A stretch of DNA of 64,000 nt, taken from positions 62,001 through 126,000 of the forward strand of contig NZ_NESI01000002.1 in NCBI RefSeq assembly GCF_002778325.1. Reading direction: 5' to 3'. The notes below the pieces were generated by a model. The model saw only the letters and a list, made by a program, of their open reading frames with translations. It was not told the origin of the DNA and ran no database searches. Below, piece after piece: positions 1 to 64,000 of this stretch. Every line of letters begins with the position of its first letter. Position 1 is the first letter of the stretch. A program made the position numbers and the translations under genes. Origin of the DNA: Limnohabitans sp. B9-3. Lineage in GTDB: Bacteria; Pseudomonadota; Gammaproteobacteria; Burkholderiales; Burkholderiaceae_C.

Positions 1-206
1 GCGCCTGTTTCGCCTGCGTTGACCACCACCAGTGAGTCGGTAGGCTTCAAAAAGAAGAAGGGGGGTTCACGACCGGTGAAGCCCATTTCTTTGGCGTGTT
101 CTTCGTAATTGCGGCCCACGCAGTAAATGCGGTGCACCGGAAAACGCTCGGTTTTGCCAACAACAGGCACGGAGGCCACGGGGGGTGGTGTGAACAGGTA
201 GCTCAT
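1..206 (-). CDS. Fumarylacetoacetate hydrolase family protein, N-terminal part (cut by window edge)
   Basis: Only the first 68 codons lie in the window; the gene runs off the left edge. The ATG is at 206-204. The N-terminus carries HRIYCVGRNYEEHAKEMG followed by a PPFFFLKPTDSLV segment. This is the typical entry of the FAH domain: the conserved VGRNY strand, then the FxKP motif that starts the active-site region. Family members hydrolyse or decarboxylate C-C bonds of acylpyruvates and ring-cleavage products. The exact substrate cannot be told from this fragment. The ABM-type gene ends 42 bases upstream on the same strand, so the two may be cotranscribed. Confidence 0.85.
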   Translation of the reverse strand, partial: MSYLFTPPPVASVPVVGKTERFPVHRIYCVGRNYEEHAKEMGFTGREPPFFFLKPTDSLVVVNAGETG

Positions 207-248
207 GGATGGGGTCTCGCGGGTTGGGTGATTTGGGCGGTGTTGGAA

Positions 249-554
249 TTAGTCAGAAGACTTGGCCAGCAGCGTGAAGTGCTCAACCACAGGGGCTTGG
301 GCGAAGAACGGGCCCACGATGGCACGCCATTCGGCGAAGGCTGCTGATTCACGGAAATCCACGGTGTGGTTTTCGAGCGTGGCCCAAAAAATTTGCAGCA
401 CGTAGCGCTCTGGCGACTCGATGCCTCGGTTGATTTTGTAGCCTTCAAAGCCTTTGGCTTTGGAGATCACGGTCTCTACGCCACGTTGAATGGCTTCGTC
501 AAATGCGGCTTGTTGGCCAGGCTGAATACGGATATCGGCGAGTTCGAGGATCAT
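249..554 (-). CDS. Antibiotic biosynthesis monooxygenase (ABM) family protein
   Basis: A 101-residue protein beginning MILELADIRIQPG. The pattern is that of the small ferredoxin-like ABM fold: a first beta strand, then the Gln-Ala-Ala-Phe-Asp-Glu-Ala helix, then the aromatic-rich ENHTVDFRES segment and a final strand. Such proteins are cofactor-free oxygenases or simple dimeric stress proteins, and sequence alone does not decide which. I chose the ATG at 554 because the fold starts there. A longer reading from a TTG at 584 would add ten poorly conserved residues. It lies just upstream of the FAH-family gene on the same strand and diverges from pgeF. Confidence 0.75.
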   Translation of the reverse strand: MILELADIRIQPGQQAAFDEAIQRGVETVISKAKGFEGYKINRGIESPERYVLQIFWATLENHTVDFRESAAFAEWRAIVGPFFAQAPVVEHFTLLAKSSD

Positions 555-636
555 GGTGATGCAGTCAGTTGATACGAGCTTCAAGTCTACCGCCGTCTCT
601 GTCTGCTGAGCGCCGTGTTAGGGATATCCTCCACGC

Positions 637-1503
637 ATGTTGCAACTTTTTCAGACCGAAGCGTCGCCTGGACCTATTGACTTGACACGTTCTTTGAACG
701 CTTGGTTGCCGGCAGGTGTAAGTGCGGTGTGCACCACGCGTCAGGGCGGGGTCTCGCACGCACCCTTTGAGAGCTTCAATCTGGGCGATCACGTTCACGA
801 TGAACCTGCACATGTGGCTGCGAACCGCCAACATTTGCAAGCGCGCTTGGACGGTGCCGTCCCCATTTTTTTGCAGCAAGTGCATGGCACGCAGGTGGTG
901 GCCTTGGACGCCCATACCCCGCAGGGCACCCTCGCGGATGCTTGCGTCACTACAGACGCTGAGGTGGCTTGCACCATCATGGTGGCCGATTGTTTGCCGC
1001 TGCTGTTCACCGATGAGGGCGGGCGAGTGGTGGCCGCAGCGCATGCGGGCTGGCGTGGTTTGGCCGCGGGCGTGATTGAGCAAACTGTGCAGGCTATGAG
1101 AGAGGCAAGTGGTGAGACAAGCGGCAAGGCCCAAAGTCCTGCATACAACGAGGCCCATGCGCCGCAGAGGCTGCAAGCCCATGCACTGCGCGCCTGGTTA
1201 GGCCCATGTATTGGTGTGGAGGCGTTTGAGGTGGGGCCTGAGGTGCGTGAGGCCTTCATCGCTCAGGACGCGTCATCGACAGCATTTTTTAAGCCGCATC
1301 CTCTTCATGCCCACAAGTGGCTGGCTGATTTGGCCGGTTTGGCGCGCGCGCGGTTGCAGGCCTTGGGTGTTCAAACCGTTGCGGGCAATGACAGCACGCA
1401 GGCGTGGTGCACGGTCACGCAGGGTACGCAGTTTTTTTCGTATCGACGCGATGGCCAAACGGGGCGCTTTGCTGTGTGCATTTGGCGTCGTTGCAACGCC
1501 TAA
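637..1503 (+). CDS. pgeF: Peptidoglycan editing factor PgeF / YfiH-type laccase-domain protein
   Basis: A 288-residue YfiH (DUF152) protein. The zinc/copper-site residues of this family are visible: H83 in QVHG, C119 in ADCLP and H136 in HAGWRG. The end has TQFFSYRRDG. YfiH proteins correct mis-incorporated amino acids in peptidoglycan precursors, and homologues show polyphenol-oxidase or purine nucleoside phosphorylase activity. There is an insertion of about 25 residues (about 155-180, rich in Gly, Ser and Ala) between the HAGWRG block and the WLGPCIG block, which makes the protein longer than the usual 240-250. In many Burkholderiales this gene lies near pha genes, as here, but no functional link is known. 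Confidence 0.9.
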   Translation: MLQLFQTEASPGPIDLTRSLNAWLPAGVSAVCTTRQGGVSHAPFESFNLGDHVHDEPAHVAANRQHLQARLDGAVPIFLQQVHGTQVVALDAHTPQGTLADACVTTDAEVACTIMVADCLPLLFTDEGGRVVAAAHAGWRGLAAGVIEQTVQAMREASGETSGKAQSPAYNEAHAPQRLQAHALRAWLGPCIGVEAFEVGPEVREAFIAQDASSTAFFKPHPLHAHKWLADLAGLARARLQALGVQTVAGNDSTQAWCTVTQGTQFFSYRRDGQTGRFAVCIWRRCNA

Positions 1504-1517
1504 GCAACGGGTTCCAA

Positions 1518-1769
1518 TTATTTGGAATTCTCTTTGTCAGATGCTTGAGCGTTGCGCTGCGCATGCATCTCTCGCCCCGCCATCTCCTTGGCTTTGAGCG
1601 CACGTTTGCGTGCTGGTGAGCCCATGATGTAGCCCACCACCCCCATAGGCAATGCCCCGTACAACAAAAAGGTGACGATAGCGCCCAGCACCGTGCCGAT
1701 GGGGCTGGTGGCTTCAGCCACGGCCATCATCAGGGCCACATACATCCAAGCAATCAGAACTAAATACAT
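1518..1769 (-). CDS. Small two-helix membrane protein, unknown function
   Basis: An 83-residue protein with two hydrophobic segments (about 2-17 and 24-50) and a charged C-terminal tail rich in Lys, Arg and Glu. It resembles small uncharacterised inner-membrane proteins found beside phaC in Comamonadaceae. No catalytic motif is visible. It converges with pgeF and diverges from phaC, so its promoter probably shares the 1770-1874 interval with that of phaC. I assign no function. Confidence 0.65.
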   Translation of the reverse strand: MYLVLIAWMYVALMMAVAEATSPIGTVLGAIVTFLLYGALPMGVVGYIMGSPARKRALKAKEMAGREMHAQRNAQASDKENSK

Positions 1770-1797
1770 CTAGGGGTTTTCTCTTGAGTTTGATGTT

Positions 1798-1850
1798 TGT
1801 CAGAAATACGAAGTATTTCGCTGACATACTGGTGACAGTTAAAAAAACTG
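1798..1850. promoter_or_regulatory. Inverted repeats in the phaC upstream region
   Basis: An imperfect 29-base palindrome lies at 1798-1826. Its outer arms TGTCAG/CTGACA and inner arms AAATAC/GTATTT match, with GAA at the centre and an extra CG on the right side. A second inverted repeat, CAGTT-N5-AACTG, lies at 1836-1850. Both are between the divergent small membrane protein gene and phaC, 25-75 bases before the phaC start. The position suits an operator for PHB synthesis, but I cannot name the regulator. Confidence 0.45.
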
Positions 1851-1874
1851 CTGTGACTGTATAGGAGTGTGGTG

Positions 1875-3548
1875 ATGGATCAGAATTCGGCCCTCAAAAG
1901 CTTGGGTGATAGCTGGGCCAAAGCCCTGGCCTCGTTTCAAACGTTAGGTGCAGGCGAGGGGGCTGCCCCAAGTTTGAGTTTTGCACCTGACAAGCTCGAA
2001 GCTTTGCAAAAGCAGTACATCAGTGACGCCACCACCCTGTGGAACCAGAGTTTGCAAGGTCACACGGCAGTCAAAGACCGCCGCTTTTCAGCCGAGGCGT
2101 GGCAGCAAAACCCCATGGCCTCATTCGCTGCGGCTGCTTATTTGCTCAACACCCGCACCATGATGGCCTTGACCGAGGCGGCTGACACCGATGCCAAGAC
2201 CAAGGCGCGCATCCAATTCGCTGTCGAGCAATGGGCCGCGGCTTCAGCACCCAGCAACTTCTTAGCTTTCAACGCTGACGCTCAGAAAAAAGCCATCGAC
2301 ACCAAGGGCGAAAGCATTTCCAAAGGGATTCAAAACCTGTTGCACGACATGCAGCAGGGCCATGTGTCGATGACCGACGAAAGCCTGTTTGAGGTGGGCA
2401 AAAACGTCGCCACCACCGAAGGCAAAGTGGTGTTCGAGAACGAGTTCTTCCAACTCCTCGAATACAAGCCACTCACCGCCAAGGTTTACGAGCGCCCGTT
2501 CTTGTTGATTCCCCCCTGCATCAACAAGTTTTACATCCTCGACTTGCAACCCGAAAACTCGCTCATTCGGTACGCCGTCAGTCAAGGACACCGTACCTTT
2601 GTGGTGAGCTGGCGCAACCCTGATGAAGATTTGCAGCACACCACCTGGGATGACTTCGTGGAAGACGTGGCCATCAAAGCGATTGAAGTGACGCAAGAAA
2701 TCGGCGGCGCCAAGCAGATCAACGCCTTGGGCTTTTGCGTAGGCGGCACGATTTTGTCGAACGCCTTGGCCGTCTTGGCCGCCCGCGGTGAAAAGCCTGT
2801 GGCCAGCGCCACCTTTCTCACCACCTTGATTGACTTCACCGACACCGGTGTGCTGGACGTCTTCATCGACGAAGCGTTTGTCAAATATCGCGAAGGCCAG
2901 TTTGCCGAAGGCGGCTTGATGAAGGGCAAAGACATGGCGTCCACCTTCAGCTTTTTGCGCCCCAACGATTTGGTGTGGAACTACGTGGTGGGCAACTACC
3001 TCAAAGGCGAAACACCTCCCCCGTTCGACTTGCTCTACTGGAACAGTGACGCCACCAACTTGCCCGGCCCCATGTACGCCTGGTACTTGCGCAACACCTA
3101 CCTCGAGAACAACCTCATCAAGCCCGGTACCGCCAAAGTCTGCGGCACCACCATTGATTACCGCAAGGTGGACATTCCCGTCTATATCTACGGTTCGCGT
3201 GAAGATCACATCGTGCCCATTGGCGGCTCGTATGCCAGCACGCAAGTGTTCCCCGGCAAGAAACGTTTCGTCATGGGCGCCTCAGGCCACATTGCGGGCG
3301 TGATCAACCCACCCGCCGCCAAGAAGCGCTGCTACTGGACGGGCAGCGAAACCACCTTTCCCAAGGACGCACAGCAATGGCTAGGCAAAGCCAAAGAGCA
3401 TGCTGGCAGCTGGTGGCCCGATTGGGCCGACTGGCTCAAGTCACACGCTGGCAAGCAAATTGCATCGCCTAAAACGTATGGCAAAGGCAAATACAAGGCC
3501 ATCGAAAACGCACCTGGCCGTTACGTCAAAGAACGCGCCAGTAACTAA
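1875..3548 (+). CDS. phaC: Class I polyhydroxyalkanoate synthase
   Basis: A 557-residue PHA synthase that polymerises (R)-3-hydroxybutyryl-CoA on the granule surface. It has an N-terminal domain (about 1-170) followed by an alpha/beta hydrolase core. The catalytic triad is visible: C288 in the lipase-like box GFCVGG, D444 in SREDH and H472 in SGHIAGV. Spacing is close to the Cupriavidus necator enzyme, and the C-terminal APGRYVKERA end is also of that type. GTG codons at 1869 and 1872 are in frame, but AGGAG at 1863-1867 sits 7 bases before the ATG at 1875, which is preferred. First gene of phaCAB. Confidence 0.97.
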   Translation: MDQNSALKSLGDSWAKALASFQTLGAGEGAAPSLSFAPDKLEALQKQYISDATTLWNQSLQGHTAVKDRRFSAEAWQQNPMASFAAAAYLLNTRTMMALTEAADTDAKTKARIQFAVEQWAAASAPSNFLAFNADAQKKAIDTKGESISKGIQNLLHDMQQGHVSMTDESLFEVGKNVATTEGKVVFENEFFQLLEYKPLTAKVYERPFLLIPPCINKFYILDLQPENSLIRYAVSQGHRTFVVSWRNPDEDLQHTTWDDFVEDVAIKAIEVTQEIGGAKQINALGFCVGGTILSNALAVLAARGEKPVASATFLTTLIDFTDTGVLDVFIDEAFVKYREGQFAEGGLMKGKDMASTFSFLRPNDLVWNYVVGNYLKGETPPPFDLLYWNSDATNLPGPMYAWYLRNTYLENNLIKPGTAKVCGTTIDYRKVDIPVYIYGSREDHIVPIGGSYASTQVFPGKKRFVMGASGHIAGVINPPAAKKRCYWTGSETTFPKDAQQWLGKAKEHAGSWWPDWADWLKSHAGKQIASPKTYGKGKYKAIENAPGRYVKERASN

Positions 3549-3582
3549 GGTTCTGATTTTTTAAAAACAACTGGAGATTCCT

Positions 3583-4764
3583 ATGGAAGACATCGTCATC
3601 GTTTCAGCCGCTCGCACAGCGGTCGGTAAGTTTGGTGGTTCACTCGCCAAAATCGCAGCCACCGAGTTGGGTTCTATCGTCATTCGCGAAGCTCTGGCGC
3701 GTGCCAATCTTGACCCCGCCTTGGTGGGTGAAGTCATCATGGGCCAAGTGTTGGCCGCTGGCGCAGGTCAAAACCCCGCACGCCAAGCCCTCATGAAATC
3801 GGGCATTCCCAACGCCGTGCCCGCGCTCACCATCAACGCCGTGTGCGGTTCGGGCCTCAAAGCCGTGATGTTGGCCGCACAAGCCGTGGCCTATGGTGAC
3901 AGCGAGATCGTGGTCGCCGGTGGTCAAGAAAACATGAGCGCTTCCGGCCATGTGCTGTTGGGCTCGCGTGACGGCCAACGCATGGGCAACTGGAACATGG
4001 TCGATACCATGATCGTCGACGGCTTGTGGGACGTGTACAACCAGTACCACATGGGCATCACCGCTGAAAACGTGGCCAAAGCCCACGGCATTACGCGCGA
4101 CATGCAAGACGCCTTGGCGCTCGCCAGCCAGCAAAAAGCATCGGCTGCGCAAGACGCTGGCAAGTTTGCCGACGAGATCGTGTCGGTCGCCATTCCCCAG
4201 CGCAAGGGCGATCCGGTGATGTTCAACAGCGACGAATACATCAACAAAAAAACCAATGCCGAAGCTCTGGCTGGCCTGCGCCCCGCGTTTGACAAAGCCG
4301 GTTCAGTCACGGCTGGCAACGCCTCGGGCATCAATGACGGTGCTGCTGCGGTGGTCGTGATGACCGCCAAAAAGGCAGCCGCTTTGGGCCTCACGCCTTT
4401 GGCCCGCATTGCCGCCTTTGGCACCAGTGGTTTGGACCCCGCCTTGATGGGCATGGGCCCCGTGTCTGCTTCGCGCAAAGCCTTGGAGCGGGCTGGCTGG
4501 AAAGCGTCTGACATCGATGTGTTCGAACTCAACGAAGCCTTCGCCGCACAAGCTTGTGCCGTGAACCAAGCGCTCGACATTGACCCCGCCAAAGTCAACG
4601 TCAACGGTGGTGCGATTGCCATTGGTCACCCCATTGGTGCATCCGGTTGCCGCATTTTGGTGACTTTGCTGCACGAAATGCAGCGCAGCAATGCCAAAAA
4701 AGGCTTGGCCGCGCTGTGCATCGGCGGCGGCATGGGGGTGTCGTTGGCCTTAGAACGCGCTTGA
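3583..4764 (+). CDS. phaA: Acetyl-CoA C-acetyltransferase (beta-ketothiolase)
   Basis: A 393-residue biosynthetic thiolase that condenses two acetyl-CoA to acetoacetyl-CoA, the first step of PHB synthesis. The nucleophile C88 (NAVCGSG), H349 (GHPIGASG) and acid/base C379 (LCIGGGMG) are all present. Length and N-terminus (MEDIVIVSAARTAVGKFGGSL) match PhaA. It starts 34 bases after phaC, with GGAG ahead of the ATG. Confidence 0.96.
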   Translation: MEDIVIVSAARTAVGKFGGSLAKIAATELGSIVIREALARANLDPALVGEVIMGQVLAAGAGQNPARQALMKSGIPNAVPALTINAVCGSGLKAVMLAAQAVAYGDSEIVVAGGQENMSASGHVLLGSRDGQRMGNWNMVDTMIVDGLWDVYNQYHMGITAENVAKAHGITRDMQDALALASQQKASAAQDAGKFADEIVSVAIPQRKGDPVMFNSDEYINKKTNAEALAGLRPAFDKAGSVTAGNASGINDGAAAVVVMTAKKAAALGLTPLARIAAFGTSGLDPALMGMGPVSASRKALERAGWKASDIDVFELNEAFAAQACAVNQALDIDPAKVNVNGGAIAIGHPIGASGCRILVTLLHEMQRSNAKKGLAALCIGGGMGVSLALERA

Positions 4765-4834
4765 TCAACGCAATTAAGCATTCCCCTTTCAGAATAAAAA
4801 ATTTTCACAACACTCATCAATCAGGAGACAAAAA

Positions 4835-5572
4835 ATGAGCCAAAAAGTAGCGTACGTCACAGGTGGCATGGGCGGCATCGGAACCGCGATTTGCCAGCGC
4901 CTGCACAAAGAAGGCTTCAAAGTCATCGCGGGCTGCGGCCCCACGCGCGACTTCAACAAATGGTTGGATGAGCAAAAAGCCCTGGGCTACACGTTCTACG
5001 CATCGGTAGGCAACGTCGGTGATTGGGACTCCACCGTTGAGGCTTTCACCAAAGCCAAAGCTGAGCACGGCCCCATCGACGTCTTGGTCAACAACGCCGG
5101 CATCACCAAGGACCGCATGTTCTTGAAGATGACCCGCGAAGACTGGAGCGCGGTCATGAGCACCAACCTCGACTCCATGTTCAACGTGACCAAACAAGTC
5201 GTGCCCGACATGGTCGAGCGCGGTTGGGGCCGCATCATCAACATCTCGTCGGTGAACGGTGAAAAAGGCCAAGCGGGTCAAACCAACTACTCGGCCGCCA
5301 AAGCCGGTATGCACGGTTTCTCCATGGCCTTGGCCCAAGAGCTGGCCACCAAAGGCGTGACGGTCAACACCGTGTCGCCCGGCTACATCGGCACCGACAT
5401 GGTCAACGCCATCCGTCCTGACGTGTTGGAAAAGATTGTGGCCACCGTGCCCGTCAAGCGCTTGGGCAAGCCCAGCGAAATCGCCTCCATCATTGCGTGG
5501 ATGGCCAGCGACGATGGTGGTTACACCACCGGTGCTGACTTTGCGGTAAACGGCGGTTTGCACATGGGTTAA
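4835..5572 (+). CDS. phaB: Acetoacetyl-CoA reductase (NADPH)
   Basis: A 245-residue short-chain dehydrogenase that reduces acetoacetyl-CoA to (R)-3-hydroxybutyryl-CoA. The Rossmann motif TGGMGGIG is at residues 9-16. NNAGITKD follows near 86-93, and the catalytic Y152/K156 pair is in NYSAAKAG. The end AVNGGLHMG is the usual PhaB C-terminus. An AGGAG ribosome site precedes the ATG. It is the last gene of the phaCAB operon and is followed directly by a strong terminator. Confidence 0.96.
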   Translation: MSQKVAYVTGGMGGIGTAICQRLHKEGFKVIAGCGPTRDFNKWLDEQKALGYTFYASVGNVGDWDSTVEAFTKAKAEHGPIDVLVNNAGITKDRMFLKMTREDWSAVMSTNLDSMFNVTKQVVPDMVERGWGRIINISSVNGEKGQAGQTNYSAAKAGMHGFSMALAQELATKGVTVNTVSPGYIGTDMVNAIRPDVLEKIVATVPVKRLGKPSEIASIIAWMASDDGGYTTGADFAVNGGLHMG

Positions 5573-5587
5573 GCCCGTGCGGCAACT

Positions 5588-5619
5588 GTAAAAAAGCCCG
5601 CTTAAGCGGGCTTTTTTAC
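5588..5619. terminator. Bidirectional rho-independent terminator
   Basis: A perfect 32-base palindrome: 16-base arms whose GC part is GCCCGC/GCGGGC, with A-runs on the left and T-runs on the right. It sits between the convergent phaB (+) and paraslipin (-) genes and can serve both. Confidence 0.95.
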
Positions 5620-5633
5620 GTCTGAGAAATCGT

Positions 5634-6542
5634 TTATTTGTCCAGCTTCACCATCTGCATGGCCGACGCAATCAGCCCCGACACCTCGGTCATGTTGCTG
5701 GGCACGATGAGGGTGGTTTTTGCATCTGACGCCACCTTGCCGTAAGCCTGCACCGCTTGCTCAGCCACTTTGAGTTGCACGGCTTGCTCGCCGCCGGGTT
5801 GGCGAATGGCTGCGGCAATGCGCTCAATCGCTTGGGCGGTGGCGTCGGCCACTGCGGTGATGGAGGCGGCTTCGCCTTGGGCTTTGTTGATGGCAGCTTG
5901 TTTTTCACCTTCTGAGCGGGCAATGAAGGCTTCGCGCTCGCCGGTGGCGATGTTGATTTGCTCTTGGCGACGGCCTTCAGAGGCGGCAATCAAGGCGCGT
6001 TTTTCACGCTCGGCCGTGATTTGCGATTGCATGGCGTGCAAGATTTCTTTGGGCGGGGTGAGGTCTTTGATCTCGTAGCGCAGCACTTTCACACCCCAGT
6101 TCAGTGCGGCTTCGTCAATGGCGGCCACCACTTGCGCATTGATGATGTCGCGCTCTTCAAAGGTTTTGTCGAGTTCGAGTTTGCCGATCACGCTGCGCAA
6201 ACTGGTTTGCGCCAACTGTGTGACCGCCATGATGTAGTTGGACGAGCCGTAGCTAGCCAAACGTGGGTCGGTCACTTGGAAATACAAAATGCCGTCGACT
6301 TGCAGCTGCGTGTTGTCGCGTGTGATACAAATCTGGCTGGGCACATCAAGTGGAATTTCTTTGAGGCTGTGCTTTTGAATGACGTTGTCAATGAACGGCA
6401 CCACAAAGTTCAGGCCCGGGGTGAGGCTGGCGTGGTATTTGCCGAGCCGTTCGACCACCCAGGCGTTTTGTTGCGGCACGACTTTGACCGTTTTGACGAT
6501 GAACAAAACAGCGATGACAAGCAAAAGAAGGGCGATTTCCAT
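5634..6542 (-). CDS. SPFH-domain paraslipin (stomatin-like membrane protein)
   Basis: A 302-residue protein with a single N-terminal hydrophobic segment (about 3-19), then a Band 7/SPFH domain: VVPQQNAWVVERLGKYH, GLNFVVPFID, and the LDKTFEERD and INAQV region near 130-145. After it comes an Ala/Glu/Gln-rich coiled-coil region (about 175-250, with EREKRALIAASEGRRQ). This is the QmcA/paraslipin type, which forms oligomeric membrane microdomain scaffolds. It lies directly downstream of an NfeD-type gene; such NfeD-slipin pairs are a known conserved operon in which the two membrane proteins are thought to act together in membrane quality control. Confidence 0.9.
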   Translation of the reverse strand: MEIALLLLVIAVLFIVKTVKVVPQQNAWVVERLGKYHASLTPGLNFVVPFIDNVIQKHSLKEIPLDVPSQICITRDNTQLQVDGILYFQVTDPRLASYGSSNYIMAVTQLAQTSLRSVIGKLELDKTFEERDIINAQVVAAIDEAALNWGVKVLRYEIKDLTPPKEILHAMQSQITAEREKRALIAASEGRRQEQINIATGEREAFIARSEGEKQAAINKAQGEAASITAVADATAQAIERIAAAIRQPGGEQAVQLKVAEQAVQAYGKVASDAKTTLIVPSNMTEVSGLIASAMQMVKLDK

Positions 6543-6562
6543 AAGTGGTCCTTAGACAGAAG

Positions 6563-6994
6563 TTAAATTTTTTCGAGCACCAAGCGGCTGCCTTCGATGG
6601 CCACGATTTTGTGCAGGCCTGCTTCGAGGGGCTCGCCTTTGGCGTTGGTTTGACAGCTGGCCGCCCACACCGCACCGCGGTGCTTGACGTGGCAAAGGCC
6701 TTGTTCATCCCAAGCCTCCACATGGACGTTGGCGCCAATGTCGAGGTGAATGTGGGTGTCGGTTGCATCCGAACCTGCGGGACTGTGTTTGCGTTTGAGG
6801 TTCCACAGCACCACGCCCGCACCACCCACCACCGCTGCCGTGATGACTTGCTCTGTCATGCTGAGTCCTGCATGCGCCGCCAAGGCCGCTGCAGCGGCTC
6901 CTAAAGAGAGCATCAGCAAATAAAAGGTGCCGCTGAGCAACTCGGCGATCACCAAGGCCCCAGTGGCCATCCACCAAAAGGTTGACGCATCCAT
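6563..6994 (-). CDS. NfeD-family membrane protein
   Basis: A 143-residue short NfeD protein. Two to three hydrophobic segments lie between residues 5 and 65 (WWMATGALVIAELL, FYLLMLSLGAAAAAL, VITAAVVGGAGVVLW). A soluble C-terminal OB-fold-like domain follows (about 80-143, IGANVHVEAWDEQGLCHVKHRG). It lacks the ClpP-like protease domain of long NfeD proteins. Its stop lies 20 bases before the paraslipin start, which supports cotranscription and a shared role. Confidence 0.85.
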   Translation of the reverse strand: MDASTFWWMATGALVIAELLSGTFYLLMLSLGAAAAALAAHAGLSMTEQVITAAVVGGAGVVLWNLKRKHSPAGSDATDTHIHLDIGANVHVEAWDEQGLCHVKHRGAVWAASCQTNAKGEPLEAGLHKIVAIEGSRLVLEKI

Positions 6995-7078
6995 TGTTCA
7001 ATCCCAAAAATGAGTTGTTTTGAATTCACGCTTCATTGTGCCCAAGTTCGGCCAAGCCAAGGACGGGATAATCGTCGT

Positions 7079-8146
7079 ATGAATTTTCCCGATGCCTCGT
7101 TTTGGCGCACGTCTGTAGCGCCCATGATGGACTGGACAGACCGCCATTGCCGCTACCTGCACCGACTCCTTAGCCACCACACCTTGCTCTACACCGAGAT
7201 GGTCACCACCGGCGCCTTGCGTCATGGCGACACGCAGCGTCATTTGCGTTTCAATGCCGAAGAGCACCCTGTGGCTTTGCAATTGGGCGGCAGCGATGCA
7301 GCCGATTTGGCGCACGGCGCTAAGTTGGGCGAGCAGTGGGGTTACAACGAGATCAACCTGAATTGCGGTTGTCCGTCTGACCGCGTGCAGCGTGGTGCGT
7401 TTGGTGCGTGCTTGATGAACGAGCCGCAAACCGTGGCCGATGGCGTGAAAGCCATGCTGGACGTGGTGAGCGTGCCGGTGACCGTGAAGCACCGCATTGG
7501 TTTAGACCGCATTGAAAGCTACGACTTTGTGCGTGACTTCGTGGGCACGGTCAGTGATGCGGGTTGCCAAGTGTTCACCGTACACGCACGCAACGCGTGG
7601 CTCGATGGTTTGAGCCCCAAAGAAAACCGCGAGGTGCCACCGTTGCGCTACGAGCTGGCTTACCAGCTGAAAAAAGACTTCCCGAGTTTGGTGATTTCCG
7701 TTAACGGCGGCATCACCACCAACGCGCAAATGGCCGAGCATTTGAAGCAGGTCGATGGCGTCATGCTGGGCCGAGAAGCCTATTACAACCCGTGGTTGCT
7801 GACCACATGGGATGCTGAGTTTTACAACGACCACCACGCCATTCCCACCCGTGAAGCGGTGGAAGAGATGATGGTGGCTTACATGGAGCGCGCGTTTAAG
7901 GAAGACGGCTGTCCTTGGTACCCGATTGCGCGCCATATGTTGGGCCTGTACCACGGCGAACGCGGCTCGCGTTTGTGGCGTCAGGTGTGGAGCAACCACA
8001 AACTCAAGCCTTTGCCACCACGCGAAGTCTTGCAAATTGCCCGCGAGGCGCTGGCCCGTGGTGCAGCGATGCCGCCTGATCGTCAAGAGATGCATGGCGA
8101 TTCAGTCGAACCCCAAAAGCTGCACGAAGAGCCCCATGCCCACTGA
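7079..8146 (+). CDS. dusA: tRNA-dihydrouridine(20/20a) synthase
   Basis: A 355-residue FMN-dependent dihydrouridine synthase of the DusA group, which reduces U20/U20a in the tRNA D-loop. Visible motifs are VAPMMDWTDRHCR near the N-terminus, NLNCGCPSDRVQ, and the catalytic cysteine in GAFGACLM. VKHRIGLD, VHARNAWLDG and NGGI complete the TIM-barrel FMN site. The reading frame is open from 7010, but the first 23 codons do not look like Dus sequence and the ATG at 7079 gives the normal N-terminus. The end overlaps the start of the transporter gene by 11 bases. Confidence 0.93.
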   Translation: MNFPDASFWRTSVAPMMDWTDRHCRYLHRLLSHHTLLYTEMVTTGALRHGDTQRHLRFNAEEHPVALQLGGSDAADLAHGAKLGEQWGYNEINLNCGCPSDRVQRGAFGACLMNEPQTVADGVKAMLDVVSVPVTVKHRIGLDRIESYDFVRDFVGTVSDAGCQVFTVHARNAWLDGLSPKENREVPPLRYELAYQLKKDFPSLVISVNGGITTNAQMAEHLKQVDGVMLGREAYYNPWLLTTWDAEFYNDHHAIPTREAVEEMMVAYMERAFKEDGCPWYPIARHMLGLYHGERGSRLWRQVWSNHKLKPLPPREVLQIAREALARGAAMPPDRQEMHGDSVEPQKLHEEPHAH

Positions 8147-9053
8147 AGCCCTGCGCGCGCAAAGCCGCAGCCAATTGGCTTTGGTGTTGATTTGGTTCAC
8201 CCCTGTGCTGTGGTCCGTCAATTTGATTTCTGCGCGATTGGCCCCCGGCGTGGTCTCGCCCCATGTGCTGGCGCTGGGCCGATGGTTTTTGGCAGGTCTG
8301 ATCTTGACTTGGCTGGCGCGTGCCGAGCTGTGGCGCATGCGCCGCGAGGTGCGGGCGGCTTGGCGCCAATCGGTGGTGTTGGGTGCTTGCGGCATGTGGA
8401 TTTGTGGGGCATGGGTGTACCTGGCCGGCGAGAGCACGGGGGCGATGAACATCTCGCTGATTTATGCCTCCTCGCCCGTGATGATCGCTGTGGGCTCAGT
8501 GCTTTGGCTGGGCGAGCGTTTTTCTAAACGCCAAAGGGTGGGCGTGCTGGTGGCCATGCTGGGCGTGGTGCATGTGGTGGTGCGTGGCGACTGGTCAAAC
8601 CTGTCGCAGGTGAATTTGGTCCCCGGCGACTTGTGGGTCGTGGCCGCTGCCGTGGCTTGGGCCGCTTACGCCTTGTTGCAAAAGAAGTGGCACAGCCCCT
8701 TGGGCTCGACTGCTCGCTTGGCCACCATTTGTATGGGCGGTGTGGCGGTGTTGTTGCCTTTTGCGCTGTTTGAGTTGGCCTCGCCGAGCACGCCGGTCTT
8801 GGGCTGGCACGCCTTGGGGCTGATCGTGGTCACCGCCTTGGTGCCAGGTTTGGCGGCGTATTGGATTTATGGCTGGACACAGAAAATACTGGGTGCAAGC
8901 CGCGTCGCCGTGACGATGTATTTGGGGCCTTTGTACTCTGGCTTGGCCGCTTGGTGGGTGTTGGGTGAGCCTTTGGGCCTGCACCACGTGATCGGTGGTG
9001 CTTTCATTTTGTCGGGCGTGGCGATGGTGATGGCGATCAAGCGATCCGCTTGA
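8136..9053 (+). CDS. EamA/DMT-family transporter
   Basis: A 305-residue protein with about ten hydrophobic segments arranged as two EamA repeats. The first starts with LALVLIWFTPVLWSVNLISAR, the second with DLWVVAAAVAWAAYALLQKKW. The family exports amino acids and other metabolites across the inner membrane; the substrate cannot be inferred. The frame is open much further upstream, but that part overlaps dusA in another frame. The ATG at 8136 gives a proper start and an 11-base overlap suggesting translational coupling with dusA. Confidence 0.85.
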   Translation: MPTEALRAQSRSQLALVLIWFTPVLWSVNLISARLAPGVVSPHVLALGRWFLAGLILTWLARAELWRMRREVRAAWRQSVVLGACGMWICGAWVYLAGESTGAMNISLIYASSPVMIAVGSVLWLGERFSKRQRVGVLVAMLGVVHVVVRGDWSNLSQVNLVPGDLWVVAAAVAWAAYALLQKKWHSPLGSTARLATICMGGVAVLLPFALFELASPSTPVLGWHALGLIVVTALVPGLAAYWIYGWTQKILGASRVAVTMYLGPLYSGLAAWWVLGEPLGLHHVIGGAFILSGVAMVMAIKRSA

Positions 9054-9083
9054 AATCTCCTTTAGATTTGCTTGAATGAAGCC

Positions 9084-11036
9084 TTAAAAGCTGAATGTTT
9101 CCACTTCGCGACGGTTGTTGTCGGCTATTTTGGCCAATTCAATGGCCGTCGCCGTGAGCTCTTCTGAGGCATTGGCGTTGCCAGAAGCGATCTGGCTCAA
9201 GTTTGCGACGTTGACATCGATCTCTTGCAAGGCGCTGCTTTGTTCTTCCACAGCGGCCGAGATGCGTTGCAGCATGCCATCTGTTTTGCCTGCGCCTTCT
9301 TCGATGCGGTTCATGTCCTCGTTCACGCCGGCTAACGTCTCTACCGCACGTTTGGCTTCTGTGGAGGCCTGTTTCACCAGTGCCGCAATTTCTTTGGTGC
9401 TTTCAGCGCTGCTGATGGCGAGTTTGCCCACTTCGTCGGCCACCACCGCAAAACCTTTGCCTTGCTCGCCTGCGCGGGCGGCTTCTATGGCTGCATTCAA
9501 GCTCAAGAGGTTGGTACGGTAGGCGATGCTTTCAATCACTTCGGAGATTTTGTTGATCTTTTGTGAGTTGGCTGCGATGTTTTGGACAACCTCGGCCATT
9601 TGCATCATCTTCTCTTTGCCGCTGCGCACCCAAGCCACGGATTCCCGCGATTGGTAGCTGGCCGATTCTGTGTTGCTTGACACATCCGCGATGGACTGTG
9701 CAGTCATGCCCAACGCGGTTGAGACTTGGCGGATAGCCGTCGTTTGCGTGTCAGCACCGGCCGAGATTTGTTCGACAGCCTGGCTGGTTTGGTTGGCTTG
9801 TGAAGCCAGTAAGCGCGTGTTGGTGCTGATTTCTTTCAGAGCACGACCCATTGCATTTAAAGATTGGTTGATGTTGACTTTGAGTTGCTCTAAATCACCA
9901 CGGCCTTGTGCTTGCACGCGGCGGGTCAAGTCACCCTGCGAAACGCCGGACATGACGTGGCCAATATCGCCCATCATGGTTTGTAGCGCGTCGGTGAGTT
10001 GCTTGGCTCGGTCGAGCGTGACTTTGAAATCGCCCTGAACTTGGGCCTCCACTTGCACGCTGAATTGGCCGTTATAGAGCGATTGCATGACCTCGTTCAA
10101 TGCCGCCATCGTCACTTTGATGCTTTCGGCACTCTCGTTCACAGCGGTTTTCATGGCGGCCAAATCGCCGCGCAACTCGGTTTGGATACGCGTGTTGAAG
10201 TTGCCAGCGGCAATGGCTGCAACCACTAAATTCACTTCGCGGATGGCCCGCTGTTGGGCGTCCAGCATTTGGTTGAAGGCCTGCGCGGTGAGGCCTACTT
10301 CGTCTCGGCTGGTCTGCGTCATGCGTTTGCTGAAGTCAGAGGTTTTCTCGACGTCGGTCAACAAGGTTTGCAATTGACCCAGCGGCAGCGTGATGGATCG
10401 GGTGGTGGCCACCGCCACGATAGCGGCCACTACCACCGCTAAGGCGGCAATGCTCAGCATGAAAGTTTTGCCAAGCGCCGCACTGTGGGCAGCCTCAGCG
10501 GCGAAGCGGTCAATGGCTTGTTTTTGGGTCAGGGCCAAAGCTTCTACGCTGGCTAGGTAACGTGTTTGAGGGCCAAGCATTTCGTTGACCAAATACCGTC
10601 GACCCTCTTCAATGCGGTTGGCTTGGATCAGCCCGATCAGCTCTAACTCATGGGTTTTGAACACCTGTCGTGCCTGTAGGACCTGGGCCAGTGCAGCTTT
10701 GCCCTCAGGCGTTGTGATGGTGGCTTGGAGTTGCTTCAGCGCATCAGTGATGATGGGGACAGATGCGTCAATTTTTTCAAGCTCAGCCGCCACGACTTTC
10801 GCTTCTGTGGCGATCAGGGCTGTGCGAATAGCCCGAGATTGGCGGTTGACTTCGTTTTCAATGCTTTGCGCCAAGTTAACTTTTGGTAAACGGTCATGCG
10901 CAATCAAATCGGTATCTGCGGCGACGTCGTCGAGTTTGAAGGTCCCGACCACGGCCAGCACGATCAGAAGGGAAACCAGGGCTGCAAAGGCGAGGCCAAG
11001 TCGCGTTCCAATCCGTAAATTTTGGATGTTCAGCAT
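9084..11036 (-). CDS. Methyl-accepting chemotaxis protein with repeated HAMP-like units
   Basis: A 650-residue chemoreceptor. It has a first membrane segment (about 11-35), a periplasmic four-helix-type sensor (about 36-185, rich in Ala, Leu and Gln), and a second membrane segment (about 190-210). A HAMP domain follows, then three further HAMP-like stretches marked by [28 protein letters not shown] and [14 protein letters not shown]. The signalling domain has the conserved hairpin tip with [20 protein letters not shown]. No CheR-binding pentapeptide is present at the C-terminus (VETFSF). The ATG at 11036 is preferred over a TTG at 11051. The ligand is unknown and no other chemotaxis gene is adjacent. 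Confidence 0.92.
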
Positions 11037-11169
11037 TTTCAATTGACGCAACTATTCTTGCGCTTTTAGCAAAAATGTGATTTTAGTGAGAAAGGTCGCC
11101 CATTTCAGCCATGTGACCCACAGGATTTAACGCGGTCTCAACGTTGGTCCGTGCGGCTGTGACGTCTCG

Positions 11170-11805
11170 TCAGCCCGCCGCTTCAAGCCCACTGGCGAAA
11201 TGCGCCTGCATGCATGCCGCACTGCCCAGCGCATCACGTGCTTGCAGAGCGTCCATCAAAGCTTGGTGCTCATTCAGCGACTCTTCAATGCGCCCGCTTT
11301 TGAGCAGCGACTTATGCCGGTTGAGCTTCATCACCTTGCGCAGATCGGCCACCATTTGGTCACGCCAACGGTTGTCGGCAATTTCTAACAAACGCATGTG
11401 AAAGCGCTCATTGATTTCAAAGAACTTTTCTCGGTCAGTCACGGCTTGCGCCAGGCCCAAGTGCAAGGCTTGCAAATCTTGCAACTGTTCGGGGGTGGCT
11501 TGGGTGGCCACCACGCCCGCCGCATCGGCCTCTAACAAAGAGAGCAGGTGGTAGACATCGCGCTGGTCTTTGTCGTTGACTTCGGTCACATAAGCACCGC
11601 GCCGCACCTTCATGGTCACCAAACCTTCGGCGGCCAGCACCTTCAAGGCCTCGCGCATGGGGGTTCGGCTGATGCCGTATTCCTCGGCCAAACGCATCTC
11701 GTCGATCCAGCTGCCAGGGGCTAATTCACCCGAAAAAATGCGCTCGCGCAGAAGTTCGGCAACTTCTTGATACAGGGCGCGCGGAGTGAGGGTGAGGGCG
11801 GACAT
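11170..11805 (-). CDS. GntR-family transcriptional regulator, FadR/FCD subgroup
   Basis: A 211-residue regulator. The N-terminal winged helix (about 8-70) shows the GntR signature ELLRERIFSGELAPGSWIDE with EYGISRTPMREALKVLAAEGL. The C-terminal helical FCD ligand-binding domain (about 80-205) has the usual FHMRLLEIA block. Such regulators normally repress an adjacent catabolic operon and release DNA on binding an organic acid or CoA ester. It diverges from the methylmalonyl-CoA mutase operon, so control of propionyl-CoA use is the natural inference. The start at 11805 was chosen because the preceding 42 codons in frame are AT-rich intergenic sequence. Confidence 0.88.
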   Translation of the reverse strand: MSALTLTPRALYQEVAELLRERIFSGELAPGSWIDEMRLAEEYGISRTPMREALKVLAAEGLVTMKVRRGAYVTEVNDKDQRDVYHLLSLLEADAAGVVATQATPEQLQDLQALHLGLAQAVTDREKFFEINERFHMRLLEIADNRWRDQMVADLRKVMKLNRHKSLLKSGRIEESLNEHQALMDALQARDALGSAACMQAHFASGLEAAG

Positions 11806-11915
11806 GGGACGCGATTGTAAGTTCAGATAATATTTTGCATCAATAATTATGAATGATATGATTTCGCGGATTCCAAAAACCGTGGTTTCAACCCTAATTT
11901 TTAGAGTGATTTGAC
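11806..11915. promoter_or_regulatory. Divergent promoter region, GntR regulator / propionyl-CoA operon
   Basis: A 110-base interval whose middle (11822-11865) is far more AT-rich than its surroundings. It contains overlapping ATAAT, ATTAT and ATGAT elements that can form imperfect inverted repeats. It must hold promoters for both directions and probably the operator of the FCD regulator. I could not define a clean TNGTNNNACNA site here. Confidence 0.45.
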
Positions 11916-14093
11916 ATGAGCCAAAAGCCAACCGAATTCAATGCCGCCAACCTCGACGCGTGGGCGAAAGCCGCCGCCAAGTCCGCCCCCGGAGGCGATG
12001 TCAGCGCCTTGAATTGGAAGACGCTGGACGGCATCAGCGTCAAACCGCTCTACACCGCCGAAGACACCCAAAACCTTCCCTACGCCAACACCTTGCCCGG
12101 TTTCGAGCCCTATGTGCGTGGCCCACAAGCCACCATGTATGCGGTGCGCCCTTGGACGATTCGCCAATACGCTGGTTTTTCGACCGCTGAAGAATCGAAT
12201 GCGTTCTACCGCAAGGCCTTGGCCGCAGGCGGTCAAGGCGTGTCGGTCGCGTTTGACTTGGCGACGCACCGTGGCTACGACTCTGACCATCCCCGTGTGA
12301 CGGGCGACGTGGGCAAGGCCGGTGTGGCGATTGACTCGGTCGAAGACATGAAGATCTTGTTCAACGACATTCCGTTGGACAAAGTCTCGGTCTCCATGAC
12401 CATGAACGGCGCCGTATTGCCCGTGCTGGCTGGCTACGTGGTGGCGGCTGAAGAGCAGGGCGTGAGCCAAGAGTTGTTGTCTGGAACGATTCAGAACGAC
12501 ATTCTGAAAGAGTTCATGGTGCGCAACACCTACATTTACCCGCCAGAGCCGTCGATGAAGATCATTGGCGACATCATTGGCTACACCGCCCAGCACATGC
12601 CCAAGTTCAACTCGATCTCGATTTCGGGTTACCACATGCAAGAGGCAGGTGCCAACCAAGCCTTGGAATTGGCCTTCACCCTGGCCGACGGCAAAGAGTA
12701 TGTGAAGACCGCTATTGCTTCAGGTTTGGATGTGGACGCCTTCGCGGGCCGCTTGTCGTTCTTCTGGGCGGTGGGCATGAACTTCTATTTGGAAATCGCC
12801 AAGATGCGCGCCGCCCGTTTGCTGTGGTGCCGCATCATGAATGGCTTTGATGCCAAGAACCCCAAGAGCAAGATGCTGCGCACGCACAGCCAAACTTCGG
12901 GCTGGTCGCTTACCGAGCAAGACCCCTACAACAACGTGGTGCGCACCACCATCGAAGCGATGGCTGCGGTGTTTGGCGGCACGCAGTCGCTGCACACCAA
13001 CTCCTTTGACGAAGCGATCGCCTTGCCCACTGAATTTTCATCGCGCATCGCCCGCAACACACAGCTCATCATTCAAGAAGAGACCCACATCACCAACGTG
13101 ATCGACCCATGGGCTGGCTCCTACATGATGGAGTCGCTGACCCAAGAGATGGCCGACAAAGCTTGGGCCATCATCGAAGAAGTCGAGGCCATGGGCGGCA
13201 TGACCAAAGCCGTGGGCAGCGGCTGGGCCAAGCTCAAGATTGAAGCCGCCGCCGCAGAAAAGCAAGCGCGCATCGACTCTGGCAAAGACGTCATCGTGGG
13301 CGTCAACAAATACAAGCTCGCCAAAGAAGACCCGATCGAGACTTTGTCCATCGACAACGTGCGTGTGCGCGATGGTCAGATTGAGCGTTTGCAAAAAATC
13401 AAAGCCACACGCGACACAGCCAAAGTGCAAGCCGCGTTGGACGCACTGACAGCCTCCGCCGAGTCTGGCCAAGGCAACTTGCTCGATTTGTCTATCAAGG
13501 CCATTCGCCTGCGCGCCACAGTGGGCGAGGTGAGTGATGCCCTCGAAAAAGTGTTTGGCCGCCACCGCGCCGACACGCAAAAGGTCACTGGCGTTTACGC
13601 CGCAGCCTATGACGACGGCGAAAACGTAGGCGACACCATGGAATATTGGAACGCCCTCAAGGCTGACATTGCCGCGTTTGCCGAAGACCATGGCCGTCGT
13701 CCTCGCGTGATGATTTCTAAGTTGGGCCAAGACGGCCATGACCGTGGCGCCAAAGTGGTGGCCACTGCGTTTGCCGACCTCGGCTACGACGTGGACATGG
13801 GCCCCTTGTTCCAAACGCCTGAAGAGTGCGCTCGCCAAGCGATTGAAAACGATGTGCACGCCGTGGGTGTGTCCACCCTCGCTGCTGGCCACAAAACCTT
13901 GGTGCCCGCCATCATTGCTGAGCTGAAGAAGCAAGGCGCTGACGACATCATCGTGTTCGTGGGCGGCGTGATTCCGCGTCAAGACTACGACTTCTTGTAC
14001 GAAGCGGGTGTCAAGGGCATTTACGGTCCAGGTACACCGATTCCTGTCAGCGCCAAAGACGTGTTGACGCAAATCAGCAAGGCCATCGGGTGA
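11916..14093 (+). CDS. scpA: Methylmalonyl-CoA mutase (single-chain, B12-dependent)
   Basis: A 725-residue mutase that interconverts (R)-methylmalonyl-CoA and succinyl-CoA. The N-terminal TIM-barrel has the substrate block [18 protein letters not shown] and the [16 protein letters not shown] segment. The C-terminal cobalamin domain has the DxHxxG signature with H608 in GQDGHDRG, followed by [10 protein letters not shown]. The length fits the fused single-polypeptide homodimer type. Its stop overlaps the start of the MeaB GTPase gene by 4 bases. It heads a five-gene operon that turns propionyl-CoA into succinyl-CoA. Confidence 0.96.
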
Positions 14094-15121
14094 CACCTGC
14101 GCAGTTGCTCGACGGCTTGCTGCGCGGCAACGCTGCCGTGCAGCGGCGTGCCATGGCCAAAGCCATCACGCTTTTAGAGTCGACGCGCACCGATCACCGT
14201 GCCCTGGCCGATGACTTGCTGACGGCCATGTTGCCCCACACGGGCAAGTCGTTTCGATTAGGCATCAGTGGCGTGCCGGGCGTGGGCAAGTCCACCTTCA
14301 TTGAGGCCTTGGGGCTTTACTTGATTGCTCAGGGCCACCGCGTGGCCGTGCTGACCATCGATCCGTCGTCGACCGTGTCTGGCGGCTCCATCTTGGGTGA
14401 CAAAACCCGCATGGAGTTGTTGAGCGTGCACGCGCAAGCCTACATTCGCCCCAGCCCATCGAGTGGCACTTTGGGTGGTGTGGCCGAGAAAACGCGCGAG
14501 TCGATGTTGGTCTGCGAAGCTGCAGGCTACGACGTGGTGATTGTCGAAACCGTGGGTGTGGGCCAAAGCGAAACGGCAGTGGCCAACATGACCGACATGT
14601 TTGTGTTGTTGCAGTTGCCCAATGCAGGCGACGATTTGCAAGCCATCAAAAAAGGCGTGATGGAGATTGCCGATTTGGTGGTCATCAACAAAGCCGACAT
14701 CGACGCCATTGCGGCCACCCGCGCCGAGTTACAGATCACCAGCGCCTTGCAGCTGTTGGGCATGCACGGCAGCGCGGGTCATGCGCACCGCAACAACGAG
14801 GTGTGGCACCCGAAAGTCGTGAAGCTCAGTGCTTTGCTAAACCAAGGCGTCGATGCGTTTTGGGCCGCCGTGTGCGAGTTCAAAGTCTTGCAAACCCAGA
14901 ACGGCCGCTTCTCTGAACGCCGTCAAAACCAAGCCCTGTCGTGGATGTGGGAACGCATCGACGCAGGCCTCAAACAAAACTTCAGGGCGCAGTCCCGTGT
15001 GCAAGCGCTGCTGCCCGAATTGAGTCAACAAGTCGCGGCGGGCCAGCTGGCCGCCTCGACGGCTTCCCGTCAACTGCTCAGCGCTTATGAATCGAAAAGT
15101 TCAGGCGCAGGGTTAATTTGA
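14090..15121 (+). CDS. meaB: MeaB/ArgK-type GTPase, methylmalonyl-CoA mutase chaperone
   Basis: A 343-residue G3E-family GTPase that guards and reloads cobalamin in methylmalonyl-CoA mutase. The P-loop is GVPGVGKST, the switch region [10 protein letters not shown], and the base-recognition motif NKAD. It starts with GTG at 14090, overlapping the mutase stop (GTGA). That layout and the functional pairing with the mutase make the start choice firm. Confidence 0.95.
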
Positions 15122-15151
15122 AAATCTTCCTGGAGTAAAGAAAGAAAAACC

Positions 15152-16684
15152 ATGCAAGACATCATCGAACAATTGGAAAAGAAGCGCGCTGCGGCCCGCT
15201 TAGGTGGCGGCCAAAAGCGCATTGACGCACAGCACGCCAAGGGCAAACTCACCGCCCGTGAGCGCATTGAGGTCTTGCTGGACGAAGGCACCTTCGAAGA
15301 GTGGGACATGTTTGTGGAGCACCGTTGCACCGATTTCGGCATGCAAGACAACAAGATCCCCGGCGACGGCGTGGTGACGGGTTACGGCATGATCAACGGC
15401 CGTTTGGTCTTTGTGTACAGCCAAGATTTCACCGTGTACGGTGGTGCGTTGTCTGAAACACACGCCGAGAAGATTTGCAAAATCATGGACCAAGCCATGA
15501 AAGTGGGCGCACCCGTGATCGGCCTGAACGATTCGGGCGGCGCACGTATTCAAGAAGGCGTCGCCTCACTTGGCGGTTATGCCGACGTGTTCCAACGCAA
15601 CGTGATGGCCAGCGGTGTGGTGCCGCAGATCAGCATGATCATGGGTCCATCGGCCGGCGGTGCGGTTTACTCGCCTGCTTTGACCGACTTCATCTTCATG
15701 GTCAAAGACACGTCCTACATGTTTGTGACCGGTCCTGAAGTGGTCAAGACCGTGACGCACGAAGAAGTGACGGCCGAAGAACTGGGCGGCGCCCTGACAC
15801 ACACCACCAAGAGTGGCGTGGCCGACATGGCGTTTGAGAACGACGTCGAAGCGCTGTTGATGTTGCGCCGTCTGTACAACTACTTGCCGCTCAACAACCG
15901 CGAAAAAGCACCCGTGCGTGCAAGTGGTGACCCATCAGGCCGCATGGACATGAGCCTCGACACCTTGGTGCCCGAGAACCCCAACAAAGCCTATGACATG
16001 AAAGAACTCATCGTCAAAACGGTGGATGATGGCGACTTCTTTGAGCTGCAACCCGACTACGCCAAAAACATCTTGATTGGTTTCGCCCGCATGGAAGGCC
16101 AAACCGTCGGTATCGTGGCCAACCAACCTTTGGTGTTGGCCGGTTGCTTGGACATCAAGAGCTCCATAAAAGCCGCACGTTTTGTGCGCTTCTGCGATGC
16201 GTTCAACATCCCCGTGGTCACGTTCGTGGACGTGCCCGGTTTCATGCCCGGTACCTCGCAAGAATACGGCGGCATCATCAAGCACGGTGCGAAGTTGCTC
16301 TACGCGTACGCCGAGTGCACGGTGCCAAAAATCACCGTCATCACCCGCAAGGCCTATGGCGGCGCGTATGACGTGATGGCCTCCAAGCACTTGCGCGGCG
16401 ACGTGAACTTCGCCTGGCCCAACGCTGAAATCGCTGTGATGGGTGCTAAGGGCGCGGTGGAAATCATCTTCCGCGAAGACAAGGGCGACCCCGAAAAACT
16501 GGCTGCTCGCGAAGCCGAATACAAAGCCCGTTTTGCCAACCCCTTTGTGGCTGGCGCACGCGGCTTCATCGACGACGTCATTCAACCGCACGAAACACGC
16601 AAGCGCATCTGCCGCTCGCTGGTGATGTTGAAAGACAAGAAGATCGAAAACCCATGGCGCAAGCACGGCAACATTCCGCTCTAA
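15152..16684 (+). CDS. pccB: Propionyl-CoA carboxylase, carboxyltransferase (beta) subunit
   Basis: A 510-residue acyl-CoA carboxyltransferase that moves CO2 from carboxybiotin to propionyl-CoA, giving methylmalonyl-CoA. The crotonase-like halves are clear: [16 protein letters not shown] and [16 protein letters not shown] in the first, [23 protein letters not shown] and [15 protein letters not shown] in the second. The C-terminus [10 protein letters not shown] is typical of PccB. It sits between meaB and the biotin subunit. Confidence 0.95.
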
Positions 16685-16704
16685 GCCGCTAGGAGAAGAA
16701 GAAC

Positions 16705-18753
16705 ATGTTTACAAAAATTCTGATTGCAAACCGTGGCGAAATCGCTTGCCGCGTCATCGCCACCGCTCACAAGATGGGCATCAAAACCGTGGCCGTTTAC
16801 TCTGAAGCCGACAAAGAAGCACGTCACGTGCAACTGGCCGACGAAGCGGTGTTGATTGGCCCCGCGGCTTCGCGTGAGTCGTATTTGGTCGCTGACAAAA
16901 TCATCGCGGCTGCCAAGGCGACTGGCGCACAAGCTATTCACCCTGGTTATGGCTTTTTGAGCGAGAACGCCGAGTTCTCTAAGCGCTGCGAAGACGAGGG
17001 CATTGCCTTCATCGGCCCACGCCACTTCTCGATTGCGGCCATGGGCGACAAGATCGAATCCAAAAAGCTGGCGGGCGCTGCGGGTGTGAACTGCATTCCC
17101 GGCGTGAACGACGCGATTGAGACGGCCGAAAAAGCGGTTGAAATCGCCAAGGGAATCGGCTACCCCGTGATGATCAAGGCTTCGGCCGGCGGCGGTGGCA
17201 AAGGCTTGCGCGTGGCCTTCAACGACAAAGAAGCTTTTGAAGGCTTCACCTCGTGCCGCAACGAAGCCCGCAACAGCTTTGGCGACGACCGCGTGTTCAT
17301 CGAGAAGTTTGTGGAAGAGCCCCGCCACATCGAAATTCAAGTGCTGGGCGACAGCCACGGCAATGTCATTTATTTGAACGAGCGTGAGTGCTCGATCCAG
17401 CGGCGTCACCAAAAAGTGATTGAAGAAGCACCATCGCCTTTCATCAGCGAAGCCACCCGCAAAGCCATGGGCGAGCAAGCGGTGCAACTGGCCAAGGCGG
17501 TGAAATACCAATCGGCCGGTACGGTGGAGTTTGTGGTCGGCAAAGACCAAAGCTTCTACTTCCTCGAGATGAACACCCGTTTGCAGGTGGAACATCCCGT
17601 GACCGAAGCCATCACAGGCCTCGACTTGGTGGAGCAAATGATCCGCGTGGCAGCGGGTGAAAAACTCACGCTGACCCAAGCCGATGTGAAACGCAACGGC
17701 TGGTCCATCGAATGCCGCATCAACGCCGAAGACCCCTTCCGCAACTTCTTGCCTTCAACAGGCCGCTTGGTGCGTTTTCAAACGCCCAAACAAACCATGT
17801 TCCAAGGCAACACCGCTGACCTGCTCGGCGTTCGCGTGGACACCGGTGTGCAAGACGGTGGCGAGATCCCGATGTTCTACGACTCGATGATCGCCAAGCT
17901 CATCGTGCACGGCAAAGACCGCAACGACGCGATTGCCAAAATGCGCGAAGCCTTGAATGGTTTTGTGATCCGTGGCATCAGCTCGAACATCCCGTTCCAA
18001 GCCGCTTTGTTGGCCCACCCCAAGTTCGTTTCGGGTGACTTCAACACGGGCTTCATCGCCGAGCAGTACAGCCAAGGCTTCCGCGCCGAAGATGTGCCGC
18101 ATGACGACCACGACTTTTTGGCCGCCTTGGCTGCCTTCGTGCGTCGCAAGTCACGCGAACGTGCTGCCAATTTGAGCGGACAGTTGCCGGGCTACGACGT
18201 ACAAATTGGTCAAGACTATGCGGTGGTCGAACTGGGTCAGGGCGGCAACAACCGTTATGTGCCCGTGCATGTGGACGAGTTTGTAGGCAAGCCTGGTGTG
18301 GCGCAAATCACCATCGCTGGCAAGACCTATGCGATTGAAAGCAAGTCACGCTTGAACGACATCCGCATCGAAGGCACTTGCAACGGCAAGACTTTCACCG
18401 CGCAAGTCGAGCGCGGCACCTTGAAGAACCCTTTGGCGCTGCAAGTGCAACACAACGGCACACGCATTGACGCCTTGGTCATGTCGCCTCGCATGGCCGA
18501 GTTGCACAAACTCATGCCTTTCAAAGCACCGCCAGATTTGAGCAAATACGTGTTGTCGCCCATGCCTGGTTTGTTGGTTGATGTGGCGGTGGCTGTGGGC
18601 CAGAAAGTGCAAGCGGGCGAGCGCGTGGCCGTTATTGAAGCGATGAAGATGGAAAACGTGTTGTTTGCTGCCGCAGACGGCGTGGTCAAAAAAGTGGTGG
18701 CCGCCAAAGGCGAGTCACTCACCGTGGACCAGATGATTGTGGAGTTCGAATAA
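16705..18753 (+). CDS. pccA: Propionyl-CoA carboxylase, biotin-containing (alpha) subunit
   Basis: A 682-residue biotin carboxylase/BCCP protein. The N-terminal carboxylase part starts KILIANRGEIACRVI. It has the glycine-rich ATP loop ASAGGGGKGLRV and the EMNTRLQVEHPVTE active-site block. A linking domain (about 455-600) precedes the C-terminal biotinyl domain, with biotin lysine K648 in EAMKMENVL. The start is 20 bases after pccB with a GGAG site. It works with PccB to make methylmalonyl-CoA. Confidence 0.96.
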   Translation: MFTKILIANRGEIACRVIATAHKMGIKTVAVYSEADKEARHVQLADEAVLIGPAASRESYLVADKIIAAAKATGAQAIHPGYGFLSENAEFSKRCEDEGIAFIGPRHFSIAAMGDKIESKKLAGAAGVNCIPGVNDAIETAEKAVEIAKGIGYPVMIKASAGGGGKGLRVAFNDKEAFEGFTSCRNEARNSFGDDRVFIEKFVEEPRHIEIQVLGDSHGNVIYLNERECSIQRRHQKVIEEAPSPFISEATRKAMGEQAVQLAKAVKYQSAGTVEFVVGKDQSFYFLEMNTRLQVEHPVTEAITGLDLVEQMIRVAAGEKLTLTQADVKRNGWSIECRINAEDPFRNFLPSTGRLVRFQTPKQTMFQGNTADLLGVRVDTGVQDGGEIPMFYDSMIAKLIVHGKDRNDAIAKMREALNGFVIRGISSNIPFQAALLAHPKFVSGDFNTGFIAEQYSQGFRAEDVPHDDHDFLAALAAFVRRKSRERAANLSGQLPGYDVQIGQDYAVVELGQGGNNRYVPVHVDEFVGKPGVAQITIAGKTYAIESKSRLNDIRIEGTCNGKTFTAQVERGTLKNPLALQVQHNGTRIDALVMSPRMAELHKLMPFKAPPDLSKYVLSPMPGLLVDVAVAVGQKVQAGERVAVIEAMKMENVLFAAADGVVKKVVAAKGESLTVDQMIVEFE

Positions 18754-19245
18754 ATGAGCGCCCCAAGCCGCCCATTCAAAGTGCTGGGCATTCAACAAAT
18801 CGCCATCGGCGGCCCTGACAAAGGGCGCTTAAAAACACTGTGGGTCGACATGTTCGGTCTCGAGGTCACGGGCACGTTCCAAAGCGAACGCGAGAACGTG
18901 GACGAAGACATTTGCGCCATCGGCGTTGGTCCTTTCAAGGTCGAAGTCGATTTGATGCAACCCATGGACATTGACAAAAAGCCTGCGGTTCACGCCACGC
19001 CCTTGAACCATGTGGGCTTGTGGATCGATGACTTACCTGTGGCTGTGGAATGGCTCACCGCGCAAGGCGTACGCTTTGCACCCGGCGGCATCCGCAAAGG
19101 CGCAGCGGGCTTTGACATCACGTTTTTACACCCGAAGGCGAACGACGAGTTCCCGATTGGCGGCGAGGGCGTGTTGATTGAGTTGGTGCAAGCGCCACCT
19201 GAGGTGGTGAAGGCGTTTGCGGCCTTGGCTGCCTCCCACGCCTAA
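18754..19245 (+). CDS. VOC-family protein, candidate methylmalonyl-CoA epimerase
   Basis: A 163-residue vicinal-oxygen-chelate protein with two beta-alpha-beta-beta-beta modules. Starting directly after the pccA stop (TAAATG), it completes the propionyl-CoA operon, which needs an epimerase between the (S) carboxylation product and the (R) mutase substrate. Of the expected metal ligands, His in LNHVGLW and Glu in LIELVQ are present. The first-module position that is usually His (as in LDHIGIAV) is Gln here (IQQIAIGG, Q15). The pathway context favours epimerase; the altered ligand means a glyoxalase-like or other role is possible. Confidence 0.65.
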
Positions 19246-19251
19246 CGCGTA

Positions 19252-20454
19252 TTACGTGTGCATGGACACCCGCTTGGACAGCACATACGCCAACAAAGAT
19301 GCACAGGTTGCCACCACAGCGCACAGCCAATAGTGCGTCACTTGGCCGCTGGGCGCGCTCTGCAACAACATGCCGCCCACCCAAGAGGCGATGCCCATCG
19401 AGAACGATTGCACAGCGCCATTGAGTGACATGAAGGTGCCGCGAAATTTGGGGTTGGCGGCGGAGGTGAGCAAAGCCATGCCAGGGATCATGCGCGCGTT
19501 CATGGCAAAAAACATGGCGGTGGTGGCCAGCAAGACAAAGAACAGCGGCATGGGTTGAAGCAGGGTGACCACCACCATCGGGATGATCGAGAACAACACG
19601 GCGCGTTGAAAGGTTTCACGTTTGCCTAAACGATCGGTCACGCCGCCCATCCAACGGCCGCTGAAGAGTGTGACCACACCGCCGCAAACATAAAGCCATG
19701 GAACTTCATCCGGTGTCATGATGGCGTTGTTTTGGATGTAAAGCGTGATGTAAGGCACGATGGTGAAGGCGGCAAACATCATGGTGGCTGACAAGAGCAA
19801 GGCCATGCGTTGGTTGGCTTCGCCGAGCACTTGGCCCATGGCATGCAGCACATGTTTGTCTTTGCCATGCGCCACATGCGCGTCAAGCTTGGGCACGCTG
19901 AAGTAGGCCAGCGCTCCCACCGCCATGCACATCACACCAATGGCAAAGAAGGCTGAGTGCCACCCCCACAGATTGGCAAATAACAAGCCCACCGGCACGC
20001 CTGCCACGGTGGCTACCGAGAAGGACGTCATCACAATGCCCGTGGCACGACCACGCCGCGCGAAGGGCACCACATCGCCAATGATGGTTTGTGTCATGGT
20101 GGACAACACGCCGCCAAAAAAGCCAGAGGCAATGCGTGCAGCCATCAGCCAGCCATAGGTTGGGGCAATGCCGCAAGCGACCGTGGTAAGGGCGAACAAC
20201 ACATACAGCGTGAGCAGCAAATGCTTACGATCAAAGCGGTCGATGAAGGTGGTGGCAAACAAGCCCGACAAGCCTGCTGATACCGTGTAAGCCGAAACCA
20301 GCAATCCAAATTCAGCAAAGCTGATGCCAAACAAACGGGTGAGCTGGGGGCCCAGCGGCATCATGATCATGAAGTCCACGATGTGTGTGAACTGAATGCC
20401 GGCGAGCGACAAAAGGAGCAGAAGTTCTCTGCGAGCAGTGAGTTGGGTGTGCAT
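19252..20454 (-). CDS. MFS transporter
   Basis: A 400-residue major facilitator protein with twelve predicted membrane helices. The cytoplasmic loop 2-3 signature is FIDRFDRKHLL, and GRATGIVMTSFSVATVAGVPVG marks helix 5, a feature of drug/sugar efflux (DHA1) types. The substrate is unknown. It converges with the propionyl-CoA operon (6-base gap after the VOC gene) and lies downstream of the RsxB-like gene with a 65-base gap. Confidence 0.88.
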   Translation of the reverse strand: MHTQLTARRELLLLLSLAGIQFTHIVDFMIMMPLGPQLTRLFGISFAEFGLLVSAYTVSAGLSGLFATTFIDRFDRKHLLLTLYVLFALTTVACGIAPTYGWLMAARIASGFFGGVLSTMTQTIIGDVVPFARRGRATGIVMTSFSVATVAGVPVGLLFANLWGWHSAFFAIGVMCMAVGALAYFSVPKLDAHVAHGKDKHVLHAMGQVLGEANQRMALLLSATMMFAAFTIVPYITLYIQNNAIMTPDEVPWLYVCGGVVTLFSGRWMGGVTDRLGKRETFQRAVLFSIIPMVVVTLLQPMPLFFVLLATTAMFFAMNARMIPGMALLTSAANPKFRGTFMSLNGAVQSFSMGIASWVGGMLLQSAPSGQVTHYWLCAVVATCASLLAYVLSKRVSMHT

Positions 20455-20519
20455 GGGGTCTTTGAAAATCGCGCATGGGGCAGAAGCTGCCCTTTGGTTG
20501 CCATTTGACCGTGCGTTGT

Positions 20520-21179
20520 TTAAGCCTGGTTGGCCTGACGGGCTTTGGCCTTGGCGAGTGCGGCCTCAATGATCGCACGCTTGCGGTCGACTTCAGGGGC
20601 GTTGTCTGTGCCTTTGGTATGGGCGGGCAGGTCGGCCAATTTTTGGATCGCTTTGGCTTGTAAGCGTTCGTCGTTTTCTTGGGCTTCACGCGCTAGGCGC
20701 ACGGCACGCGCGTCGTAGCGCTGACGCGCCAAATCGGCCAAGTTTTGGGGCCAAGCGGCCCAACCGGTGAGGGCCATGTCCACCGGTTCTAAGGCAATGC
20801 AGTCGACGGGGCAGGCGGGAATACACAGCTCACAACCCGTGCAATAGGGCTCGATCACGGTGTGCATGCGTTTGTTGCTGCCCACGATGGCATCGGTGGG
20901 GCACACGGCAATGCACAAAGTGCAACCAATGCACCACGCTTCATCGATGATGGCGATCGTGCGTGGGCCTTCGAAGCCGTTCTCAGGGTTCAGCGCCGTG
21001 ATGGCTTGACCGGTGAGAGCGGACAAACGCACCACCCCTTCGGTGCCACCGGGCGGACACTGGTTGATGCCCGCTTCGCCGTTGGCAATCGCCTCGGCGT
21101 AACGTTGACAGTCGGGGTAGCCGCAACGCGTGCATTGCGTTTGCGGCAAGGCGTCATTGATGCGAAGCGCGAGACTCAC
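20520..21179 (-). CDS. rsxB: RnfB/RsxB-like ferredoxin with Fe-S domain and two 4Fe-4S clusters
   Basis: A 219-residue iron-sulfur protein. An N-terminal Fe-S domain (CTRCGYPDCQRYAEAI, then QCPPGG) is followed by two classical 4Fe-4S motifs, CIGCTLCIAVCP and CTGCELCIPACP. The C-terminal tail is charged and probably helical. Unlike RnfB from the Rnf complex it lacks an N-terminal membrane helix, and no other rnf gene is present. It is a stand-alone soluble electron carrier of the kind common in Burkholderiales. Its ATG overlaps the phaZ stop by 4 bases (ATGA), so the two are translationally coupled. Confidence 0.85.
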   Translation of the reverse strand: MSLALRINDALPQTQCTRCGYPDCQRYAEAIANGEAGINQCPPGGTEGVVRLSALTGQAITALNPENGFEGPRTIAIIDEAWCIGCTLCIAVCPTDAIVGSNKRMHTVIEPYCTGCELCIPACPVDCIALEPVDMALTGWAAWPQNLADLARQRYDARAVRLAREAQENDERLQAKAIQKLADLPAHTKGTDNAPEVDRKRAIIEAALAKAKARQANQA

Positions 21180-22525
21180 TTCTTAGCAGCAGCTGTCGTC
21201 TTCTTCGCCGCAGGCGCTGCCTTTTTTGCAGGTGCCTTGGTCACTGCCTTTGCAGGTGAGATGTCGTTGTGACTCAAGATAAAGGCTTTAACGTGTGGAT
21301 ACACGATGTCACGCCAGCGGCGGCCACTGAAGATACCGTAGTGGCCTGCGCCTTTGGCTTCTAGGTGGTCGAGTGCTTCACGCTTGACGCCCGTACACAA
21401 GTTGTGTGCTGCCAAAGTTTGGCCTGAGCCGGAAATGTCATCCAACTCGCCTTCCACGGTCAGCAAGGCGGTGTTTTTGATGTCTTGCGGGCGAACCAAT
21501 TCGAGTTTGCCAGCCTCGTTTTTGACTTCCCAAGTGCCATGGACCAGTTTGAACGATTGGAACACCGTGTCGATGGTTTCCAAATAGTAATCGGCGTCCA
21601 TGTCGAGCACGGCGTTGTACTCGTCGTAGAACTCGCGGTGCGACTCGACGCTGGAGTTGTCGCCCTTGATCAGGTCTTTGAAGTAGTCGTAATGGCTCTT
21701 CAAGTGACGGTCGGGGTTCATGGCCACAAAGCCGGTGTGCTGCAAGAAACCAGGGTAGACACGACGGCCGGCGCCAGGGAAGTTGTCAGGCACGCGGTAG
21801 ATCACGTTGTTTTCAAACCAGCTGAAGCTCTTGTTGGTGGCCAAGTTGTTCACCGAGGTGGGGGACTTGGTGGCGTCAATCGGGCCACCCATCATGGTCA
21901 TGCTCAACGGCGTGGTTTCGCCACGGCTAGCCATCAACGACACGGCCGCCAACACGGGGACGGTGGGTTGGCACACGCTCATGACGTGGCAGTTGCCATA
22001 GCGGCCTTGCAGGTGTCGGATGAACTCTTGCACATAGTTCACGTAATCGTCGAGGTGGAACTCGCCATCGCTCAGGGGCACCAAACGGGCATTCTTCCAG
22101 TCGGTGATGTAGACCTTGTGGTCTTTGAGCATGGTTTTGACGGTGTCGCGCAGCAGCGTGGCGTAGTGACCTGACAAGGGCGCCACGATCAAGACAGCGG
22201 GTTGGCCCTTGAGCTTGCTCAGTGTGTTGGCATCGTCGGTGAAGCGCTTGAATCGGCGCAGTTCACAAAATGGCTTGTCGATTTCGACCCGTTCATGAAT
22301 GGCCACGCTGGTGCTGTCCACGTCCACAGACTGGATGCCAAACACGGGCTTGACATAGTCTTTGCCCAAGCGGTACAGCAAGTCGTAGCCCGCTGAAACA
22401 CGTTGCGCCATGGGGTTTTGGCCCAGGGCAGAGGTGCTGTTGCTGTACATCTTGGCGGCAGCCTGCGCAAAATCTGCGAACGGTTCCATCAAGCTGCGTT
22501 GGGTTTCGAAGATTTGGTAAAGCAT
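21176..22525 (-). CDS. phaZ: Intracellular polyhydroxyalkanoate depolymerase with Lys/Ala-rich tail
   Basis: A 449-residue intracellular PHB depolymerase that mobilises granule polymer. The nucleophile is a cysteine in VMSVCQPTVPV, as in the Cupriavidus PhaZa1 family rather than a lipase serine. GGPIDATKSPTSVN and the final GHYGIFSGRRWRD histidine block are also characteristic. After residue about 425 comes a tail of Pro, Ala and Lys repeats (PAKKAAPAAKK) resembling histone H1-like or PhaM-type tails that bind DNA. The in-frame extension upstream to 22693 is intergenic, and the ATG at 22525 gives the known MLYQIFE start. Confidence 0.94.
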   Translation of the reverse strand: MLYQIFETQRSLMEPFADFAQAAAKMYSNSTSALGQNPMAQRVSAGYDLLYRLGKDYVKPVFGIQSVDVDSTSVAIHERVEIDKPFCELRRFKRFTDDANTLSKLKGQPAVLIVAPLSGHYATLLRDTVKTMLKDHKVYITDWKNARLVPLSDGEFHLDDYVNYVQEFIRHLQGRYGNCHVMSVCQPTVPVLAAVSLMASRGETTPLSMTMMGGPIDATKSPTSVNNLATNKSFSWFENNVIYRVPDNFPGAGRRVYPGFLQHTGFVAMNPDRHLKSHYDYFKDLIKGDNSSVESHREFYDEYNAVLDMDADYYLETIDTVFQSFKLVHGTWEVKNEAGKLELVRPQDIKNTALLTVEGELDDISGSGQTLAAHNLCTGVKREALDHLEAKGAGHYGIFSGRRWRDIVYPHVKAFILSHNDISPAKAVTKAPAKKAAPAAKKTTAAAKK

Positions 22526-22631
22526 GGGTGTGGTCTCAAAAATGTTGCAGTGCAATATAGCAGTCGAGTTGGGGTTGAAAATGGAGTTTGTCCCCCAATT
22601 TACTGATAAAACATAACTGTCTAAGACGAAT

Positions 22632-23453
22632 ATGAATTTACCTTCTTTCTCCACGCGCATGCCCGTTTTGTTTGTTGGGCACGGCAGCCCCATGAACGTG
22701 ATCGAAGACAGTGCTTATCGCCGGGCCTGGCAAAACTTGGGTGCGCAGTTTGGGGTGCGCTGGCCTAAGCCGAAGCTAATTTTGTGCATTTCGGCGCATT
22801 GGCTCACGCAAGGTTGGTGGCTCACAGGCATGGATAAGCCGAAGACCATCCACGACTTTGGTGGTTTTCCGCAAGAACTGTTTGACCAGCAATATCCTGC
22901 ACCTGGCGCGCCTGAGTGGACTGCGCAAACGGCACGGCTGTTGCGTCAGCCAAATAACGGTCTGCCCGTGGGCATCGACTTGACCGATTGGGGCCTAGAC
23001 CACGGCGCGTGGGGGGTGCTTAAGCCCATGTTTCCTGCGGCAGATATTCCTGTGGTGCAGCTGAGCATCGACGACCAACGCCCAGCAGCTGAGCACTTCG
23101 CGCTGGGCCGGCAGCTAAGGGCCTTGCGTGGACAGGGTGTTTTGATCCTGGCCAGCGGCAACACGGTGCACAACCTGCGCACCATGAACCGATCTGCCGC
23201 TGATGCCGACGCCTATGACTGGGTGATGGAATTTGACCAATGGGTGGCTGAGCAGATTAGCTCAGGGCGTTTAGAGACTTTGGTGGAGTTTCAAGCCCAA
23301 GGCGAGCTTGCAAAAAAAGCACACCCCAGCGTCGAGCACTTTTTACCCTTGCTTTACGCTGCAGGCGCGGCAGAGGCGGGTGAATCGGTGGCGTTTTTCA
23401 ACGAGGGCTATCAGTTGGCTTCTATTGCGATGCGCTCTGTCATTTGGGGCTAA
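22632..23453 (+). CDS. ygiD: DODA-type extradiol aromatic ring-opening dioxygenase (YgiD-like)
   Basis: A 273-residue LigB-superfamily protein. Metal ligands are visible in VGHGSPMN (His near 18) and ISAHWLTQG (His near 56). LDHGAWGVL and the GNTVHNLR block (His near 183) follow. YgiD in E. coli opens the ring of L-DOPA; related proteins act on other catechols. The gene stands alone, diverges from phaZ and is followed by a terminator shared with the convergent aminotransferase gene. Confidence 0.88.
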   Translation: MNLPSFSTRMPVLFVGHGSPMNVIEDSAYRRAWQNLGAQFGVRWPKPKLILCISAHWLTQGWWLTGMDKPKTIHDFGGFPQELFDQQYPAPGAPEWTAQTARLLRQPNNGLPVGIDLTDWGLDHGAWGVLKPMFPAADIPVVQLSIDDQRPAAEHFALGRQLRALRGQGVLILASGNTVHNLRTMNRSAADADAYDWVMEFDQWVAEQISSGRLETLVEFQAQGELAKKAHPSVEHFLPLLYAAGAAEAGESVAFFNEGYQLASIAMRSVIWG

Positions 23454-23506
23454 GCAGGTTGACGTTGAGTTAGGTCCGCGTACCTTGAGAGTCGCAGCAC
23501 CATGAA

Positions 23507-23530
23507 AAAAGGGCCTTCACAGGCCCTTTT
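23507..23530. terminator. Rho-independent terminator, bidirectional
   Basis: Stem AAAAGGGCCT / AGGCCCTTTT with a TCAC loop, flanked by further A and T residues. It lies between the convergent ygiD-like and aminotransferase genes. Confidence 0.9.
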
Positions 23531-23563
23531 CTTATTTGCACGTCACACGTGCAAGCGGAGCTG

Positions 23564-24760
23564 TTACATCACTGCGGCAATGGCTTTGCACACATAGTCA
23601 ATGTTCTTGCTGTTCAACGCAGCCACGCACATGCGGCCGGTGTCTGTGCCGTACACGCCAAATTCCGAGCGCAAACGCACCATTTGGTCTTTGTTCAAGC
23701 CAGAGTAGCTGAACATGCCGATTTGGGTGGTGATGAAGCTCATGTCTTGCTTCACGCCCGCAGCTTTAAGGCCATCGACCAAGGTCTGGCGCATGGCTTT
23801 GATGCGCACACGCATTTCGCCCAATTCTTTTTCCCACAAAGCGCGCAGCTCGGGGTTGTTCAACACCGCAGCCACCACCGCGCCGCCGTGGATGGGTGGG
23901 TTGGAGTAGTTGGTGCGAATCACGATTTTGAGTTGAGACAGCACGCGGCTGCACTCTTCTTTGTCGGCGCACAAAACGCTCAAGGCACCCACGCGCTCAC
24001 CGTACAAGCTGAAGCTCTTGGAGAAAGAGGTGGACACAAAGAAGCACAGGCCAGCGGCCACAAACTTTTGAATCACAGCGCCGTCTTCGGCAATGCCGTG
24101 GCCAAAGCCTTGGTAGGCCATGTCCAAGAAAGCGGTCAGGTTTTTGGCCTTAACCACGTCCACCACTTGGTCCCACTGAGCGGCAGTGATGTCGTAGCCG
24201 GTGGGGTTGTGGCAGCAAGCGTGCAACACCACCACGGTGCCAGCAGCAGCAGCGTTCAAGGATGCCAACATCCCGTCAAAGTTCACGCCGCGTTTGTCGG
24301 CGTCGTAATAAGCGTAGGTGTCGACCTTGAAACCGGCGTTGGTGAACAAAGCGCGGTGGTTTTCCCAGCTCGGGTCAGAGATCAATACCGTGGCGTTGGG
24401 GCTCAAGCGCTTCAAGAAGTCAGCACCGATTTTCAAGCCGCCTGTGCCGCCAATGCCTTGAACCGTGGCCACGCGGCCAGAGGTGACGGCTTCAGAGTCA
24501 GCACCAAAGACCAAGCCTTTGACAGCGGCGTCGTAGGCCACGATGCCGTCGATGGGCAAGTAACCGCGCGCCGTGGGCGTGGCCATCATGGTTTTTTCAG
24601 CGGCTTGCACGCATTGCAGCAGGGGCAGTTTGCCGTTGTCGTCGAAGTACACACCCACGCCGAGGTTGACCTTGTTGGGGTTGGTGTCGGCGTTGTATTG
24701 CTCGTTGAGGCCCAAGATGGGGTCGCGGGGTGCCATTTCGACGGCGGTAAACATTGACAT
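23564..24760 (-). CDS. Aromatic/aspartate aminotransferase, PLP-dependent class I
   Basis: A 398-residue aminotransferase of the AspC/TyrB subgroup: MFTAVEMAPRDPILGLNE start, NLGVGVY near 35, CCHNPTGYD around 190. The PLP lysine lies in SFSKSFSLYGERVG and an R in SNPPIHGG. It transfers amino groups between aspartate or aromatic amino acids and 2-oxoglutarate. The start at 24760 (or the Met two codons later) fits the family; the in-frame extension to 24829 is not conserved sequence. It diverges from uvrB. Confidence 0.92.
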   Translation of the reverse strand: MSMFTAVEMAPRDPILGLNEQYNADTNPNKVNLGVGVYFDDNGKLPLLQCVQAAEKTMMATPTARGYLPIDGIVAYDAAVKGLVFGADSEAVTSGRVATVQGIGGTGGLKIGADFLKRLSPNATVLISDPSWENHRALFTNAGFKVDTYAYYDADKRGVNFDGMLASLNAAAAGTVVVLHACCHNPTGYDITAAQWDQVVDVVKAKNLTAFLDMAYQGFGHGIAEDGAVIQKFVAAGLCFFVSTSFSKSFSLYGERVGALSVLCADKEECSRVLSQLKIVIRTNYSNPPIHGGAVVAAVLNNPELRALWEKELGEMRVRIKAMRQTLVDGLKAAGVKQDMSFITTQIGMFSYSGLNKDQMVRLRSEFGVYGTDTGRMCVAALNSKNIDYVCKAIAAVM

Positions 24761-24909
24761 CGTCAGTCCTTGATCACGGATAAAGAAAGGAGGTTGGGTG
24801 AACACGCGCAGTCTGCGGTAGGCTTGCACGTTCGGCCTGAATTTTAAGGGTCAACCCTGAGTTTTTTAAGCGCCGCACGTTTTTTTCGAGCTATACCGTT
24901 TGCCCCACC

Positions 24910-27066
24910 ATGTCTGACACCGCAGAAACACTCCCTGATGCATCGCTTGCCGCCAAGTCTGCATCAGCCGCAACCACCACAGCCACAGACTCGCCAGAAC
25001 AGCCAAAGGGAACGTTTGTCCGCTACCCCGGCTCGCCGTTTGAGCTGTTTCAGCCTTACCCGCCTGCGGGCGACCAGCCCACAGCCATTGCCCAGTTGAT
25101 AGAGGGTGTGAACGACGGCGAGGTGTTTCAAACCTTGTTGGGTGTGACCGGCTCAGGCAAAACTTTCACCATGGCCAACGTGATTGCCGAGCTGGGACGT
25201 CCCGCCATCATCTTTGCGCCCAACAAAACCTTGGCCGCACAGCTGTACAGCGAGTTTCGGGAGTTTTTTCCAAACAATGCGGTGGAGTATTTCGTCAGTT
25301 ATTACGATTACTACCAGCCCGAGGCCTATGTGCCGCAGCGCGATTTGTTCATCGAAAAAGACAGCGCCATCAACGAGCACATCGAGCAAATGCGCCTGAG
25401 CTGTACCAAGAGCATCTTGGAGCGGCGCGATGTGATCGTGGTGGCCACGGTGTCGGCCATCTACGGTATTGGTGAGCCCGAGAGTTACCACCAGATGATC
25501 ATGACGCTGCGCACAGGCGACAAAGTGGGCCAGCGCGACGCCATTGCCCAGCTGGTGCGCATGCAGTATGAGCGCAACGACCAAGATTTTTCACGCGGCA
25601 AGTTCCGCGTGCGCGGTGACACGATTGACGTGTTCCCCGCAGAACACTCCGAGCTGGCGATTCGCATTGAGCTGTTCGATGACGAGATTGAAAGCCTGCA
25701 ATTGTTTGACCCCCTCACGGGCCGCATTCGCCAAAAAATTCCGCGCTTCACCGTGTACCCATCCAGCCATTACGTCACGCCACGCGACCGCGTGTTGGCG
25801 GCGGTGGAGACCATCAAGGTGGAATTGGCCAGCCGTTTGAAAGAGCTGGTGGGTATGAACAAGCTGGTGGAAGCTCAGCGCTTGGAGCAGCGCACGCGCT
25901 TCGATCTAGAGATGCTCAGCGAAGTCGGCCACTGCAAAGGCATTGAGAATTACACGCGCCATTTGTCGGGCGCCCCCGTGGGTGCACCGCCCAGTACCTT
26001 GACCGATTACATGCCCAAAGACTCGATCATGTTTTTGGACGAGAGCCACGTCATGATTGGCCAGCTCGGCGGCATGTACAACGGCGACCGCGCGCGTAAA
26101 ACCACGCTGGTTGAGTATGGCTTCCGTCTGCCCAGTGCTTTGGACAACCGCCCCCTCAAACTGGAAGAGTTTGAAAAGCGCATGCGCCAAGTGGTGTTTG
26201 TCTCAGCCACGCCCGCTGATTACGAAAAGACCCACGCCAGCAAAGTGGTGGAGCAATTGGTGCGCCCCACAGGCTTGGTCGATCCGCTGGTCGAAGTGCG
26301 CCCCGCCACGCACCAAGTGGATGACGTGCTGCAAGAGATCCGCATCCGTGTGGAGATCAACGAGCGCGTGCTCATCACCACCCTGACCAAACGCATGGCC
26401 GAGCAGTTGACCGACTACCTCACCGACAACGGCGTGAAAGTGCGCTACATCCACAGCGATGTGGACACGGTGGAGCGCGTGGAAATCTTGCGTGATTTGC
26501 GCTTGGGCACCTTCGATGTGTTGGTGGGCATCAACTTGTTGCGCGAGGGTATTGACTTGCCCGAGGTGTCGCTGGTGGCCATTTTGGATGCCGACAAAGA
26601 AGGCTTCTTGCGCTCTGAGCGCAGCTTGATTCAAACCATTGGCCGTGCGGCGCGTAACTTGAGCGGCAAAGCCATTCTGTATGCCGACCGCATGACCGAG
26701 TCGATGAAAAAAGCCATTGGCGAAACCGAGCGCCGCCGCACCAAGCAAATTGCGCACAACTTAGAGATGGGCATCACGCCACGCGGTGTGGTCAAAGGCA
26801 TTCGCGATTTGATCGATGGCGTTTACAGCGAGAAGGCAGGCAAAGAGGCGCAAGAGCGCGAGCTGCAACGCGCCGCCATCGAAGACATGAGCGAGCGCGA
26901 TGTGGCCAAAGAAATCAAACGCTTAGAAAAACTGATGATGGAACACGCCCGCAACCTCGAGTTTGAAAACGCGGCCCGTGTGCGTGACCAACTGGCTGCT
27001 TTGCGCGAGCAAGCCTTTGGCGGGGCGGGGCACGACAACGTGGCAGTGCTGGCGCAAAAGGGATGA
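24910..27066 (+). CDS. uvrB: Excinuclease ABC subunit B
   Basis: A 718-residue UvrB helicase-like repair protein that verifies DNA damage with UvrA and loads UvrC. Motifs in order: Walker A GVTGSGKT, the beta-hairpin region [14 protein letters not shown], Walker B FLDESHV, motif V/VI ending QTIGRAARN, and a C-terminal UVR domain (about 665-700) for UvrC contact. About 35 residues rich in Ala, Ser and Thr precede the usual [17 protein letters not shown] start, longer than the E. coli protein. The ATG at 24910 has no strong ribosome site, so a shorter protein cannot be excluded. Confidence 0.95.
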
Positions 27067-27070
27067 TGGT

Positions 27071-27096
27071 TTTTTATCGCAGCCCTGCGTTTTTTG
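27071..27096 (+). terminator. Possible weak terminator after uvrB
   Basis: A short stem CGCA / TGCG with a GCCC loop (extendable to CGCAG/CTGCG) is followed by six T residues, just downstream of the uvrB stop. It would separate uvrB from the isc operon. Confidence 0.45.
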
Positions 27097-27151
27097 TCTT
27101 CGACAAAGCTAGTTTTTACCGAGTACCCGACCAAATTCGTGGGGATTAGGC

Positions 27152-27176
27152 TATACTTGACTCAATTAGTCGACAA
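27152..27176 (+). promoter_or_regulatory. iscR promoter with type 1 IscR-binding site
   Basis: The stretch TATACTTGACTCAATTAGTC (27152-27171) and the following GACAA match the pattern of E. coli type 1 IscR sites (ATA..TGACT..A.TAGTC). A TATACT -10-like hexamer overlaps its left end. It lies 25-50 bases before the iscR start, where autorepression by [2Fe-2S]-IscR would act. Confidence 0.75.
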
Positions 27177-27200
27177 AGCCCAACCAGCAAGGAGCTTGCC

Positions 27201-27737
27201 ATGCGTCTCACCACCAAAGGCCGTTTTGCGGTCACCGCCATGATTGACTTGGCCCTGCGCCAAGCCAACGGTCCGGTCACCTTGGCTGCGATCAGCCAGC
27301 GTCAGCAAATTTCTCTGTCTTACCTCGAGCAGCTGTTCGGTAAGCTGCGCCGCCATGACTTGGTGGAGTCCACCCGTGGCCCCGGTGGCGGTTATTCGCT
27401 CGGTCGCAAAGCGGCAGACATCACCGTTGCAGACATCATTGTGTCGGTCGACGAGCCCATCGACGCCACCCACTGCGGCGGCAAAGAAAACTGTTTGGGC
27501 GAAACCGGTCGCTGCATGACGCACGAGCTGTGGGCCTCTTTGAATCAGCGCATGGTGGAGTTTTTAGACTCGGTGACGTTGCAAAAGCTGGTCGACGACC
27601 AAATTGCCAAAGGCATTGAAGTTGAAGATAAGCCTTCGGTTCGCCGTGCGATTTCCCCCATGCCGGTGGTCAAGCCCATCCATATGAACGCGCCTAATTC
27701 TGTTTTTGCGCTGGGCAATGCGTTCGCCAAAAGTTGA
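27201..27737 (+). CDS. iscR: Fe-S cluster assembly regulator IscR
   Basis: A 178-residue Rrf2-family regulator. The N-terminal winged helix starts MRLTTKGRFAVTAMIDLAL. Cluster ligands C92, C98 and C105 lie in HCGGKENCLGETGRC, and a downstream His (THELW) is in the known ligand position. Apo- and holo-IscR balance expression of the isc genes according to iron-sulfur demand. It is the first gene of the isc operon. A GGAG ribosome site precedes the ATG. Confidence 0.96.
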   Translation: MRLTTKGRFAVTAMIDLALRQANGPVTLAAISQRQQISLSYLEQLFGKLRRHDLVESTRGPGGGYSLGRKAADITVADIIVSVDEPIDATHCGGKENCLGETGRCMTHELWASLNQRMVEFLDSVTLQKLVDDQIAKGIEVEDKPSVRRAISPMPVVKPIHMNAPNSVFALGNAFAKS

Positions 27738-27793
27738 GCCCTGCCTGTAATTAGACTTTTGTCCATTTCGTTTAAATCTCATTGAGTACGGCC

Positions 27794-29008
27794 ATGACAC
27801 CTCACTTCCCCATTTACCTCGACTACGCCTCTACCAATCCATGTGACCCGCGCGTTGTGGATGCCATGATTCCTTGGTTGCGTGAGCACTTTGGCAACCC
27901 CGCTTCTCGCAGTCACGCATGGGGCTGGGAGGCGGAAGCCGCAGTTGAAAAAGCCCGTGAAGATGTGGCCTCTCTGCTGGGTGCCGATCCACGCGAAATC
28001 GTTTGGACTTCAGGTGCGACCGAATCGAACAACCTCGCCATCAAAGGTGCGGCGCATTTCTACAAGTCCAAAGGCAAGCACCTCATCACGGTGAAGACCG
28101 AGCACAAAGCGGTGCTTGACACCATGCGCGAACTCGAGCGTCAAGGCTTTGATGTGACTTACCTCGATGTGCAAGAAGACGGCATGCTGAGCATGGACGC
28201 GCTCAAAGCCGCGATTCGCCCTGACACGATTTTGATCAGCGTCATGCATGTGAACAACGAAATTGGCGTGATTCAAGACATCGCTGGCATCGGCGCAATG
28301 TGCCGTGAAAAAGGCATCATCTTTCACGTCGATGCCGCTCAGTCCACGGGCAAAGTTGAGATTGACATGGCCACCTTGCCGGTGGACTTGATGAGCTTGG
28401 CTTCACACAAAACCTACGGCCCTAAAGGCATTGGCGCTTTGTATGTGCGCCGCAAGCCCCGCGTGCGATTGGAAGCGCAAATGCATGGTGGTGGCCACGA
28501 GCGTGGCATGCGCAGCGGCACTTTGCCAACGCACCAATGTGTGGGCATGGGCGAAGCCTTTCGCATCGCCAAAGAAGACATGGCCAAAGACTTGGCCAAA
28601 GTCAAAACCTTGCAAAAGCGTTTGTTGGACGGTCTCAAAGACATGGAGCAAGTCTTCATCAACGGCAACATGGAGCACCGCGTGCCCCACAACTTGAACA
28701 TCAGTTTCAACTATGTGGAAGGTGAGTCGCTCATCATGGGCATCAAAGGCTTGGCGGTGTCGTCGGGCTCAGCCTGTACGTCGGCCAGCTTGGAGCCCAG
28801 CTACGTGTTGCGCGCCCTAGGCCGCAGCGACGAGTTGGCACACAGCAGCTTGCGCATGACGATTGGTCGCTTCAGCACCGAAGAAGAGATTGACTACGCG
28901 ATTGAAACCATTCGCCTCAACGTGGCTAAGTTGCGTGAATTGAGCCCCTTGTGGGACATGTACAAAGAAGGCATCGACATCAGCACCATCCAATGGGCTG
29001 CTCACTAA
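27794..29008 (+). CDS. iscS: Cysteine desulfurase IscS
   Basis: A 404-residue PLP enzyme that takes sulfur from cysteine for cluster assembly and tRNA thiolation. The Schiff-base lysine K206 is in SHKTYGPKG. The catalytic persulfide C328 is in SGSACTSAS, both at the E. coli positions. A TTG at 27782 is in frame, but the ATG at 27794 gives the exact E. coli length. The second gene of the isc operon. Confidence 0.97.
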
Positions 29009-29023
29009 TTTAGGAGATTTAAC

Positions 29024-29416
29024 ATGGCATATTCTGAAAAAGTGGTTGACCACTACGAAAACCCCCGCAACGTTGGCTCCTTCGACAAGGGCGACGATTC
29101 TGTGGGCACCGGCATGGTGGGCGCGCCCGCTTGCGGCGATGTGATGAAGTTACAAATCAAGGTCAACCCTGTGACGGGCGTGATTGAAGATGCACGTTTC
29201 AAAACCTACGGTTGCGGATCGGCCATTGCCTCATCGTCACTCGTGACCGAGTGGGTCAAGGGCAAAACCTTGGACGAAGCAGCAGCTTTGAAGAACAGCG
29301 AAATCGCTGAAGAGCTGGCGCTGCCACCCGTAAAAATTCATTGCTCCATCTTGGCTGAAGACGCCATCAAGGCCGCCGTGGATGATTACAAAAAGAAACA
29401 CGCTACCGCTGCTTAA
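29024..29416 (+). CDS. iscU: Fe-S cluster scaffold IscU
   Basis: A 130-residue scaffold protein. The three cluster cysteines are in GAPACGD (C37), TYGCGSA and KIHCSIL. The HscA recognition motif LPPVK is also present. GGAG precedes the ATG, and it follows iscS by 15 bases. Confidence 0.97.
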   Translation: MAYSEKVVDHYENPRNVGSFDKGDDSVGTGMVGAPACGDVMKLQIKVNPVTGVIEDARFKTYGCGSAIASSSLVTEWVKGKTLDEAAALKNSEIAEELALPPVKIHCSILAEDAIKAAVDDYKKKHATAA

Positions 29417-29431
29417 CCCAAGAAGAACACC

Positions 29432-29755
29432 ATGGCGATCTCATTGACTGAAGCTGCGGCACGACACGTGACCCGCTACCTCGCCAAACGCGGCAAAGGC
29501 TTGGGCGTGCGCCTGGGCGTGAAGACCACGGGCTGTTCTGGCTTGGCTTACAAGTTGGAGTACGTGGACGCGTCTGAACCCGAAGATGTTGTTTTCGAAG
29601 ACCACGGCGTGAAGGTCCTGATTGACCCTAAGAGCTTGGCCTATATCGACGGCACGCAGCTTGACTTCGTGCGCGAAGGCCTGAATGAAGGTTTCAAGTT
29701 TTTGAATCCGAACGAACGCGACCGTTGCGGTTGCGGTGAATCGTTCCGTATTTAA
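29432..29755 (+). CDS. iscA: A-type Fe-S carrier IscA
   Basis: A 107-residue A-type carrier with C35 in TTGCSGLAY and the C-terminal CGCGESF pair (C99, C101), matching IscA numbering. It receives iron or clusters and delivers them to apoproteins. It lies between iscU and hscB. Confidence 0.97.
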
Positions 29756-29768
29756 AGCGAGGGGTGAC

Positions 29769-30317
29769 GTGAGTGAACCGGCCAAGCCGTTGTCGGCCCA
29801 GCTCGCTGTCAGTGACTTTGAGCTCTTTGGCGTGCCTGAGCAGTTTGCACAAGACCGCGCGCAGCTCGATGCACGTTGGAAAGACCTACAACGCGAAGCC
29901 CACCCCGACAAATTTGCCTCCCAAGGCACGGCTGCACAGCGTGTGGCCATGCAGTGGTCGGTGCGGATCAACGAGGCGTACCAACGCCTGAAAGACCCGA
30001 TGCGCCGCGCTGCCTATTTGTGTGAGTTGGGCGACGCCCCCATTCAAGCCGAGAACAACACCGCTATGCCCGCCGCATTTTTGATGCAGCACATGGAATG
30101 GCGCGAGGCCATGGACGATGCCACGGATGTGGCCGCGCTAGACGCTTTGTTCGACGAAGTGCAGCAAGCGCACAAAACTGCCTTGCAACAGTGCGCCCAG
30201 CTGATCGACACCGCACACGACCTGCCCGCAGCCGCGCAGCAGGTGAGGGGGCTGATGTTCATCGACAAGTTTTTGCGCGACATCGAAGCCCGAATCGAAA
30301 AACTAGACGCCTCCTGA
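29769..30317 (+). CDS. hscB: Fe-S protein assembly co-chaperone HscB
   Basis: A 182-residue J-domain co-chaperone. The HPD motif is at residues 45-47 (EAHPDKF), and the C-terminal three-helix IscU-binding domain follows (about 85-180). I chose GTG at 29769 because GAGGGG lies at a proper distance before it. The frame is open to 29736 but that part overlaps the iscA end. Confidence 0.93.
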   Translation: MSEPAKPLSAQLAVSDFELFGVPEQFAQDRAQLDARWKDLQREAHPDKFASQGTAAQRVAMQWSVRINEAYQRLKDPMRRAAYLCELGDAPIQAENNTAMPAAFLMQHMEWREAMDDATDVAALDALFDEVQQAHKTALQQCAQLIDTAHDLPAAAQQVRGLMFIDKFLRDIEARIEKLDAS

Positions 30318-30335
30318 AAGCGACAATACACACCT

Positions 30336-32192
30336 ATGGCGTTGTTACAAATTTCCGAACCTGGCCAAGCGCCAGACCCACACCAGCGACGCATCGCGGT
30401 GGGCATTGACTTAGGCACCACCCACTCGCTCGTGGCTTCCATGCGCAACGGTTTTGCCGAGTGCTTGCCAGATGCAGAAGGTCATGTCATCTTGCCGTCG
30501 GCGGTGCGCTACCTTGAGAACGATGGCCGCCAAATTGGCCGCGCCGCATTGGCCGCTCAAGCCGAAGACCCACAAAACACCTTGGTGTCGGTCAAGCGTT
30601 TCATGGGCCGTGGCGTGGCTGACATTGCCAACCGTGACCAACTGCCTTATGTGTTTGTCGACAAGCCTGGCATGTTGGCCATTCAAACCCGTGTGGGTGA
30701 GAAGTCGCCGGTCGAAGTGAGTGCCGAGATTTTGGCTACCTTGCGCTTCCGTGCCGAAGACACCTTCAATGACGATTTGTACGGCGCGGTCATCACCGTG
30801 CCCGCGTACTTCGACGACGCTCAACGCCAAGCCACCAAAGATGCGGCGCAACTGGCGGGCATCAACGTGCTGCGCCTGATCAACGAGCCTACGGCTGCTG
30901 CCATTGCTTATGGCTTAGACCAAGCCAGCGAAGGCGTGTACGCTGTGTACGACTTGGGTGGCGGCACGTTTGACATCTCTGTCTTGCGTCTCACGCGCGG
31001 TGTGTTTGAAGTGCTGGCAACAGGAGGCGACTCTGCCTTGGGCGGCGACGATTACGACCGCGCTTTGGTCGATTGGGTGCAAGCCCAAACCGGCTGCGTC
31101 ATTTCCACTCCCGCTGATAAATCCAATGTGTTGGTGGCAGCGCGAGCTTGTAAAGAAGCACTGTCTGCAGCGGAGAGCGCCACGTTTGAAGTGGTCTTGT
31201 CGAGCGGCGCATTGAGCCACGCCGTCACACGCACCGAGTTTGAATCCGCCACCGCAGCCTTGACTCAGCGCACCTTGTCAGCCGTGCGCAAAGCTTTGCG
31301 GGATGCCAAGCTGAGCAAAGACGATATTCAAGGCGTGGTCATGGTGGGTGGCTCTACCCGCATGCCGCAAGTTCAAAAAGCCGTGGCCGATTTGTTGGGT
31401 TGCGCACCGTTGAACAACCTCAACCCAGACGAAGTGGTGGCGCTTGGTGCATCCATTCAAGCCAACCAGTTGGCAGGCAACAACCCCGATGGTGAATTGC
31501 TGTTGTTGGACGTGATTCCTTTGTCGCTGGGCATCGAAACCATGGGCGGTTTGGTGGAGCGCATCGTGCCGCGCAACCAAACCATTCCCACCGCGATGGC
31601 GCAAGACTTCACCACCTACCAAGACGGCCAAACCGCTTTGGCCTTGCACGTGGTGCAGGGCGAGCGTGACATGGTGGCAGACTGCCGTAGCTTGGCCCGC
31701 TTTGAGTTGCGCGGCATTCCGCCCATGGCCGCAGGTGCAGCGCGCATTCGCGTGACCTTCACGGTCGATACCGATGGCATGGTGAGCGTGGGCGCGTTAG
31801 AGCAACTCAGCGGCGTCACAGCCAACATCACTGTTAAACCGTCGTACGGTTTGTCGGACGACCAAATCGCAGCCATGTTGCAAGACAGCTTCAAGACGGC
31901 TGAGCAAGACATCAAAGCCCGTGCTTTGGTGGAGGCGCGCGTGGACGCTGACCGCATGTGGCTCGCCACGCAAAGCGCTTTGCAAGCCGATGGTGATCTG
32001 TTGTCTAACGAAGACCGCTCGCGTATCGATGCTTTGATGGTGGCAACGCTCGATGCCAAAAAACTCGAAGACGCAGCCGCCATTGAAGCCATCACCGAAG
32101 CGCTGGCCAAAGGCACTGAAGCTTTCGCTGCACAGCGCATGAACCGAGGCATTCAACACGCCTTGGCCGGACAAAACATCGAGAACATCTAA
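30336..32192 (+). CDS. hscA: Fe-S protein assembly chaperone HscA
   Basis: A 618-residue Hsp70-family chaperone specialised for IscU. The ATPase motifs are [38 protein letters not shown] and [10 protein letters not shown]. The linker [18 protein letters not shown] leads into the substrate domain. It lies between hscB and fdx. The ATG at 30336 has no clear ribosome site, but the family N-terminus begins shortly after it. Confidence 0.96.
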
Positions 32193-32531
32193 ATGCCCAT
32201 CATCAAAATCTTGCCCCATGCCGAACTCTGCCCCAATGGCGCGGAGCTGCAAGCCCCAGCGGGAAGCACCATCTGTGAAGTGCTCTTGGAAAACCACATC
32301 AACATCGAACATGCCTGCGACATGAGCTGCGCTTGCACCACCTGCCACGTCATCGTGCGCGAGGGGTTCAAGTCGCTCAACGAAGCTGACGAAAACGAAG
32401 ATGACTTGCTCGACCGTGCTTGGGGCTTGGAGCCCAACTCGCGTCTGAGCTGCCAAGCTATCGTGGCCCAGCAAAACTTGGTGGTTGAGATTCCAAAGTA
32501 CACCATCAACCACGCCAAAGAAAACCACTGA
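32193..32531 (+). CDS. fdx: ISC-system [2Fe-2S] ferredoxin
   Basis: A 112-residue adrenodoxin-type ferredoxin. The cluster ligands C42, C48, C51 and C87 are at the E. coli Fdx positions. It feeds electrons to cluster assembly. The ATG directly abuts the hscA stop. No iscX follows; dnaQ starts two bases after the stop. Confidence 0.96.
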   Translation: MPIIKILPHAELCPNGAELQAPAGSTICEVLLENHINIEHACDMSCACTTCHVIVREGFKSLNEADENEDDLLDRAWGLEPNSRLSCQAIVAQQNLVVEIPKYTINHAKENH

Positions 32532-32533
32532 CC

Positions 32534-33247
32534 ATGCGCCAGATTTTTCTTGACACCGAAACCACCGGCCTCTCCGCTGAGGGGGGAGACCGGATCATCG
32601 AAATCGGTTGTGTGGAAATGTTCAACCGCAAGTTGACCGGTAACAACTTGCACATGTACTTGAACCCCGAGCGTGACAGCCACGAAGACGCGCTACGCGT
32701 GCATGGCATCACCAACGAATTTCTAAAAGACAAGCCCAAGTTTGCGCAAGTGGTGGACCAGTTCTTGGACTTCATCGCGGGCGCAGAAATCATCATTCAC
32801 AACGCACCTTTTGACATTGGCTTTTTGAATAAAGAGCTAGAGCTGCAAGGCCGTCCGCGCTTCACCACGTTCATCGATGGTGTCACCGACACCTTGGTGA
32901 TGGCCAAAGAAATGTTCCCCGGCAAGCGCAACTCGCTGGACTCCTTGTGCGATCGCCTTGAGGTGGACAACTCAGGTCGCACCTTGCACGGCGCGTTGCT
33001 CGATGCTGAGCTGTTGGCCGATGTGTACATCAATATGACGCGTGGCCAAGATGCGTTGTTGATGGACGTGGAGAGCGAAGGCTCAGAGACACGCACGCTG
33101 GAAGTTGTGGATTTGAGCCGATTCAAATTACCTGTGATCGTGGCCAGCGAGCAGGAGTTGGCTCAGCACGCCGATCTTTTGACGCAACTTGATAAATCAA
33201 GCGGTGGCAAGACGGTTTGGCGAAACCCGCAAATTTCTGTGGCATAA
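32534..33247 (+). CDS. dnaQ: DNA polymerase III epsilon subunit (3'-5' proofreading exonuclease)
   Basis: A 237-residue DEDDh exonuclease. ExoI is FLDTETTGL (D7, E9), ExoII is HNAPFDIGFL, ExoIII is HGALLDAELLADVY. The C-terminal third would bind the alpha subunit. It starts two bases after fdx, so it is probably read through from the isc operon, though it may have its own promoter inside fdx. Confidence 0.94.
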   Translation: MRQIFLDTETTGLSAEGGDRIIEIGCVEMFNRKLTGNNLHMYLNPERDSHEDALRVHGITNEFLKDKPKFAQVVDQFLDFIAGAEIIIHNAPFDIGFLNKELELQGRPRFTTFIDGVTDTLVMAKEMFPGKRNSLDSLCDRLEVDNSGRTLHGALLDAELLADVYINMTRGQDALLMDVESEGSETRTLEVVDLSRFKLPVIVASEQELAQHADLLTQLDKSSGGKTVWRNPQISVA

Positions 33248-33272
33248 TTATGGTCTTTCCAGCGATGGATAA

Positions 33273-33347
33273 GGGCGATTAGCTCAGGGGTAGAGCACTG
33301 CATTCACACTGCAGGGGTCGCAAGTTCGAAACTTGCATCGCCCACCA
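33273..33347 (+). tRNA. tRNA-Val (anticodon CAC)
   Basis: A 75-base cloverleaf. Acceptor stem GGGCGAT/ATCGCCC, D-arm GCTC..GAGC, anticodon stem CTGCA/TGCAG with loop TTCACAC, T-arm with GTTCGAA, and an encoded CCA. The anticodon CAC reads GTG (Val). Confidence 0.96.
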
Positions 33348-33354
33348 AAATCCC

Positions 33355-33389
33355 AAAAAAGCACTTACTTAGTTTGTAAGTGCTTTTTT
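33355..33389 (+). terminator. Rho-independent terminator after tRNA-Val
   Basis: A 14-base perfect stem (AAAAAAGCACTTAC / GTAAGTGCTTTTTT) with a seven-base loop and extra T residues follows the tRNA by seven bases. Confidence 0.93.
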
Positions 33390-33506
33390 TTCGTCCCATG
33401 GAAATCAAGCGTTTCCTTGCCATACCCAGCGTACGTGATTCGTTGCTTATGTGCGACGATGTAACTTAGCAACATCTATCCTTAGCTCATTGTCAGAGGG
33501 GCATGC

Positions 33507-34232
33507 ATGCATCAGCAACAACAACGACGCGTCTTCGTCACAGGCGCCACCAGCGGCATTGGTGAGGCGATCGCCAAAGCCTTTGCTGCACAGGGGGCGT
33601 GGGTCATGGCCACTGGCGCGACCCAGGCCGAGGTGGCGCGTGCAAGTGACTTAGCCAGTAACCAAGGCATTGACTTTCAAGTGCTTGATGTTCGAGATGA
33701 TGCGGCCGTGAAGGTGCTGGTGCAGGGGGCGGGGGAGTTGGATGTCGTGGTGAATTGCGCGGGTGTGATTCAGCGCTCTTTAGAGCTGGAGCCCGAGGCC
33801 TTTGCACAAACCGTGGACATCAATTTAAACGGCACCATGCGTGTGTGTGCGGCGGCGCGCGACGGGTTGAGAGCCCGTCAGGGATGTATTGTTAACACCG
33901 CCTCCATGTTGAGTTTTTTTGGTGGCGGTTTGGTGCCCGGCTACAGCGCTAGCAAAGGTGGTGTGGCGCAATTGACCAAATCTTTGGCGATTGCTTATGC
34001 GGAAGATGGCATTCGCGTAAATGCGGTGGCGCCAGGTTGGATCGCTACGCCACTGACACAAGCGCTGCAAGATGACCCGCAGCGCGCAGCGCCTATATTG
34101 GCCCGCACCCCTATGAAACGTTGGGGAACTCCCGATGACGTGGCTGGGCCAGTTTTATTTCTTGCAAGTGTGCAAGCTAAATTTGTCACGGGTGTGGTGT
34201 TGCCTGTAGACGGCGGGTATTTGATTTCGTGA
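33507..34232 (+). CDS. SDR-family oxidoreductase
   Basis: A 241-residue classical short-chain dehydrogenase. The Rossmann motif TGATSGIG is at about 11-18, NCAGVIQ near 88, and the catalytic Y and K are in PGYSASKGG. The end VLPVDGGYLIS is usual. The substrate is not known; 3-oxoacyl reductase or sugar-alcohol dehydrogenase roles are both common for this type. It stands between the tRNA terminator and a MAPEG gene in the same direction. Confidence 0.85.
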   Translation: MHQQQQRRVFVTGATSGIGEAIAKAFAAQGAWVMATGATQAEVARASDLASNQGIDFQVLDVRDDAAVKVLVQGAGELDVVVNCAGVIQRSLELEPEAFAQTVDINLNGTMRVCAAARDGLRARQGCIVNTASMLSFFGGGLVPGYSASKGGVAQLTKSLAIAYAEDGIRVNAVAPGWIATPLTQALQDDPQRAAPILARTPMKRWGTPDDVAGPVLFLASVQAKFVTGVVLPVDGGYLIS

Positions 34233-34270
34233 ACAATGGTGCAGTTTTGAATGCATAAAGGAGTAATTCG

Positions 34271-34645
34271 ATGACGATGGCATTTTTGGCGGTGATGGTG
34301 GCGGGTGTTTTGCCCTTGATTTGTGCGGGCATCGCCAAGGCGGGCTGGAAAAGCTATGACAACCGCGATCCGCGCGCTTGGTTGGCTAAGCAAACGGGGT
34401 TCAGAGCCCGAGCCAACGCAGCGCAAGCCAACTGTTTTGAAGCCTTCCCATTTTTTGCCGTGGGCGTGGTGTTGGCAGTCATGACCAAAGCCGATGCCAG
34501 TTTGATCGAGACTTTGTCCCTTGTTTTTGTCGCTGCTCGCGTGGCCTACATTGCGTGCTACTTGGCAGACAAAGCATCGGCACGCTCTTTGTTTTGGGCT
34601 GTGGGCTACGGTGCCGTGATTTGGCTTTACGTTTTAGCGCTTTGA
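34271..34645 (+). CDS. MAPEG-family membrane protein
   Basis: A 124-residue protein with four hydrophobic helices and the NCFEAFPFFAVGVVLA motif of prokaryotic MAPEG proteins. The eukaryotic relatives conjugate glutathione or act in eicosanoid metabolism; bacterial functions are mostly unknown. AAGGAG precedes the ATG. Confidence 0.82.
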   Translation: MTMAFLAVMVAGVLPLICAGIAKAGWKSYDNRDPRAWLAKQTGFRARANAAQANCFEAFPFFAVGVVLAVMTKADASLIETLSLVFVAARVAYIACYLADKASARSLFWAVGYGAVIWLYVLAL

Positions 34646-34799
34646 ACTAGAGATGTTCTAACTTTCAGGGGTGGGGGCTTGAATTTGGCCTTATCACATC
34701 GATCTTAGGGTCTTAGAGTTTGCTTTATCGTGCAGTCACACCAGACACGCACAATGAGTGTTAACTTTTTATCTGACACTTTTCTATCAAGGCGCTTTC

Positions 34800-35753
34800 A
34801 TGAAAACTTCTTCATTTTTTAAGCCATTCTTAGCGGGCTTGATGGCTTTAGCTGCTGCAGTGGCCTTGGCCCTTCCTACGCCCAAAGAAATTGAGTCTGC
34901 CGTCAATGCAGGCAATCTCACGCAGGCAGAGTCCATGCTGCGCGAAGTGATTCAAGAAAAACCGCAAAGCGCCAAAGCGCATTACGAGCTGGGCCAAGTG
35001 CTTGCCCGTGCAACACGTTATGCCGATGCACAGACAGAGCTGAAAAAGGCCAAAGAGTTGGATCCGACGTTGAAGTTTGCGGGCAGTCCCGAGAAGTTCA
35101 ACGACACCTTCGACAAGGTTAGCCGCTTGGCGCAAAACGCTGCCTCGGGCAATGTGACGTCTCCAGCGCTCAATACACCTGCAGCTGCCAAGACTGCGCC
35201 TGCAACCAAAGCACCTGCAGCACCTGAACCTGCGTTTCCAATGAGTTACGTTTGGTTCGGCATCGCCGGTTTGGTGGCGCTGGCTTTGTTCCTGCGTCGT
35301 AACAAGCCCCAGGCCCCCACCCCTTCCTACGCGCCTGCCGGTGCTGGAATGGCCGTGCCTGCTGCTGCGGGAATGGGATCACCCGCTGCCGCGACCATGG
35401 CACCTCGCGGTTTTGGCTCTCAGTTCACACCCAATGCACCCATGAACAACCCCGGCTACCCAGCGGGCTACGGCCCTCAAGGTCAGCCAGCTGGCGGCAT
35501 GGGCTCTGGCATCGGTGGCGCTGTGGTGGGAGGCTTGGCGGGTGTGGCTGCAGGTTATGCGCTGTCGAAAGCCTTAGAAGGCAATCACAACAGCGATCAT
35601 GGCAACAATGCCGCAGCCAATTCATCGGCTTCGAACAATGGTGGTTACGTGCCCTTTGACGCGCCTGCGCAGCCCGACTTGGGCAGCTTTGATGCGGGCT
35701 CTGGCAGCGATTGGGACGATGGGTCATCCGGTGGTGGCGACGACAGCTGGTAA
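34800..35753 (+). CDS. TPR-containing membrane protein with low-complexity C-terminus
   Basis: A 317-residue protein. Signal-like N-terminus (about 1-26), then about two tetratricopeptide units (PTPKEIESAVNAGNLTQAE to about 100). An Ala/Pro linker precedes a membrane helix (VWFGIAGLVALALFL, about 150). The last half is rich in Gly, Ala, Pro, Ser and Asp with a glycine-zipper-like GGAVVGGLAGVAAGYAL and an acidic, Trp-containing tail. It resembles uncharacterised Burkholderiales TPR proteins. The frame is open from 34758, but the signal peptide starts at the ATG at 34800. Confidence 0.75.
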   Translation: MKTSSFFKPFLAGLMALAAAVALALPTPKEIESAVNAGNLTQAESMLREVIQEKPQSAKAHYELGQVLARATRYADAQTELKKAKELDPTLKFAGSPEKFNDTFDKVSRLAQNAASGNVTSPALNTPAAAKTAPATKAPAAPEPAFPMSYVWFGIAGLVALALFLRRNKPQAPTPSYAPAGAGMAVPAAAGMGSPAAATMAPRGFGSQFTPNAPMNNPGYPAGYGPQGQPAGGMGSGIGGAVVGGLAGVAAGYALSKALEGNHNSDHGNNAAANSSASNNGGYVPFDAPAQPDLGSFDAGSGSDWDDGSSGGGDDSW

Positions 35754-35783
35754 TCAGCAATGACGCTCCTTGACGTGGGGGCG

Positions 35784-36695
35784 TTAACTCAAAGCCTGCG
35801 CCACCTCATCTCGCGTGACCTGCATGGCGGCCTTGTGCGTTGCCGTCATCGGGCGGCGAGCTGACCATACCAACATCAGTTGGCTCGTGAGTTTAGGTTT
35901 TTCAATGCGGTGGGTGGTGAAGTCATGCGTGGTGCCGAAATTGCGCAGTGTGTAGGCCGGCAGCACGGCATAGCCCAGGCCCTCTTTGACCAATTCCAAA
36001 ATTGCGTTCAAGCCGTCAATTTCCAGCACGATCTTGGGTTTGCAGTTGATGCGTAGCATTTCTGTTTCGATCAGTAAACGAAACGCATTGGGTCGACTTG
36101 GCAAGATCAAGGGCAACTCGGCCAAGTGGGCCAGTGGCATCACGGCTTTGAGCGCAGGCTCATGGGGTGCTGCTTGGCGTTTTTTGCTAGCAATCAAAAT
36201 CAGTGCATCCTCATGCAGCACGGTCATCTCTAAATCGGGGGAGGGCGGTGGGTTGTAGAGCACGGCCATGTCCAAGCGACCGGCTCGCAGACTCTCCACC
36301 ATCAACACCGAAAACCCTTCGGTCAACGACAGCTGTGCATGCGGCAGCGCTTCTCTGAATGACAAGGTCAAAGGCACGGTGACCAGCTTGGACAAGCTAG
36401 GCGGCAAGCCAATCGACACCCGACCTGCCAACGCGCCTCGTACGGAAGCCAGTTCTTCTTGCGCCACTGTCACTTGGTGCAAGATGCCGCGGCCATGGGC
36501 CAGCATCACCAAACCAGCTTCGGTGACGGTCACGCCACGGCCATTGCGCATCAGCAAGTTCTGGTGCAATTCGACTTCGAGTTGGCGCACATGCCGACTC
36601 AACAAGGGCTGCGGAATGCCCAACGCGGCGGCGGCTTTGGTGAAACTGCCTAACTCGGCCACGCGCACAAAAGATTCGATTTGTTTGAGTTCCAT
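35784..36695 (-). CDS. LysR-family regulator, probable regulator of the protocatechuate 4,5-cleavage operon
   Basis: A 303-residue LTTR. Winged helix at about 1-60 (MELKQIESFVRVAELGSFTKAAAALGIPQPLLSRHVRQLE), effector domain after about 90 with a GYAVLPAY loop. It is divergent from the lig cluster, as pmdR/ligR-type regulators are next to protocatechuate 4,5-cleavage operons in other bacteria. By analogy with PmdR the effector could be 2-pyrone-4,6-dicarboxylate, but this is inference. Confidence 0.88.
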   Translation of the reverse strand: MELKQIESFVRVAELGSFTKAAAALGIPQPLLSRHVRQLEVELHQNLLMRNGRGVTVTEAGLVMLAHGRGILHQVTVAQEELASVRGALAGRVSIGLPPSLSKLVTVPLTLSFREALPHAQLSLTEGFSVLMVESLRAGRLDMAVLYNPPPSPDLEMTVLHEDALILIASKKRQAAPHEPALKAVMPLAHLAELPLILPSRPNAFRLLIETEMLRINCKPKIVLEIDGLNAILELVKEGLGYAVLPAYTLRNFGTTHDFTTHRIEKPKLTSQLMLVWSARRPMTATHKAAMQVTRDEVAQALS

Positions 36696-36721
36696 GATCT
36701 GACCTGTGAGTGAATTTTTTG

Positions 36722-36754
36722 AATAACCAATTGTGCGTTATTGAATATCGTTAT
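36722..36754. promoter_or_regulatory. Probable LysR-type operator
   Basis: Perfect inverted repeat AATAAC-N9-GTTATT at 36722-36742, followed by another half-site CGTTAT at 36749-36754. It is in the 116-base gap between the LysR gene and the first gene of the lig cluster. Recognition site plus activation half-site is a common LTTR layout. Confidence 0.6.
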
Positions 36755-36811
36755 AGCAGCTAGTCCTGAAGGCGCCCTATTTTGAGGGTGCAAATCTTTA
36801 GAATCTAGGCC

Positions 36812-37534
36812 ATGCAAACCACCCAAGCTCCTCTCGTGCTGCGCGCTATTTCATCCATGGCCACCAAGGCGCTGCTCGGTGAGCTGGTTCAGGCCTACCA
36901 AGCGCAAACGGACGTGATGGTGCAGGTGGAATCGGTGGGTGGTGTAGACGCCGCCAAACGCGTGCAAGCCGGTGAGGTGTTCGACATGGTGCTGCTGGCC
37001 TCTGACGCCATCGAGCGCTTGATCGCCTCGGGCCATGTGATGCCCGATAGCCGCAGCGACTGGGTGCGCTCTCCCGTGGCCGTGGCGGTGCAAGCGGGTG
37101 CCGCACGCCCAGACCTGAGCCATGAAGCCGCGGTCAAAGCCGCTGTGTTGGCCAGCCCCACACTCAGCTACTCCACTGGCCCAAGCGGCGTGTACCTTGA
37201 GAAATTGTTTGGGCGTTGGGGCATTGCTGACGAGGTCAAAGCCCGCATCGTGGTGCCACCACCCGGTACCCCTGTGGGCGCACTGCTGGCCAGCGGCAAA
37301 GCCGCCTTGGGGTTTCAGCAGTTGAGCGAACTCATTGCTTTGCCAGGCATTTATGTGCTGGGCACTTTGCCTGCCGATGTGGCGTTCATCACCACGTTTT
37401 CTTCAGGCATTCCTACAGTCATTGCCAGCGATGCAGCCCGTGTTGCTGCCGTGCAATCGTTCTTGACATTTTTGGCTTCTGCTGAGGTGGAAGCCGTCAA
37501 ACGCCAACAAGGCATGGATTGGGCGACGGCTTAA
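36812..37534 (+). CDS. ModA-like substrate-binding protein without signal peptide
   Basis: A 240-residue protein of the molybdate-type (PBP type 2) binding fold: LRAISSMATKALLGELVQAY, FDMVLLASDAIERL, TLSYSTGPSGVYLEKLF, and GFQQLSELIALPGI. No signal peptide or lipobox precedes the fold, and the ATG at 36812 is the first in frame, so it may be cytoplasmic. It opens the lig cluster, directly downstream of the operator. In Comamonas clusters this place is taken by pmdU. No transport ATPase or permease is nearby. A sensor or accessory role is possible; the function is unknown. Confidence 0.75.
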   Translation: MQTTQAPLVLRAISSMATKALLGELVQAYQAQTDVMVQVESVGGVDAAKRVQAGEVFDMVLLASDAIERLIASGHVMPDSRSDWVRSPVAVAVQAGAARPDLSHEAAVKAAVLASPTLSYSTGPSGVYLEKLFGRWGIADEVKARIVVPPPGTPVGALLASGKAALGFQQLSELIALPGIYVLGTLPADVAFITTFSSGIPTVIASDAARVAAVQSFLTFLASAEVEAVKRQQGMDWATA

Positions 37535-37612
37535 ACGCTACGCTTGTTCAACACGTCACACATCCAGTCATCCCTTTTCTTTTCACCTCCAACTTAAATC
37601 TGAAGGTCATTT

Positions 37613-38647
37613 ATGTCACTCATCATCGACGTCCACGGTCACTACACCACCGCGCCCAAGGCGCTTGAAGAGTGGCGTAATAAACAGATTGCTGGCATCA
37701 AAGACCCCGCGTCTAAGCCTAAAGTGTCCGAGCTCAAAATCAGCGACGACGAGTTGCGCGAAACCATCGAGACCAACCAGCTCGCCAAGATGAAAGAGCG
37801 TGGCTCGGACATCACCATCTTCAGCCCACGTGCCAGCTTCATGGCTCACCACATTGGTGACTTTGAGGTGTCGTCCACTTGGGCTGCCATCTGCAACGAG
37901 CTCTGCTTCCGCGTGTCTGAGCTGTTCCCCAACAACTTCGTGCCTGCAGCCATGTTGCCCCAGTCGCCCGGTGTGGACCCCGCCACGTGCATTCCTGAAC
38001 TGGTCAAGTGTGTGGAGCAATACGGCAATGTGGGCATCAACCTCAACCCAGACCCCTCAGGCGGCCACTGGACATCGCCGCCTCTGAGCGACAAGTCGTG
38101 GTACCCCATTTACGAAAAAATGGTGGAGTACGACATCCCCGCCATGATTCATGTGTCCACCAGTTGCAACGGCTGCTTCCACACCACCGGCGCGCATTAC
38201 TTGAACGCCGACACCACCGCTTTCATGCAGTGCTTGACCTCTGACTTGTTCAAAGACTTCCCCACCTTGAAGTTCTTGATTCCCCATGGCGGCGGCGCAG
38301 TGCCTTACCACTGGGGCCGTTTCCGTGGTTTGGCACAAGAGCTGAAAAAGCCGTTGCTCACGGAGCACTTGCTGAACAACATCTACTTCGACACCTGCGT
38401 GTACCACCAGCCTGGCATTGACTTGTTGACCAAAGTGATTCCCGTCAAGAACATCATGTTTGCCTCCGAGATGATTGGCGCGGTGCGTGGCATTGACCCA
38501 GAAACCGGCCACTATTTTGACGACACCAAGCGCTACATCGAGTCGACGCTCAACCTCAATGCCGACGAGCGCCATCAGGTGTACGAAGGCAACGCACGTC
38601 GCGTGTTCTCACGTTTGGATACCAAGCTCAAGTCGCAAGGCCGCTAA
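37613..38647 (+). CDS. ligJ: 4-oxalomesaconate hydratase
   Basis: A 344-residue amidohydrolase-superfamily enzyme matching LigJ/PmdE in length and motifs. The HxH metal motif is H8/H10 in DVHGHYT, and [19 protein letters not shown] and [15 protein letters not shown] are diagnostic. It hydrates oxalomesaconate to 4-carboxy-4-hydroxy-2-oxoadipate in protocatechuate 4,5-cleavage. It lies directly before ligK, as in Comamonas (pmdE-pmdF). Sure of family and context. Confidence 0.93.
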
Positions 38648-38669
38648 GCAAAGCTGTTTATCCGTCACT

Positions 38670-38691
38670 CACCTCGCCACATGGTGGGGTG
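38670..38691 (+). other. Intercistronic RNA hairpin between ligJ and ligK
   Basis: A nine-base stem with two G-U pairs and an ACAT loop, followed by CTTTAGATTTTT. It could be a partial terminator or an mRNA-stability element lowering or balancing ligK expression. The T-run is interrupted, so full termination is unlikely. Confidence 0.4.
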
Positions 38692-38714
38692 CTTTAGATT
38701 TTTGGAGATTTCTT

Positions 38715-39398
38715 ATGTACGAACTCGGCGTTGTTTACCGCAACATCACTCGCGCAGATCGCGCAACAGCCGACGCTTTGGCGTCTTTGGGCTCTGCGAC
38801 TGTGCACGAAGCCATGGGTCGCGTCGGCTTGATGAAGCCCTACATGCGCCCCGTCTACGCTGGCGCGCAAGTGTCGGGCACGGCGGTGACCGTGTTGCTG
38901 CACCCCGGCGACAACTGGATGATGCATGTCGTTGCTGAGCAAATTCAGCCTGGCGACATCGTGGTGGCTGCCATCACGGCAGAGTGCACCGATGGCTACT
39001 TTGGCGACTTGTTGGCCACGTCGTTCATGGCCCGTGGCGCACGCGCCTTGGTCATCGACGCCGGTGTGCGTGACGTGAAAGAGTTGACCAAGATGGGTTT
39101 CCCCGTGTGGAGCAAAGCCATCAGCAGCAAAGGCACGATCAAAGCCACCGTGGGTTCGGTGAACATTCCCGTGGTCTGCGCAGGCATGCTTATCACCCCC
39201 GGCGACGTGATCGTGGCTGACGACGATGGCGTGGTCTGCGTGCCCGCCGCCATGGCCGCCAAAACACTGGCCACCGCACAAGCCCGCGAAGCCAACGAAG
39301 GCGAGAAGCGCGCCAAGTTGGCCTCGGGCGTGTTGGGTTTGGACATGTACAAAATGCGCGAGCCTTTGGCAGCTGCAGGTTTGAAGTACATCGACTGA
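38715..39398 (+). CDS. ligK: 4-carboxy-4-hydroxy-2-oxoadipate aldolase (HMG/CHA aldolase)
   Basis: A 227-residue class II aldolase of the RraA-like LigK/PmdF type. It splits 4-carboxy-4-hydroxy-2-oxoadipate into pyruvate and oxaloacetate, the last step of the pathway. Visible blocks are [25 protein letters not shown] and [16 protein letters not shown], then [15 protein letters not shown]. The frame is open further upstream, but that overlaps ligJ; the ATG at 38715 has GGAG before it. Confidence 0.93.
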
Positions 39399-39413
39399 CG
39401 CAGCTTGCACACC

Positions 39414-40250
39414 ATGCGCACATCGCGTCGTCTTCTGTGGCCGTTGGCCGTTGCTGCCCTGTTGGGCTTGACGGCGTGCGTCAGCACGTGGCAAATCCCA
39501 TCGCCTTCCTCGGCGCTAACGGCGTTGTCCGTGGCACCCGAGGTGCAGCAAGCTTTGGCGCCGGCGGGCGTGTTGCGCGTAGGTGTGTACTTGGGCAGCC
39601 CCACCTCGCTCGTGCGTGATGCCAAAACAGGGCAGTCGCACGGTGTGGCGTTTGAGTTGGGCCACGCTTTGGGCCAACAGTTGGGGGTGCCCGTGCAAGT
39701 GGTGGAATATCCGCGCGTCGCCGAAGTGATCGAAGGGCTTAAAAAGTCTGAGATCGACATGACCTTCACCAACGCCACGGCTGCACGCGCCAAAGACATC
39801 GCCTTCACGCCAGCGTTAATTCAGCTGGAGTTGGGCGTGTTGGTGCCTGCCAACAGCCGCCTTCAAAGCTTTGCCGATGTGGACCGTGCGGGCGTGCGTT
39901 TGGGCGTGAGCCAGGGCAGCTCGTCGCAAGGCGTGTTGGGTGCGCGTTTGAAACAAGCCACTGTGGTGCCCGTGCCCTCGCTCAGCGTGGCGCAGCAAAT
40001 GCTGCAGCGCGGTGAGTTAGACGCGTTTGCCACCAACAAAGGCATCTTGTTTGAATTGGCCGAAAAGGTGCCAGGCGCCCAAGTGCTCAAAGATCGCTGG
40101 GGCTTAGAGAACTTGGCGATCGCCATTCCCAAAGGTCGCGAGTCTGCCATGCCGTATCTGCGTGATTTCACACAAAGCTTGGTCACTCGTGGTGAGCTTC
40201 AAAAAATGGCCACCCGTGCAGGTTTGCGTGGTTTGGCACAAGCCGATTGA
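39414..40250 (+). CDS. Family 3 solute-binding lipoprotein
   Basis: A 278-residue periplasmic binding protein (SBP_bac_3). The N-terminus has a signal peptide with lipobox LTAC, cysteine near residue 22. The body has VLRVGVYLGSPTSLV, GVAFELGHALGQQLGV, IDMTFTNATAARAKDIAFT and GVRLGVSQGSSSQGVL. Such proteins normally bind amino acids or small acids for an ABC importer. No permease or ATPase is adjacent. It is embedded in the lig operon, so an aromatic or dicarboxylic acid ligand is plausible. The ATG at 39414 is preferred over the in-frame TTG at 39405. Confidence 0.85.
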   Translation: MRTSRRLLWPLAVAALLGLTACVSTWQIPSPSSALTALSVAPEVQQALAPAGVLRVGVYLGSPTSLVRDAKTGQSHGVAFELGHALGQQLGVPVQVVEYPRVAEVIEGLKKSEIDMTFTNATAARAKDIAFTPALIQLELGVLVPANSRLQSFADVDRAGVRLGVSQGSSSQGVLGARLKQATVVPVPSLSVAQQMLQRGELDAFATNKGILFELAEKVPGAQVLKDRWGLENLAIAIPKGRESAMPYLRDFTQSLVTRGELQKMATRAGLRGLAQAD

Positions 40251-40269
40251 TTTTTAAAAGGAAACGACG

Positions 40270-41235
40270 ATGAGTGTTTTGAAACGTATCAGTTCGGTCC
40301 TGTTGACCTGCCTGATCGCGGGCCAAGCCTTGGCGCAGGCGTATCCCACCAAGCCCATCAAAGTGGTGGTGGGTTATGCCGCTGGCGGTGCGGTGGACGT
40401 GGTGGCGCGCACCATCGGCCAAAGCCTCTCCACCAGCATGGGCCAGCCGGTGGTCGTAGAAAACAAACCGGGCGCGGGGACCAACATCGCCGTCAAGTCG
40501 GTGATCACCGCAGAGCCCGATGGCTACACCCTGATGATGGCTGCCAACGCTTTGGCCGCCAACATGTCGTTGTACCAACCTGCGCCGTTTGATGCCGAGC
40601 GCGATTTGGTGGCGGTGTCATTCATTGGTCGTGTGCCTGTGGTGATCGCCGCCAATCCCAACGCACCTTTCGCCACCGTCAAGCAACTGATTGACGCTGC
40701 CAAAGGCAAGCCCAACACCATCGCGTTTGGCTCGCCCGGCAATGGTTCAACACCACACATGGCGATTGAGTTGTTTGCCCGCGCTGCAGGCATCGACTTG
40801 CAACACATTCCTTACCGCGGCGGATCGCCGGCCATCACCGATGTGATCGGCGGGCAGTTGCCTTTGGTTGCAGTCAATGCGCTGGAGGTGTTACCCCACG
40901 TCAAGAGCGGCAAGCTCAAAGTATTGGCCGTGCTCAGCCCGAACCGTAGCCCCATTTTTCCAGAGGTTCCCACCATCGCCGAGTCTGGTTTTGCCGGCTT
41001 TGAAGCCTCGGTGTGGTACGGCCTGGTGGCCCCCGCGGCCACACCCAAACCCATCGTGAACAAGCTGCATGAGGAAGTGCAAAAAGCGCTGCAAACCAAA
41101 GAAGTGCGTGAGCGCATGAATGCGGTGGGCGGCGAAGTCGTGCCCGGCAGCGCCGAGATGTTCGCCAACCTGATCCGCTCCGAACGCCAGCGTTATGCCA
41201 AGCTGGTGCGCGAAGCCAACATTCAACCTGATTGA
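40270..41235 (+). CDS. Bug/TctC-type tripartite tricarboxylate transporter receptor
   Basis: A 321-residue periplasmic receptor with a signal peptide ending at AQA-Y (about 24). The Bug signature is clear: YPTKPIKVVVGYAAGGAVD, VVVENKPGAGTNIAV, DGYTLMMA, and YRGGSPAITDVIGGQLP. It belongs in the lig operon, between two transport/pathway genes, so it may capture protocatechuate or a ring-cleavage acid. No TctA or TctB membrane subunit is in the window; it must borrow one or act as a sensor. Confidence 0.9.
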   Translation: MSVLKRISSVLLTCLIAGQALAQAYPTKPIKVVVGYAAGGAVDVVARTIGQSLSTSMGQPVVVENKPGAGTNIAVKSVITAEPDGYTLMMAANALAANMSLYQPAPFDAERDLVAVSFIGRVPVVIAANPNAPFATVKQLIDAAKGKPNTIAFGSPGNGSTPHMAIELFARAAGIDLQHIPYRGGSPAITDVIGGQLPLVAVNALEVLPHVKSGKLKVLAVLSPNRSPIFPEVPTIAESGFAGFEASVWYGLVAPAATPKPIVNKLHEEVQKALQTKEVRERMNAVGGEVVPGSAEMFANLIRSERQRYAKLVREANIQPD

Positions 41236-41254
41236 CACCTGAGAGGACCTCAAC

Positions 41255-42171
41255 ATGGAATTTCAAAAGACCCCTGGCTGGCTGGACTGGTACAACGGCC
41301 CAAGTAAACCCACCTTTAAATTACCCGCAGGCGCGGTGGATGCCCACTGCCACGTGTTTGGCCCCGGCAACGAGTTCCCTTACGCGCCTGAGCGCAAGTA
41401 CACCCCGTGCGATGCCTCCAAGGCCCAGCTCTATGCTTTGCGCGACCACCTCGGCTTTGCCCGCAACGTGGTGGTGCAAGCCACCTGTCATGGCGCAGAC
41501 AACAGTGCCATGGTCGATGCCTTGGTCAGCTCTGGCGGTAAGGCGCGTGGCGTGGCCACCGTCAAGCGCAGCGTGACTGAAGATGAGTTGCAAGCCATGC
41601 ACGACGCCGGTGTGCGTGGTGTCCGTTTTAACTTTGTGAAGCGCTTGGTGGACTTCACACCGAAAGACGAATTGTTGGAAATTGCCAGACGCGTTCAGAT
41701 GTACGGCTGGCATGTGGTGATTTACTTTGAAGCCGTCGACTTGCCCGAGTTGTGGGACTTCTTCACCGCCTTGCCCACCAACATCGTGGTCGACCACATG
41801 GGCCGCCCCGATGTGACCAAGCCAGTGGACGGTCCCGAGTTTGAGTTGTTCGTGAAGTTCATGCGCGAACACCCCAACGTGTGGAGCAAGGTGACGTGCC
41901 CCGAGCGTTTGTCGGTGGCTGGCCCCAAGGCTTTGAATGGCGAACAAAACGCTTACCAAGACGTGATTCCTTTTGCCAAGCGCATCGTCGACGAGTTTCC
42001 CAACCGCGTGATCTGGGGCACCGATTGGCCACACCCCAACCTCAAAGACCACATGCCCGATGACGGCTTGTTGGTGGACTTCATCCCGCACATCGCCACC
42101 ACCGAAGAAAAGCAGCGTAAGTTGTTGGTGGACAACCCCATGCGCCTGTACTGGCCTGAGGAGACTTTCTA

Positions 42172-42172
<1 letters not shown>
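41255..42172 (+). CDS. ligI: 2-pyrone-4,6-dicarboxylate lactonase
   Basis: A 305-residue amidohydrolase-superfamily lactonase (LigI/PmdD). H31 and H33 are in VDAHCHVFGPG; GVRFNFVKRLVDF and WGTDWPHPN with the catalytic Asp are diagnostic. It opens the pyrone ring to oxalomesaconate. Its TAA overlaps the ligA ATG by one base (TAATG), implying coupled translation. Confidence 0.94.
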
Positions 42173-43508
<1,336 letters not shown>

Positions 43509-43556
43509 TAACTTTGCGGGACAGACCTTTAGCTCTGTCCTCAACTGGAGTAAAAC

Positions 43557-44513
43557 ATGAGCAAAACCATCAAAGTCGCCCTGGCTGGCGCAGGTGCCTT
43601 CGGCATCAAACACTTGGACGGGATCCAAAACATCGACGGCGTAGAAGTCGTGTCCTTGATTGGCCGTGAGTTGCCCAAGACCCAAGAAGTTGCGGCCAAA
43701 TACGGCATCCAACACGTCACCACCGACTTGGCGGACAGCTTGGCCTTGCCCGAAGTCGATGCCGTGATTTTGTGCACGCCCACCCAAATGCACGCCGCAC
43801 AAAGCTTGGCTTGCTTAAAAGCCGGCAAGCACGTGCAAGTGGAAATTCCCTTGGCTGACAGCTGGAAAGATGCTGACGAAGTCGTGCGTGTGGCCCAAGA
43901 AAAAGGCCTGGTTGCGATGTGCGGTCACACCCGTCGCTTCAACCCCAGCCACCAATGGGTGCACCACAAAATCAAAGCGGGCGAATTCAACATCCAGCAA
44001 ATGGATGTGCAAACCTACTTTTTCCGCCGCACCAACATGAACGCCTTGGGCCAAGCCCGCAGCTGGACCGACCACTTGCTGTGGCACCACGCTGCCCACA
44101 CCGTGGACTTGTTCGCTTACCAAGCGGGCAGCCCGATCGTCAAAGCCAATGCAGTTCAGGGACCCATTCATCCCGCCCTGGGCATCGCCATGGACATGAG
44201 CATCCAGCTGCAAGCTGCCAACGGTGCGATTTGTACCTTGAGTTTGTCGTTCAACAACGACGGCCCCTTGGGTACCTACTTCCGCTACATCGGCGACACC
44301 GGTACTTACCTGGCCCGTTACGACGATTTGTACACCGGCAAGGAAGAGCAGATCGACGTGTCCAAAGTGGCCGTCTCGATGAACGGCATCGAGTTGCAGG
44401 ACCGTGAATTTTTCGCTGCGATCAAAGAGGGCCGCGAACCTAACTCTAGCGTTGCGCAAGTGCTGCCTTGTTACAAGGTACTGCACGAGTTGGAGTTGCA
44501 ACTCAACGCGTGA
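43557..44513 (+). CDS. ligC: 4-carboxy-2-hydroxymuconate-6-semialdehyde dehydrogenase
   Basis: A 318-residue Gfo/Idh/MocA-family NADP dehydrogenase. The Rossmann motif is GAGAFGIKH; VEIPLADSW and GHTRRFNPSHQW follow, then SWTDHLLWHHAAHTVDLFAYQ. LigC/PmdC oxidises the cyclised semialdehyde to 2-pyrone-4,6-dicarboxylate. It is the last gene of the cluster and is followed by a terminator. Confidence 0.95.
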   Translation: MSKTIKVALAGAGAFGIKHLDGIQNIDGVEVVSLIGRELPKTQEVAAKYGIQHVTTDLADSLALPEVDAVILCTPTQMHAAQSLACLKAGKHVQVEIPLADSWKDADEVVRVAQEKGLVAMCGHTRRFNPSHQWVHHKIKAGEFNIQQMDVQTYFFRRTNMNALGQARSWTDHLLWHHAAHTVDLFAYQAGSPIVKANAVQGPIHPALGIAMDMSIQLQAANGAICTLSLSFNNDGPLGTYFRYIGDTGTYLARYDDLYTGKEEQIDVSKVAVSMNGIELQDREFFAAIKEGREPNSSVAQVLPCYKVLHELELQLNA

Positions 44514-44557
44514 TACCGAGCTAAGCGTCGCTTTTTTGCGAGGCATGCTGCGTATCG

Positions 44558-44584
44558 AAGGGAGCCGTTAGGCTCCCTTTTTTG
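44558..44584 (+). terminator. Rho-independent terminator of the lig cluster
   Basis: Stem AAGGGAGCC / GGCTCCCTT with a GTTA loop, followed by a T-run. It lies about 45 bases after the ligC stop and separates the protocatechuate operon from the downstream catabolic genes. Confidence 0.9.
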
Positions 44585-44660
44585 TTGCTCATGGACGGTT
44601 TGGTTTGAAGTGATTCGGTGATCGTTGCGAATTAAGGGTTTTCATAGCGTCGATGAAAAT

Positions 44661-44679
44661 TCAATTGTCAGACAATTGA
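44661..44679. promoter_or_regulatory. Perfect FadR/FCD-type operator palindrome
   Basis: Nine-base arms TCAATTGTC / GACAATTGA around a single central A. The core TTGTCAGACAA fits the TNGTNNNACNA consensus of the FadR branch of GntR regulators. It ends only five bases before the CoA-transferase ATG, in the place of a ribosome site. A bound repressor would block transcription or initiation directly. No GntR gene is nearby; the nearest in this window is at 11.2-11.8 kb. Confidence 0.65.
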
Positions 44680-44684
44680 TTTCT

Positions 44685-45881
44685 ATGTCTACTCACTCAT
44701 CCCATTCACACGCTGCCGGCGTGACGCACCAAGCGCCTTTACATGGCGTGCGTGTGTTGGACCTCACGCGCTTGCTTCCCGGCCCAATGTGCGGGTTGCA
44801 TCTCGGGGACCTCGGTGCGGAGGTGATCAAGGTCGAGGACACGGGGGCGGGCGACTATGCCGCTGAGGCCGTGCGTCAGTTGGTGAACCGCAACAAACGC
44901 TCGATCTGCATCGACCTCAAGCAAGCCAGTGGCGTGGCGTTGTTACTCAGTCTGTGTGCACAAGCGGATGTGTTGATTGAAGGTTTTCGACCAGGCGTGA
45001 TGGCACGCTTGGGTGTGGGTTACTCGGCCGTGCAAGCCGTCAATCCCAAATTGGTCTACTGCAGCATCAGTGGTTATGGACAAACGGGGCCAGACAAAGA
45101 TGCGCCAGGACACGATGTGAACTACAGCGCATTGGCAGGCGTTGCCGATCAAATGGGCACCGCGCAAGATTTGGCGTTGTCCAATGTGCCCGTGGCCGAT
45201 TTGTTAGGCGGCACCATGACTGCCGTGATGGGCATCTTGGCCGCTTTGTTTGACGCGTCGCGCACGGGCAAAGGACGTCACGTGGATGTGGCCATCGCCG
45301 ATGGCGTGTTGGCACATGCCGTGGTGCCTTTGGCGGGAGTCAATGTGCGTGGCAGCACAAAGCCCGCAGGGGCTGACAAGCTCACAGGTGAATTGCCGTG
45401 TTATGCCACGTACCGCACGCGTGATGCACGTTTTGTCGCGGTGGGCGCTTTGGAAAAAAAGTTTTGGGACACCTTTTGCGATCTGATTGAGCGTGCAGAC
45501 CTCAAGCCCTTGCACCACCCCCTGACACCTGAACAGTCGCAATGGGTACGAGATGAACTAAGCCGGCTCATTGGCGCACACACGTGGGCGTATTGGCGTG
45601 ACAAATTAGACGGCGCAGACTGCTGCGTCACGCCTGTTTTGAAGTTGGAAGAAAGTCTTTCGCATCCGCAGTTTGTGGCGCGCGGCATGGTGTTGCCCGG
45701 AGTGACCGCAGCGGGGCAGCCCTTTGTGCAGTTTGGCAGTCCCGTTCAAATGACAGACTTTGATTTCGCGATTCGTCACCCCGCACCCAAGCAAGGGCAG
45801 CACACCCAAGAGATTCTTTTGCAAGCGGGCTACACGCACGATGAGGTCGATGCCTTGCTTGCGCAAGGGACAGTCGCTTGA
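44685..45881 (+). CDS. CaiB/BaiF-family (family III) CoA-transferase
   Basis: A 398-residue family III CoA-transferase. Conserved parts are LHGVRVLDLTRLLPGPMCGLHLGDLGAEVIKVED at the N-terminus, NRNKRSICIDLK, a GYGQTGP block, and GHDVNYSALAG with the active-site Asp. It would swap CoA between acyl-CoA and a free acid, or act as an epimerase-like racemase (AMACR group). It precedes an AraC gene in a catabolic region. The reading frame is open from 44625, but the palindrome and the family N-terminus favour the ATG at 44685. Confidence 0.88.
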   Translation: MSTHSSHSHAAGVTHQAPLHGVRVLDLTRLLPGPMCGLHLGDLGAEVIKVEDTGAGDYAAEAVRQLVNRNKRSICIDLKQASGVALLLSLCAQADVLIEGFRPGVMARLGVGYSAVQAVNPKLVYCSISGYGQTGPDKDAPGHDVNYSALAGVADQMGTAQDLALSNVPVADLLGGTMTAVMGILAALFDASRTGKGRHVDVAIADGVLAHAVVPLAGVNVRGSTKPAGADKLTGELPCYATYRTRDARFVAVGALEKKFWDTFCDLIERADLKPLHHPLTPEQSQWVRDELSRLIGAHTWAYWRDKLDGADCCVTPVLKLEESLSHPQFVARGMVLPGVTAAGQPFVQFGSPVQMTDFDFAIRHPAPKQGQHTQEILLQAGYTHDEVDALLAQGTVA

Positions 45882-45902
45882 CGCGTTTGAACGGATTTCG
45901 TC

Positions 45903-46916
45903 ATGGCTGCTAACACCCACCACACCGTGGCGATTGCCCAGGTGACGCAGATTTTGCAAGGGGCTGTACAACGTGGTTTGGATGTCAACGCCTTGCTGCA
46001 GCGCGCAGGCATCTCGCCCAGCTTGATAGATTCACCCTTGTCACGCGTGACCCAAGGTCAATATGCGGCCCTGATGCTGGTGCTGCGTCGCGTTACTCGC
46101 GATGAGCTGTGGGGCTTGTGTAGCCGTCCGTTGAAGCTGGGCAGCTTTGTGCAATCAGCGCGCATGCTGGTGCATTGCCGAACCTTGGGTGAGGTTTTGA
46201 CAGAAGGTTTTCAGTTCTATCACCTCATGCTCGACGACTTTGTGCCGCGTCTGCAAGTGTCACAAGGCGTGGCCACCGTACGACTGACACATCGCGTTGC
46301 GCTCACGCCTCAACTGGCCTATGCCCAACGCACGTTTGGTTTTTATAGTTACGGTTTGGCCTGTTGGTTGGTGGCCAGACGCATTCCTTTGCTCGACGTG
46401 ATTTATCCAGAAACTGATACGCAATACAAGACAGACGCTGGGCGCTTGTTTCAAGCGCCTTTGCGTTTTGAGCGCGATTCCATGGGCTTTCGATTTGAAG
46501 CCTCGTGGTTGGATTTGCCGGTGGTGCAAACGCCACAAAGCTTGACGGAGTTTTTACGGCAAGCGCCCGCGAGCTTGATCATCAAGTACCGCGACCAGAC
46601 CAGTTTGACCGAGCGCATTCGTCGCTTGCTGCGTCGCAGCTTGGCGCAAGAGTTGCCATCGCTAGAAGACGTAGGACACGCCTTGGCCATGACCCCACAA
46701 ACCTTGCGACGTCGCTTGCGTGATGAAGGGCAGGGTTATCAAGCCATCAAAGATGACTTGCGTCGTGACGTGGCGATTGAGTATTTGGGGCGGCCCGAAT
46801 TGACCTTGCTCGACATTGCCAATCGCCTTGGATTTTCTGAGGCCAGCACCTTCCATCGGGCCTTCAAAGCGTGGACTGGGGTTTCCCCGGGGGCATACCG
46901 TCAAACGCATTTCTGA
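45903..46916 (+). CDS. AraC-family transcriptional regulator
   Basis: A 337-residue regulator with an N-terminal arabinose-binding-like domain (about 20-200, LVHCRTLGEVLTEGFQFYHLM), as in the OruR/ArgR group. Two C-terminal helix-turn-helix motifs follow (LEDVGHALAMTPQTLRRRLRDEGQGYQ and LLDIANRLGFSEASTFHRAFKAWTGVSPGAYR). It starts 21 bases after the CoA-transferase and 97 bases before the large operon, so it probably activates one or both. Confidence 0.9.
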   Translation: MAANTHHTVAIAQVTQILQGAVQRGLDVNALLQRAGISPSLIDSPLSRVTQGQYAALMLVLRRVTRDELWGLCSRPLKLGSFVQSARMLVHCRTLGEVLTEGFQFYHLMLDDFVPRLQVSQGVATVRLTHRVALTPQLAYAQRTFGFYSYGLACWLVARRIPLLDVIYPETDTQYKTDAGRLFQAPLRFERDSMGFRFEASWLDLPVVQTPQSLTEFLRQAPASLIIKYRDQTSLTERIRRLLRRSLAQELPSLEDVGHALAMTPQTLRRRLRDEGQGYQAIKDDLRRDVAIEYLGRPELTLLDIANRLGFSEASTFHRAFKAWTGVSPGAYRQTHF

Positions 46917-47013
46917 TCTTTTTTGCCAATCATTTTGGTGTGATCGGTGATTGAAGTTGTGTGTGGTGAGTTTCACACTCGCATCCAACGCAACACACTT
47001 TTCAGGAACACAA
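46917..47013. promoter_or_regulatory. Probable promoter region of the large catabolic operon
   Basis: A 97-base gap, the largest within the region after the AraC gene. It holds the inverted repeat GTGTG-N8-CACAC at 46961-46978 and an AGGAA ribosome site before 47014. No strong -35/-10 pair is evident, which would be consistent with an activator-dependent promoter. Confidence 0.4.
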
Positions 47014-48207
47014 ATGACCCGTATGCAAAGAGCTGTTCACGTCGTAGGTGTCGGCATGATTCCGTTCACCAAGCCTGGTGCTAGCGAGCCCTACACCGTC
47101 ATGGGGGCCCGCGCAGCCAAGTTGGCCCTTGACGATGCGGGTGTTGGTTATGAGCACGTTCAGCAGGCCTATGTGGGCTATGTGTACGGCGACTCCACCT
47201 CTGGTCAAGCGGCCATTTATGGCGTGGGCTTGAGCGGCATACCGGTCTTCAACGTCAACAACAACTGTTCCAGTGGCTCTAGCGCTTTGTTCTTGGCGCG
47301 GCAAGCGGTAGAGAGCGGCATGGTCGAATGTGCCATTGCCTTGGGCTTTGACCAAATGGTGCCGGGTGCCTTAAAGGGTGCGTATGACGACCGTCCATCG
47401 CCCATGCAACGCTTCGCGGATGTGATGAACACACACCAGGGTTACCAAGCCGACGTGCCGCGTGCTGCCCAGTTTTTTGGTGGTGCGGGTCGTGACTACA
47501 TGGGTCAATACGGCATTCGCCGCGACACCTTTGGCCGCATCTCCGTCAAGGCGCGTCAACACGCAGCGCGCAACCCCTTGGCTGTGTTTCGCCAAACCTT
47601 GACGCTCGATGAAGTCATGGCGTCGCCCAGTGTGTTTGACCCCTTGACCCGTTATCAGTGCTGCCCACCCACCTGTGGTGCGGCAGCGGCCATTGTGTGC
47701 TCGGCTGATTTTGCCAAGAAGCACAAGCTCGACATGCGGGTGATCATCGCAGCGCAAGCCATGACGACCGACACCCCTAGCACCTTCGAGACCAACGACA
47801 TGCGCCGCGTGGTGGGCTACGACATGACTGCTGCTGCTGCCAAGCAGGTGTATGAAGCCGCAGGCATTGGACCCGACGCGCTGGATGTGGTGGAACTGCA
47901 CGATTGCTTCACCGCCAACGAACTCATCACCTACGAAGCCTTGGGGCTCACACCTGAGGGGACGGCCGAAAAATTCATCTTGGAAGGTGACAACACCTAC
48001 GGTGGTCGTGTGGTCACCAACCCTTCTGGTGGCCTGCTGTCCAAAGGTCATCCTTTGGGGGCGACGGGCTTGGCGCAATGTGCCGAGTTGGTGTGGCAAC
48101 TGCGAGGTCAAGCTGATCAACGCCAAGTGGAATGCGCGCGACTGGCTTTGCAGCACAACCTAGGTTTAGGCGGCGCGTGTGTGGTGACTTTGTACCAAGC
48201 GGTTTGA
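47014..48207 (+). CDS. SCP-x-type thiolase / lipid-transfer family protein
   Basis: A 397-residue thiolase-superfamily protein of the sterol-carrier (SCP-2 thiolase) group. The nucleophilic Cys is in NNNCSSGSSALFL. HDCFTANELITYEALGL, SGGLLSKGHPLGATG and the second Cys in LGGACVV are all present, so a full thiolytic site is predicted. It would cleave a 3-oxoacyl-CoA, probably branched or bulky. It is the first gene of the operon. The frame is open from 46951, but AGGAA at a proper distance marks the ATG at 47014. Confidence 0.9.
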   Translation: MTRMQRAVHVVGVGMIPFTKPGASEPYTVMGARAAKLALDDAGVGYEHVQQAYVGYVYGDSTSGQAAIYGVGLSGIPVFNVNNNCSSGSSALFLARQAVESGMVECAIALGFDQMVPGALKGAYDDRPSPMQRFADVMNTHQGYQADVPRAAQFFGGAGRDYMGQYGIRRDTFGRISVKARQHAARNPLAVFRQTLTLDEVMASPSVFDPLTRYQCCPPTCGAAAAIVCSADFAKKHKLDMRVIIAAQAMTTDTPSTFETNDMRRVVGYDMTAAAAKQVYEAAGIGPDALDVVELHDCFTANELITYEALGLTPEGTAEKFILEGDNTYGGRVVTNPSGGLLSKGHPLGATGLAQCAELVWQLRGQADQRQVECARLALQHNLGLGGACVVTLYQAV

Positions 48208-48217
48208 AAGGGTATCC

Positions 48218-48661
48218 ATGATTGACAAAAAATACATCGGGCACACCATGCCTATTTTTGAGGTCTTGGTGGAAAAAGGTCGTTTGCGATTTTTCGCCAA
48301 GGCCACCGGCCAGACCGACCCGGTCTATACCGACGACGCCACAGCGCGTGCCGCTGGGCACCCAGCCTTGCCTGTGCCGCCCACATTTTTGTTTTGTTTG
48401 GAAATGGAGTCGCCTGACCCAGCCGCGATCCGCAACCTGTTGGGCATGGATTACCGCAAGCTGCTGCACGGCGAGCAGGGCTTTACCTACCACCGCATGG
48501 CCTATGCGGGTGATGTGCTGCGTTTTGAGCAGCGCATCGAAGACATCTACGACAAAAAAGGCGGTGCACTCGAATTTGTTGTGCGCAAAACCCGCGTGAC
48601 CAACCAACATGGTGAGCCTGTGGCCGAACTACGCACCGTGAGCGTTTTGCGCCATGGATAA
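48218..48661 (+). CDS. MaoC-like dehydratase, N-terminal-type subunit with altered active-site motif
   Basis: A 147-residue hotdog protein of the MaoC_dehydrat_N / FAS1-like group. At the hydratase-2 position where active enzymes read G-D-x-N-P-x-H it reads TGQTDPVYTD, so the Asp and His are not in their usual places. It is directly followed by a second hotdog gene with the full motif. The pair resembles ChsH1/ChsH2-type heteromeric enoyl-CoA hydratases, in which one subunit binds substrate and the other carries the active site. This is inference from motif and gene pairing. Confidence 0.85.
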   Translation: MIDKKYIGHTMPIFEVLVEKGRLRFFAKATGQTDPVYTDDATARAAGHPALPVPPTFLFCLEMESPDPAAIRNLLGMDYRKLLHGEQGFTYHRMAYAGDVLRFEQRIEDIYDKKGGALEFVVRKTRVTNQHGEPVAELRTVSVLRHG

Positions 48662-48671
48662 GGAAACTCAA

Positions 48672-49091
48672 ATGACCCTCCCTAGCTTTGACACCCTTCA
48701 AGTCGGCGACGCCATTCCTGTGCTGGCGTTGCCCCCTGTCTCGCGTCTCACGTTGGCGCTCTACTGCGGCGCTTCGGGCGACCACAACCCCATCCACGTC
48801 GACACCGACTTTGCGCACATCGCAGGCCTGCCCGACGTGATCGCGCACGGCATGTTGTCCATGGGCTGGCTGGCGCGCTTGCTCACCAACTGGGTGCCGC
48901 AAACAGCCATTCGCGATTACAGCGTGCGCTTTGCTGCCATGACTCAAGTGCACGAAAACATCACTTGCACTGGCGAAGTGACCGAAAAATTCGAGGTCGA
49001 TGGAGAGCGCCGCGTGCGCTTGTCGCTGACCACGGTCAATGCTGAAGGCCAGATCAAGCTGGCCGGCGACGCTGTGGTGGCGCTTGCCTGA
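48672..49091 (+). CDS. MaoC-like (R)-enoyl-CoA hydratase, catalytic-type subunit
   Basis: A 139-residue hotdog protein with the complete hydratase-2 motif, GDHNPIHVD, then IAGLPDVIAHGMLSMGWL. It would add water to a trans-2-enoyl-CoA. The frame is open from 48654, overlapping the preceding gene, but AGGAAA lies 7 bases before the ATG at 48672. It probably pairs with the upstream subunit. Confidence 0.88.
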   Translation: MTLPSFDTLQVGDAIPVLALPPVSRLTLALYCGASGDHNPIHVDTDFAHIAGLPDVIAHGMLSMGWLARLLTNWVPQTAIRDYSVRFAAMTQVHENITCTGEVTEKFEVDGERRVRLSLTTVNAEGQIKLAGDAVVALA

Positions 49092-49127
49092 ACCCCATTT
49101 CAAACATACATGTCAAAGGATTTATCC

Positions 49128-49955
49128 ATGACCCGCAAACTCGAAGGCCAAGTGGCCCTGGTCTCAGGCTCTGGTCGCGGCATTGGCCGCGAAATCGCGC
49201 TCAAGCTCGCCAGCGAAGGCGCACGCGTTGTCATCAACGACCTCGACCAAGCCCCGGCCGAGCAGACCGTGGCCGACATCGTCGCAAGCGGTGGCCAGGC
49301 CGTGGCCTGCATTGGTAGCGTGACAGACACCGACTTTGGCGAGCGTTTTGTCCAAACCGCGCTCGACACCTTTGGCGGCATCGACATCATCGTCAACAAC
49401 GCCGGTTACACCTGGGACAACGTGCTGCAAAAGATGAGCGACGAGCAGTGGGAAGCCATGCTGGCCGTGCACCTGACCGCGCCGTTTCGCATCTTGCGTG
49501 CCGCCTCGGGCTTCATCCGAGAAGCGGCCAAGCGCGAAGCCGAAGCGGGCACGCCCAAGCACCGCAAGGTGGTCAACATCTCGTCCACGTCGGGCGTGTA
49601 CGGCAACGCTGGCCAAGCCAATTACGCAGCGGCCAAGGCCGGCATCAACGGTTTGACCAAAGCCATGGCCAAAGAGTGGGGCCGCTACAAGGTCAACGTC
49701 AACAGCGTGGCCTTTGGCCTGATCATGACGCGCCTGACGCAACCCCTGACGGCAGGCGATGCCAGTGTGGAGATTCAGGGCCGCACCATCGCAGTCGGCG
49801 TGCAGCCGGATCGCCTGAAGGCCGCCGAGTCCACCATTCCGCTGGGCCGTGGCGGCACCCCCGAAGAAGCGGCAGGCGCCGTCTACATGTTCTGCATCCC
49901 CGAGTCCAACTACGTCAGCGGCCAAGTGTTGGTCTGCGGCGGCGGCCGTCCCTGA
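49128..49955 (+). CDS. SDR-family 3-oxoacyl/3-hydroxyacyl-CoA oxidoreductase
   Basis: A 275-residue classical SDR: SGSGRGIG (about 13-20), NDLDQ acidic end of strand 2 favouring NAD or a phosphate-free site, NNAGYTWDN, and catalytic Y and K in NYAAAKAG. It probably oxidises a 3-hydroxyacyl-CoA. AAAGGA lies 7 bases before the ATG at 49128; an earlier in-frame Met at 49110 is less likely. From here to about 52.4 kb leucine codons are mainly CTG/CTC, unlike the neighbours. Confidence 0.88.
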   Translation: MTRKLEGQVALVSGSGRGIGREIALKLASEGARVVINDLDQAPAEQTVADIVASGGQAVACIGSVTDTDFGERFVQTALDTFGGIDIIVNNAGYTWDNVLQKMSDEQWEAMLAVHLTAPFRILRAASGFIREAAKREAEAGTPKHRKVVNISSTSGVYGNAGQANYAAAKAGINGLTKAMAKEWGRYKVNVNSVAFGLIMTRLTQPLTAGDASVEIQGRTIAVGVQPDRLKAAESTIPLGRGGTPEEAAGAVYMFCIPESNYVSGQVLVCGGGRP

Positions 49956-49962
49956 AGCGCGT

Positions 49963-51114
49963 ATGGACAGCATCCTCACTTTCCCCCGCAGCGTGTTCCG
50001 TGATGACCATGAGATGCTGCGCACCACCGTGCGCCGCTTTTTAGAGCGGGAATGCAAACCCCGCCAAGCCCAGTGGGACAAAGACGGCAAGGTCGATCGT
50101 GAAACCTGGCTCAAGGCTGGGCGTGAAGGCCTGCTGTGCGCCACCATGGACCCTGAGTGGGGTGGGGGTGGGGGTGACTTTGGCCACGCGGCGGTGATCG
50201 TGGAAGAGATTGGCCGCTCTGGCGTGAGCGGCTTGGGCTTTGGTCTGCATTCCGATGTGGTGGCACCCTACATTGAGCGCCTTGGCACGCCCGCACAAAA
50301 AGCCCAGTGGTTGCCCCGATGCGCCACGGGTGAAGTCATCCTCGCCATTGCCATGAGCGAACCCGGCGCGGGCAGCGACCTCAAAGCCATCCGCACCACG
50401 GCGCGCCGCGAGGGCGATGAGTACGTCATTAACGGGGCCAAGACCTTCATCTCCAACGGCCTGAACTGCGACCTGGTCGTGGTGGTGGCCAAGACCGAGC
50501 CCGAGCTGGGTGCCAAGGGTGTGTCGCTGATCCTGGTGGAGGCCGACCGCGCCGGTTTTCGCAAAGGCCGCAAGCTCGACAAAATGGGCCAGGAAGCGGC
50601 CGACACCGCCGAGCTGTTTTTTGAAGACGTGCGCGTGCCCGTCACCAACATCTTGGGCGAAGAAAACAAGGGCTTTGCCTACCTGATGCAAGAACTGGCG
50701 CAAGAGCGTTTTGTGATCGCGCTGGGTGCCGCCGCCAAGATGGAAGCCATGTTTGACGAGACCGTGCGCTACACCAAGGAGCGCGTGGTCTTTGGCAAGC
50801 CGCTGTTTGATTTTCAGAACACCCGCTTCAAGCTGGCCGAAATCAAAGTCCGCACCACCGCCGTGCGCATGATGGTGGACCAATACTTGGGTGAGCATTT
50901 GCGACGCAAGCTCACCGTGCAAGAAGGTGCCATGGCCAAGCTGTTTGCCACCGAGGAGCTGGGCAAGGCACTCGACGAGTTGCTGCAGCTCTACGGCGGC
51001 TACGGCTACATGATGGAGTACCCCATCACCCGCGCCTTTGTGGACTCACGCGTGACCCGCATTTATGGTGGCACCAGCGAGGTCATGAAAGAGTTGATCT
51101 CGCGCAGTTTGTGA
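49963..51114 (+). CDS. Acyl-CoA dehydrogenase (LCAD/FadE-like)
   Basis: A 383-residue flavoprotein dehydrogenase: AMSEPGAGSDL, INGAKTFISNG, the FAD/substrate helix ERVVFGKPL, and the end RIYGGTSEVMKELI. The usual Glu of YEGT is Gly (YGGT), as in long-chain and isovaleryl types, where the base is a Glu in an earlier helix; FDETVRYTKER offers one. It forms the 2,3 double bond of an acyl-CoA. It starts seven bases after the SDR stop. The frame is open from 49849 only by overlapping that gene. Confidence 0.9.
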   Translation: MDSILTFPRSVFRDDHEMLRTTVRRFLERECKPRQAQWDKDGKVDRETWLKAGREGLLCATMDPEWGGGGGDFGHAAVIVEEIGRSGVSGLGFGLHSDVVAPYIERLGTPAQKAQWLPRCATGEVILAIAMSEPGAGSDLKAIRTTARREGDEYVINGAKTFISNGLNCDLVVVVAKTEPELGAKGVSLILVEADRAGFRKGRKLDKMGQEAADTAELFFEDVRVPVTNILGEENKGFAYLMQELAQERFVIALGAAAKMEAMFDETVRYTKERVVFGKPLFDFQNTRFKLAEIKVRTTAVRMMVDQYLGEHLRRKLTVQEGAMAKLFATEELGKALDELLQLYGGYGYMMEYPITRAFVDSRVTRIYGGTSEVMKELISRSL

Positions 51115-51159
51115 TCACCGTTTGTGACCCCCACACCGCACCCGCCTAAAGAGCCGCTC

Positions 51160-52875
51160 ATGTCCACATCGTCGCTGCCTTATTGGCCCAAAGGCGTTCC
51201 GCGCACGCTGAACCTGCCGCAGGTACCGCTCACGCATTACGTGCAGGTCGCGGCCGAGCGCTTTCCGAACAAGCCCGCCGTGATTTTTTGCGGCAGCACG
51301 CTGAGCTATGCGGCGCTGCATGCGCGCGTGGAGGCGCTGGCCGGTTACCTCACCCAGCGCCTGGGTGTGCAGCGCGGCGACCGGGTCTTGTTGATGAGCC
51401 AAAACTGCCCGCAATACGTGGCGGCCTACTACGGCATCATGCGCGCCGGGGCGGTGGTGGTGCCGGTCAACGCCATGTGCACGCAAAGCGAAATCCGCTA
51501 CTACCTGCAAGACAGCGGTGCCCGCGTGGCCATGGTGGCGCAAGAGTTGTTGCCGCAGGTCATGCCGCTGCTGCAGCCGGGCGATGCTGATGCCTTGCAA
51601 GCCGTGCTGGTGCATGCGTATTCAGAAGGCCTGCCTGCGCAGCCCGTCAGCGACGAAGTGCCTGAAGTTGTGTTGGCCCCGCGCCAGTGGCCCGATGCCC
51701 CGGGCCTGCATGGGCTCGAAGACGCCATTGCACAGGCCTTGCCCGCGCCTGCAGAGCACCCACACAGCGACGACCTGTGTGTGCTGCCCTACACCTCGGG
51801 CACCACCGGTCACCCCAAGGGCTGCATGCACACGCACGCCACGGTGCTGGCGTCCAACATGGCTGCGCAGGTCTGGCGCAGCATGCACATGGACTCGGTG
51901 TTTTTGGCTGTCGCGCCTTTGTTCCACATGCTGGGCATGCAGGGCGGTCTCAATGTTCCGATCACGCTGGGCGCCACCGTGGTCATGCTGCCACGCTGGC
52001 ATGCGGCTTCTGCGGCGCGCTTGATCGAGCAGCACCGCGTCACGACTTGGTCTGCACCTCCCGCTATGCTGATCGACTTCTTTGCCAACCCGGCCGCTGC
52101 ACAGCGCGACCTAAGCAGCTTGTCGGCTTTGGCAGGTGGCGGCGCGGCCATGCCGGAGACGGTGGCGAACTTGCTGCAAACGCGTTTTGGCATCGCCTAC
52201 AACGAGGCCTACGGCATGACCGAGACCGCGTCTTTTTTGTTGGGCAACCCACCGGCACGCGGCAAGCGCCAATGCCTGGGCGTCATCACGCCTGGCGTGG
52301 ACGCGCGCATTGTGGACCCTGAAACTCTGCGCGAGTTGCCCGTGGGCGAGGTGGGTGAATTGGTCACGCGTGGCGCGCAACTCATGCGCGGCTATTGGCA
52401 AAACGAGCAGGCCAACCAGTCCTCATTTTTTGAACTCGATGGCCAAACGTTTTTCCGCACAGGCGACTTAGCCAGTGTGGACGAAGAGGGTTACTTCTTC
52501 ATGCGCGACCGCCTCAAGCGCATGGTCAACGTCTCAGGCTTCAAGGTCTGGCCCGCCGAGGTGGAAAACACCTTGTACGAACACCCGGCCGTGCACGAGG
52601 CCTGCGTGATTGCTGTACCCGACACCAAGCGCGGCGAAAACGTGATGGCGTTACTGGTGCTTAAACCTGAATTCACAGACCAACTCACAGAGCAAGCCGT
52701 CATCGACTGGGGGCGTGAGCGCATGGCTGTTTATAAAGCCCCGCGCATCGTGCGTTTCGTCAGCAGTTTGCCCAAGTCGAGCACTGGAAAAATTTTGTGG
52801 CGCCAGTTGCAAGAGACTGAGCGTCAGGCCATCGCCACCGCAGCCGGTGAAACGTCAACCTCTGATCCTTTGTGA
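51160..52875 (+). CDS. Acyl-CoA ligase (AMP-forming), long-chain type
   Basis: A 571-residue ANL enzyme that activates a carboxylic acid to its CoA ester. Motifs: P-loop YTSGTTGHPKG, AYGMTETASF, FRTGDLASVDEEGYFF, the hinge DRLKRMVNVSGFKVWPAEVE, and the catalytic lysine near the C-terminus in KSSTGKILWR. It is longer than the two other ligases of the region. An in-frame GTG at 51124 is possible, but the ATG at 51160 gives a natural N-terminus. Confidence 0.9.
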   Translation: MSTSSLPYWPKGVPRTLNLPQVPLTHYVQVAAERFPNKPAVIFCGSTLSYAALHARVEALAGYLTQRLGVQRGDRVLLMSQNCPQYVAAYYGIMRAGAVVVPVNAMCTQSEIRYYLQDSGARVAMVAQELLPQVMPLLQPGDADALQAVLVHAYSEGLPAQPVSDEVPEVVLAPRQWPDAPGLHGLEDAIAQALPAPAEHPHSDDLCVLPYTSGTTGHPKGCMHTHATVLASNMAAQVWRSMHMDSVFLAVAPLFHMLGMQGGLNVPITLGATVVMLPRWHAASAARLIEQHRVTTWSAPPAMLIDFFANPAAAQRDLSSLSALAGGGAAMPETVANLLQTRFGIAYNEAYGMTETASFLLGNPPARGKRQCLGVITPGVDARIVDPETLRELPVGEVGELVTRGAQLMRGYWQNEQANQSSFFELDGQTFFRTGDLASVDEEGYFFMRDRLKRMVNVSGFKVWPAEVENTLYEHPAVHEACVIAVPDTKRGENVMALLVLKPEFTDQLTEQAVIDWGRERMAVYKAPRIVRFVSSLPKSSTGKILWRQLQETERQAIATAAGETSTSDPL

Positions 52876-52886
52876 AAGTCGCAGTC

Positions 52887-53681
52887 ATGACTGATTTCAA
52901 AACCATCCAATTCAAAGTCAGCAACCAGGTCGCCACGCTGACCTTGGACAACCCTAGCAAGCGCAATGCACTCGACCCCGCCATGCGTGTGGAGGTGTCG
53001 GACGTGGTGATGCAAATTCGTCGAGACCCGAGCATTCGCGCGTTGATCTTGACGGGGGCGAACGGCCATTTTTGTGCGGGGGGTGATTTGAAAAACATCG
53101 CCACCGTGGGTCTGGACAACCAAGGCTGGCGTCAACGTTTGCAAGATTTGCATGCGTGGCTGCAAGAGTTGCTCACGCTCGATCGACCCGTCATCGCTGC
53201 GGTCGATGGTGCGGCGGCGGGCGCAGGCTTTAGCTTGGCGATGGCCGCAGATTTTGTGCTGGCCACGCCGCGGGCGCGGTTTTGCATGTCGTTTTTGAAG
53301 GTGGGCTTGGTGCCCGACTGTGGGGCTTTTTACACCTTGCCGCGCATCGTGGGCGTGCAACGTGCCAAAGAACTGATGCTGTCCGCCCGTGACGTGGAAG
53401 GCCCCGAAGCCTTGAAACTGGGCTTGGTGATGGAGCTGCATGAACCTGACGCTTTGATGGCACGCGCCCAAGCCTTGGCCGATAGTTTTGTGCACGCTTC
53501 GCCCATGGCGGTCGCTTTGATCAAGCGCACGTTTGCAGGTTGGGGTGGCGATTTGTCGACCTCGCTAGAGAACGAAGCCAATGCCCAAGCTTTGGCCATG
53601 GGCAGCCAAGAACACAAGACCGCGGTGAACCGCTTTCTCAACAAAGAGCCGCTGCCGTTCCAGTGGCCCGTCAACGAATAA
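52887..53681 (+). CDS. Enoyl-CoA hydratase/isomerase (crotonase) family protein
   Basis: A 264-residue crotonase. Oxyanion-hole blocks HFCAGGDLKNIA and DGAAAGAGFSLAMAADF are present. The first catalytic Glu of classical hydratases is absent: the equivalent segment reads SFLKVGLVPDCGAFYTLPRIVG, with an Asp as in PaaG-like isomerases and hydratases. The likely reaction is isomerisation or hydration of a CoA ester. The frame is open from a GTG at 52872 that overlaps the ligase stop; both starts are possible. Confidence 0.88.
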   Translation: MTDFKTIQFKVSNQVATLTLDNPSKRNALDPAMRVEVSDVVMQIRRDPSIRALILTGANGHFCAGGDLKNIATVGLDNQGWRQRLQDLHAWLQELLTLDRPVIAAVDGAAAGAGFSLAMAADFVLATPRARFCMSFLKVGLVPDCGAFYTLPRIVGVQRAKELMLSARDVEGPEALKLGLVMELHEPDALMARAQALADSFVHASPMAVALIKRTFAGWGGDLSTSLENEANAQALAMGSQEHKTAVNRFLNKEPLPFQWPVNE

Positions 53682-53713
53682 ACAAATCACGTTATTTCAA
53701 AAAGGAGATGAAG

Positions 53714-54649
53714 ATGAGCAACGCAGAGATGAGCCAAGCCCGCATGGTCGAAGGCAAAGTGGTGGTGGTCACCGGTGCCGGTGGCGGTATTGGCCGTGAC
53801 ATTGCCCTGGCCATGGCCCGCGAAGGCGCCAAAGTGGTGGTCAACGACATCGGCGCTTCGGTGTCCGGTGAAGGCAACGACGCGGGCCCCGCACAAGCTG
53901 TGGTGAACGAACTCAAAGCGCTGGGCGCAGAGGCCGTGGCTAATACCGACAGCGTGTCTGAAGCGGCGAGTGCGGGCCGCATCATTCAAACCGCGTTGGA
54001 CACCTTTGGCCGCGTGGATGTGGTGGTCAACAATGCCGGCATTTTGCGTGATCGTTTCTTTCACAAAATGAGCGTGGACGAGTGGGACGCCGTCATCAAG
54101 GTCCACCTCTACGGCGCTTTCCATGTCAGCCGCGCTGCGGCCACGCATTTCAAAGAGCAGGGCAGTGGCAACTACATCCACATGACGTCCACCTCGGGTT
54201 TGGTGGGCAACCTCGGCCAAGCGAACTATGCCGCAGCCAAGTTGGGCGTGGCGGCTTTGTCGAAGTCCATCGCGTTGGACATGCAAAAGTTCAACGTGCG
54301 CTCTAACTGCATTTCGCCGTTTGCTTGGAGCCGCATGATTGGTTCCATCCCCACCGAAACGCCCGAAGAGCAAGCCCGTGTGGAACGCATCAAGCAAATG
54401 ACGCCCGCCAAGATCGCGCCATTGGCCGTCGCACTGGCCAGCGACAGCTCGGCGCACGTGAATGCGCAGATCTTCGCGGTGCGTAACAACGAGATTTTTT
54501 TGATGAGCCAACCGCGCCCAGTGCGCTCGGTGCATCGCAGCGAAGGCTGGACGCCGCAAACGGTCCTCAACCACGCCATGCCAGCGCTCCAGTCAAGCTT
54601 CTTTGATCTAGAGCGTTCGGGCGATGTGTTCAGCTGGGACCCCATCTAA
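53714..54649 (+). CDS. SDR-family dehydrogenase, multifunctional-enzyme-2 type
   Basis: A 311-residue SDR longer than the classical type. TGAGGGIGRDIALAMAREGAKVVVND and the GEGNDAGPAQAVV insertion resemble the N-terminal (3R)-hydroxyacyl-CoA dehydrogenase part of peroxisomal MFE-2. Catalytic Y and K are in NYAAAKLG. MFE-2 dehydrogenases work with MaoC-type hydratases, which are present upstream. AAAGGAG lies six bases before the ATG at 53714; the ATG at 53708 is too close to the ribosome site. Confidence 0.9.
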   Translation: MSNAEMSQARMVEGKVVVVTGAGGGIGRDIALAMAREGAKVVVNDIGASVSGEGNDAGPAQAVVNELKALGAEAVANTDSVSEAASAGRIIQTALDTFGRVDVVVNNAGILRDRFFHKMSVDEWDAVIKVHLYGAFHVSRAAATHFKEQGSGNYIHMTSTSGLVGNLGQANYAAAKLGVAALSKSIALDMQKFNVRSNCISPFAWSRMIGSIPTETPEEQARVERIKQMTPAKIAPLAVALASDSSAHVNAQIFAVRNNEIFLMSQPRPVRSVHRSEGWTPQTVLNHAMPALQSSFFDLERSGDVFSWDPI

Positions 54650-54659
54650 GGAGATAACG

Positions 54660-55046
54660 ATGAGCGATAAAACCACAGGTGTCCTTGTGCAGCACCAAGC
54701 CGCATTGGCTGAAGGACGTTTTCTGATTCAAAAGTGCGACGGCTGCGGTCAACACATTTACTTTCCGCGTGAAATCTGCCCGCATTGCGGCAGCGATGCG
54801 GTGCAATTTGTCAGTCCCAGCGGACAAGGCACGGTCTACGCCGTGACCACCGTGCGCCGCAAGCCAGCCGATGGGGGTGACTACAACGTCAGCCTGATTG
54901 ACCTCGACGAAGGTCCGCGTTTGATGAGCCGCGTGGACAACGTGAAGCCCGATGACGTGAAGATTGGCCAGCGCGTGACCGCGCGTGTGGTGGTGGCCGA
55001 TGACAAAGGTGTGGTGGTGTTCGACGCCGTAGGAGGTGCAGCATGA
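54660..55046 (+). CDS. DUF35 zinc-ribbon/OB-fold protein, probable aldolase partner
   Basis: A 128-residue DUF35 protein. The rubredoxin-like zinc ribbon is CDGCGQHIYFPREICPHCG, followed by an OB fold (about 55-125: SGQGTVYAVTTVRR, DDVKIGQRV). Proteins of this type bind thiolase-superfamily partners. In steroid degradation a DUF35 domain of ChsH2 is needed to form the active Ltp2 aldolase. Its stop overlaps the start of the thiolase-like gene by 4 bases, matching that pairing. AAGGAG precedes the ATG at 54660. Confidence 0.92.
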   Translation: MSDKTTGVLVQHQAALAEGRFLIQKCDGCGQHIYFPREICPHCGSDAVQFVSPSGQGTVYAVTTVRRKPADGGDYNVSLIDLDEGPRLMSRVDNVKPDDVKIGQRVTARVVVADDKGVVVFDAVGGAA

Positions 55047-56221
55047 GTGACGGATTAAAAGCCTTGCGCGGTAGCGCAGCCATTGCGGGTGTGGCCACGT
55101 TTGGGTGTGGCGAAGCCCATGGTTTTTCCGAGATGGAGCTGCTGGCACGCTCGGCGCACGCTGCGGTGGCCGATGCAGGTTTGAAGATGAGCGACATCGA
55201 CGGTCTGTGCACCGCCAGCGTGGGCTCGACCATGTGGCCCATGCCCGTCATCGAGTACTTGGGCATTCGCCCGAGCTTCATCGACGGCACCATGGTGGGT
55301 GGCTCAAGTTTCATTGCACATCTGTTGCCTGCCATGCATGCTTTGCAATCTGGCCAGTGCAATGCGGTGTTGGTTTGTTACGGCAGCACGCAACGCACCG
55401 CAACCTTTGGTCGACGCGAGATCGCGCAGGCGCGGCGTTGGATGGATCCGCAGCCGTATGAAACGCCTTACGAACCTTTCAATCCGCCCAGTGCTTATGC
55501 CCTGGCTGCTTCGCGCCACATGCATTTGTATGGCACCACACGACGCGACTTGGCCGAAGTCGCTGTGGCAGCACGCAAGTGGGCGCAGCTCAACCCCGAA
55601 GCCTTCTCGCGCGATCCGCTGTCCATCGACGATGTGCTCAACGCGCGCATGGTGAGCGATCCGCTGTCGGTACGCGATTGTTGTTTGGTCACCGATGGCG
55701 GCGGCGCCTATGTGCTGGTGCGCGCCGACCGCGCCAAGCACTTGGCCAAGAAGCCGGTGTATGTGCTGGGTAACGGCACCGCTTGCTGGAACCGTCAGAT
55801 CTCGGCCATGCCAGACATCACCGTCACCGCGGCCAGCGAGTCAGGTCGCCAAGCCTATGCCATGGCAGGACTGAGCGCCAAAGACATGGACGTGGTGGAG
55901 CTGTACGACGCCTTCACCATCAACACCTTGTTGTTCTTGGAAGACCTGGGCTTTTGCGCCAAAGGCGAGGCTGGTTCGTTTGTGCAAAACGGCGGCATTG
56001 CACCTGGGGGCCATTTGCCCGTCAACACCAACGGCGGTGGCTTGTCGTGTGTGCATCCGGGCATGTATGGCATTTTCACGCTCATTGAAGCCGTGCGCCA
56101 GTTGCGAGGCGAGGGCGGTGAACGCCAAGTGTCGGGCGCGCACATCGCGTTGGCCCATGGCAACGGCGGCACCTTGTCGAGCCAATCAACGGCCATTTTG
56201 GGAACGGCGGATGCGCTGTGA
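55043..56221 (+). CDS. Ltp2-like thiolase-fold protein, candidate acyl-CoA retro-aldolase
   Basis: A 392-residue thiolase-superfamily protein without the thiolase cysteines. Where NxxCSSG is expected it reads DGTMVGGSSF (residues 81-90), and the C-terminal Cys position reads AHGNGG. It keeps SCVHPGMYG with H338 and Y342 and has VVELYDAFT with Y288. Ltp2, the steroid side-chain aldolase, likewise lacks the thiolase catalytic apparatus and uses tyrosines, together with a DUF35 partner. The 4-base overlap with the DUF35 gene supports a retro-aldolase that splits a 3-hydroxyacyl-CoA into a ketone or aldehyde plus a shorter acyl-CoA. Not proven. Confidence 0.85.
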   Translation: MSDGLKALRGSAAIAGVATFGCGEAHGFSEMELLARSAHAAVADAGLKMSDIDGLCTASVGSTMWPMPVIEYLGIRPSFIDGTMVGGSSFIAHLLPAMHALQSGQCNAVLVCYGSTQRTATFGRREIAQARRWMDPQPYETPYEPFNPPSAYALAASRHMHLYGTTRRDLAEVAVAARKWAQLNPEAFSRDPLSIDDVLNARMVSDPLSVRDCCLVTDGGGAYVLVRADRAKHLAKKPVYVLGNGTACWNRQISAMPDITVTAASESGRQAYAMAGLSAKDMDVVELYDAFTINTLLFLEDLGFCAKGEAGSFVQNGGIAPGGHLPVNTNGGGLSCVHPGMYGIFTLIEAVRQLRGEGGERQVSGAHIALAHGNGGTLSSQSTAILGTADAL

Positions 56222-56261
56222 CGCATCTGTTTTTTAACGTATCTATTTATAAAGAAATCCC

Positions 56262-57428
56262 ATGATTCGTGATCCCCAAACCCTGAATGCGTTGCTCGAC
56301 ACGGTGAACCGATTTGTGCGAGAACGCCTCGTGCCTGCCGAAGCCTTGGTGGCTGAGACCGACGAAATTCCCGACGACATCGTGCAAGAGATGAAAGACA
56401 TGGGCCTGTTCGGTTTGACTGTGCCGGAGTCTTATGGCGGCTTAGAGCTGACCATGGAAGAGGAAGTCATGGTCATTTTGGCGATGGGCCAAACCTCGCC
56501 GTGCTTTCGCTCGCTGTTTGGGACGACCGTTGGCATTGGGTCGCAAGGCATTTTGTTCGATGGCACGCCCGAGCAAAAAGCCAAGTATTTGCCCAAACTC
56601 GCCACCGGTGAATTGATTGCTTCGTTCGCGTTGACCGAGCCTGACGCCGGTTCAGACGCAGCCTCGCTGCGCACCACGGCCATTCGTGGCACCGATGCCG
56701 AGGGCGACCATTACATCGTCAACGGGACCAAGCGCTACATCACCAACTCACCCCATGCCGGCATCTTTACCTTGATGGCGCGTACCAACCCTGCAGACAA
56801 AGGGGCAGGTGGTGTGTCGGCTTTCATCGTCGAAGCCAACACGCCGGGCATCACGATTGGCAAGGTCGATAAAAAGATGGGCCAGCGCGGGGCGCACACG
56901 GCCGACGTGATTTTTGAAAACTGTCGCGTGCCAGCCAGCCAACTCATTGGTAACAAGGAAGGCCAGGGCTTCAAAACCGCGATGAAAGTGTTGGAGAAGG
57001 GCCGTATCCATATTGCGGCCATTTGCGTCGGCGTGGCTGAGCGCATGCAACGCGATGCGCTGAACTACGCCATCGAGCGCAAACAATTTGGCCAACCGAT
57101 TGCCGAGTTTCAACTGGTGCAAGCCATGTTGGCAGACAGCCAAGCCGAAATCTATGCGGCACGTTGCATGGTGATTGATGCGGCGCGTCGACGCGATGAT
57201 GGTCAATCCGTCGCTACCGAAGCATCGTGCTGCAAGTTATTCGCGTCCGAGATGTGTGGCCGTGTGGCGGATCGTGCGTTGCAAATATTTGGCGGTGCGG
57301 GTTACTTGAGCGAGTACGGCATCGAGCGGTTCTACCGCGATGTGCGCTTGTTCCGTTTGTACGAAGGCACCAGCCAGATTCAACAAATTGTGATTGCGCG
57401 CAACTTGGTGCGCGAAGCCACACGCTGA
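56262..57428 (+). CDS. Acyl-CoA dehydrogenase (short/medium-chain type)
   Basis: A 388-residue dehydrogenase with FALTEPDAGSDAASL, VNGTKRYITN, ERKQFGQPI, and the catalytic Glu in RLYEGTSQIQ. It differs from the other acyl-CoA dehydrogenase of the cluster, which lacks this Glu, so the two probably act on different chain types or as separate steps. It starts 40 bases after the Ltp2-like gene. Confidence 0.92.
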   Translation: MIRDPQTLNALLDTVNRFVRERLVPAEALVAETDEIPDDIVQEMKDMGLFGLTVPESYGGLELTMEEEVMVILAMGQTSPCFRSLFGTTVGIGSQGILFDGTPEQKAKYLPKLATGELIASFALTEPDAGSDAASLRTTAIRGTDAEGDHYIVNGTKRYITNSPHAGIFTLMARTNPADKGAGGVSAFIVEANTPGITIGKVDKKMGQRGAHTADVIFENCRVPASQLIGNKEGQGFKTAMKVLEKGRIHIAAICVGVAERMQRDALNYAIERKQFGQPIAEFQLVQAMLADSQAEIYAARCMVIDAARRRDDGQSVATEASCCKLFASEMCGRVADRALQIFGGAGYLSEYGIERFYRDVRLFRLYEGTSQIQQIVIARNLVREATR

Positions 57429-57457
57429 AGTTCGTTCACTACAAAGAGGAGACACCT

Positions 57458-58432
57458 ATGAAACAAATCATTGCTCGCCGAGTCTTGATGGCCGCTGCCG
57501 CGTTGAGCGCTTTCGCGGCATCAGCGCCTGTATGGGCTCAAAACTTTCCGAGTCAACCTATCAAAGTGATCGTGCCCTACCCAGCCGGTGGTGCTACAGA
57601 CGCATTGGCGCGCATGATGGCGCAGAAGTTCGGCGAGGCATGGAACACGTCTGTGGTGATCGAAAACAAACCCGGTGCAGGTGGCACCATTGGCAACAAC
57701 ATGGTGGCCAAAGCTGCGCCTGATGGCCACACCATTTTGATGACGATCACCGCCATCATTCAGCAGCCCTCACTGATGAGCTTGCCGTATGACCCGCTCA
57801 AAGACTTTGCGCCCGTGGTCCAAATTGCGAAAAGCCCCAGCATGTTTGTGGTGCCCCCAAGTTCACCTGCCAACAACTTGAAAGACTTCATCGCCTTGGT
57901 CAAAGCCAATCCAGGCAAGTACAACTTCGGCACCTATGGCGCAGGCACTTCGTCACACATTCAAGGTTCTTTGTTAAATCTCCAGGGAGGCATAGACATG
58001 GTGCATGTGCCGTTCCAAGGTGCGGCACCGTTGGTGAACAACATGGTGGGTGGTCAATTGACTTCGGCATTCATTGACTCTGCCTCTGCGCGCGCGCATT
58101 TGAAATCATTCAAAGCTCTGGCTGTCACGGGGCCTCAGCGCATGCCTGCTTTGCCCGATGTGCCGACGTTCAAAGAGTTGGGCTTTCACTCTTACGAGCC
58201 CTTGGGATGGTTTGGCATGCTCTTGCCCGCTAATACGCCTGCGGCCATCGTGGCCAAGTATTCAGACGAGGCCAACCGTATCTTGCGCATGCCCGATGTG
58301 GTGGCGCGCATCGAAGGCTTTGGCTTGGCTGTGGGAGGGGGCAAACCCGACGAGTTTGCGCAAGTTTTGAAGTCGGATGCGCAGGTCTACGCCAACATCA
58401 TCAAAGAGGCGGGCATCAAGCTTAGCCAATGA
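57458..58432 (+). CDS. Bug/TctC-type periplasmic receptor
   Basis: A 324-residue receptor with a signal peptide (about 1-28, cleaved after VWA-Q). Bug signatures FPSQPIKVIVPYPAGGATDALAR and VVIENKPGAGGTIGNNMV are followed by the VPFQGAAPLVNNMVGGQ block. It would capture a carboxylic acid for import. AGAGGAG precedes the ATG at 57458; upstream in-frame sequence overlaps the dehydrogenase gene. Confidence 0.92.
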   Translation: MKQIIARRVLMAAAALSAFAASAPVWAQNFPSQPIKVIVPYPAGGATDALARMMAQKFGEAWNTSVVIENKPGAGGTIGNNMVAKAAPDGHTILMTITAIIQQPSLMSLPYDPLKDFAPVVQIAKSPSMFVVPPSSPANNLKDFIALVKANPGKYNFGTYGAGTSSHIQGSLLNLQGGIDMVHVPFQGAAPLVNNMVGGQLTSAFIDSASARAHLKSFKALAVTGPQRMPALPDVPTFKELGFHSYEPLGWFGMLLPANTPAAIVAKYSDEANRILRMPDVVARIEGFGLAVGGGKPDEFAQVLKSDAQVYANIIKEAGIKLSQ

Positions 58433-58499
58433 GCTTCGGGCGGTTAACGCCCGCCATTCACGTGTGCCTATATCAATCAATCATCAGGAGACAAAACAC

Positions 58500-59489
58500 A
58501 TGAGTTTTTTTAAATTTTTAGGAACGCGACGGTTGCTGCAATCTTCACGCGCTTGGACGGCGCTGTTGCTTCTTTCGCCACTTGCTCTGTTGGCACAAAC
58601 ACCGGGGCAGACGGTGCGCTTGGTGGTGGGCTATGCGGCAGGTGGGCCTGTCGATGCGGCTGCACGCTTGTTTGCACCCGCGCTGTCGCGTGAGCTCGGG
58701 CAACCTGTGGTGGTGGAAAACAGAGCGGGTGCTGGCGGTGCCATGGGCGGCGATGCTGTGGCCAAAGCGACACCGAACGGCTTGCTGTTGTTTTTTGCAG
58801 CCAGCCCAACCATGACGATCAGCCCACACGTTTTGAAGTCCATGCCGTTTGATCCTGCCAAAGACGTGACGCCCATAGCCCCGATCTTGAGCTATTCCAA
58901 TGTCTTGGTGGTCAACAAAGATCAACCCTTTAAAACGGTGCCCGAACTCATCAGCTATGCCAAAGCCAATCCCAACAAGTTGGCTTACGGTTCTGCAGGT
59001 ATGGGCGCATCTAACCATCTGAGTGGTGAATTGTTTGCATTGCGCACCGGTACCACCTTGACGCATGTGCCTTACAAAGGCAACGCGCCGGCCATGACCG
59101 ATGTGATTGGCGGGCAGATCAACATGATGTTTGACATCATTGGCAGCGCGCGTAACTACGTGGCTTCAGGGCGCGTGTTGGCCATGGCTGTCACCTCGCG
59201 TGAACGCAACGTGTCGATGCCCGATGTCCCCACCATGCGCGAAGCGGGCTTGGCCGATTACGAGGTGGGTGGCTGGTATGGCTTGTACGGCCCCGCAAAA
59301 TTGCCCGCTGACATGGTGCAACGTTTGAACGAAGCCACCCGCAAAGCCTTGGCGGGCGACGAATTGAAAACCAAATGGGCTGAGCAAGGCTATGACCTGT
59401 GGGTGGGCTCGCCCCAACTGTTGGCTGAGCGAGCTGCGCGTGAGTTGGCGCTGTGGGCCACGGTGACCAAAGGTATTCAGGTTCAGTGA
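58500..59489 (+). CDS. Bug/TctC-type periplasmic receptor
   Basis: A 329-residue receptor, signal peptide about 1-35 (LLLLSPLALLAQT). TVRLVVGYAAGGPVDAAARLFAP, VVVENRAGAGGAMGGDAV and VPYKGNAPAMTDVIGGQI are the Bug motifs. It is distinct in sequence from the upstream receptor, so it is not a recent tandem copy. AGGAG lies before the ATG at 58500. No transporter membrane subunit is in the window. Confidence 0.92.
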   Translation: MSFFKFLGTRRLLQSSRAWTALLLLSPLALLAQTPGQTVRLVVGYAAGGPVDAAARLFAPALSRELGQPVVVENRAGAGGAMGGDAVAKATPNGLLLFFAASPTMTISPHVLKSMPFDPAKDVTPIAPILSYSNVLVVNKDQPFKTVPELISYAKANPNKLAYGSAGMGASNHLSGELFALRTGTTLTHVPYKGNAPAMTDVIGGQINMMFDIIGSARNYVASGRVLAMAVTSRERNVSMPDVPTMREAGLADYEVGGWYGLYGPAKLPADMVQRLNEATRKALAGDELKTKWAEQGYDLWVGSPQLLAERAARELALWATVTKGIQVQ

Positions 59490-59494
59490 TTGAC

Positions 59495-61006
59495 ATGAAC
59501 TTTCAATATATTCATCAACTGTTTGATGCGCGCGTGGCGCAAGCGCCATCGCAAGTGTTTCTTTCCACACCAACAGCTGATTTCACGTTGGCAGAGTTGT
59601 CCGTTTTGGTCGACCGTTTGGTGCTGGAGTTGCAGTCTGACGGCGTGCGTGCAGGAGACCGCGTGTTGATCGTGTCCGAGAACTGTCCCGAGCATGTGGC
59701 TTTGATCTTGGCATGCAGCAGGGTTGGCGCTTGGTCTTGTGGTGTGAATGCCCGCATGTCACGCGGCGAGGTCAACTTGTTCGTGCAAAAGGCGGACCCG
59801 CGCGTGATGTATTTCACCAGCGAGGTGTCTTCAGCTGCGCGATCACATGCACAAGAGGCAGGTGCCAGTGGCAGTGTATTGACGGGTTTGCAACGCAGTG
59901 CTGTGCGCACGGAGGCGGTGGCCGAGGTCGGTGAGTTGGCACAACGCGTGGCAGCCATCATTTTCACGTCGGGCACAACGGGCACACCCAAGGGTGTGTT
60001 GGTGTCGCACCAAGGTTTGCTGCAGTTTGGCCGTGTGTCGACGGAGTCCCGTCAACTCACACAGGCGGACCGTTCGTATGCTTATTTGCCGATGACGCAC
60101 ATCTTTGGCTTGGGCACCGTGTTGATGGCTTCTTTGTATGCGCGTGCGGCTCTGGTGATGCGCAGCGCGTTTGATCCTGCCGATGTGTTCAAGGCCTTGG
60201 CTGACGGCGGTGTCACGCAGTTGCAAGGACCGCCCGCGATGTTCACGCGTTTGTTGGCTTGGTTGGATGAGCAAGGTATTGCGCATCCTGTTTGTCCTGC
60301 GTTGCGCTACGTCTACACCGGTGCAGCACCGTTGGATTTGAAGCTCAAGCGTGCGGTGGAGGCACGTTTCTCCAAGCCTTTGCACCATGGCTATGGCTTG
60401 TCTGAATACGCCGGCGCTTTGTGTTTGGGCGCCTTGAACGTGGCGCGGGACGATACATCGGCAGGCTATTTGGTCGACGGTGCGGGGCTGCGCATCGTCA
60501 ACGAGCAAGGTCAAGATGCAGCGACAGGCGAGCGCGGTGAGATTTGGATGCGTGGCGTTGGCTTGATGCCCGGTTACTTTCGCGATACCGCCGCAACGGC
60601 GCAAGTGATGCGTGAAGGCGGCTGGTACACCAGTGGTGACATGGGTTACTTGGACGATTCCGGCGCTTTGTTTGTGGTGGGGCGCTTGAAAGAAATGATC
60701 ATTCGCTCGGGCTTCAATGTCTACCCCGGCGAGGTGGAGTCAGTGCTCGCCCAATTCCCAGGTGTGCAGCGTGCGGCAGTCGTGGGGCGTGCCATATCTG
60801 GCGGAAATGAAGAAATCATGGCCTTCCTTGAAATGCAGCCCAACGCCAAACTCGACCGTGCGGCCTTGGATGCTTATGTGGCCGATCATTTGGCGCCTTA
60901 CAAACGGCCAGCACACATCGTGGTGAGCGATGTGTTCCCGATGACGCTGAGCGGCAAAGTGCTCAAGCGTGAGCTGTTGGCTTCTTTTGAAGCACAGCCT
61001 GACTAA
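59495..61006 (+). CDS. Acyl-CoA ligase (AMP-forming), class I ANL family
   Basis: A 503-residue ANL enzyme: P-loop FTSGTTGTPKG, GYGLSEYAGAL, GDMGYLDDSGALFVVGRLKEMIIRSGFNVYPGEVE, and the C-terminal lysine in LSGKVLKREL. It would form the CoA ester of an imported acid. It starts five bases after the receptor stop. The in-frame sequence before 59495 overlaps that gene. Confidence 0.9.
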   Translation: MNFQYIHQLFDARVAQAPSQVFLSTPTADFTLAELSVLVDRLVLELQSDGVRAGDRVLIVSENCPEHVALILACSRVGAWSCGVNARMSRGEVNLFVQKADPRVMYFTSEVSSAARSHAQEAGASGSVLTGLQRSAVRTEAVAEVGELAQRVAAIIFTSGTTGTPKGVLVSHQGLLQFGRVSTESRQLTQADRSYAYLPMTHIFGLGTVLMASLYARAALVMRSAFDPADVFKALADGGVTQLQGPPAMFTRLLAWLDEQGIAHPVCPALRYVYTGAAPLDLKLKRAVEARFSKPLHHGYGLSEYAGALCLGALNVARDDTSAGYLVDGAGLRIVNEQGQDAATGERGEIWMRGVGLMPGYFRDTAATAQVMREGGWYTSGDMGYLDDSGALFVVGRLKEMIIRSGFNVYPGEVESVLAQFPGVQRAAVVGRAISGGNEEIMAFLEMQPNAKLDRAALDAYVADHLAPYKRPAHIVVSDVFPMTLSGKVLKRELLASFEAQPD

Positions 61007-61016
61007 GGAACATGCT

Positions 61017-62555
61017 TTGTACTTGACCCAAGGTTTACATCGTGCTGTTCAACGGCACCCTGACACCATCGCCTTGACGCATGTAAGTGATGCTGGCGAA
61101 CGGCACTGGACGTTTGCCGAAGTCGTCGATGCGGTCGGGCGTCAAGCCGCTTATTTGCAAGCCCGTGGCATAGGCGCCAATGACCGCGTGGCATTGCTGT
61201 CGCCCAATTCCGATCAATTGATTCAAGCCATTCTGGCGTGTTGGTGGCTGGGCGCAGTGGCGTGTCCCATGAACACACGGTGGAGTGAACCGGAGCTGGA
61301 CTATGCGTTGAAAGACAGTGATGCCGCACTGCTGTTGCACGACGTCAGCATGCCAGCCCCTCAAGGATTTTCACCTTCTTTGAGTTTGCTGGATTTGGCG
61401 AACGCTTCGGCGTCCATGCCTGCCGTCGCTGACACACGGACCGGTGGATCAGCCTTGGCCTCGCTCCTCTACACCGGCGGCACCACAGGTCGATCAAAAG
61501 GGGTGATGTTGACGCACGCCAACTTCTGGTCCGCTTGTATGACGCGCGGTGCTGAGCTGAACAACCCGCCAGATGCCGTATCGCTGTTGGTGGCTCCCTT
61601 GTTCCATGTGGCTGGCTTGGGCCGCATGGTCGGTCAGATGGTTGTGGGTGGGCGTTGGTTGACGATGGCGCAATTCAGAACTCCCGCAGTGCTGTCCGCC
61701 ATTGCGCGTTTTGGCATCAACGACACCATCGTCGTGCCCAGCATGTTGCAAGCCTTGCTAGATGATGCGAACTTTGATGCAAGCAAGTTGCAGTGTTTGG
61801 ACCGCATTGCCTTTGGCGCTGCGCCCATGCCGCCTGACTTGCTCAACCGTGCCTTGGCCGCTTGGCCCAACGCTGAATTTTTCCAAGCCTATGGATTGAC
61901 GGAAACCGCCGGCGCCGTGTGCATCAACTTACCTGTCAACCATCGCGGGCAGGGAGAAGCGCGTACGCTGTTGAATTCAGTTGGCCGCGCTGGCTTGGGC
62001 GCTGAAATCAAGGTAATGAATGACGCGGGCGAAGATGCACCACGCGGTCAAGTGGGTGAGGTTTGGGTGCGCGGCCCCATGGTCATGCAAGGCTATTGGA
62101 AGCAGCCCGAAGCGACTGCCGCAGCCTTTGTTGACGGTTGGTTTCGGACCGGCGACTTGGGGCGCATGCGTGAAGATGGGTATGTGTTCATCGTGGATCG
62201 CCTCAAAGACATGATCATCACGGGTGGTGAAAACGTCTACTGTGCCGAGGTCGAGGCCGTGCTGCGCAACCACCCGGATGTGGCACAAGCCGCCGTGATC
62301 GGCGTGCCCGATGTGAAGTGGGGCGAGGCGGTGCATGCGGTCATTGTTTTGACCAACACGGCGAGCTTGTCGACCGATGACATGTCAGCCGCTTTGCACG
62401 CGGCGTGTCACCAACAACTGGCTGGTTACAAATGCCCACGCAGCTTTAGCTTCTTGACGGAACTGCCGATGTCGGCTGCCGGAAAAATTCTGAAAAATGT
62501 GCTGCGTGAACGTGAACGTGCACGTGCACGTGCACGTGCACGCGCACGCGCATGA
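61017..62555 (+). CDS. Acyl-CoA ligase (AMP-forming) with Arg-Ala repeat tail
   Basis: A 512-residue ANL enzyme: YTGGTTGRSKGVMLTH, YGLTETAGAV, FRTGDLGRMREDGYVFIVDRLKDMIITGGENVYCAEVE, and lysine in SAAGKILKN. No ATG lies in frame at the start: AAGGA at 61005-61009 is placed 7 bases before a TTG at 61017, which I take as the start. The protein ends in alternating Arg-Glu and Arg-Ala residues encoded by a hexamer repeat. It begins ten bases after the previous ligase. Confidence 0.88.
   Translation: MYLTQGLHRAVQRHPDTIALTHVSDAGERHWTFAEVVDAVGRQAAYLQARGIGANDRVALLSPNSDQLIQAILACWWLGAVACPMNTRWSEPELDYALKDSDAALLLHDVSMPAPQGFSPSLSLLDLANASASMPAVADTRTGGSALASLLYTGGTTGRSKGVMLTHANFWSACMTRGAELNNPPDAVSLLVAPLFHVAGLGRMVGQMVVGGRWLTMAQFRTPAVLSAIARFGINDTIVVPSMLQALLDDANFDASKLQCLDRIAFGAAPMPPDLLNRALAAWPNAEFFQAYGLTETAGAVCINLPVNHRGQGEARTLLNSVGRAGLGAEIKVMNDAGEDAPRGQVGEVWVRGPMVMQGYWKQPEATAAAFVDGWFRTGDLGRMREDGYVFIVDRLKDMIITGGENVYCAEVEAVLRNHPDVAQAAVIGVPDVKWGEAVHAVIVLTNTASLSTDDMSAALHAACHQQLAGYKCPRSFSFLTELPMSAAGKILKNVLRERERARARARARARA
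62505..62552 (+). repeat. Hexanucleotide tandem repeat at the 3' end of the ligase gene
   Basis: Eight six-base units: two CGTGAA, four CGTGCA, two CGCGCA, directly before the TGA stop. They encode Arg-Glu twice and Arg-Ala six times. Slippage by whole units would change only the length of a basic tail. Confidence 0.9.
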
Positions 62556-62591
62556 AGCTCAACTGGTCTTTCATTTCAAAAGGAAAAAACG

Positions 62592-63578
62592 ATGAAGTCA
62601 ACTCTCCTAAACCGTGTACGGCGTCATTCGTTACTGGTTGTGTGCGGCCTAGCTCTTTGTAGTGGTGGCCTCAGCGCGTTGGCGGCCGACCCTTTTCCTT
62701 CTAAACCCATTTCTTTGGTACTGCCATTTCCCCCAGGTGGCTCTGTCGATCCTGTGTTTCGATCTTTGGCTGAAGCCGCTTCGCGTGATTTAGGGCAGCC
62801 CGTGGTGTTGATGCACAAACCTGGCGCGGGCGGCATCATGGGGACGGCCTCTGTGGGCGCAATGAACGAGGCGGATGGCTATACCTTGGCGGTCATGCAT
62901 AACTCAGTCATCCGTGCGCCCTTGATTCAAAAAGTGAATTTCGATCCTTTGCGCGATTTCACTTACATCGCTGGTTTGTTTGGGTTGAGCACAGGGGTTT
63001 CGGTCGCCATGGATGCACCCTGGAAGAATGTCGGTGAGCTCTTGGTAGATGCCAAAAAACAGCCGGGTGTGCTGAGTTGGGGCAACGTGGGGGCGATCAG
63101 TATCAACCGAATTTATGCCGAACGACTCGCCAAATTGGCTGGCACCAGTTTCAACATGGTGCCATTCAAAGGTGGCTCAGAAGCCTTCACCACGCTCATT
63201 GGCCGGCATTTGGATGTGTATGGCGACCCAGGCTTTGGCGCTCAGGTGCAAGGCGGCAAAGTTCGCTTGCTGGCAACCTTCACGGCGGAACGCCTCAAGC
63301 GTTACCCCAACGTACCCACGGTCAAAGAGTTGGGCTATGACTTGGTCATTGAATCCCCCATGGGTTTGGTGACCCCTAAAAATTTAGATCCCAAGATCGC
63401 GGCGCGGTTGGCGAGTGCCTTCAAAAAAGCAGCGTCTGACCCCGCTTATTTGAATCAATTGGAGCAGTTTGACTTTCAAGCGAATTGGACGTCTGGTGAG
63501 GAGTACGCAGCCTATGCCCGTTTGCAATTTGAACGCGATGCCAAGATGTTGAAAGAAATTGGCTTTAAACCTGAGTGA
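62592..63578 (+). CDS. Bug/TctC-type periplasmic receptor
   Basis: A 328-residue receptor with a signal peptide (about 1-31, ending SALAA). FPSKPISLVLPFPPGGSVDPVFRSLAEAA and VVLMHKPGAGGIMGTASVG are Bug-type, with VPFKGGSEAFTTLIGRHLDV after them. The third receptor of this operon and the fourth in the window. AAAAGGAAAA precedes the ATG. Confidence 0.92.
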   Translation: MKSTLLNRVRRHSLLVVCGLALCSGGLSALAADPFPSKPISLVLPFPPGGSVDPVFRSLAEAASRDLGQPVVLMHKPGAGGIMGTASVGAMNEADGYTLAVMHNSVIRAPLIQKVNFDPLRDFTYIAGLFGLSTGVSVAMDAPWKNVGELLVDAKKQPGVLSWGNVGAISINRIYAERLAKLAGTSFNMVPFKGGSEAFTTLIGRHLDVYGDPGFGAQVQGGKVRLLATFTAERLKRYPNVPTVKELGYDLVIESPMGLVTPKNLDPKIAARLASAFKKAASDPAYLNQLEQFDFQANWTSGEEYAAYARLQFERDAKMLKEIGFKPE

Positions 63579-63583
63579 GCTTT

Positions 63584-64000
63584 ATGACAACTTTGAACTT
63601 TGATTTTTCTGGCAAACATGTGTTTGTCGCCGGCGGCTCCAGCGGCATTAACTTTGGCATTGCGCAGGCGTTTGCGAAAGCCGGTGCACGCATTTCATTG
63701 ATCAGCCGCTCGGCCGAGAAGGTGGATGCAGCGGTGGCGCAACTCGCGTCTACCGGCGCGCAAGCGTGGGGCGCCTCCGCAGATGTTCGACAGCCCGCAG
63801 CCTTAGAGTCTGCATTTGCACAAGCCGCAGAAAAATTTGGACCGATTGATGTGCTGATTTCTGGCGCTGCGGGTAATTTCTTAGCCAGCGTGCTGGATAT
63901 GTCGCCCAACGCTTTCAAGACGGTGATCGACATTGATTTGTTGGGGAGCTTTCATGTTGTGCGCTTGGCGCATGCCTACTTGCAAAAACCGGGTGCCTGT
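63584..64000 (+). CDS. SDR, 2,4-dienoyl-CoA reductase-like (cut by window edge)
   Basis: The first 139 codons of an SDR that runs off the right edge. FDFSGKHVFVAGGSSGINFGIAQAFAKAG is the coenzyme site, and the ISGAAGNFLASV segment resembles the GAAGNF motif of peroxisomal-type 2,4-dienoyl-CoA reductases, where most SDRs read NNAG. The catalytic Tyr and Lys lie outside the window. It starts five bases after the receptor stop and continues the operon. Confidence 0.85.
   Translation, partial: MTTLNFDFSGKHVFVAGGSSGINFGIAQAFAKAGARISLISRSAEKVDAAVAQLASTGAQAWGASADVRQPAALESAFAQAAEKFGPIDVLISGAAGNFLASVLDMSPNAFKTVIDIDLLGSFHVVRLAHAYLQKPGAC

Follow-up and report, generated by a model that had tools for sequence, protein, structure and literature searches.

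What does the long CoA-dependent gene run at the right end of this stretch of the Limnohabitans sp. B9-3 genome (the window, 64,000 nucleotides) degrade? We confirmed that the run is a catabolic operon, and it probably forms a single transcription unit. Its core consists of 17 genes on the + strand, 47014-64396, in the order SCP2-thiolase, two MaoC-type subunits, SDR1, ACAD1, ACS1, crotonase, SDR2, DUF35/OB protein, thiolase-fold aldolase, ACAD2, TctC1, TctC2, ACS2, ACS3, TctC3 and SDR3. The initial annotation had described a co-directional run, which was borne out, and had counted sixteen genes, which was one too few. With TctC2 starting at 58500, where AGGAG precedes the ATG, and ACS1 at 51160, behind a weak ribosome site, no gap exceeds 67 bases, the maximum it had stated, and the + strand terminator-like sites in 47014-64000 are all intragenic, in keeping with its lack of a visible internal terminator. 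Reading past 64 kb, the check it had named, showed that the run does leave the window: SDR3 is the last gene and ends at 64396, 396 bases beyond the window end, and a convergent FAD-oxidoreductase gene (64393-66159) closes the right side. A scan of both strands over 44400-64000 counted 17 terminator-like sites where shuffled sequence averaged 27.0, and 4 promoter-like sites where it averaged 5.7, and so did not resolve promoters. In the literature searched, which left most subscription papers outside, no earlier description of the operon was found, and to that extent it may still be called undescribed.

The left boundary of 47014 drawn earlier was too short, because it missed two genes upstream:

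44557-44580, + strand: intrinsic-terminator-like hairpin, 10 pairs (10-bp stem) with a T-rich tail, at the end of the protocatechuate 4,5-cleavage operon
44721-45881, + strand: alpha-methylacyl-CoA racemase-type protein, CoA-transferase family III (PF02515; His131/Asp160/Glu245)
45903-46916, + strand: AraC-type regulator (Arabinose_bd PF12625 and HTH_18)

His126, Asp156 and Glu241 of MCR are the catalytic residues of the AMACR/MCR enzymes, and His131, Asp160 and Glu245 align with them. The triad that defines AMACR/MCR is thus present in the 44721-45881 protein; it occurs in 18/18 operon homologues, compared to 0/33 other family-III matches in the loci. In the PDB, AMACR/MCR structures score highest (199 bits), ahead of the best CoA-transferase at 169.5 bits. 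By sequence, the product is predicted to be an alpha-methylacyl-CoA racemase. In 13 of the 17 relatives fetched, the racemase and AraC genes precede the thiolase gene.

The protocatechuate operon next door had been taken as a hint of an aromatic acid with a side chain, for example a phenylpropanoid. That a branched-chain aromatic acid (a phenylpropanoid or a 3-arylbutyrate) feeds protocatechuate we consider improbable. The hairpin separates the two operons, the gene before it ending at 44513 and the next beginning at 44721. Among 27 distinct genomes examined (LigB at least 77%, thiolase at least 78%), LigB and thiolase were on different contigs in all 17 that have both (0/17 on one contig), and such a LigB was missing in 6 of the 23 with the thiolase. 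The neighbourhood is therefore incidental. The operon also holds no ring oxygenase. According to PMC3746432, Comamonas testosteroni KF-1 converts 3-(4-sulfophenyl)butyrate to 4-sulfoacetophenone. To arrive at such a methyl ketone, the chain would have to be cut in a way similar to what the aldolytic genes described below could perform. However, the Baeyer-Villiger monooxygenase and esterase of that route are without counterpart in the operon, and its upper-pathway genes are unpublished in that text.

Most of the first part of the core would form a thiolytic module (module A), listed here together with the last gene:

47014-48207, + strand: SCP2-type thiolase (PRK08256 over cut-off; Cys85, His296-Asp-Cys298, His346, Cys389)
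48218-48661, + strand: MaoC-type subunit, degenerate (partner) half of a split hydratase (PF13452, PF22622)
48654-49091, + strand: MaoC-type subunit, catalytic half (PF01575; GDHNPIH, Asp43 and His48)
49128-49955, + strand: SDR1, probably a FabG-like 3-hydroxyacyl-CoA dehydrogenase
49963-51114, + strand: ACAD1, LCAD-type acyl-CoA dehydrogenase (Glu248, Gly369)
52887-53681, + strand: crotonase-fold protein, isomerase-like (Phe136; Asp144 and Glu162 kept)
53714-54649, + strand: SDR2, MFE-2/17beta-HSD4-like (3R)-hydroxyacyl-CoA dehydrogenase (best PDB 2et6 and 1gz6)
63584-64396 (63584-64000 in the window), + strand: SDR3, 2,4-dienoyl-CoA-reductase-like (PRK07576 over cut-off), last operon gene

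The thiolase had been called a real one, and Cys85, His296/Cys298, His346 and Cys389 are all present; its nearest solved relative is 6hsj, an SCP2-thiolase type-1 (E 8.6e-139), and the two catalytic Cys with the HDCF and GHPxG motifs of the SCP2 type were found in 28/28. The motif of the 48218-48661 subunit lacks the catalytic His, and the catalytic half keeps Asp and His in 34/34. NCBIfam matches of the pair, the HadA/HadB subunits of fatty-acid synthesis, are below cut-off, so it is the motif and the Pfam matches that support the reading as hydratase 2. None of the 25 best matches shown for SDR1 passed its NCBIfam cut-off. Dehydrogenases of the LCAD type carry the catalytic Glu on an earlier helix and Gly at the MCAD Glu376 position. 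ACAD1 has both, Glu248 and Gly369 being kept in 31/31 homologues of at least 50% identity, and it matches 2pg0 (400 bits) and the LCAD 8w0t (370 bits), with the next at 261 bits. In the crotonase-fold protein Phe136 stands at what we take to be the position of the hydratase Glu144; together with Asp144 and Glu162 it is found in 28/28 orthologues, and this motif suggests an isomerase-like protein. SDR3 is closest in the PDB to peroxisomal 2,4-dienoyl-CoA reductase 4fc6 (E 1.7e-54), the NCBIfam model that it passed (PRK07576) being that of a generic SDR subfamily.

Peroxisomal branched-chain beta-oxidation uses AMACR, MFE-2, SCPx and peroxisomal 2,4-dienoyl-CoA reductase. The racemase, LCAD-type dehydrogenase, split MaoC hydratase, MFE-2-like dehydrogenase, SCP2-thiolase and SDR3 appear to resemble this system, whose racemase, (3R)-hydroxyacyl-CoA dehydrogenase, MaoC-type hydratase and SCP2-thiolase all have an operon counterpart, as does its dienoyl-CoA reductase in the candidate SDR3. 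However, here the set is a bacterial operon with an LCAD-type dehydrogenase instead of an oxidase, the hydratase is split over two genes, and an aldolase and carboxylate receptors are added. The actinobacterial rubber/isoprenoid degradation with the Mcr racemase likewise has racemase, dehydrogenase, dienoyl-CoA reductase, hydratase and thiolase in its proposed route, as described in PMC8538451, where the dienoyl-CoA reductase of one genome is of the old-yellow-enzyme type, whereas here the candidate is of the SDR type and within the operon.

An acid with a branched or cyclic side chain, as the initial annotation had proposed for this CoA-dependent catabolic operon, is supported. We give an even chance to the reading that the operon serves to break down carboxylic acids with methyl branches, probably of isoprenoid or terpenoid origin. 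It builds on what was directly seen, that is, the genes, their families and catalytic residues, the conserved gene order and a methylmalonyl-CoA mutase in the genome. As we infer the reactions and their order, TctC1-3 would help to bring the acid in and ACS1-3 would form the CoA ester. In module A, the racemase would equilibrate the 2-methylacyl-CoA epimers, ACAD1 would yield the enoyl-CoA, to which the split MaoC hydratase would add water, SDR1 or the MFE-2-like SDR2 would oxidise the 3-hydroxyl, and SCP2-thiolase cleavage would release propionyl-CoA where there is a 2-methyl branch; SDR3 and the isomerase-like crotonase may handle pre-existing double bonds. The outlet for propionyl-CoA would be the methylmalonyl-CoA mutase route. 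The mutase and MeaB lie at 11916-18753 of the window with adjoining carboxyltransferase and biotin carboxylase genes, carboxylase subunits that are named by neighbourhood, the carboxyltransferase match being below cut-off. The TIGR01800 citrate/methylcitrate synthase model did not reach its cut-off, and propionyl-CoA should therefore depend on the mutase route.

A different kind of cleavage is suggested by three adjacent genes (module B):

54660-55046, + strand: DUF35 zinc-ribbon/OB protein, ChsH2 C-terminal type, aldolase partner (PF01796, PF12172)
55043-56221, + strand: predicted thiolase-fold retro-aldolase, YDAF and HPGMYG subfamily (PRK06158 over cut-off)
56262-57428, + strand: ACAD2, acyl-CoA dehydrogenase (MCAD-type Glu368, kept in 52/52)

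The earlier suspicion of a thiolase-like aldolase proved sound: GGSS replaces the nucleophilic Cys, and the YDAF motif is present (Tyr288, Ala290, His338). With DUF35 adjoining, the base Tyr kept and the nucleophilic Cys lost, the protein looks like a DUF35-dependent thiolase-fold aldolase; its structure matches are 4u4e, 9myr and 6ok1. The tested relatives Ltp2 and Sal are retro-aldolases (PMC12329534). The signature YDAF plus His, found in 80/80 orthologues, is distinct from both types as far as sequence can tell. The protein does not carry the signature of an Ltp2 steroid aldolase, as YDAF stands in place of YDHF and His338 at the position of the second catalytic Tyr (TcLtp2 Tyr344; 80/80). 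Nor does it carry that of a Sal bile-acid aldolase, whose YDCY holds the catalytic Tyr and Cys, since Ala is at the Cys position (80/80); in the tree, the aldolase falls outside the TcLtp2 and CtSal branches. From the alignment, His338 is likely the acid.

Sterol or bile-acid side-chain degradation by an equivalent of the igr operon (ChsE1E2, ChsH1H2, Ltp2) with a racemase is consequently highly improbable, even though the classes are shared: racemase, branched-acid dehydrogenase, split MaoC hydratase, and DUF35 with a thiolase-fold aldolase. PMC12502768 and PMC12329534 describe igr and Sal-Shy systems with a MaoC hydratase of two subunits, a DUF35 partner and an aldolase of the thiolase fold. 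In contrast, the operon's MaoC (48654-49091) and DUF35 (54660-55046) genes are neither fused nor adjacent, ACAD1 and ACAD2 have five genes between them and each its own catalytic Glu, and YDAF plus His replaces YDHF plus Tyr or YDCY plus Gln. In these respects the gene order departs from an igr-type operon, where MaoC is fused to or next to DUF35 and the ChsE1 and ChsE2 dehydrogenases are paired. HsaA, the only steroid ring gene tested, gave two matches in the genome (20.4 and 18.8 bits), none over the cut-off of 450. Bile acids, previously held equally open, thus became less likely.

In the isoprenoid-acid reading, module B would deal with a beta-branch, at which the 3-hydroxyl is tertiary and cannot be oxidised: ACAD2 and a hydratase would give the 3-hydroxyacyl-CoA, and the DUF35-aldolase pair would cut it by retro-aldol, Tyr288 acting as the base and probably His338 as the acid. 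This tertiary beta-hydroxyl and retro-aldol chemistry also suits alicyclic or naphthenic acids, an unlikely substrate class in our estimate. Ring-acetic acids such as cyclohexylacetate would be activated, dehydrogenated and hydrated to 1-hydroxycycloalkyl-acetyl-CoA, which the DUF35-aldolase would split into a cyclic ketone and acetyl-CoA, presumably the reaction named EC 4.1.3.35. PMC1940265 places EC 4.1.3.35 in the category 'difficult' of a 2007 orphan-enzyme survey, and PMC4547698 has a Cupriavidus metallidurans strain among cyclohexylacetate degraders. A homologue of the aldolase (64%) is encoded on a 2.58 Mb replicon of C. metallidurans CH34, although no direct tie between those Cupriavidus genes and growth was seen. 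Moreover, such acids would not need the racemase and SCP2-thiolase, and a ketone-handling gene is absent from the operon.

That absence also speaks against the isoprenoid-acid reading, as no operon gene would take up the aldehyde or ketone released by module B: alcohol/aldehyde dehydrogenase, Baeyer-Villiger monooxygenase and esterase were all absent from it. Two FMO-like genes do occur on the contig, outside the operon. Biotin-dependent geranyl-CoA carboxylase and lyase, which mark the acyclic terpene (Atu/Liu) pathway, are not among the operon genes. A second point against the isoprenoid-acid reading comes from the import and activation genes:

51160-52875, + strand: ACS1, AMP-forming acyl-CoA ligase, PRK08314 subfamily
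57458-58432, + strand: TctC1, periplasmic carboxylate receptor (PF03401)
58500-59489, + strand: TctC2, periplasmic carboxylate receptor (PF03401)
59486-61006, + strand: ACS2, AMP-forming acyl-CoA ligase
60987-62555, + strand: ACS3, AMP-forming acyl-CoA ligase (start uncertain)
62592-63578, + strand: TctC3, periplasmic carboxylate receptor (PF03401)

The usual ligands of TctC receptors are small polar carboxylates, a preference ill-suited to long greasy acids. The nearest solved relatives of TctC1 are Bug proteins and a terephthalate-binding protein.

Do the two modules belong together? Eighty loci were fetched by similarity to the aldolase, a non-random sample, and 54 of them were named with wide flanks. 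Thiolase, ACAD1 and ACS1 lie beside the aldolase in 25/54, which is more than chance for loci picked in this way. Module B occurs both with and without module A, the latter being missing beside the aldolase in 29/54; thus the two modules need not share one substrate molecule. A paralogous cassette without aldolase (AraC-SCP2T-MaoN-MaoC-SDR1-LCAD-type ACAD) was found in 3/3 paralogue regions fetched, among ABC-transporter-like genes, and in two of the three a racemase-like protein accompanies it, its Asp one column off in the alignment; the racemase and module A therefore seem to travel together. Such separations would fit a head-to-tail series of unrelated pathways that neither share a substrate nor form one functional unit. 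We regard this as decidedly improbable, because 21/54 wide-flank loci, from several Comamonadaceae genera and Alcanivorax limicola, keep thiolase, ACAD1, ACS1, SDR2, aldolase and ACAD2 within 21 kb, and in two Variovorax genomes homologues of ACS3, TctC3 and SDR3 occur elsewhere in the same locus, upstream of the thiolase.

Methyl-branched isoprenoid and terpenoid acids are plentiful in lakes and soils, and to our knowledge the operons with which aerobic bacteria degrade them are poorly characterised beyond the carboxylase (Atu/Liu) and steroid routes. A bolder and rather unlikely version of our reading is that lake and soil Burkholderiales and Alcanivorax hold a complete, self-contained pathway for isoprenoid acids such as those derived from phytol or terpenoids, and that this pathway passes 2-methyl and 3-methyl branches by alternating thiolysis with retro-aldol cleavage. 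The YDAF aldolases would then form a third class of thiolase-fold lyases, with catalytic Tyr-His, that cleaves tertiary 3-hydroxyacyl-CoAs, and lyases such as EC 4.1.3.35 would thereby gain the sequence they lack. In any case, the operon gathers a peroxisome-like enzyme set in a single bacterial gene run, joined to an unusual C-C cutting enzyme. It points to a putative thiolase-fold aldolase subfamily with conserved residues unlike both tested types, and supplies testable genes in common freshwater bacteria.

The operon runs on the + strand from the SCP2-thiolase gene at 47014 through a MaoN/MaoC pair, SDR1, ACAD1, ACS1, a crotonase, SDR2, a DUF35 protein, a thiolase-fold aldolase (55043), ACAD2, TctC1, TctC2, ACS2, ACS3, TctC3 and SDR3 (window G000:C12:62001-126000, genome of 3.40 Mb). 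The initial annotation had counted sixteen genes; there are 17 from 47014 on this strand, and the rest of its inventory was right. With the gene starts that we chose, the largest gap was 67 bases, as it had proposed, and a terminator scan up to 64000 agreed with it in finding no + strand terminator-like site between the operon genes. That the operon runs off the window was confirmed by inspection of the DNA past the edge, where the last gene, SDR3, ends at 64396. The flanking features, with positions above 64000 lying past the edge, are:

44557-44580, hairpin of 10 pairs with a T-rich tail, closing the protocatechuate operon
44721-45881, racemase gene, first of the two genes preceding the thiolase
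45903-46916, AraC gene, second of the two
64393-66159, FAD-oxidoreductase gene, convergent to SDR3

In the stretch past the edge (L007:2393-8315, window 64393-70315) there are two ketosteroid-dehydrogenase-like FAD oxidoreductases with a shikimate-dehydrogenase-like gene between them. The two oxidoreductases passed generic FAD models and no ketosteroid model over cut-off, and these genes perhaps serve quinate/shikimate metabolism or aromatisation of a cyclohexane ring.

The racemase is the main addition to the gene list of the initial annotation. Among NCBIfam models its protein matched CoA-transferases alone, far below cut-off, and in the PDB it was closest to alpha-methylacyl-CoA racemases (199 bits), with succinate-hydroxymethylglutarate CoA-transferase at 169.5 bits. 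His131, Asp160 and Glu245 align to His126, Asp156 and Glu241 of MCR, which we take to be its catalytic residues. All three were present in each of the 18 racemase homologues that the loci hold at 50% identity or more, and in none of the 33 other family-III matches of the same loci (at least 250 aligned residues), 30 of which have Tyr for the His. The addition matters because such a racemase suggests 2-methylacyl-CoA intermediates.

A thiolase of 78% identity or more occurs in 23 genomes. Upstream DNA was taken from 17 of them, and homologues of both racemase and AraC were found upstream of the thiolase in 13 of these regions. The pair adjoins the thiolase in three relatives (L128, L129, L136) and is separated from it by up to about 4 kb or by other genes in ten. 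It is missing from four regions (L131, L134, L141, L142), with AraC alone in L134; an eighteenth fetched region (L144) held no thiolase. Three of the remaining six genomes have the order racemase-AraC-thiolase in their loci (L041, L088, L100). Since homologues of ACS3, TctC3 and SDR3 (67-81% identity) lie between AraC and the thiolase in two Variovorax genomes, these tail genes are tied to the same locus. Gene content of the relatives' loci was determined by tblastn, and no further gene was added to the cluster because families of neighbouring genes occurred in at most 8 of 34 loci.

All motifs of the SCP2-thiolase set are present in the thiolase. ACAD1 was nearest to 2pg0 (400 bits) and LCAD (370 bits), the next match scoring 261. 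Its LCAD position is occupied by Glu and its MCAD position by Gly, in 31/31 homologues of at least 50% identity. ACAD2 carries the MCAD-type Glu (52/52). The MaoC pair consists of one catalytic and one degenerate half and matched the HadA/HadB models of NCBIfam below cut-off. MFE-2 is the closest relative of SDR2, and peroxisomal 2,4-dienoyl-CoA reductase that of SDR3; ACS1 had no PDB match at E 1e-80. In all 28 crotonases compared, Phe occupies a position that we take to be Glu144 of hydratases, and one Asp and one Glu are kept, presumably the isomerase pattern. The proposed isomerase-like role of the crotonase is the weakest of the assignments.

The aldolase matched 4u4e (E 4e-107), 9myr and 6ok1 (TcLtp2). 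The YDCY motif of 9myr fits CtSal, for which PMC12329534 gives this motif, and we infer that 9myr is CtSal. The operon enzyme has GGSS in place of the nucleophilic Cys, the motif YDAF, and His338 aligned with the acid Tyr344 of TcLtp2, where CtSal has Gln; the Tyr, Ala and His of this signature are identical in 80/80 named orthologues. A search of 61 genomes gave 42 matches, and loci were obtained for 30, the window's own among them. Among the other 29, those of at least 54% identity (n=19) have YDAF (18) or YDSF (1), with HP, and the 10 below 46% vary in motif. In a tree of 48 rows, all 32 YDAF rows formed one clade (100/98) with TcLtp2 and CtSal outside, several outer rows including these two being long-branched and of unsure placement. 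The aldolase matched 171 plasmid records, and its neighbour genes varied across five plasmid regions (one of them without annotation); therefore the aldolase alone names no substrate. On plasmid pBPS33-1 of Hydrogenophaga sp. BPS33 (L120, 196771-225928), a 68% aldolase homologue lies within a catabolic cluster that is flanked by IS1071 and also encodes a CoA transferase, subunits of a 3-oxoacid CoA-transferase, and a second OB protein and thiolase.

Conservation was assessed in the best 80 of at least 578 confirmed aldolase relatives, a sample that is biased to close kin because the best-matching relatives were kept. Presence was scored by identity thresholds in the 54 of these loci whose flanks extend for 8.5 kb or more upstream and 6 kb or more downstream. 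Thiolase, ACAD1 and ACS1 occurred together beside the aldolase in 25 of the 54, with SDR2 and ACAD2 also in 21 of those 25, and this module was missing in 29. Carriers include Limnohabitans, Polaromonas, Curvibacter, Rhodoferax, Simplicispira, Variovorax, Ramlibacter, Methylibium, Noviherbaspirillum and Alcanivorax limicola; Limnohabitans sp. 2KL-51 and Variovorax sp. J22R193 are cultured relatives with the operon. Within the window's own genus the distribution is patchy: in 36 genomes, many of them incomplete, aldolase homologues of 70% or more were found in G022 and G016 only. Two contigs that bear the titles of Akkermansia muciniphila and Hymenobacter MAGs (L068 and L108) carry Burkholderiales-typical aldolase homologues (83% and 79%), L068 also holding much of the cluster, and both are probably mis-binned. 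Downstream of ACS2, eight loci (L041, L049, L051, L056, L057, L059, L068, L075) have a MaoC-like protein of about 293 aa, named by eye, followed in several by genes for a dehydrogenase and for a CoA-transferase in which the racemase His is replaced by Tyr, and in some then by a PrpD-like protein. These genes are possibly an extra module, absent from the window.

In three relatives a second thiolase, 63-65% identical (L153, L154, L155; G022:C97, G070:C3, G074:C1), heads a cassette AraC-SCP2T-MaoN-MaoC-SDR1-LCAD-type ACAD that has no aldolase in any of the three regions. Two of the three include a racemase-like protein with His and Glu in register and Asp one alignment column off. ABC-transporter-like genes beyond the window edge, named by eye, have weak matches (28-33%) in all three regions.

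The initial annotation had proposed that nearness to the protocatechuate operon would suit an aromatic acid with a side chain, with branched terpenoid or bile-acid-like substrates equally open. LigK, LigA and LigB were identified in that operon, and in the window LigB lies 3.5 kb from the thiolase. Among 27 distinct genomes (28 entries, G022 and the Limnohabitans MAG ZLKRG32, G076/L071, having identical coordinates and being one genome), LigB of at least 77% identity was found in 21, the thiolase at 78% or more in 23 and both in 17. The two were on one contig in 0 of these 17, although the thiolase contig exceeded 100 kb in 10; LigB was missing from 6 of the 23 thiolase genomes, and no LigA or LigB match occurred in the 17 upstream regions. 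The proximity is thus incidental, and the phenylpropanoid reading drawn from it was dropped.

In our reading, the operon encodes a bacterial pathway for branched acids that has two halves. The thiolytic half would consist of the racemase, ACAD1, the MaoC pair, SDR1/SDR2 and the SCP2-thiolase, and the aldolytic half of ACAD2, a hydratase and the DUF35-aldolase. The main rival is a pathway for alicyclic acids, because 1-hydroxycycloalkyl-acetyl-CoA would be cleaved by the same chemistry; a 2007 orphan-enzyme survey lists EC 4.1.3.35 (PMC1940265). A steroid reading was set aside as unlikely: HsaA, the one ring gene searched for, was not found over cut-off in the own genome. For pristane, the ABO gene numbers in the Alcanivorax borkumensis proteomics paper (PMC6850023) could not be matched to the cluster. 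That paper does not use the term 'racemase' and was not counted as support. In the parts consulted of the other sources, the upper-pathway genes for sulfophenylbutyrate in KF-1 are unpublished (PMC3746432), which makes gene comparison impossible, and pathways are predicted only for naphthenic acids in Cupriavidus CR3 (PMC4547698) and for Rhodococcus (PMC4591350). The literature searched on our chosen terms held no description of the operon; its enzyme families are all known, and it is their combination, and the YDAF-His aldolase signature, that we have not seen described.

The genome has two TctA genes at other sites, so that the three TctC receptors may share them. Racemase and SCP2-thiolase acting on 2-methyl acids would yield propionyl-CoA. 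The genome has no match over cut-off to TIGR01800 (citrate/methylcitrate synthase type). Genes for methylmalonyl-CoA mutase and for MeaB, each passing its cut-off, lie at 11916-18753 of the window, in a row with genes for a biotin carboxylase and for a carboxyltransferase that scores under the cut-off of its nearest model. This row, which precedes the thiolase by about 28 kb, is a likely outlet for propionyl-CoA. Isoprenoid or terpenoid acids, which have double bonds as well as 2-methyl and 3-methyl branches, would be the natural class of substrates needing both halves.
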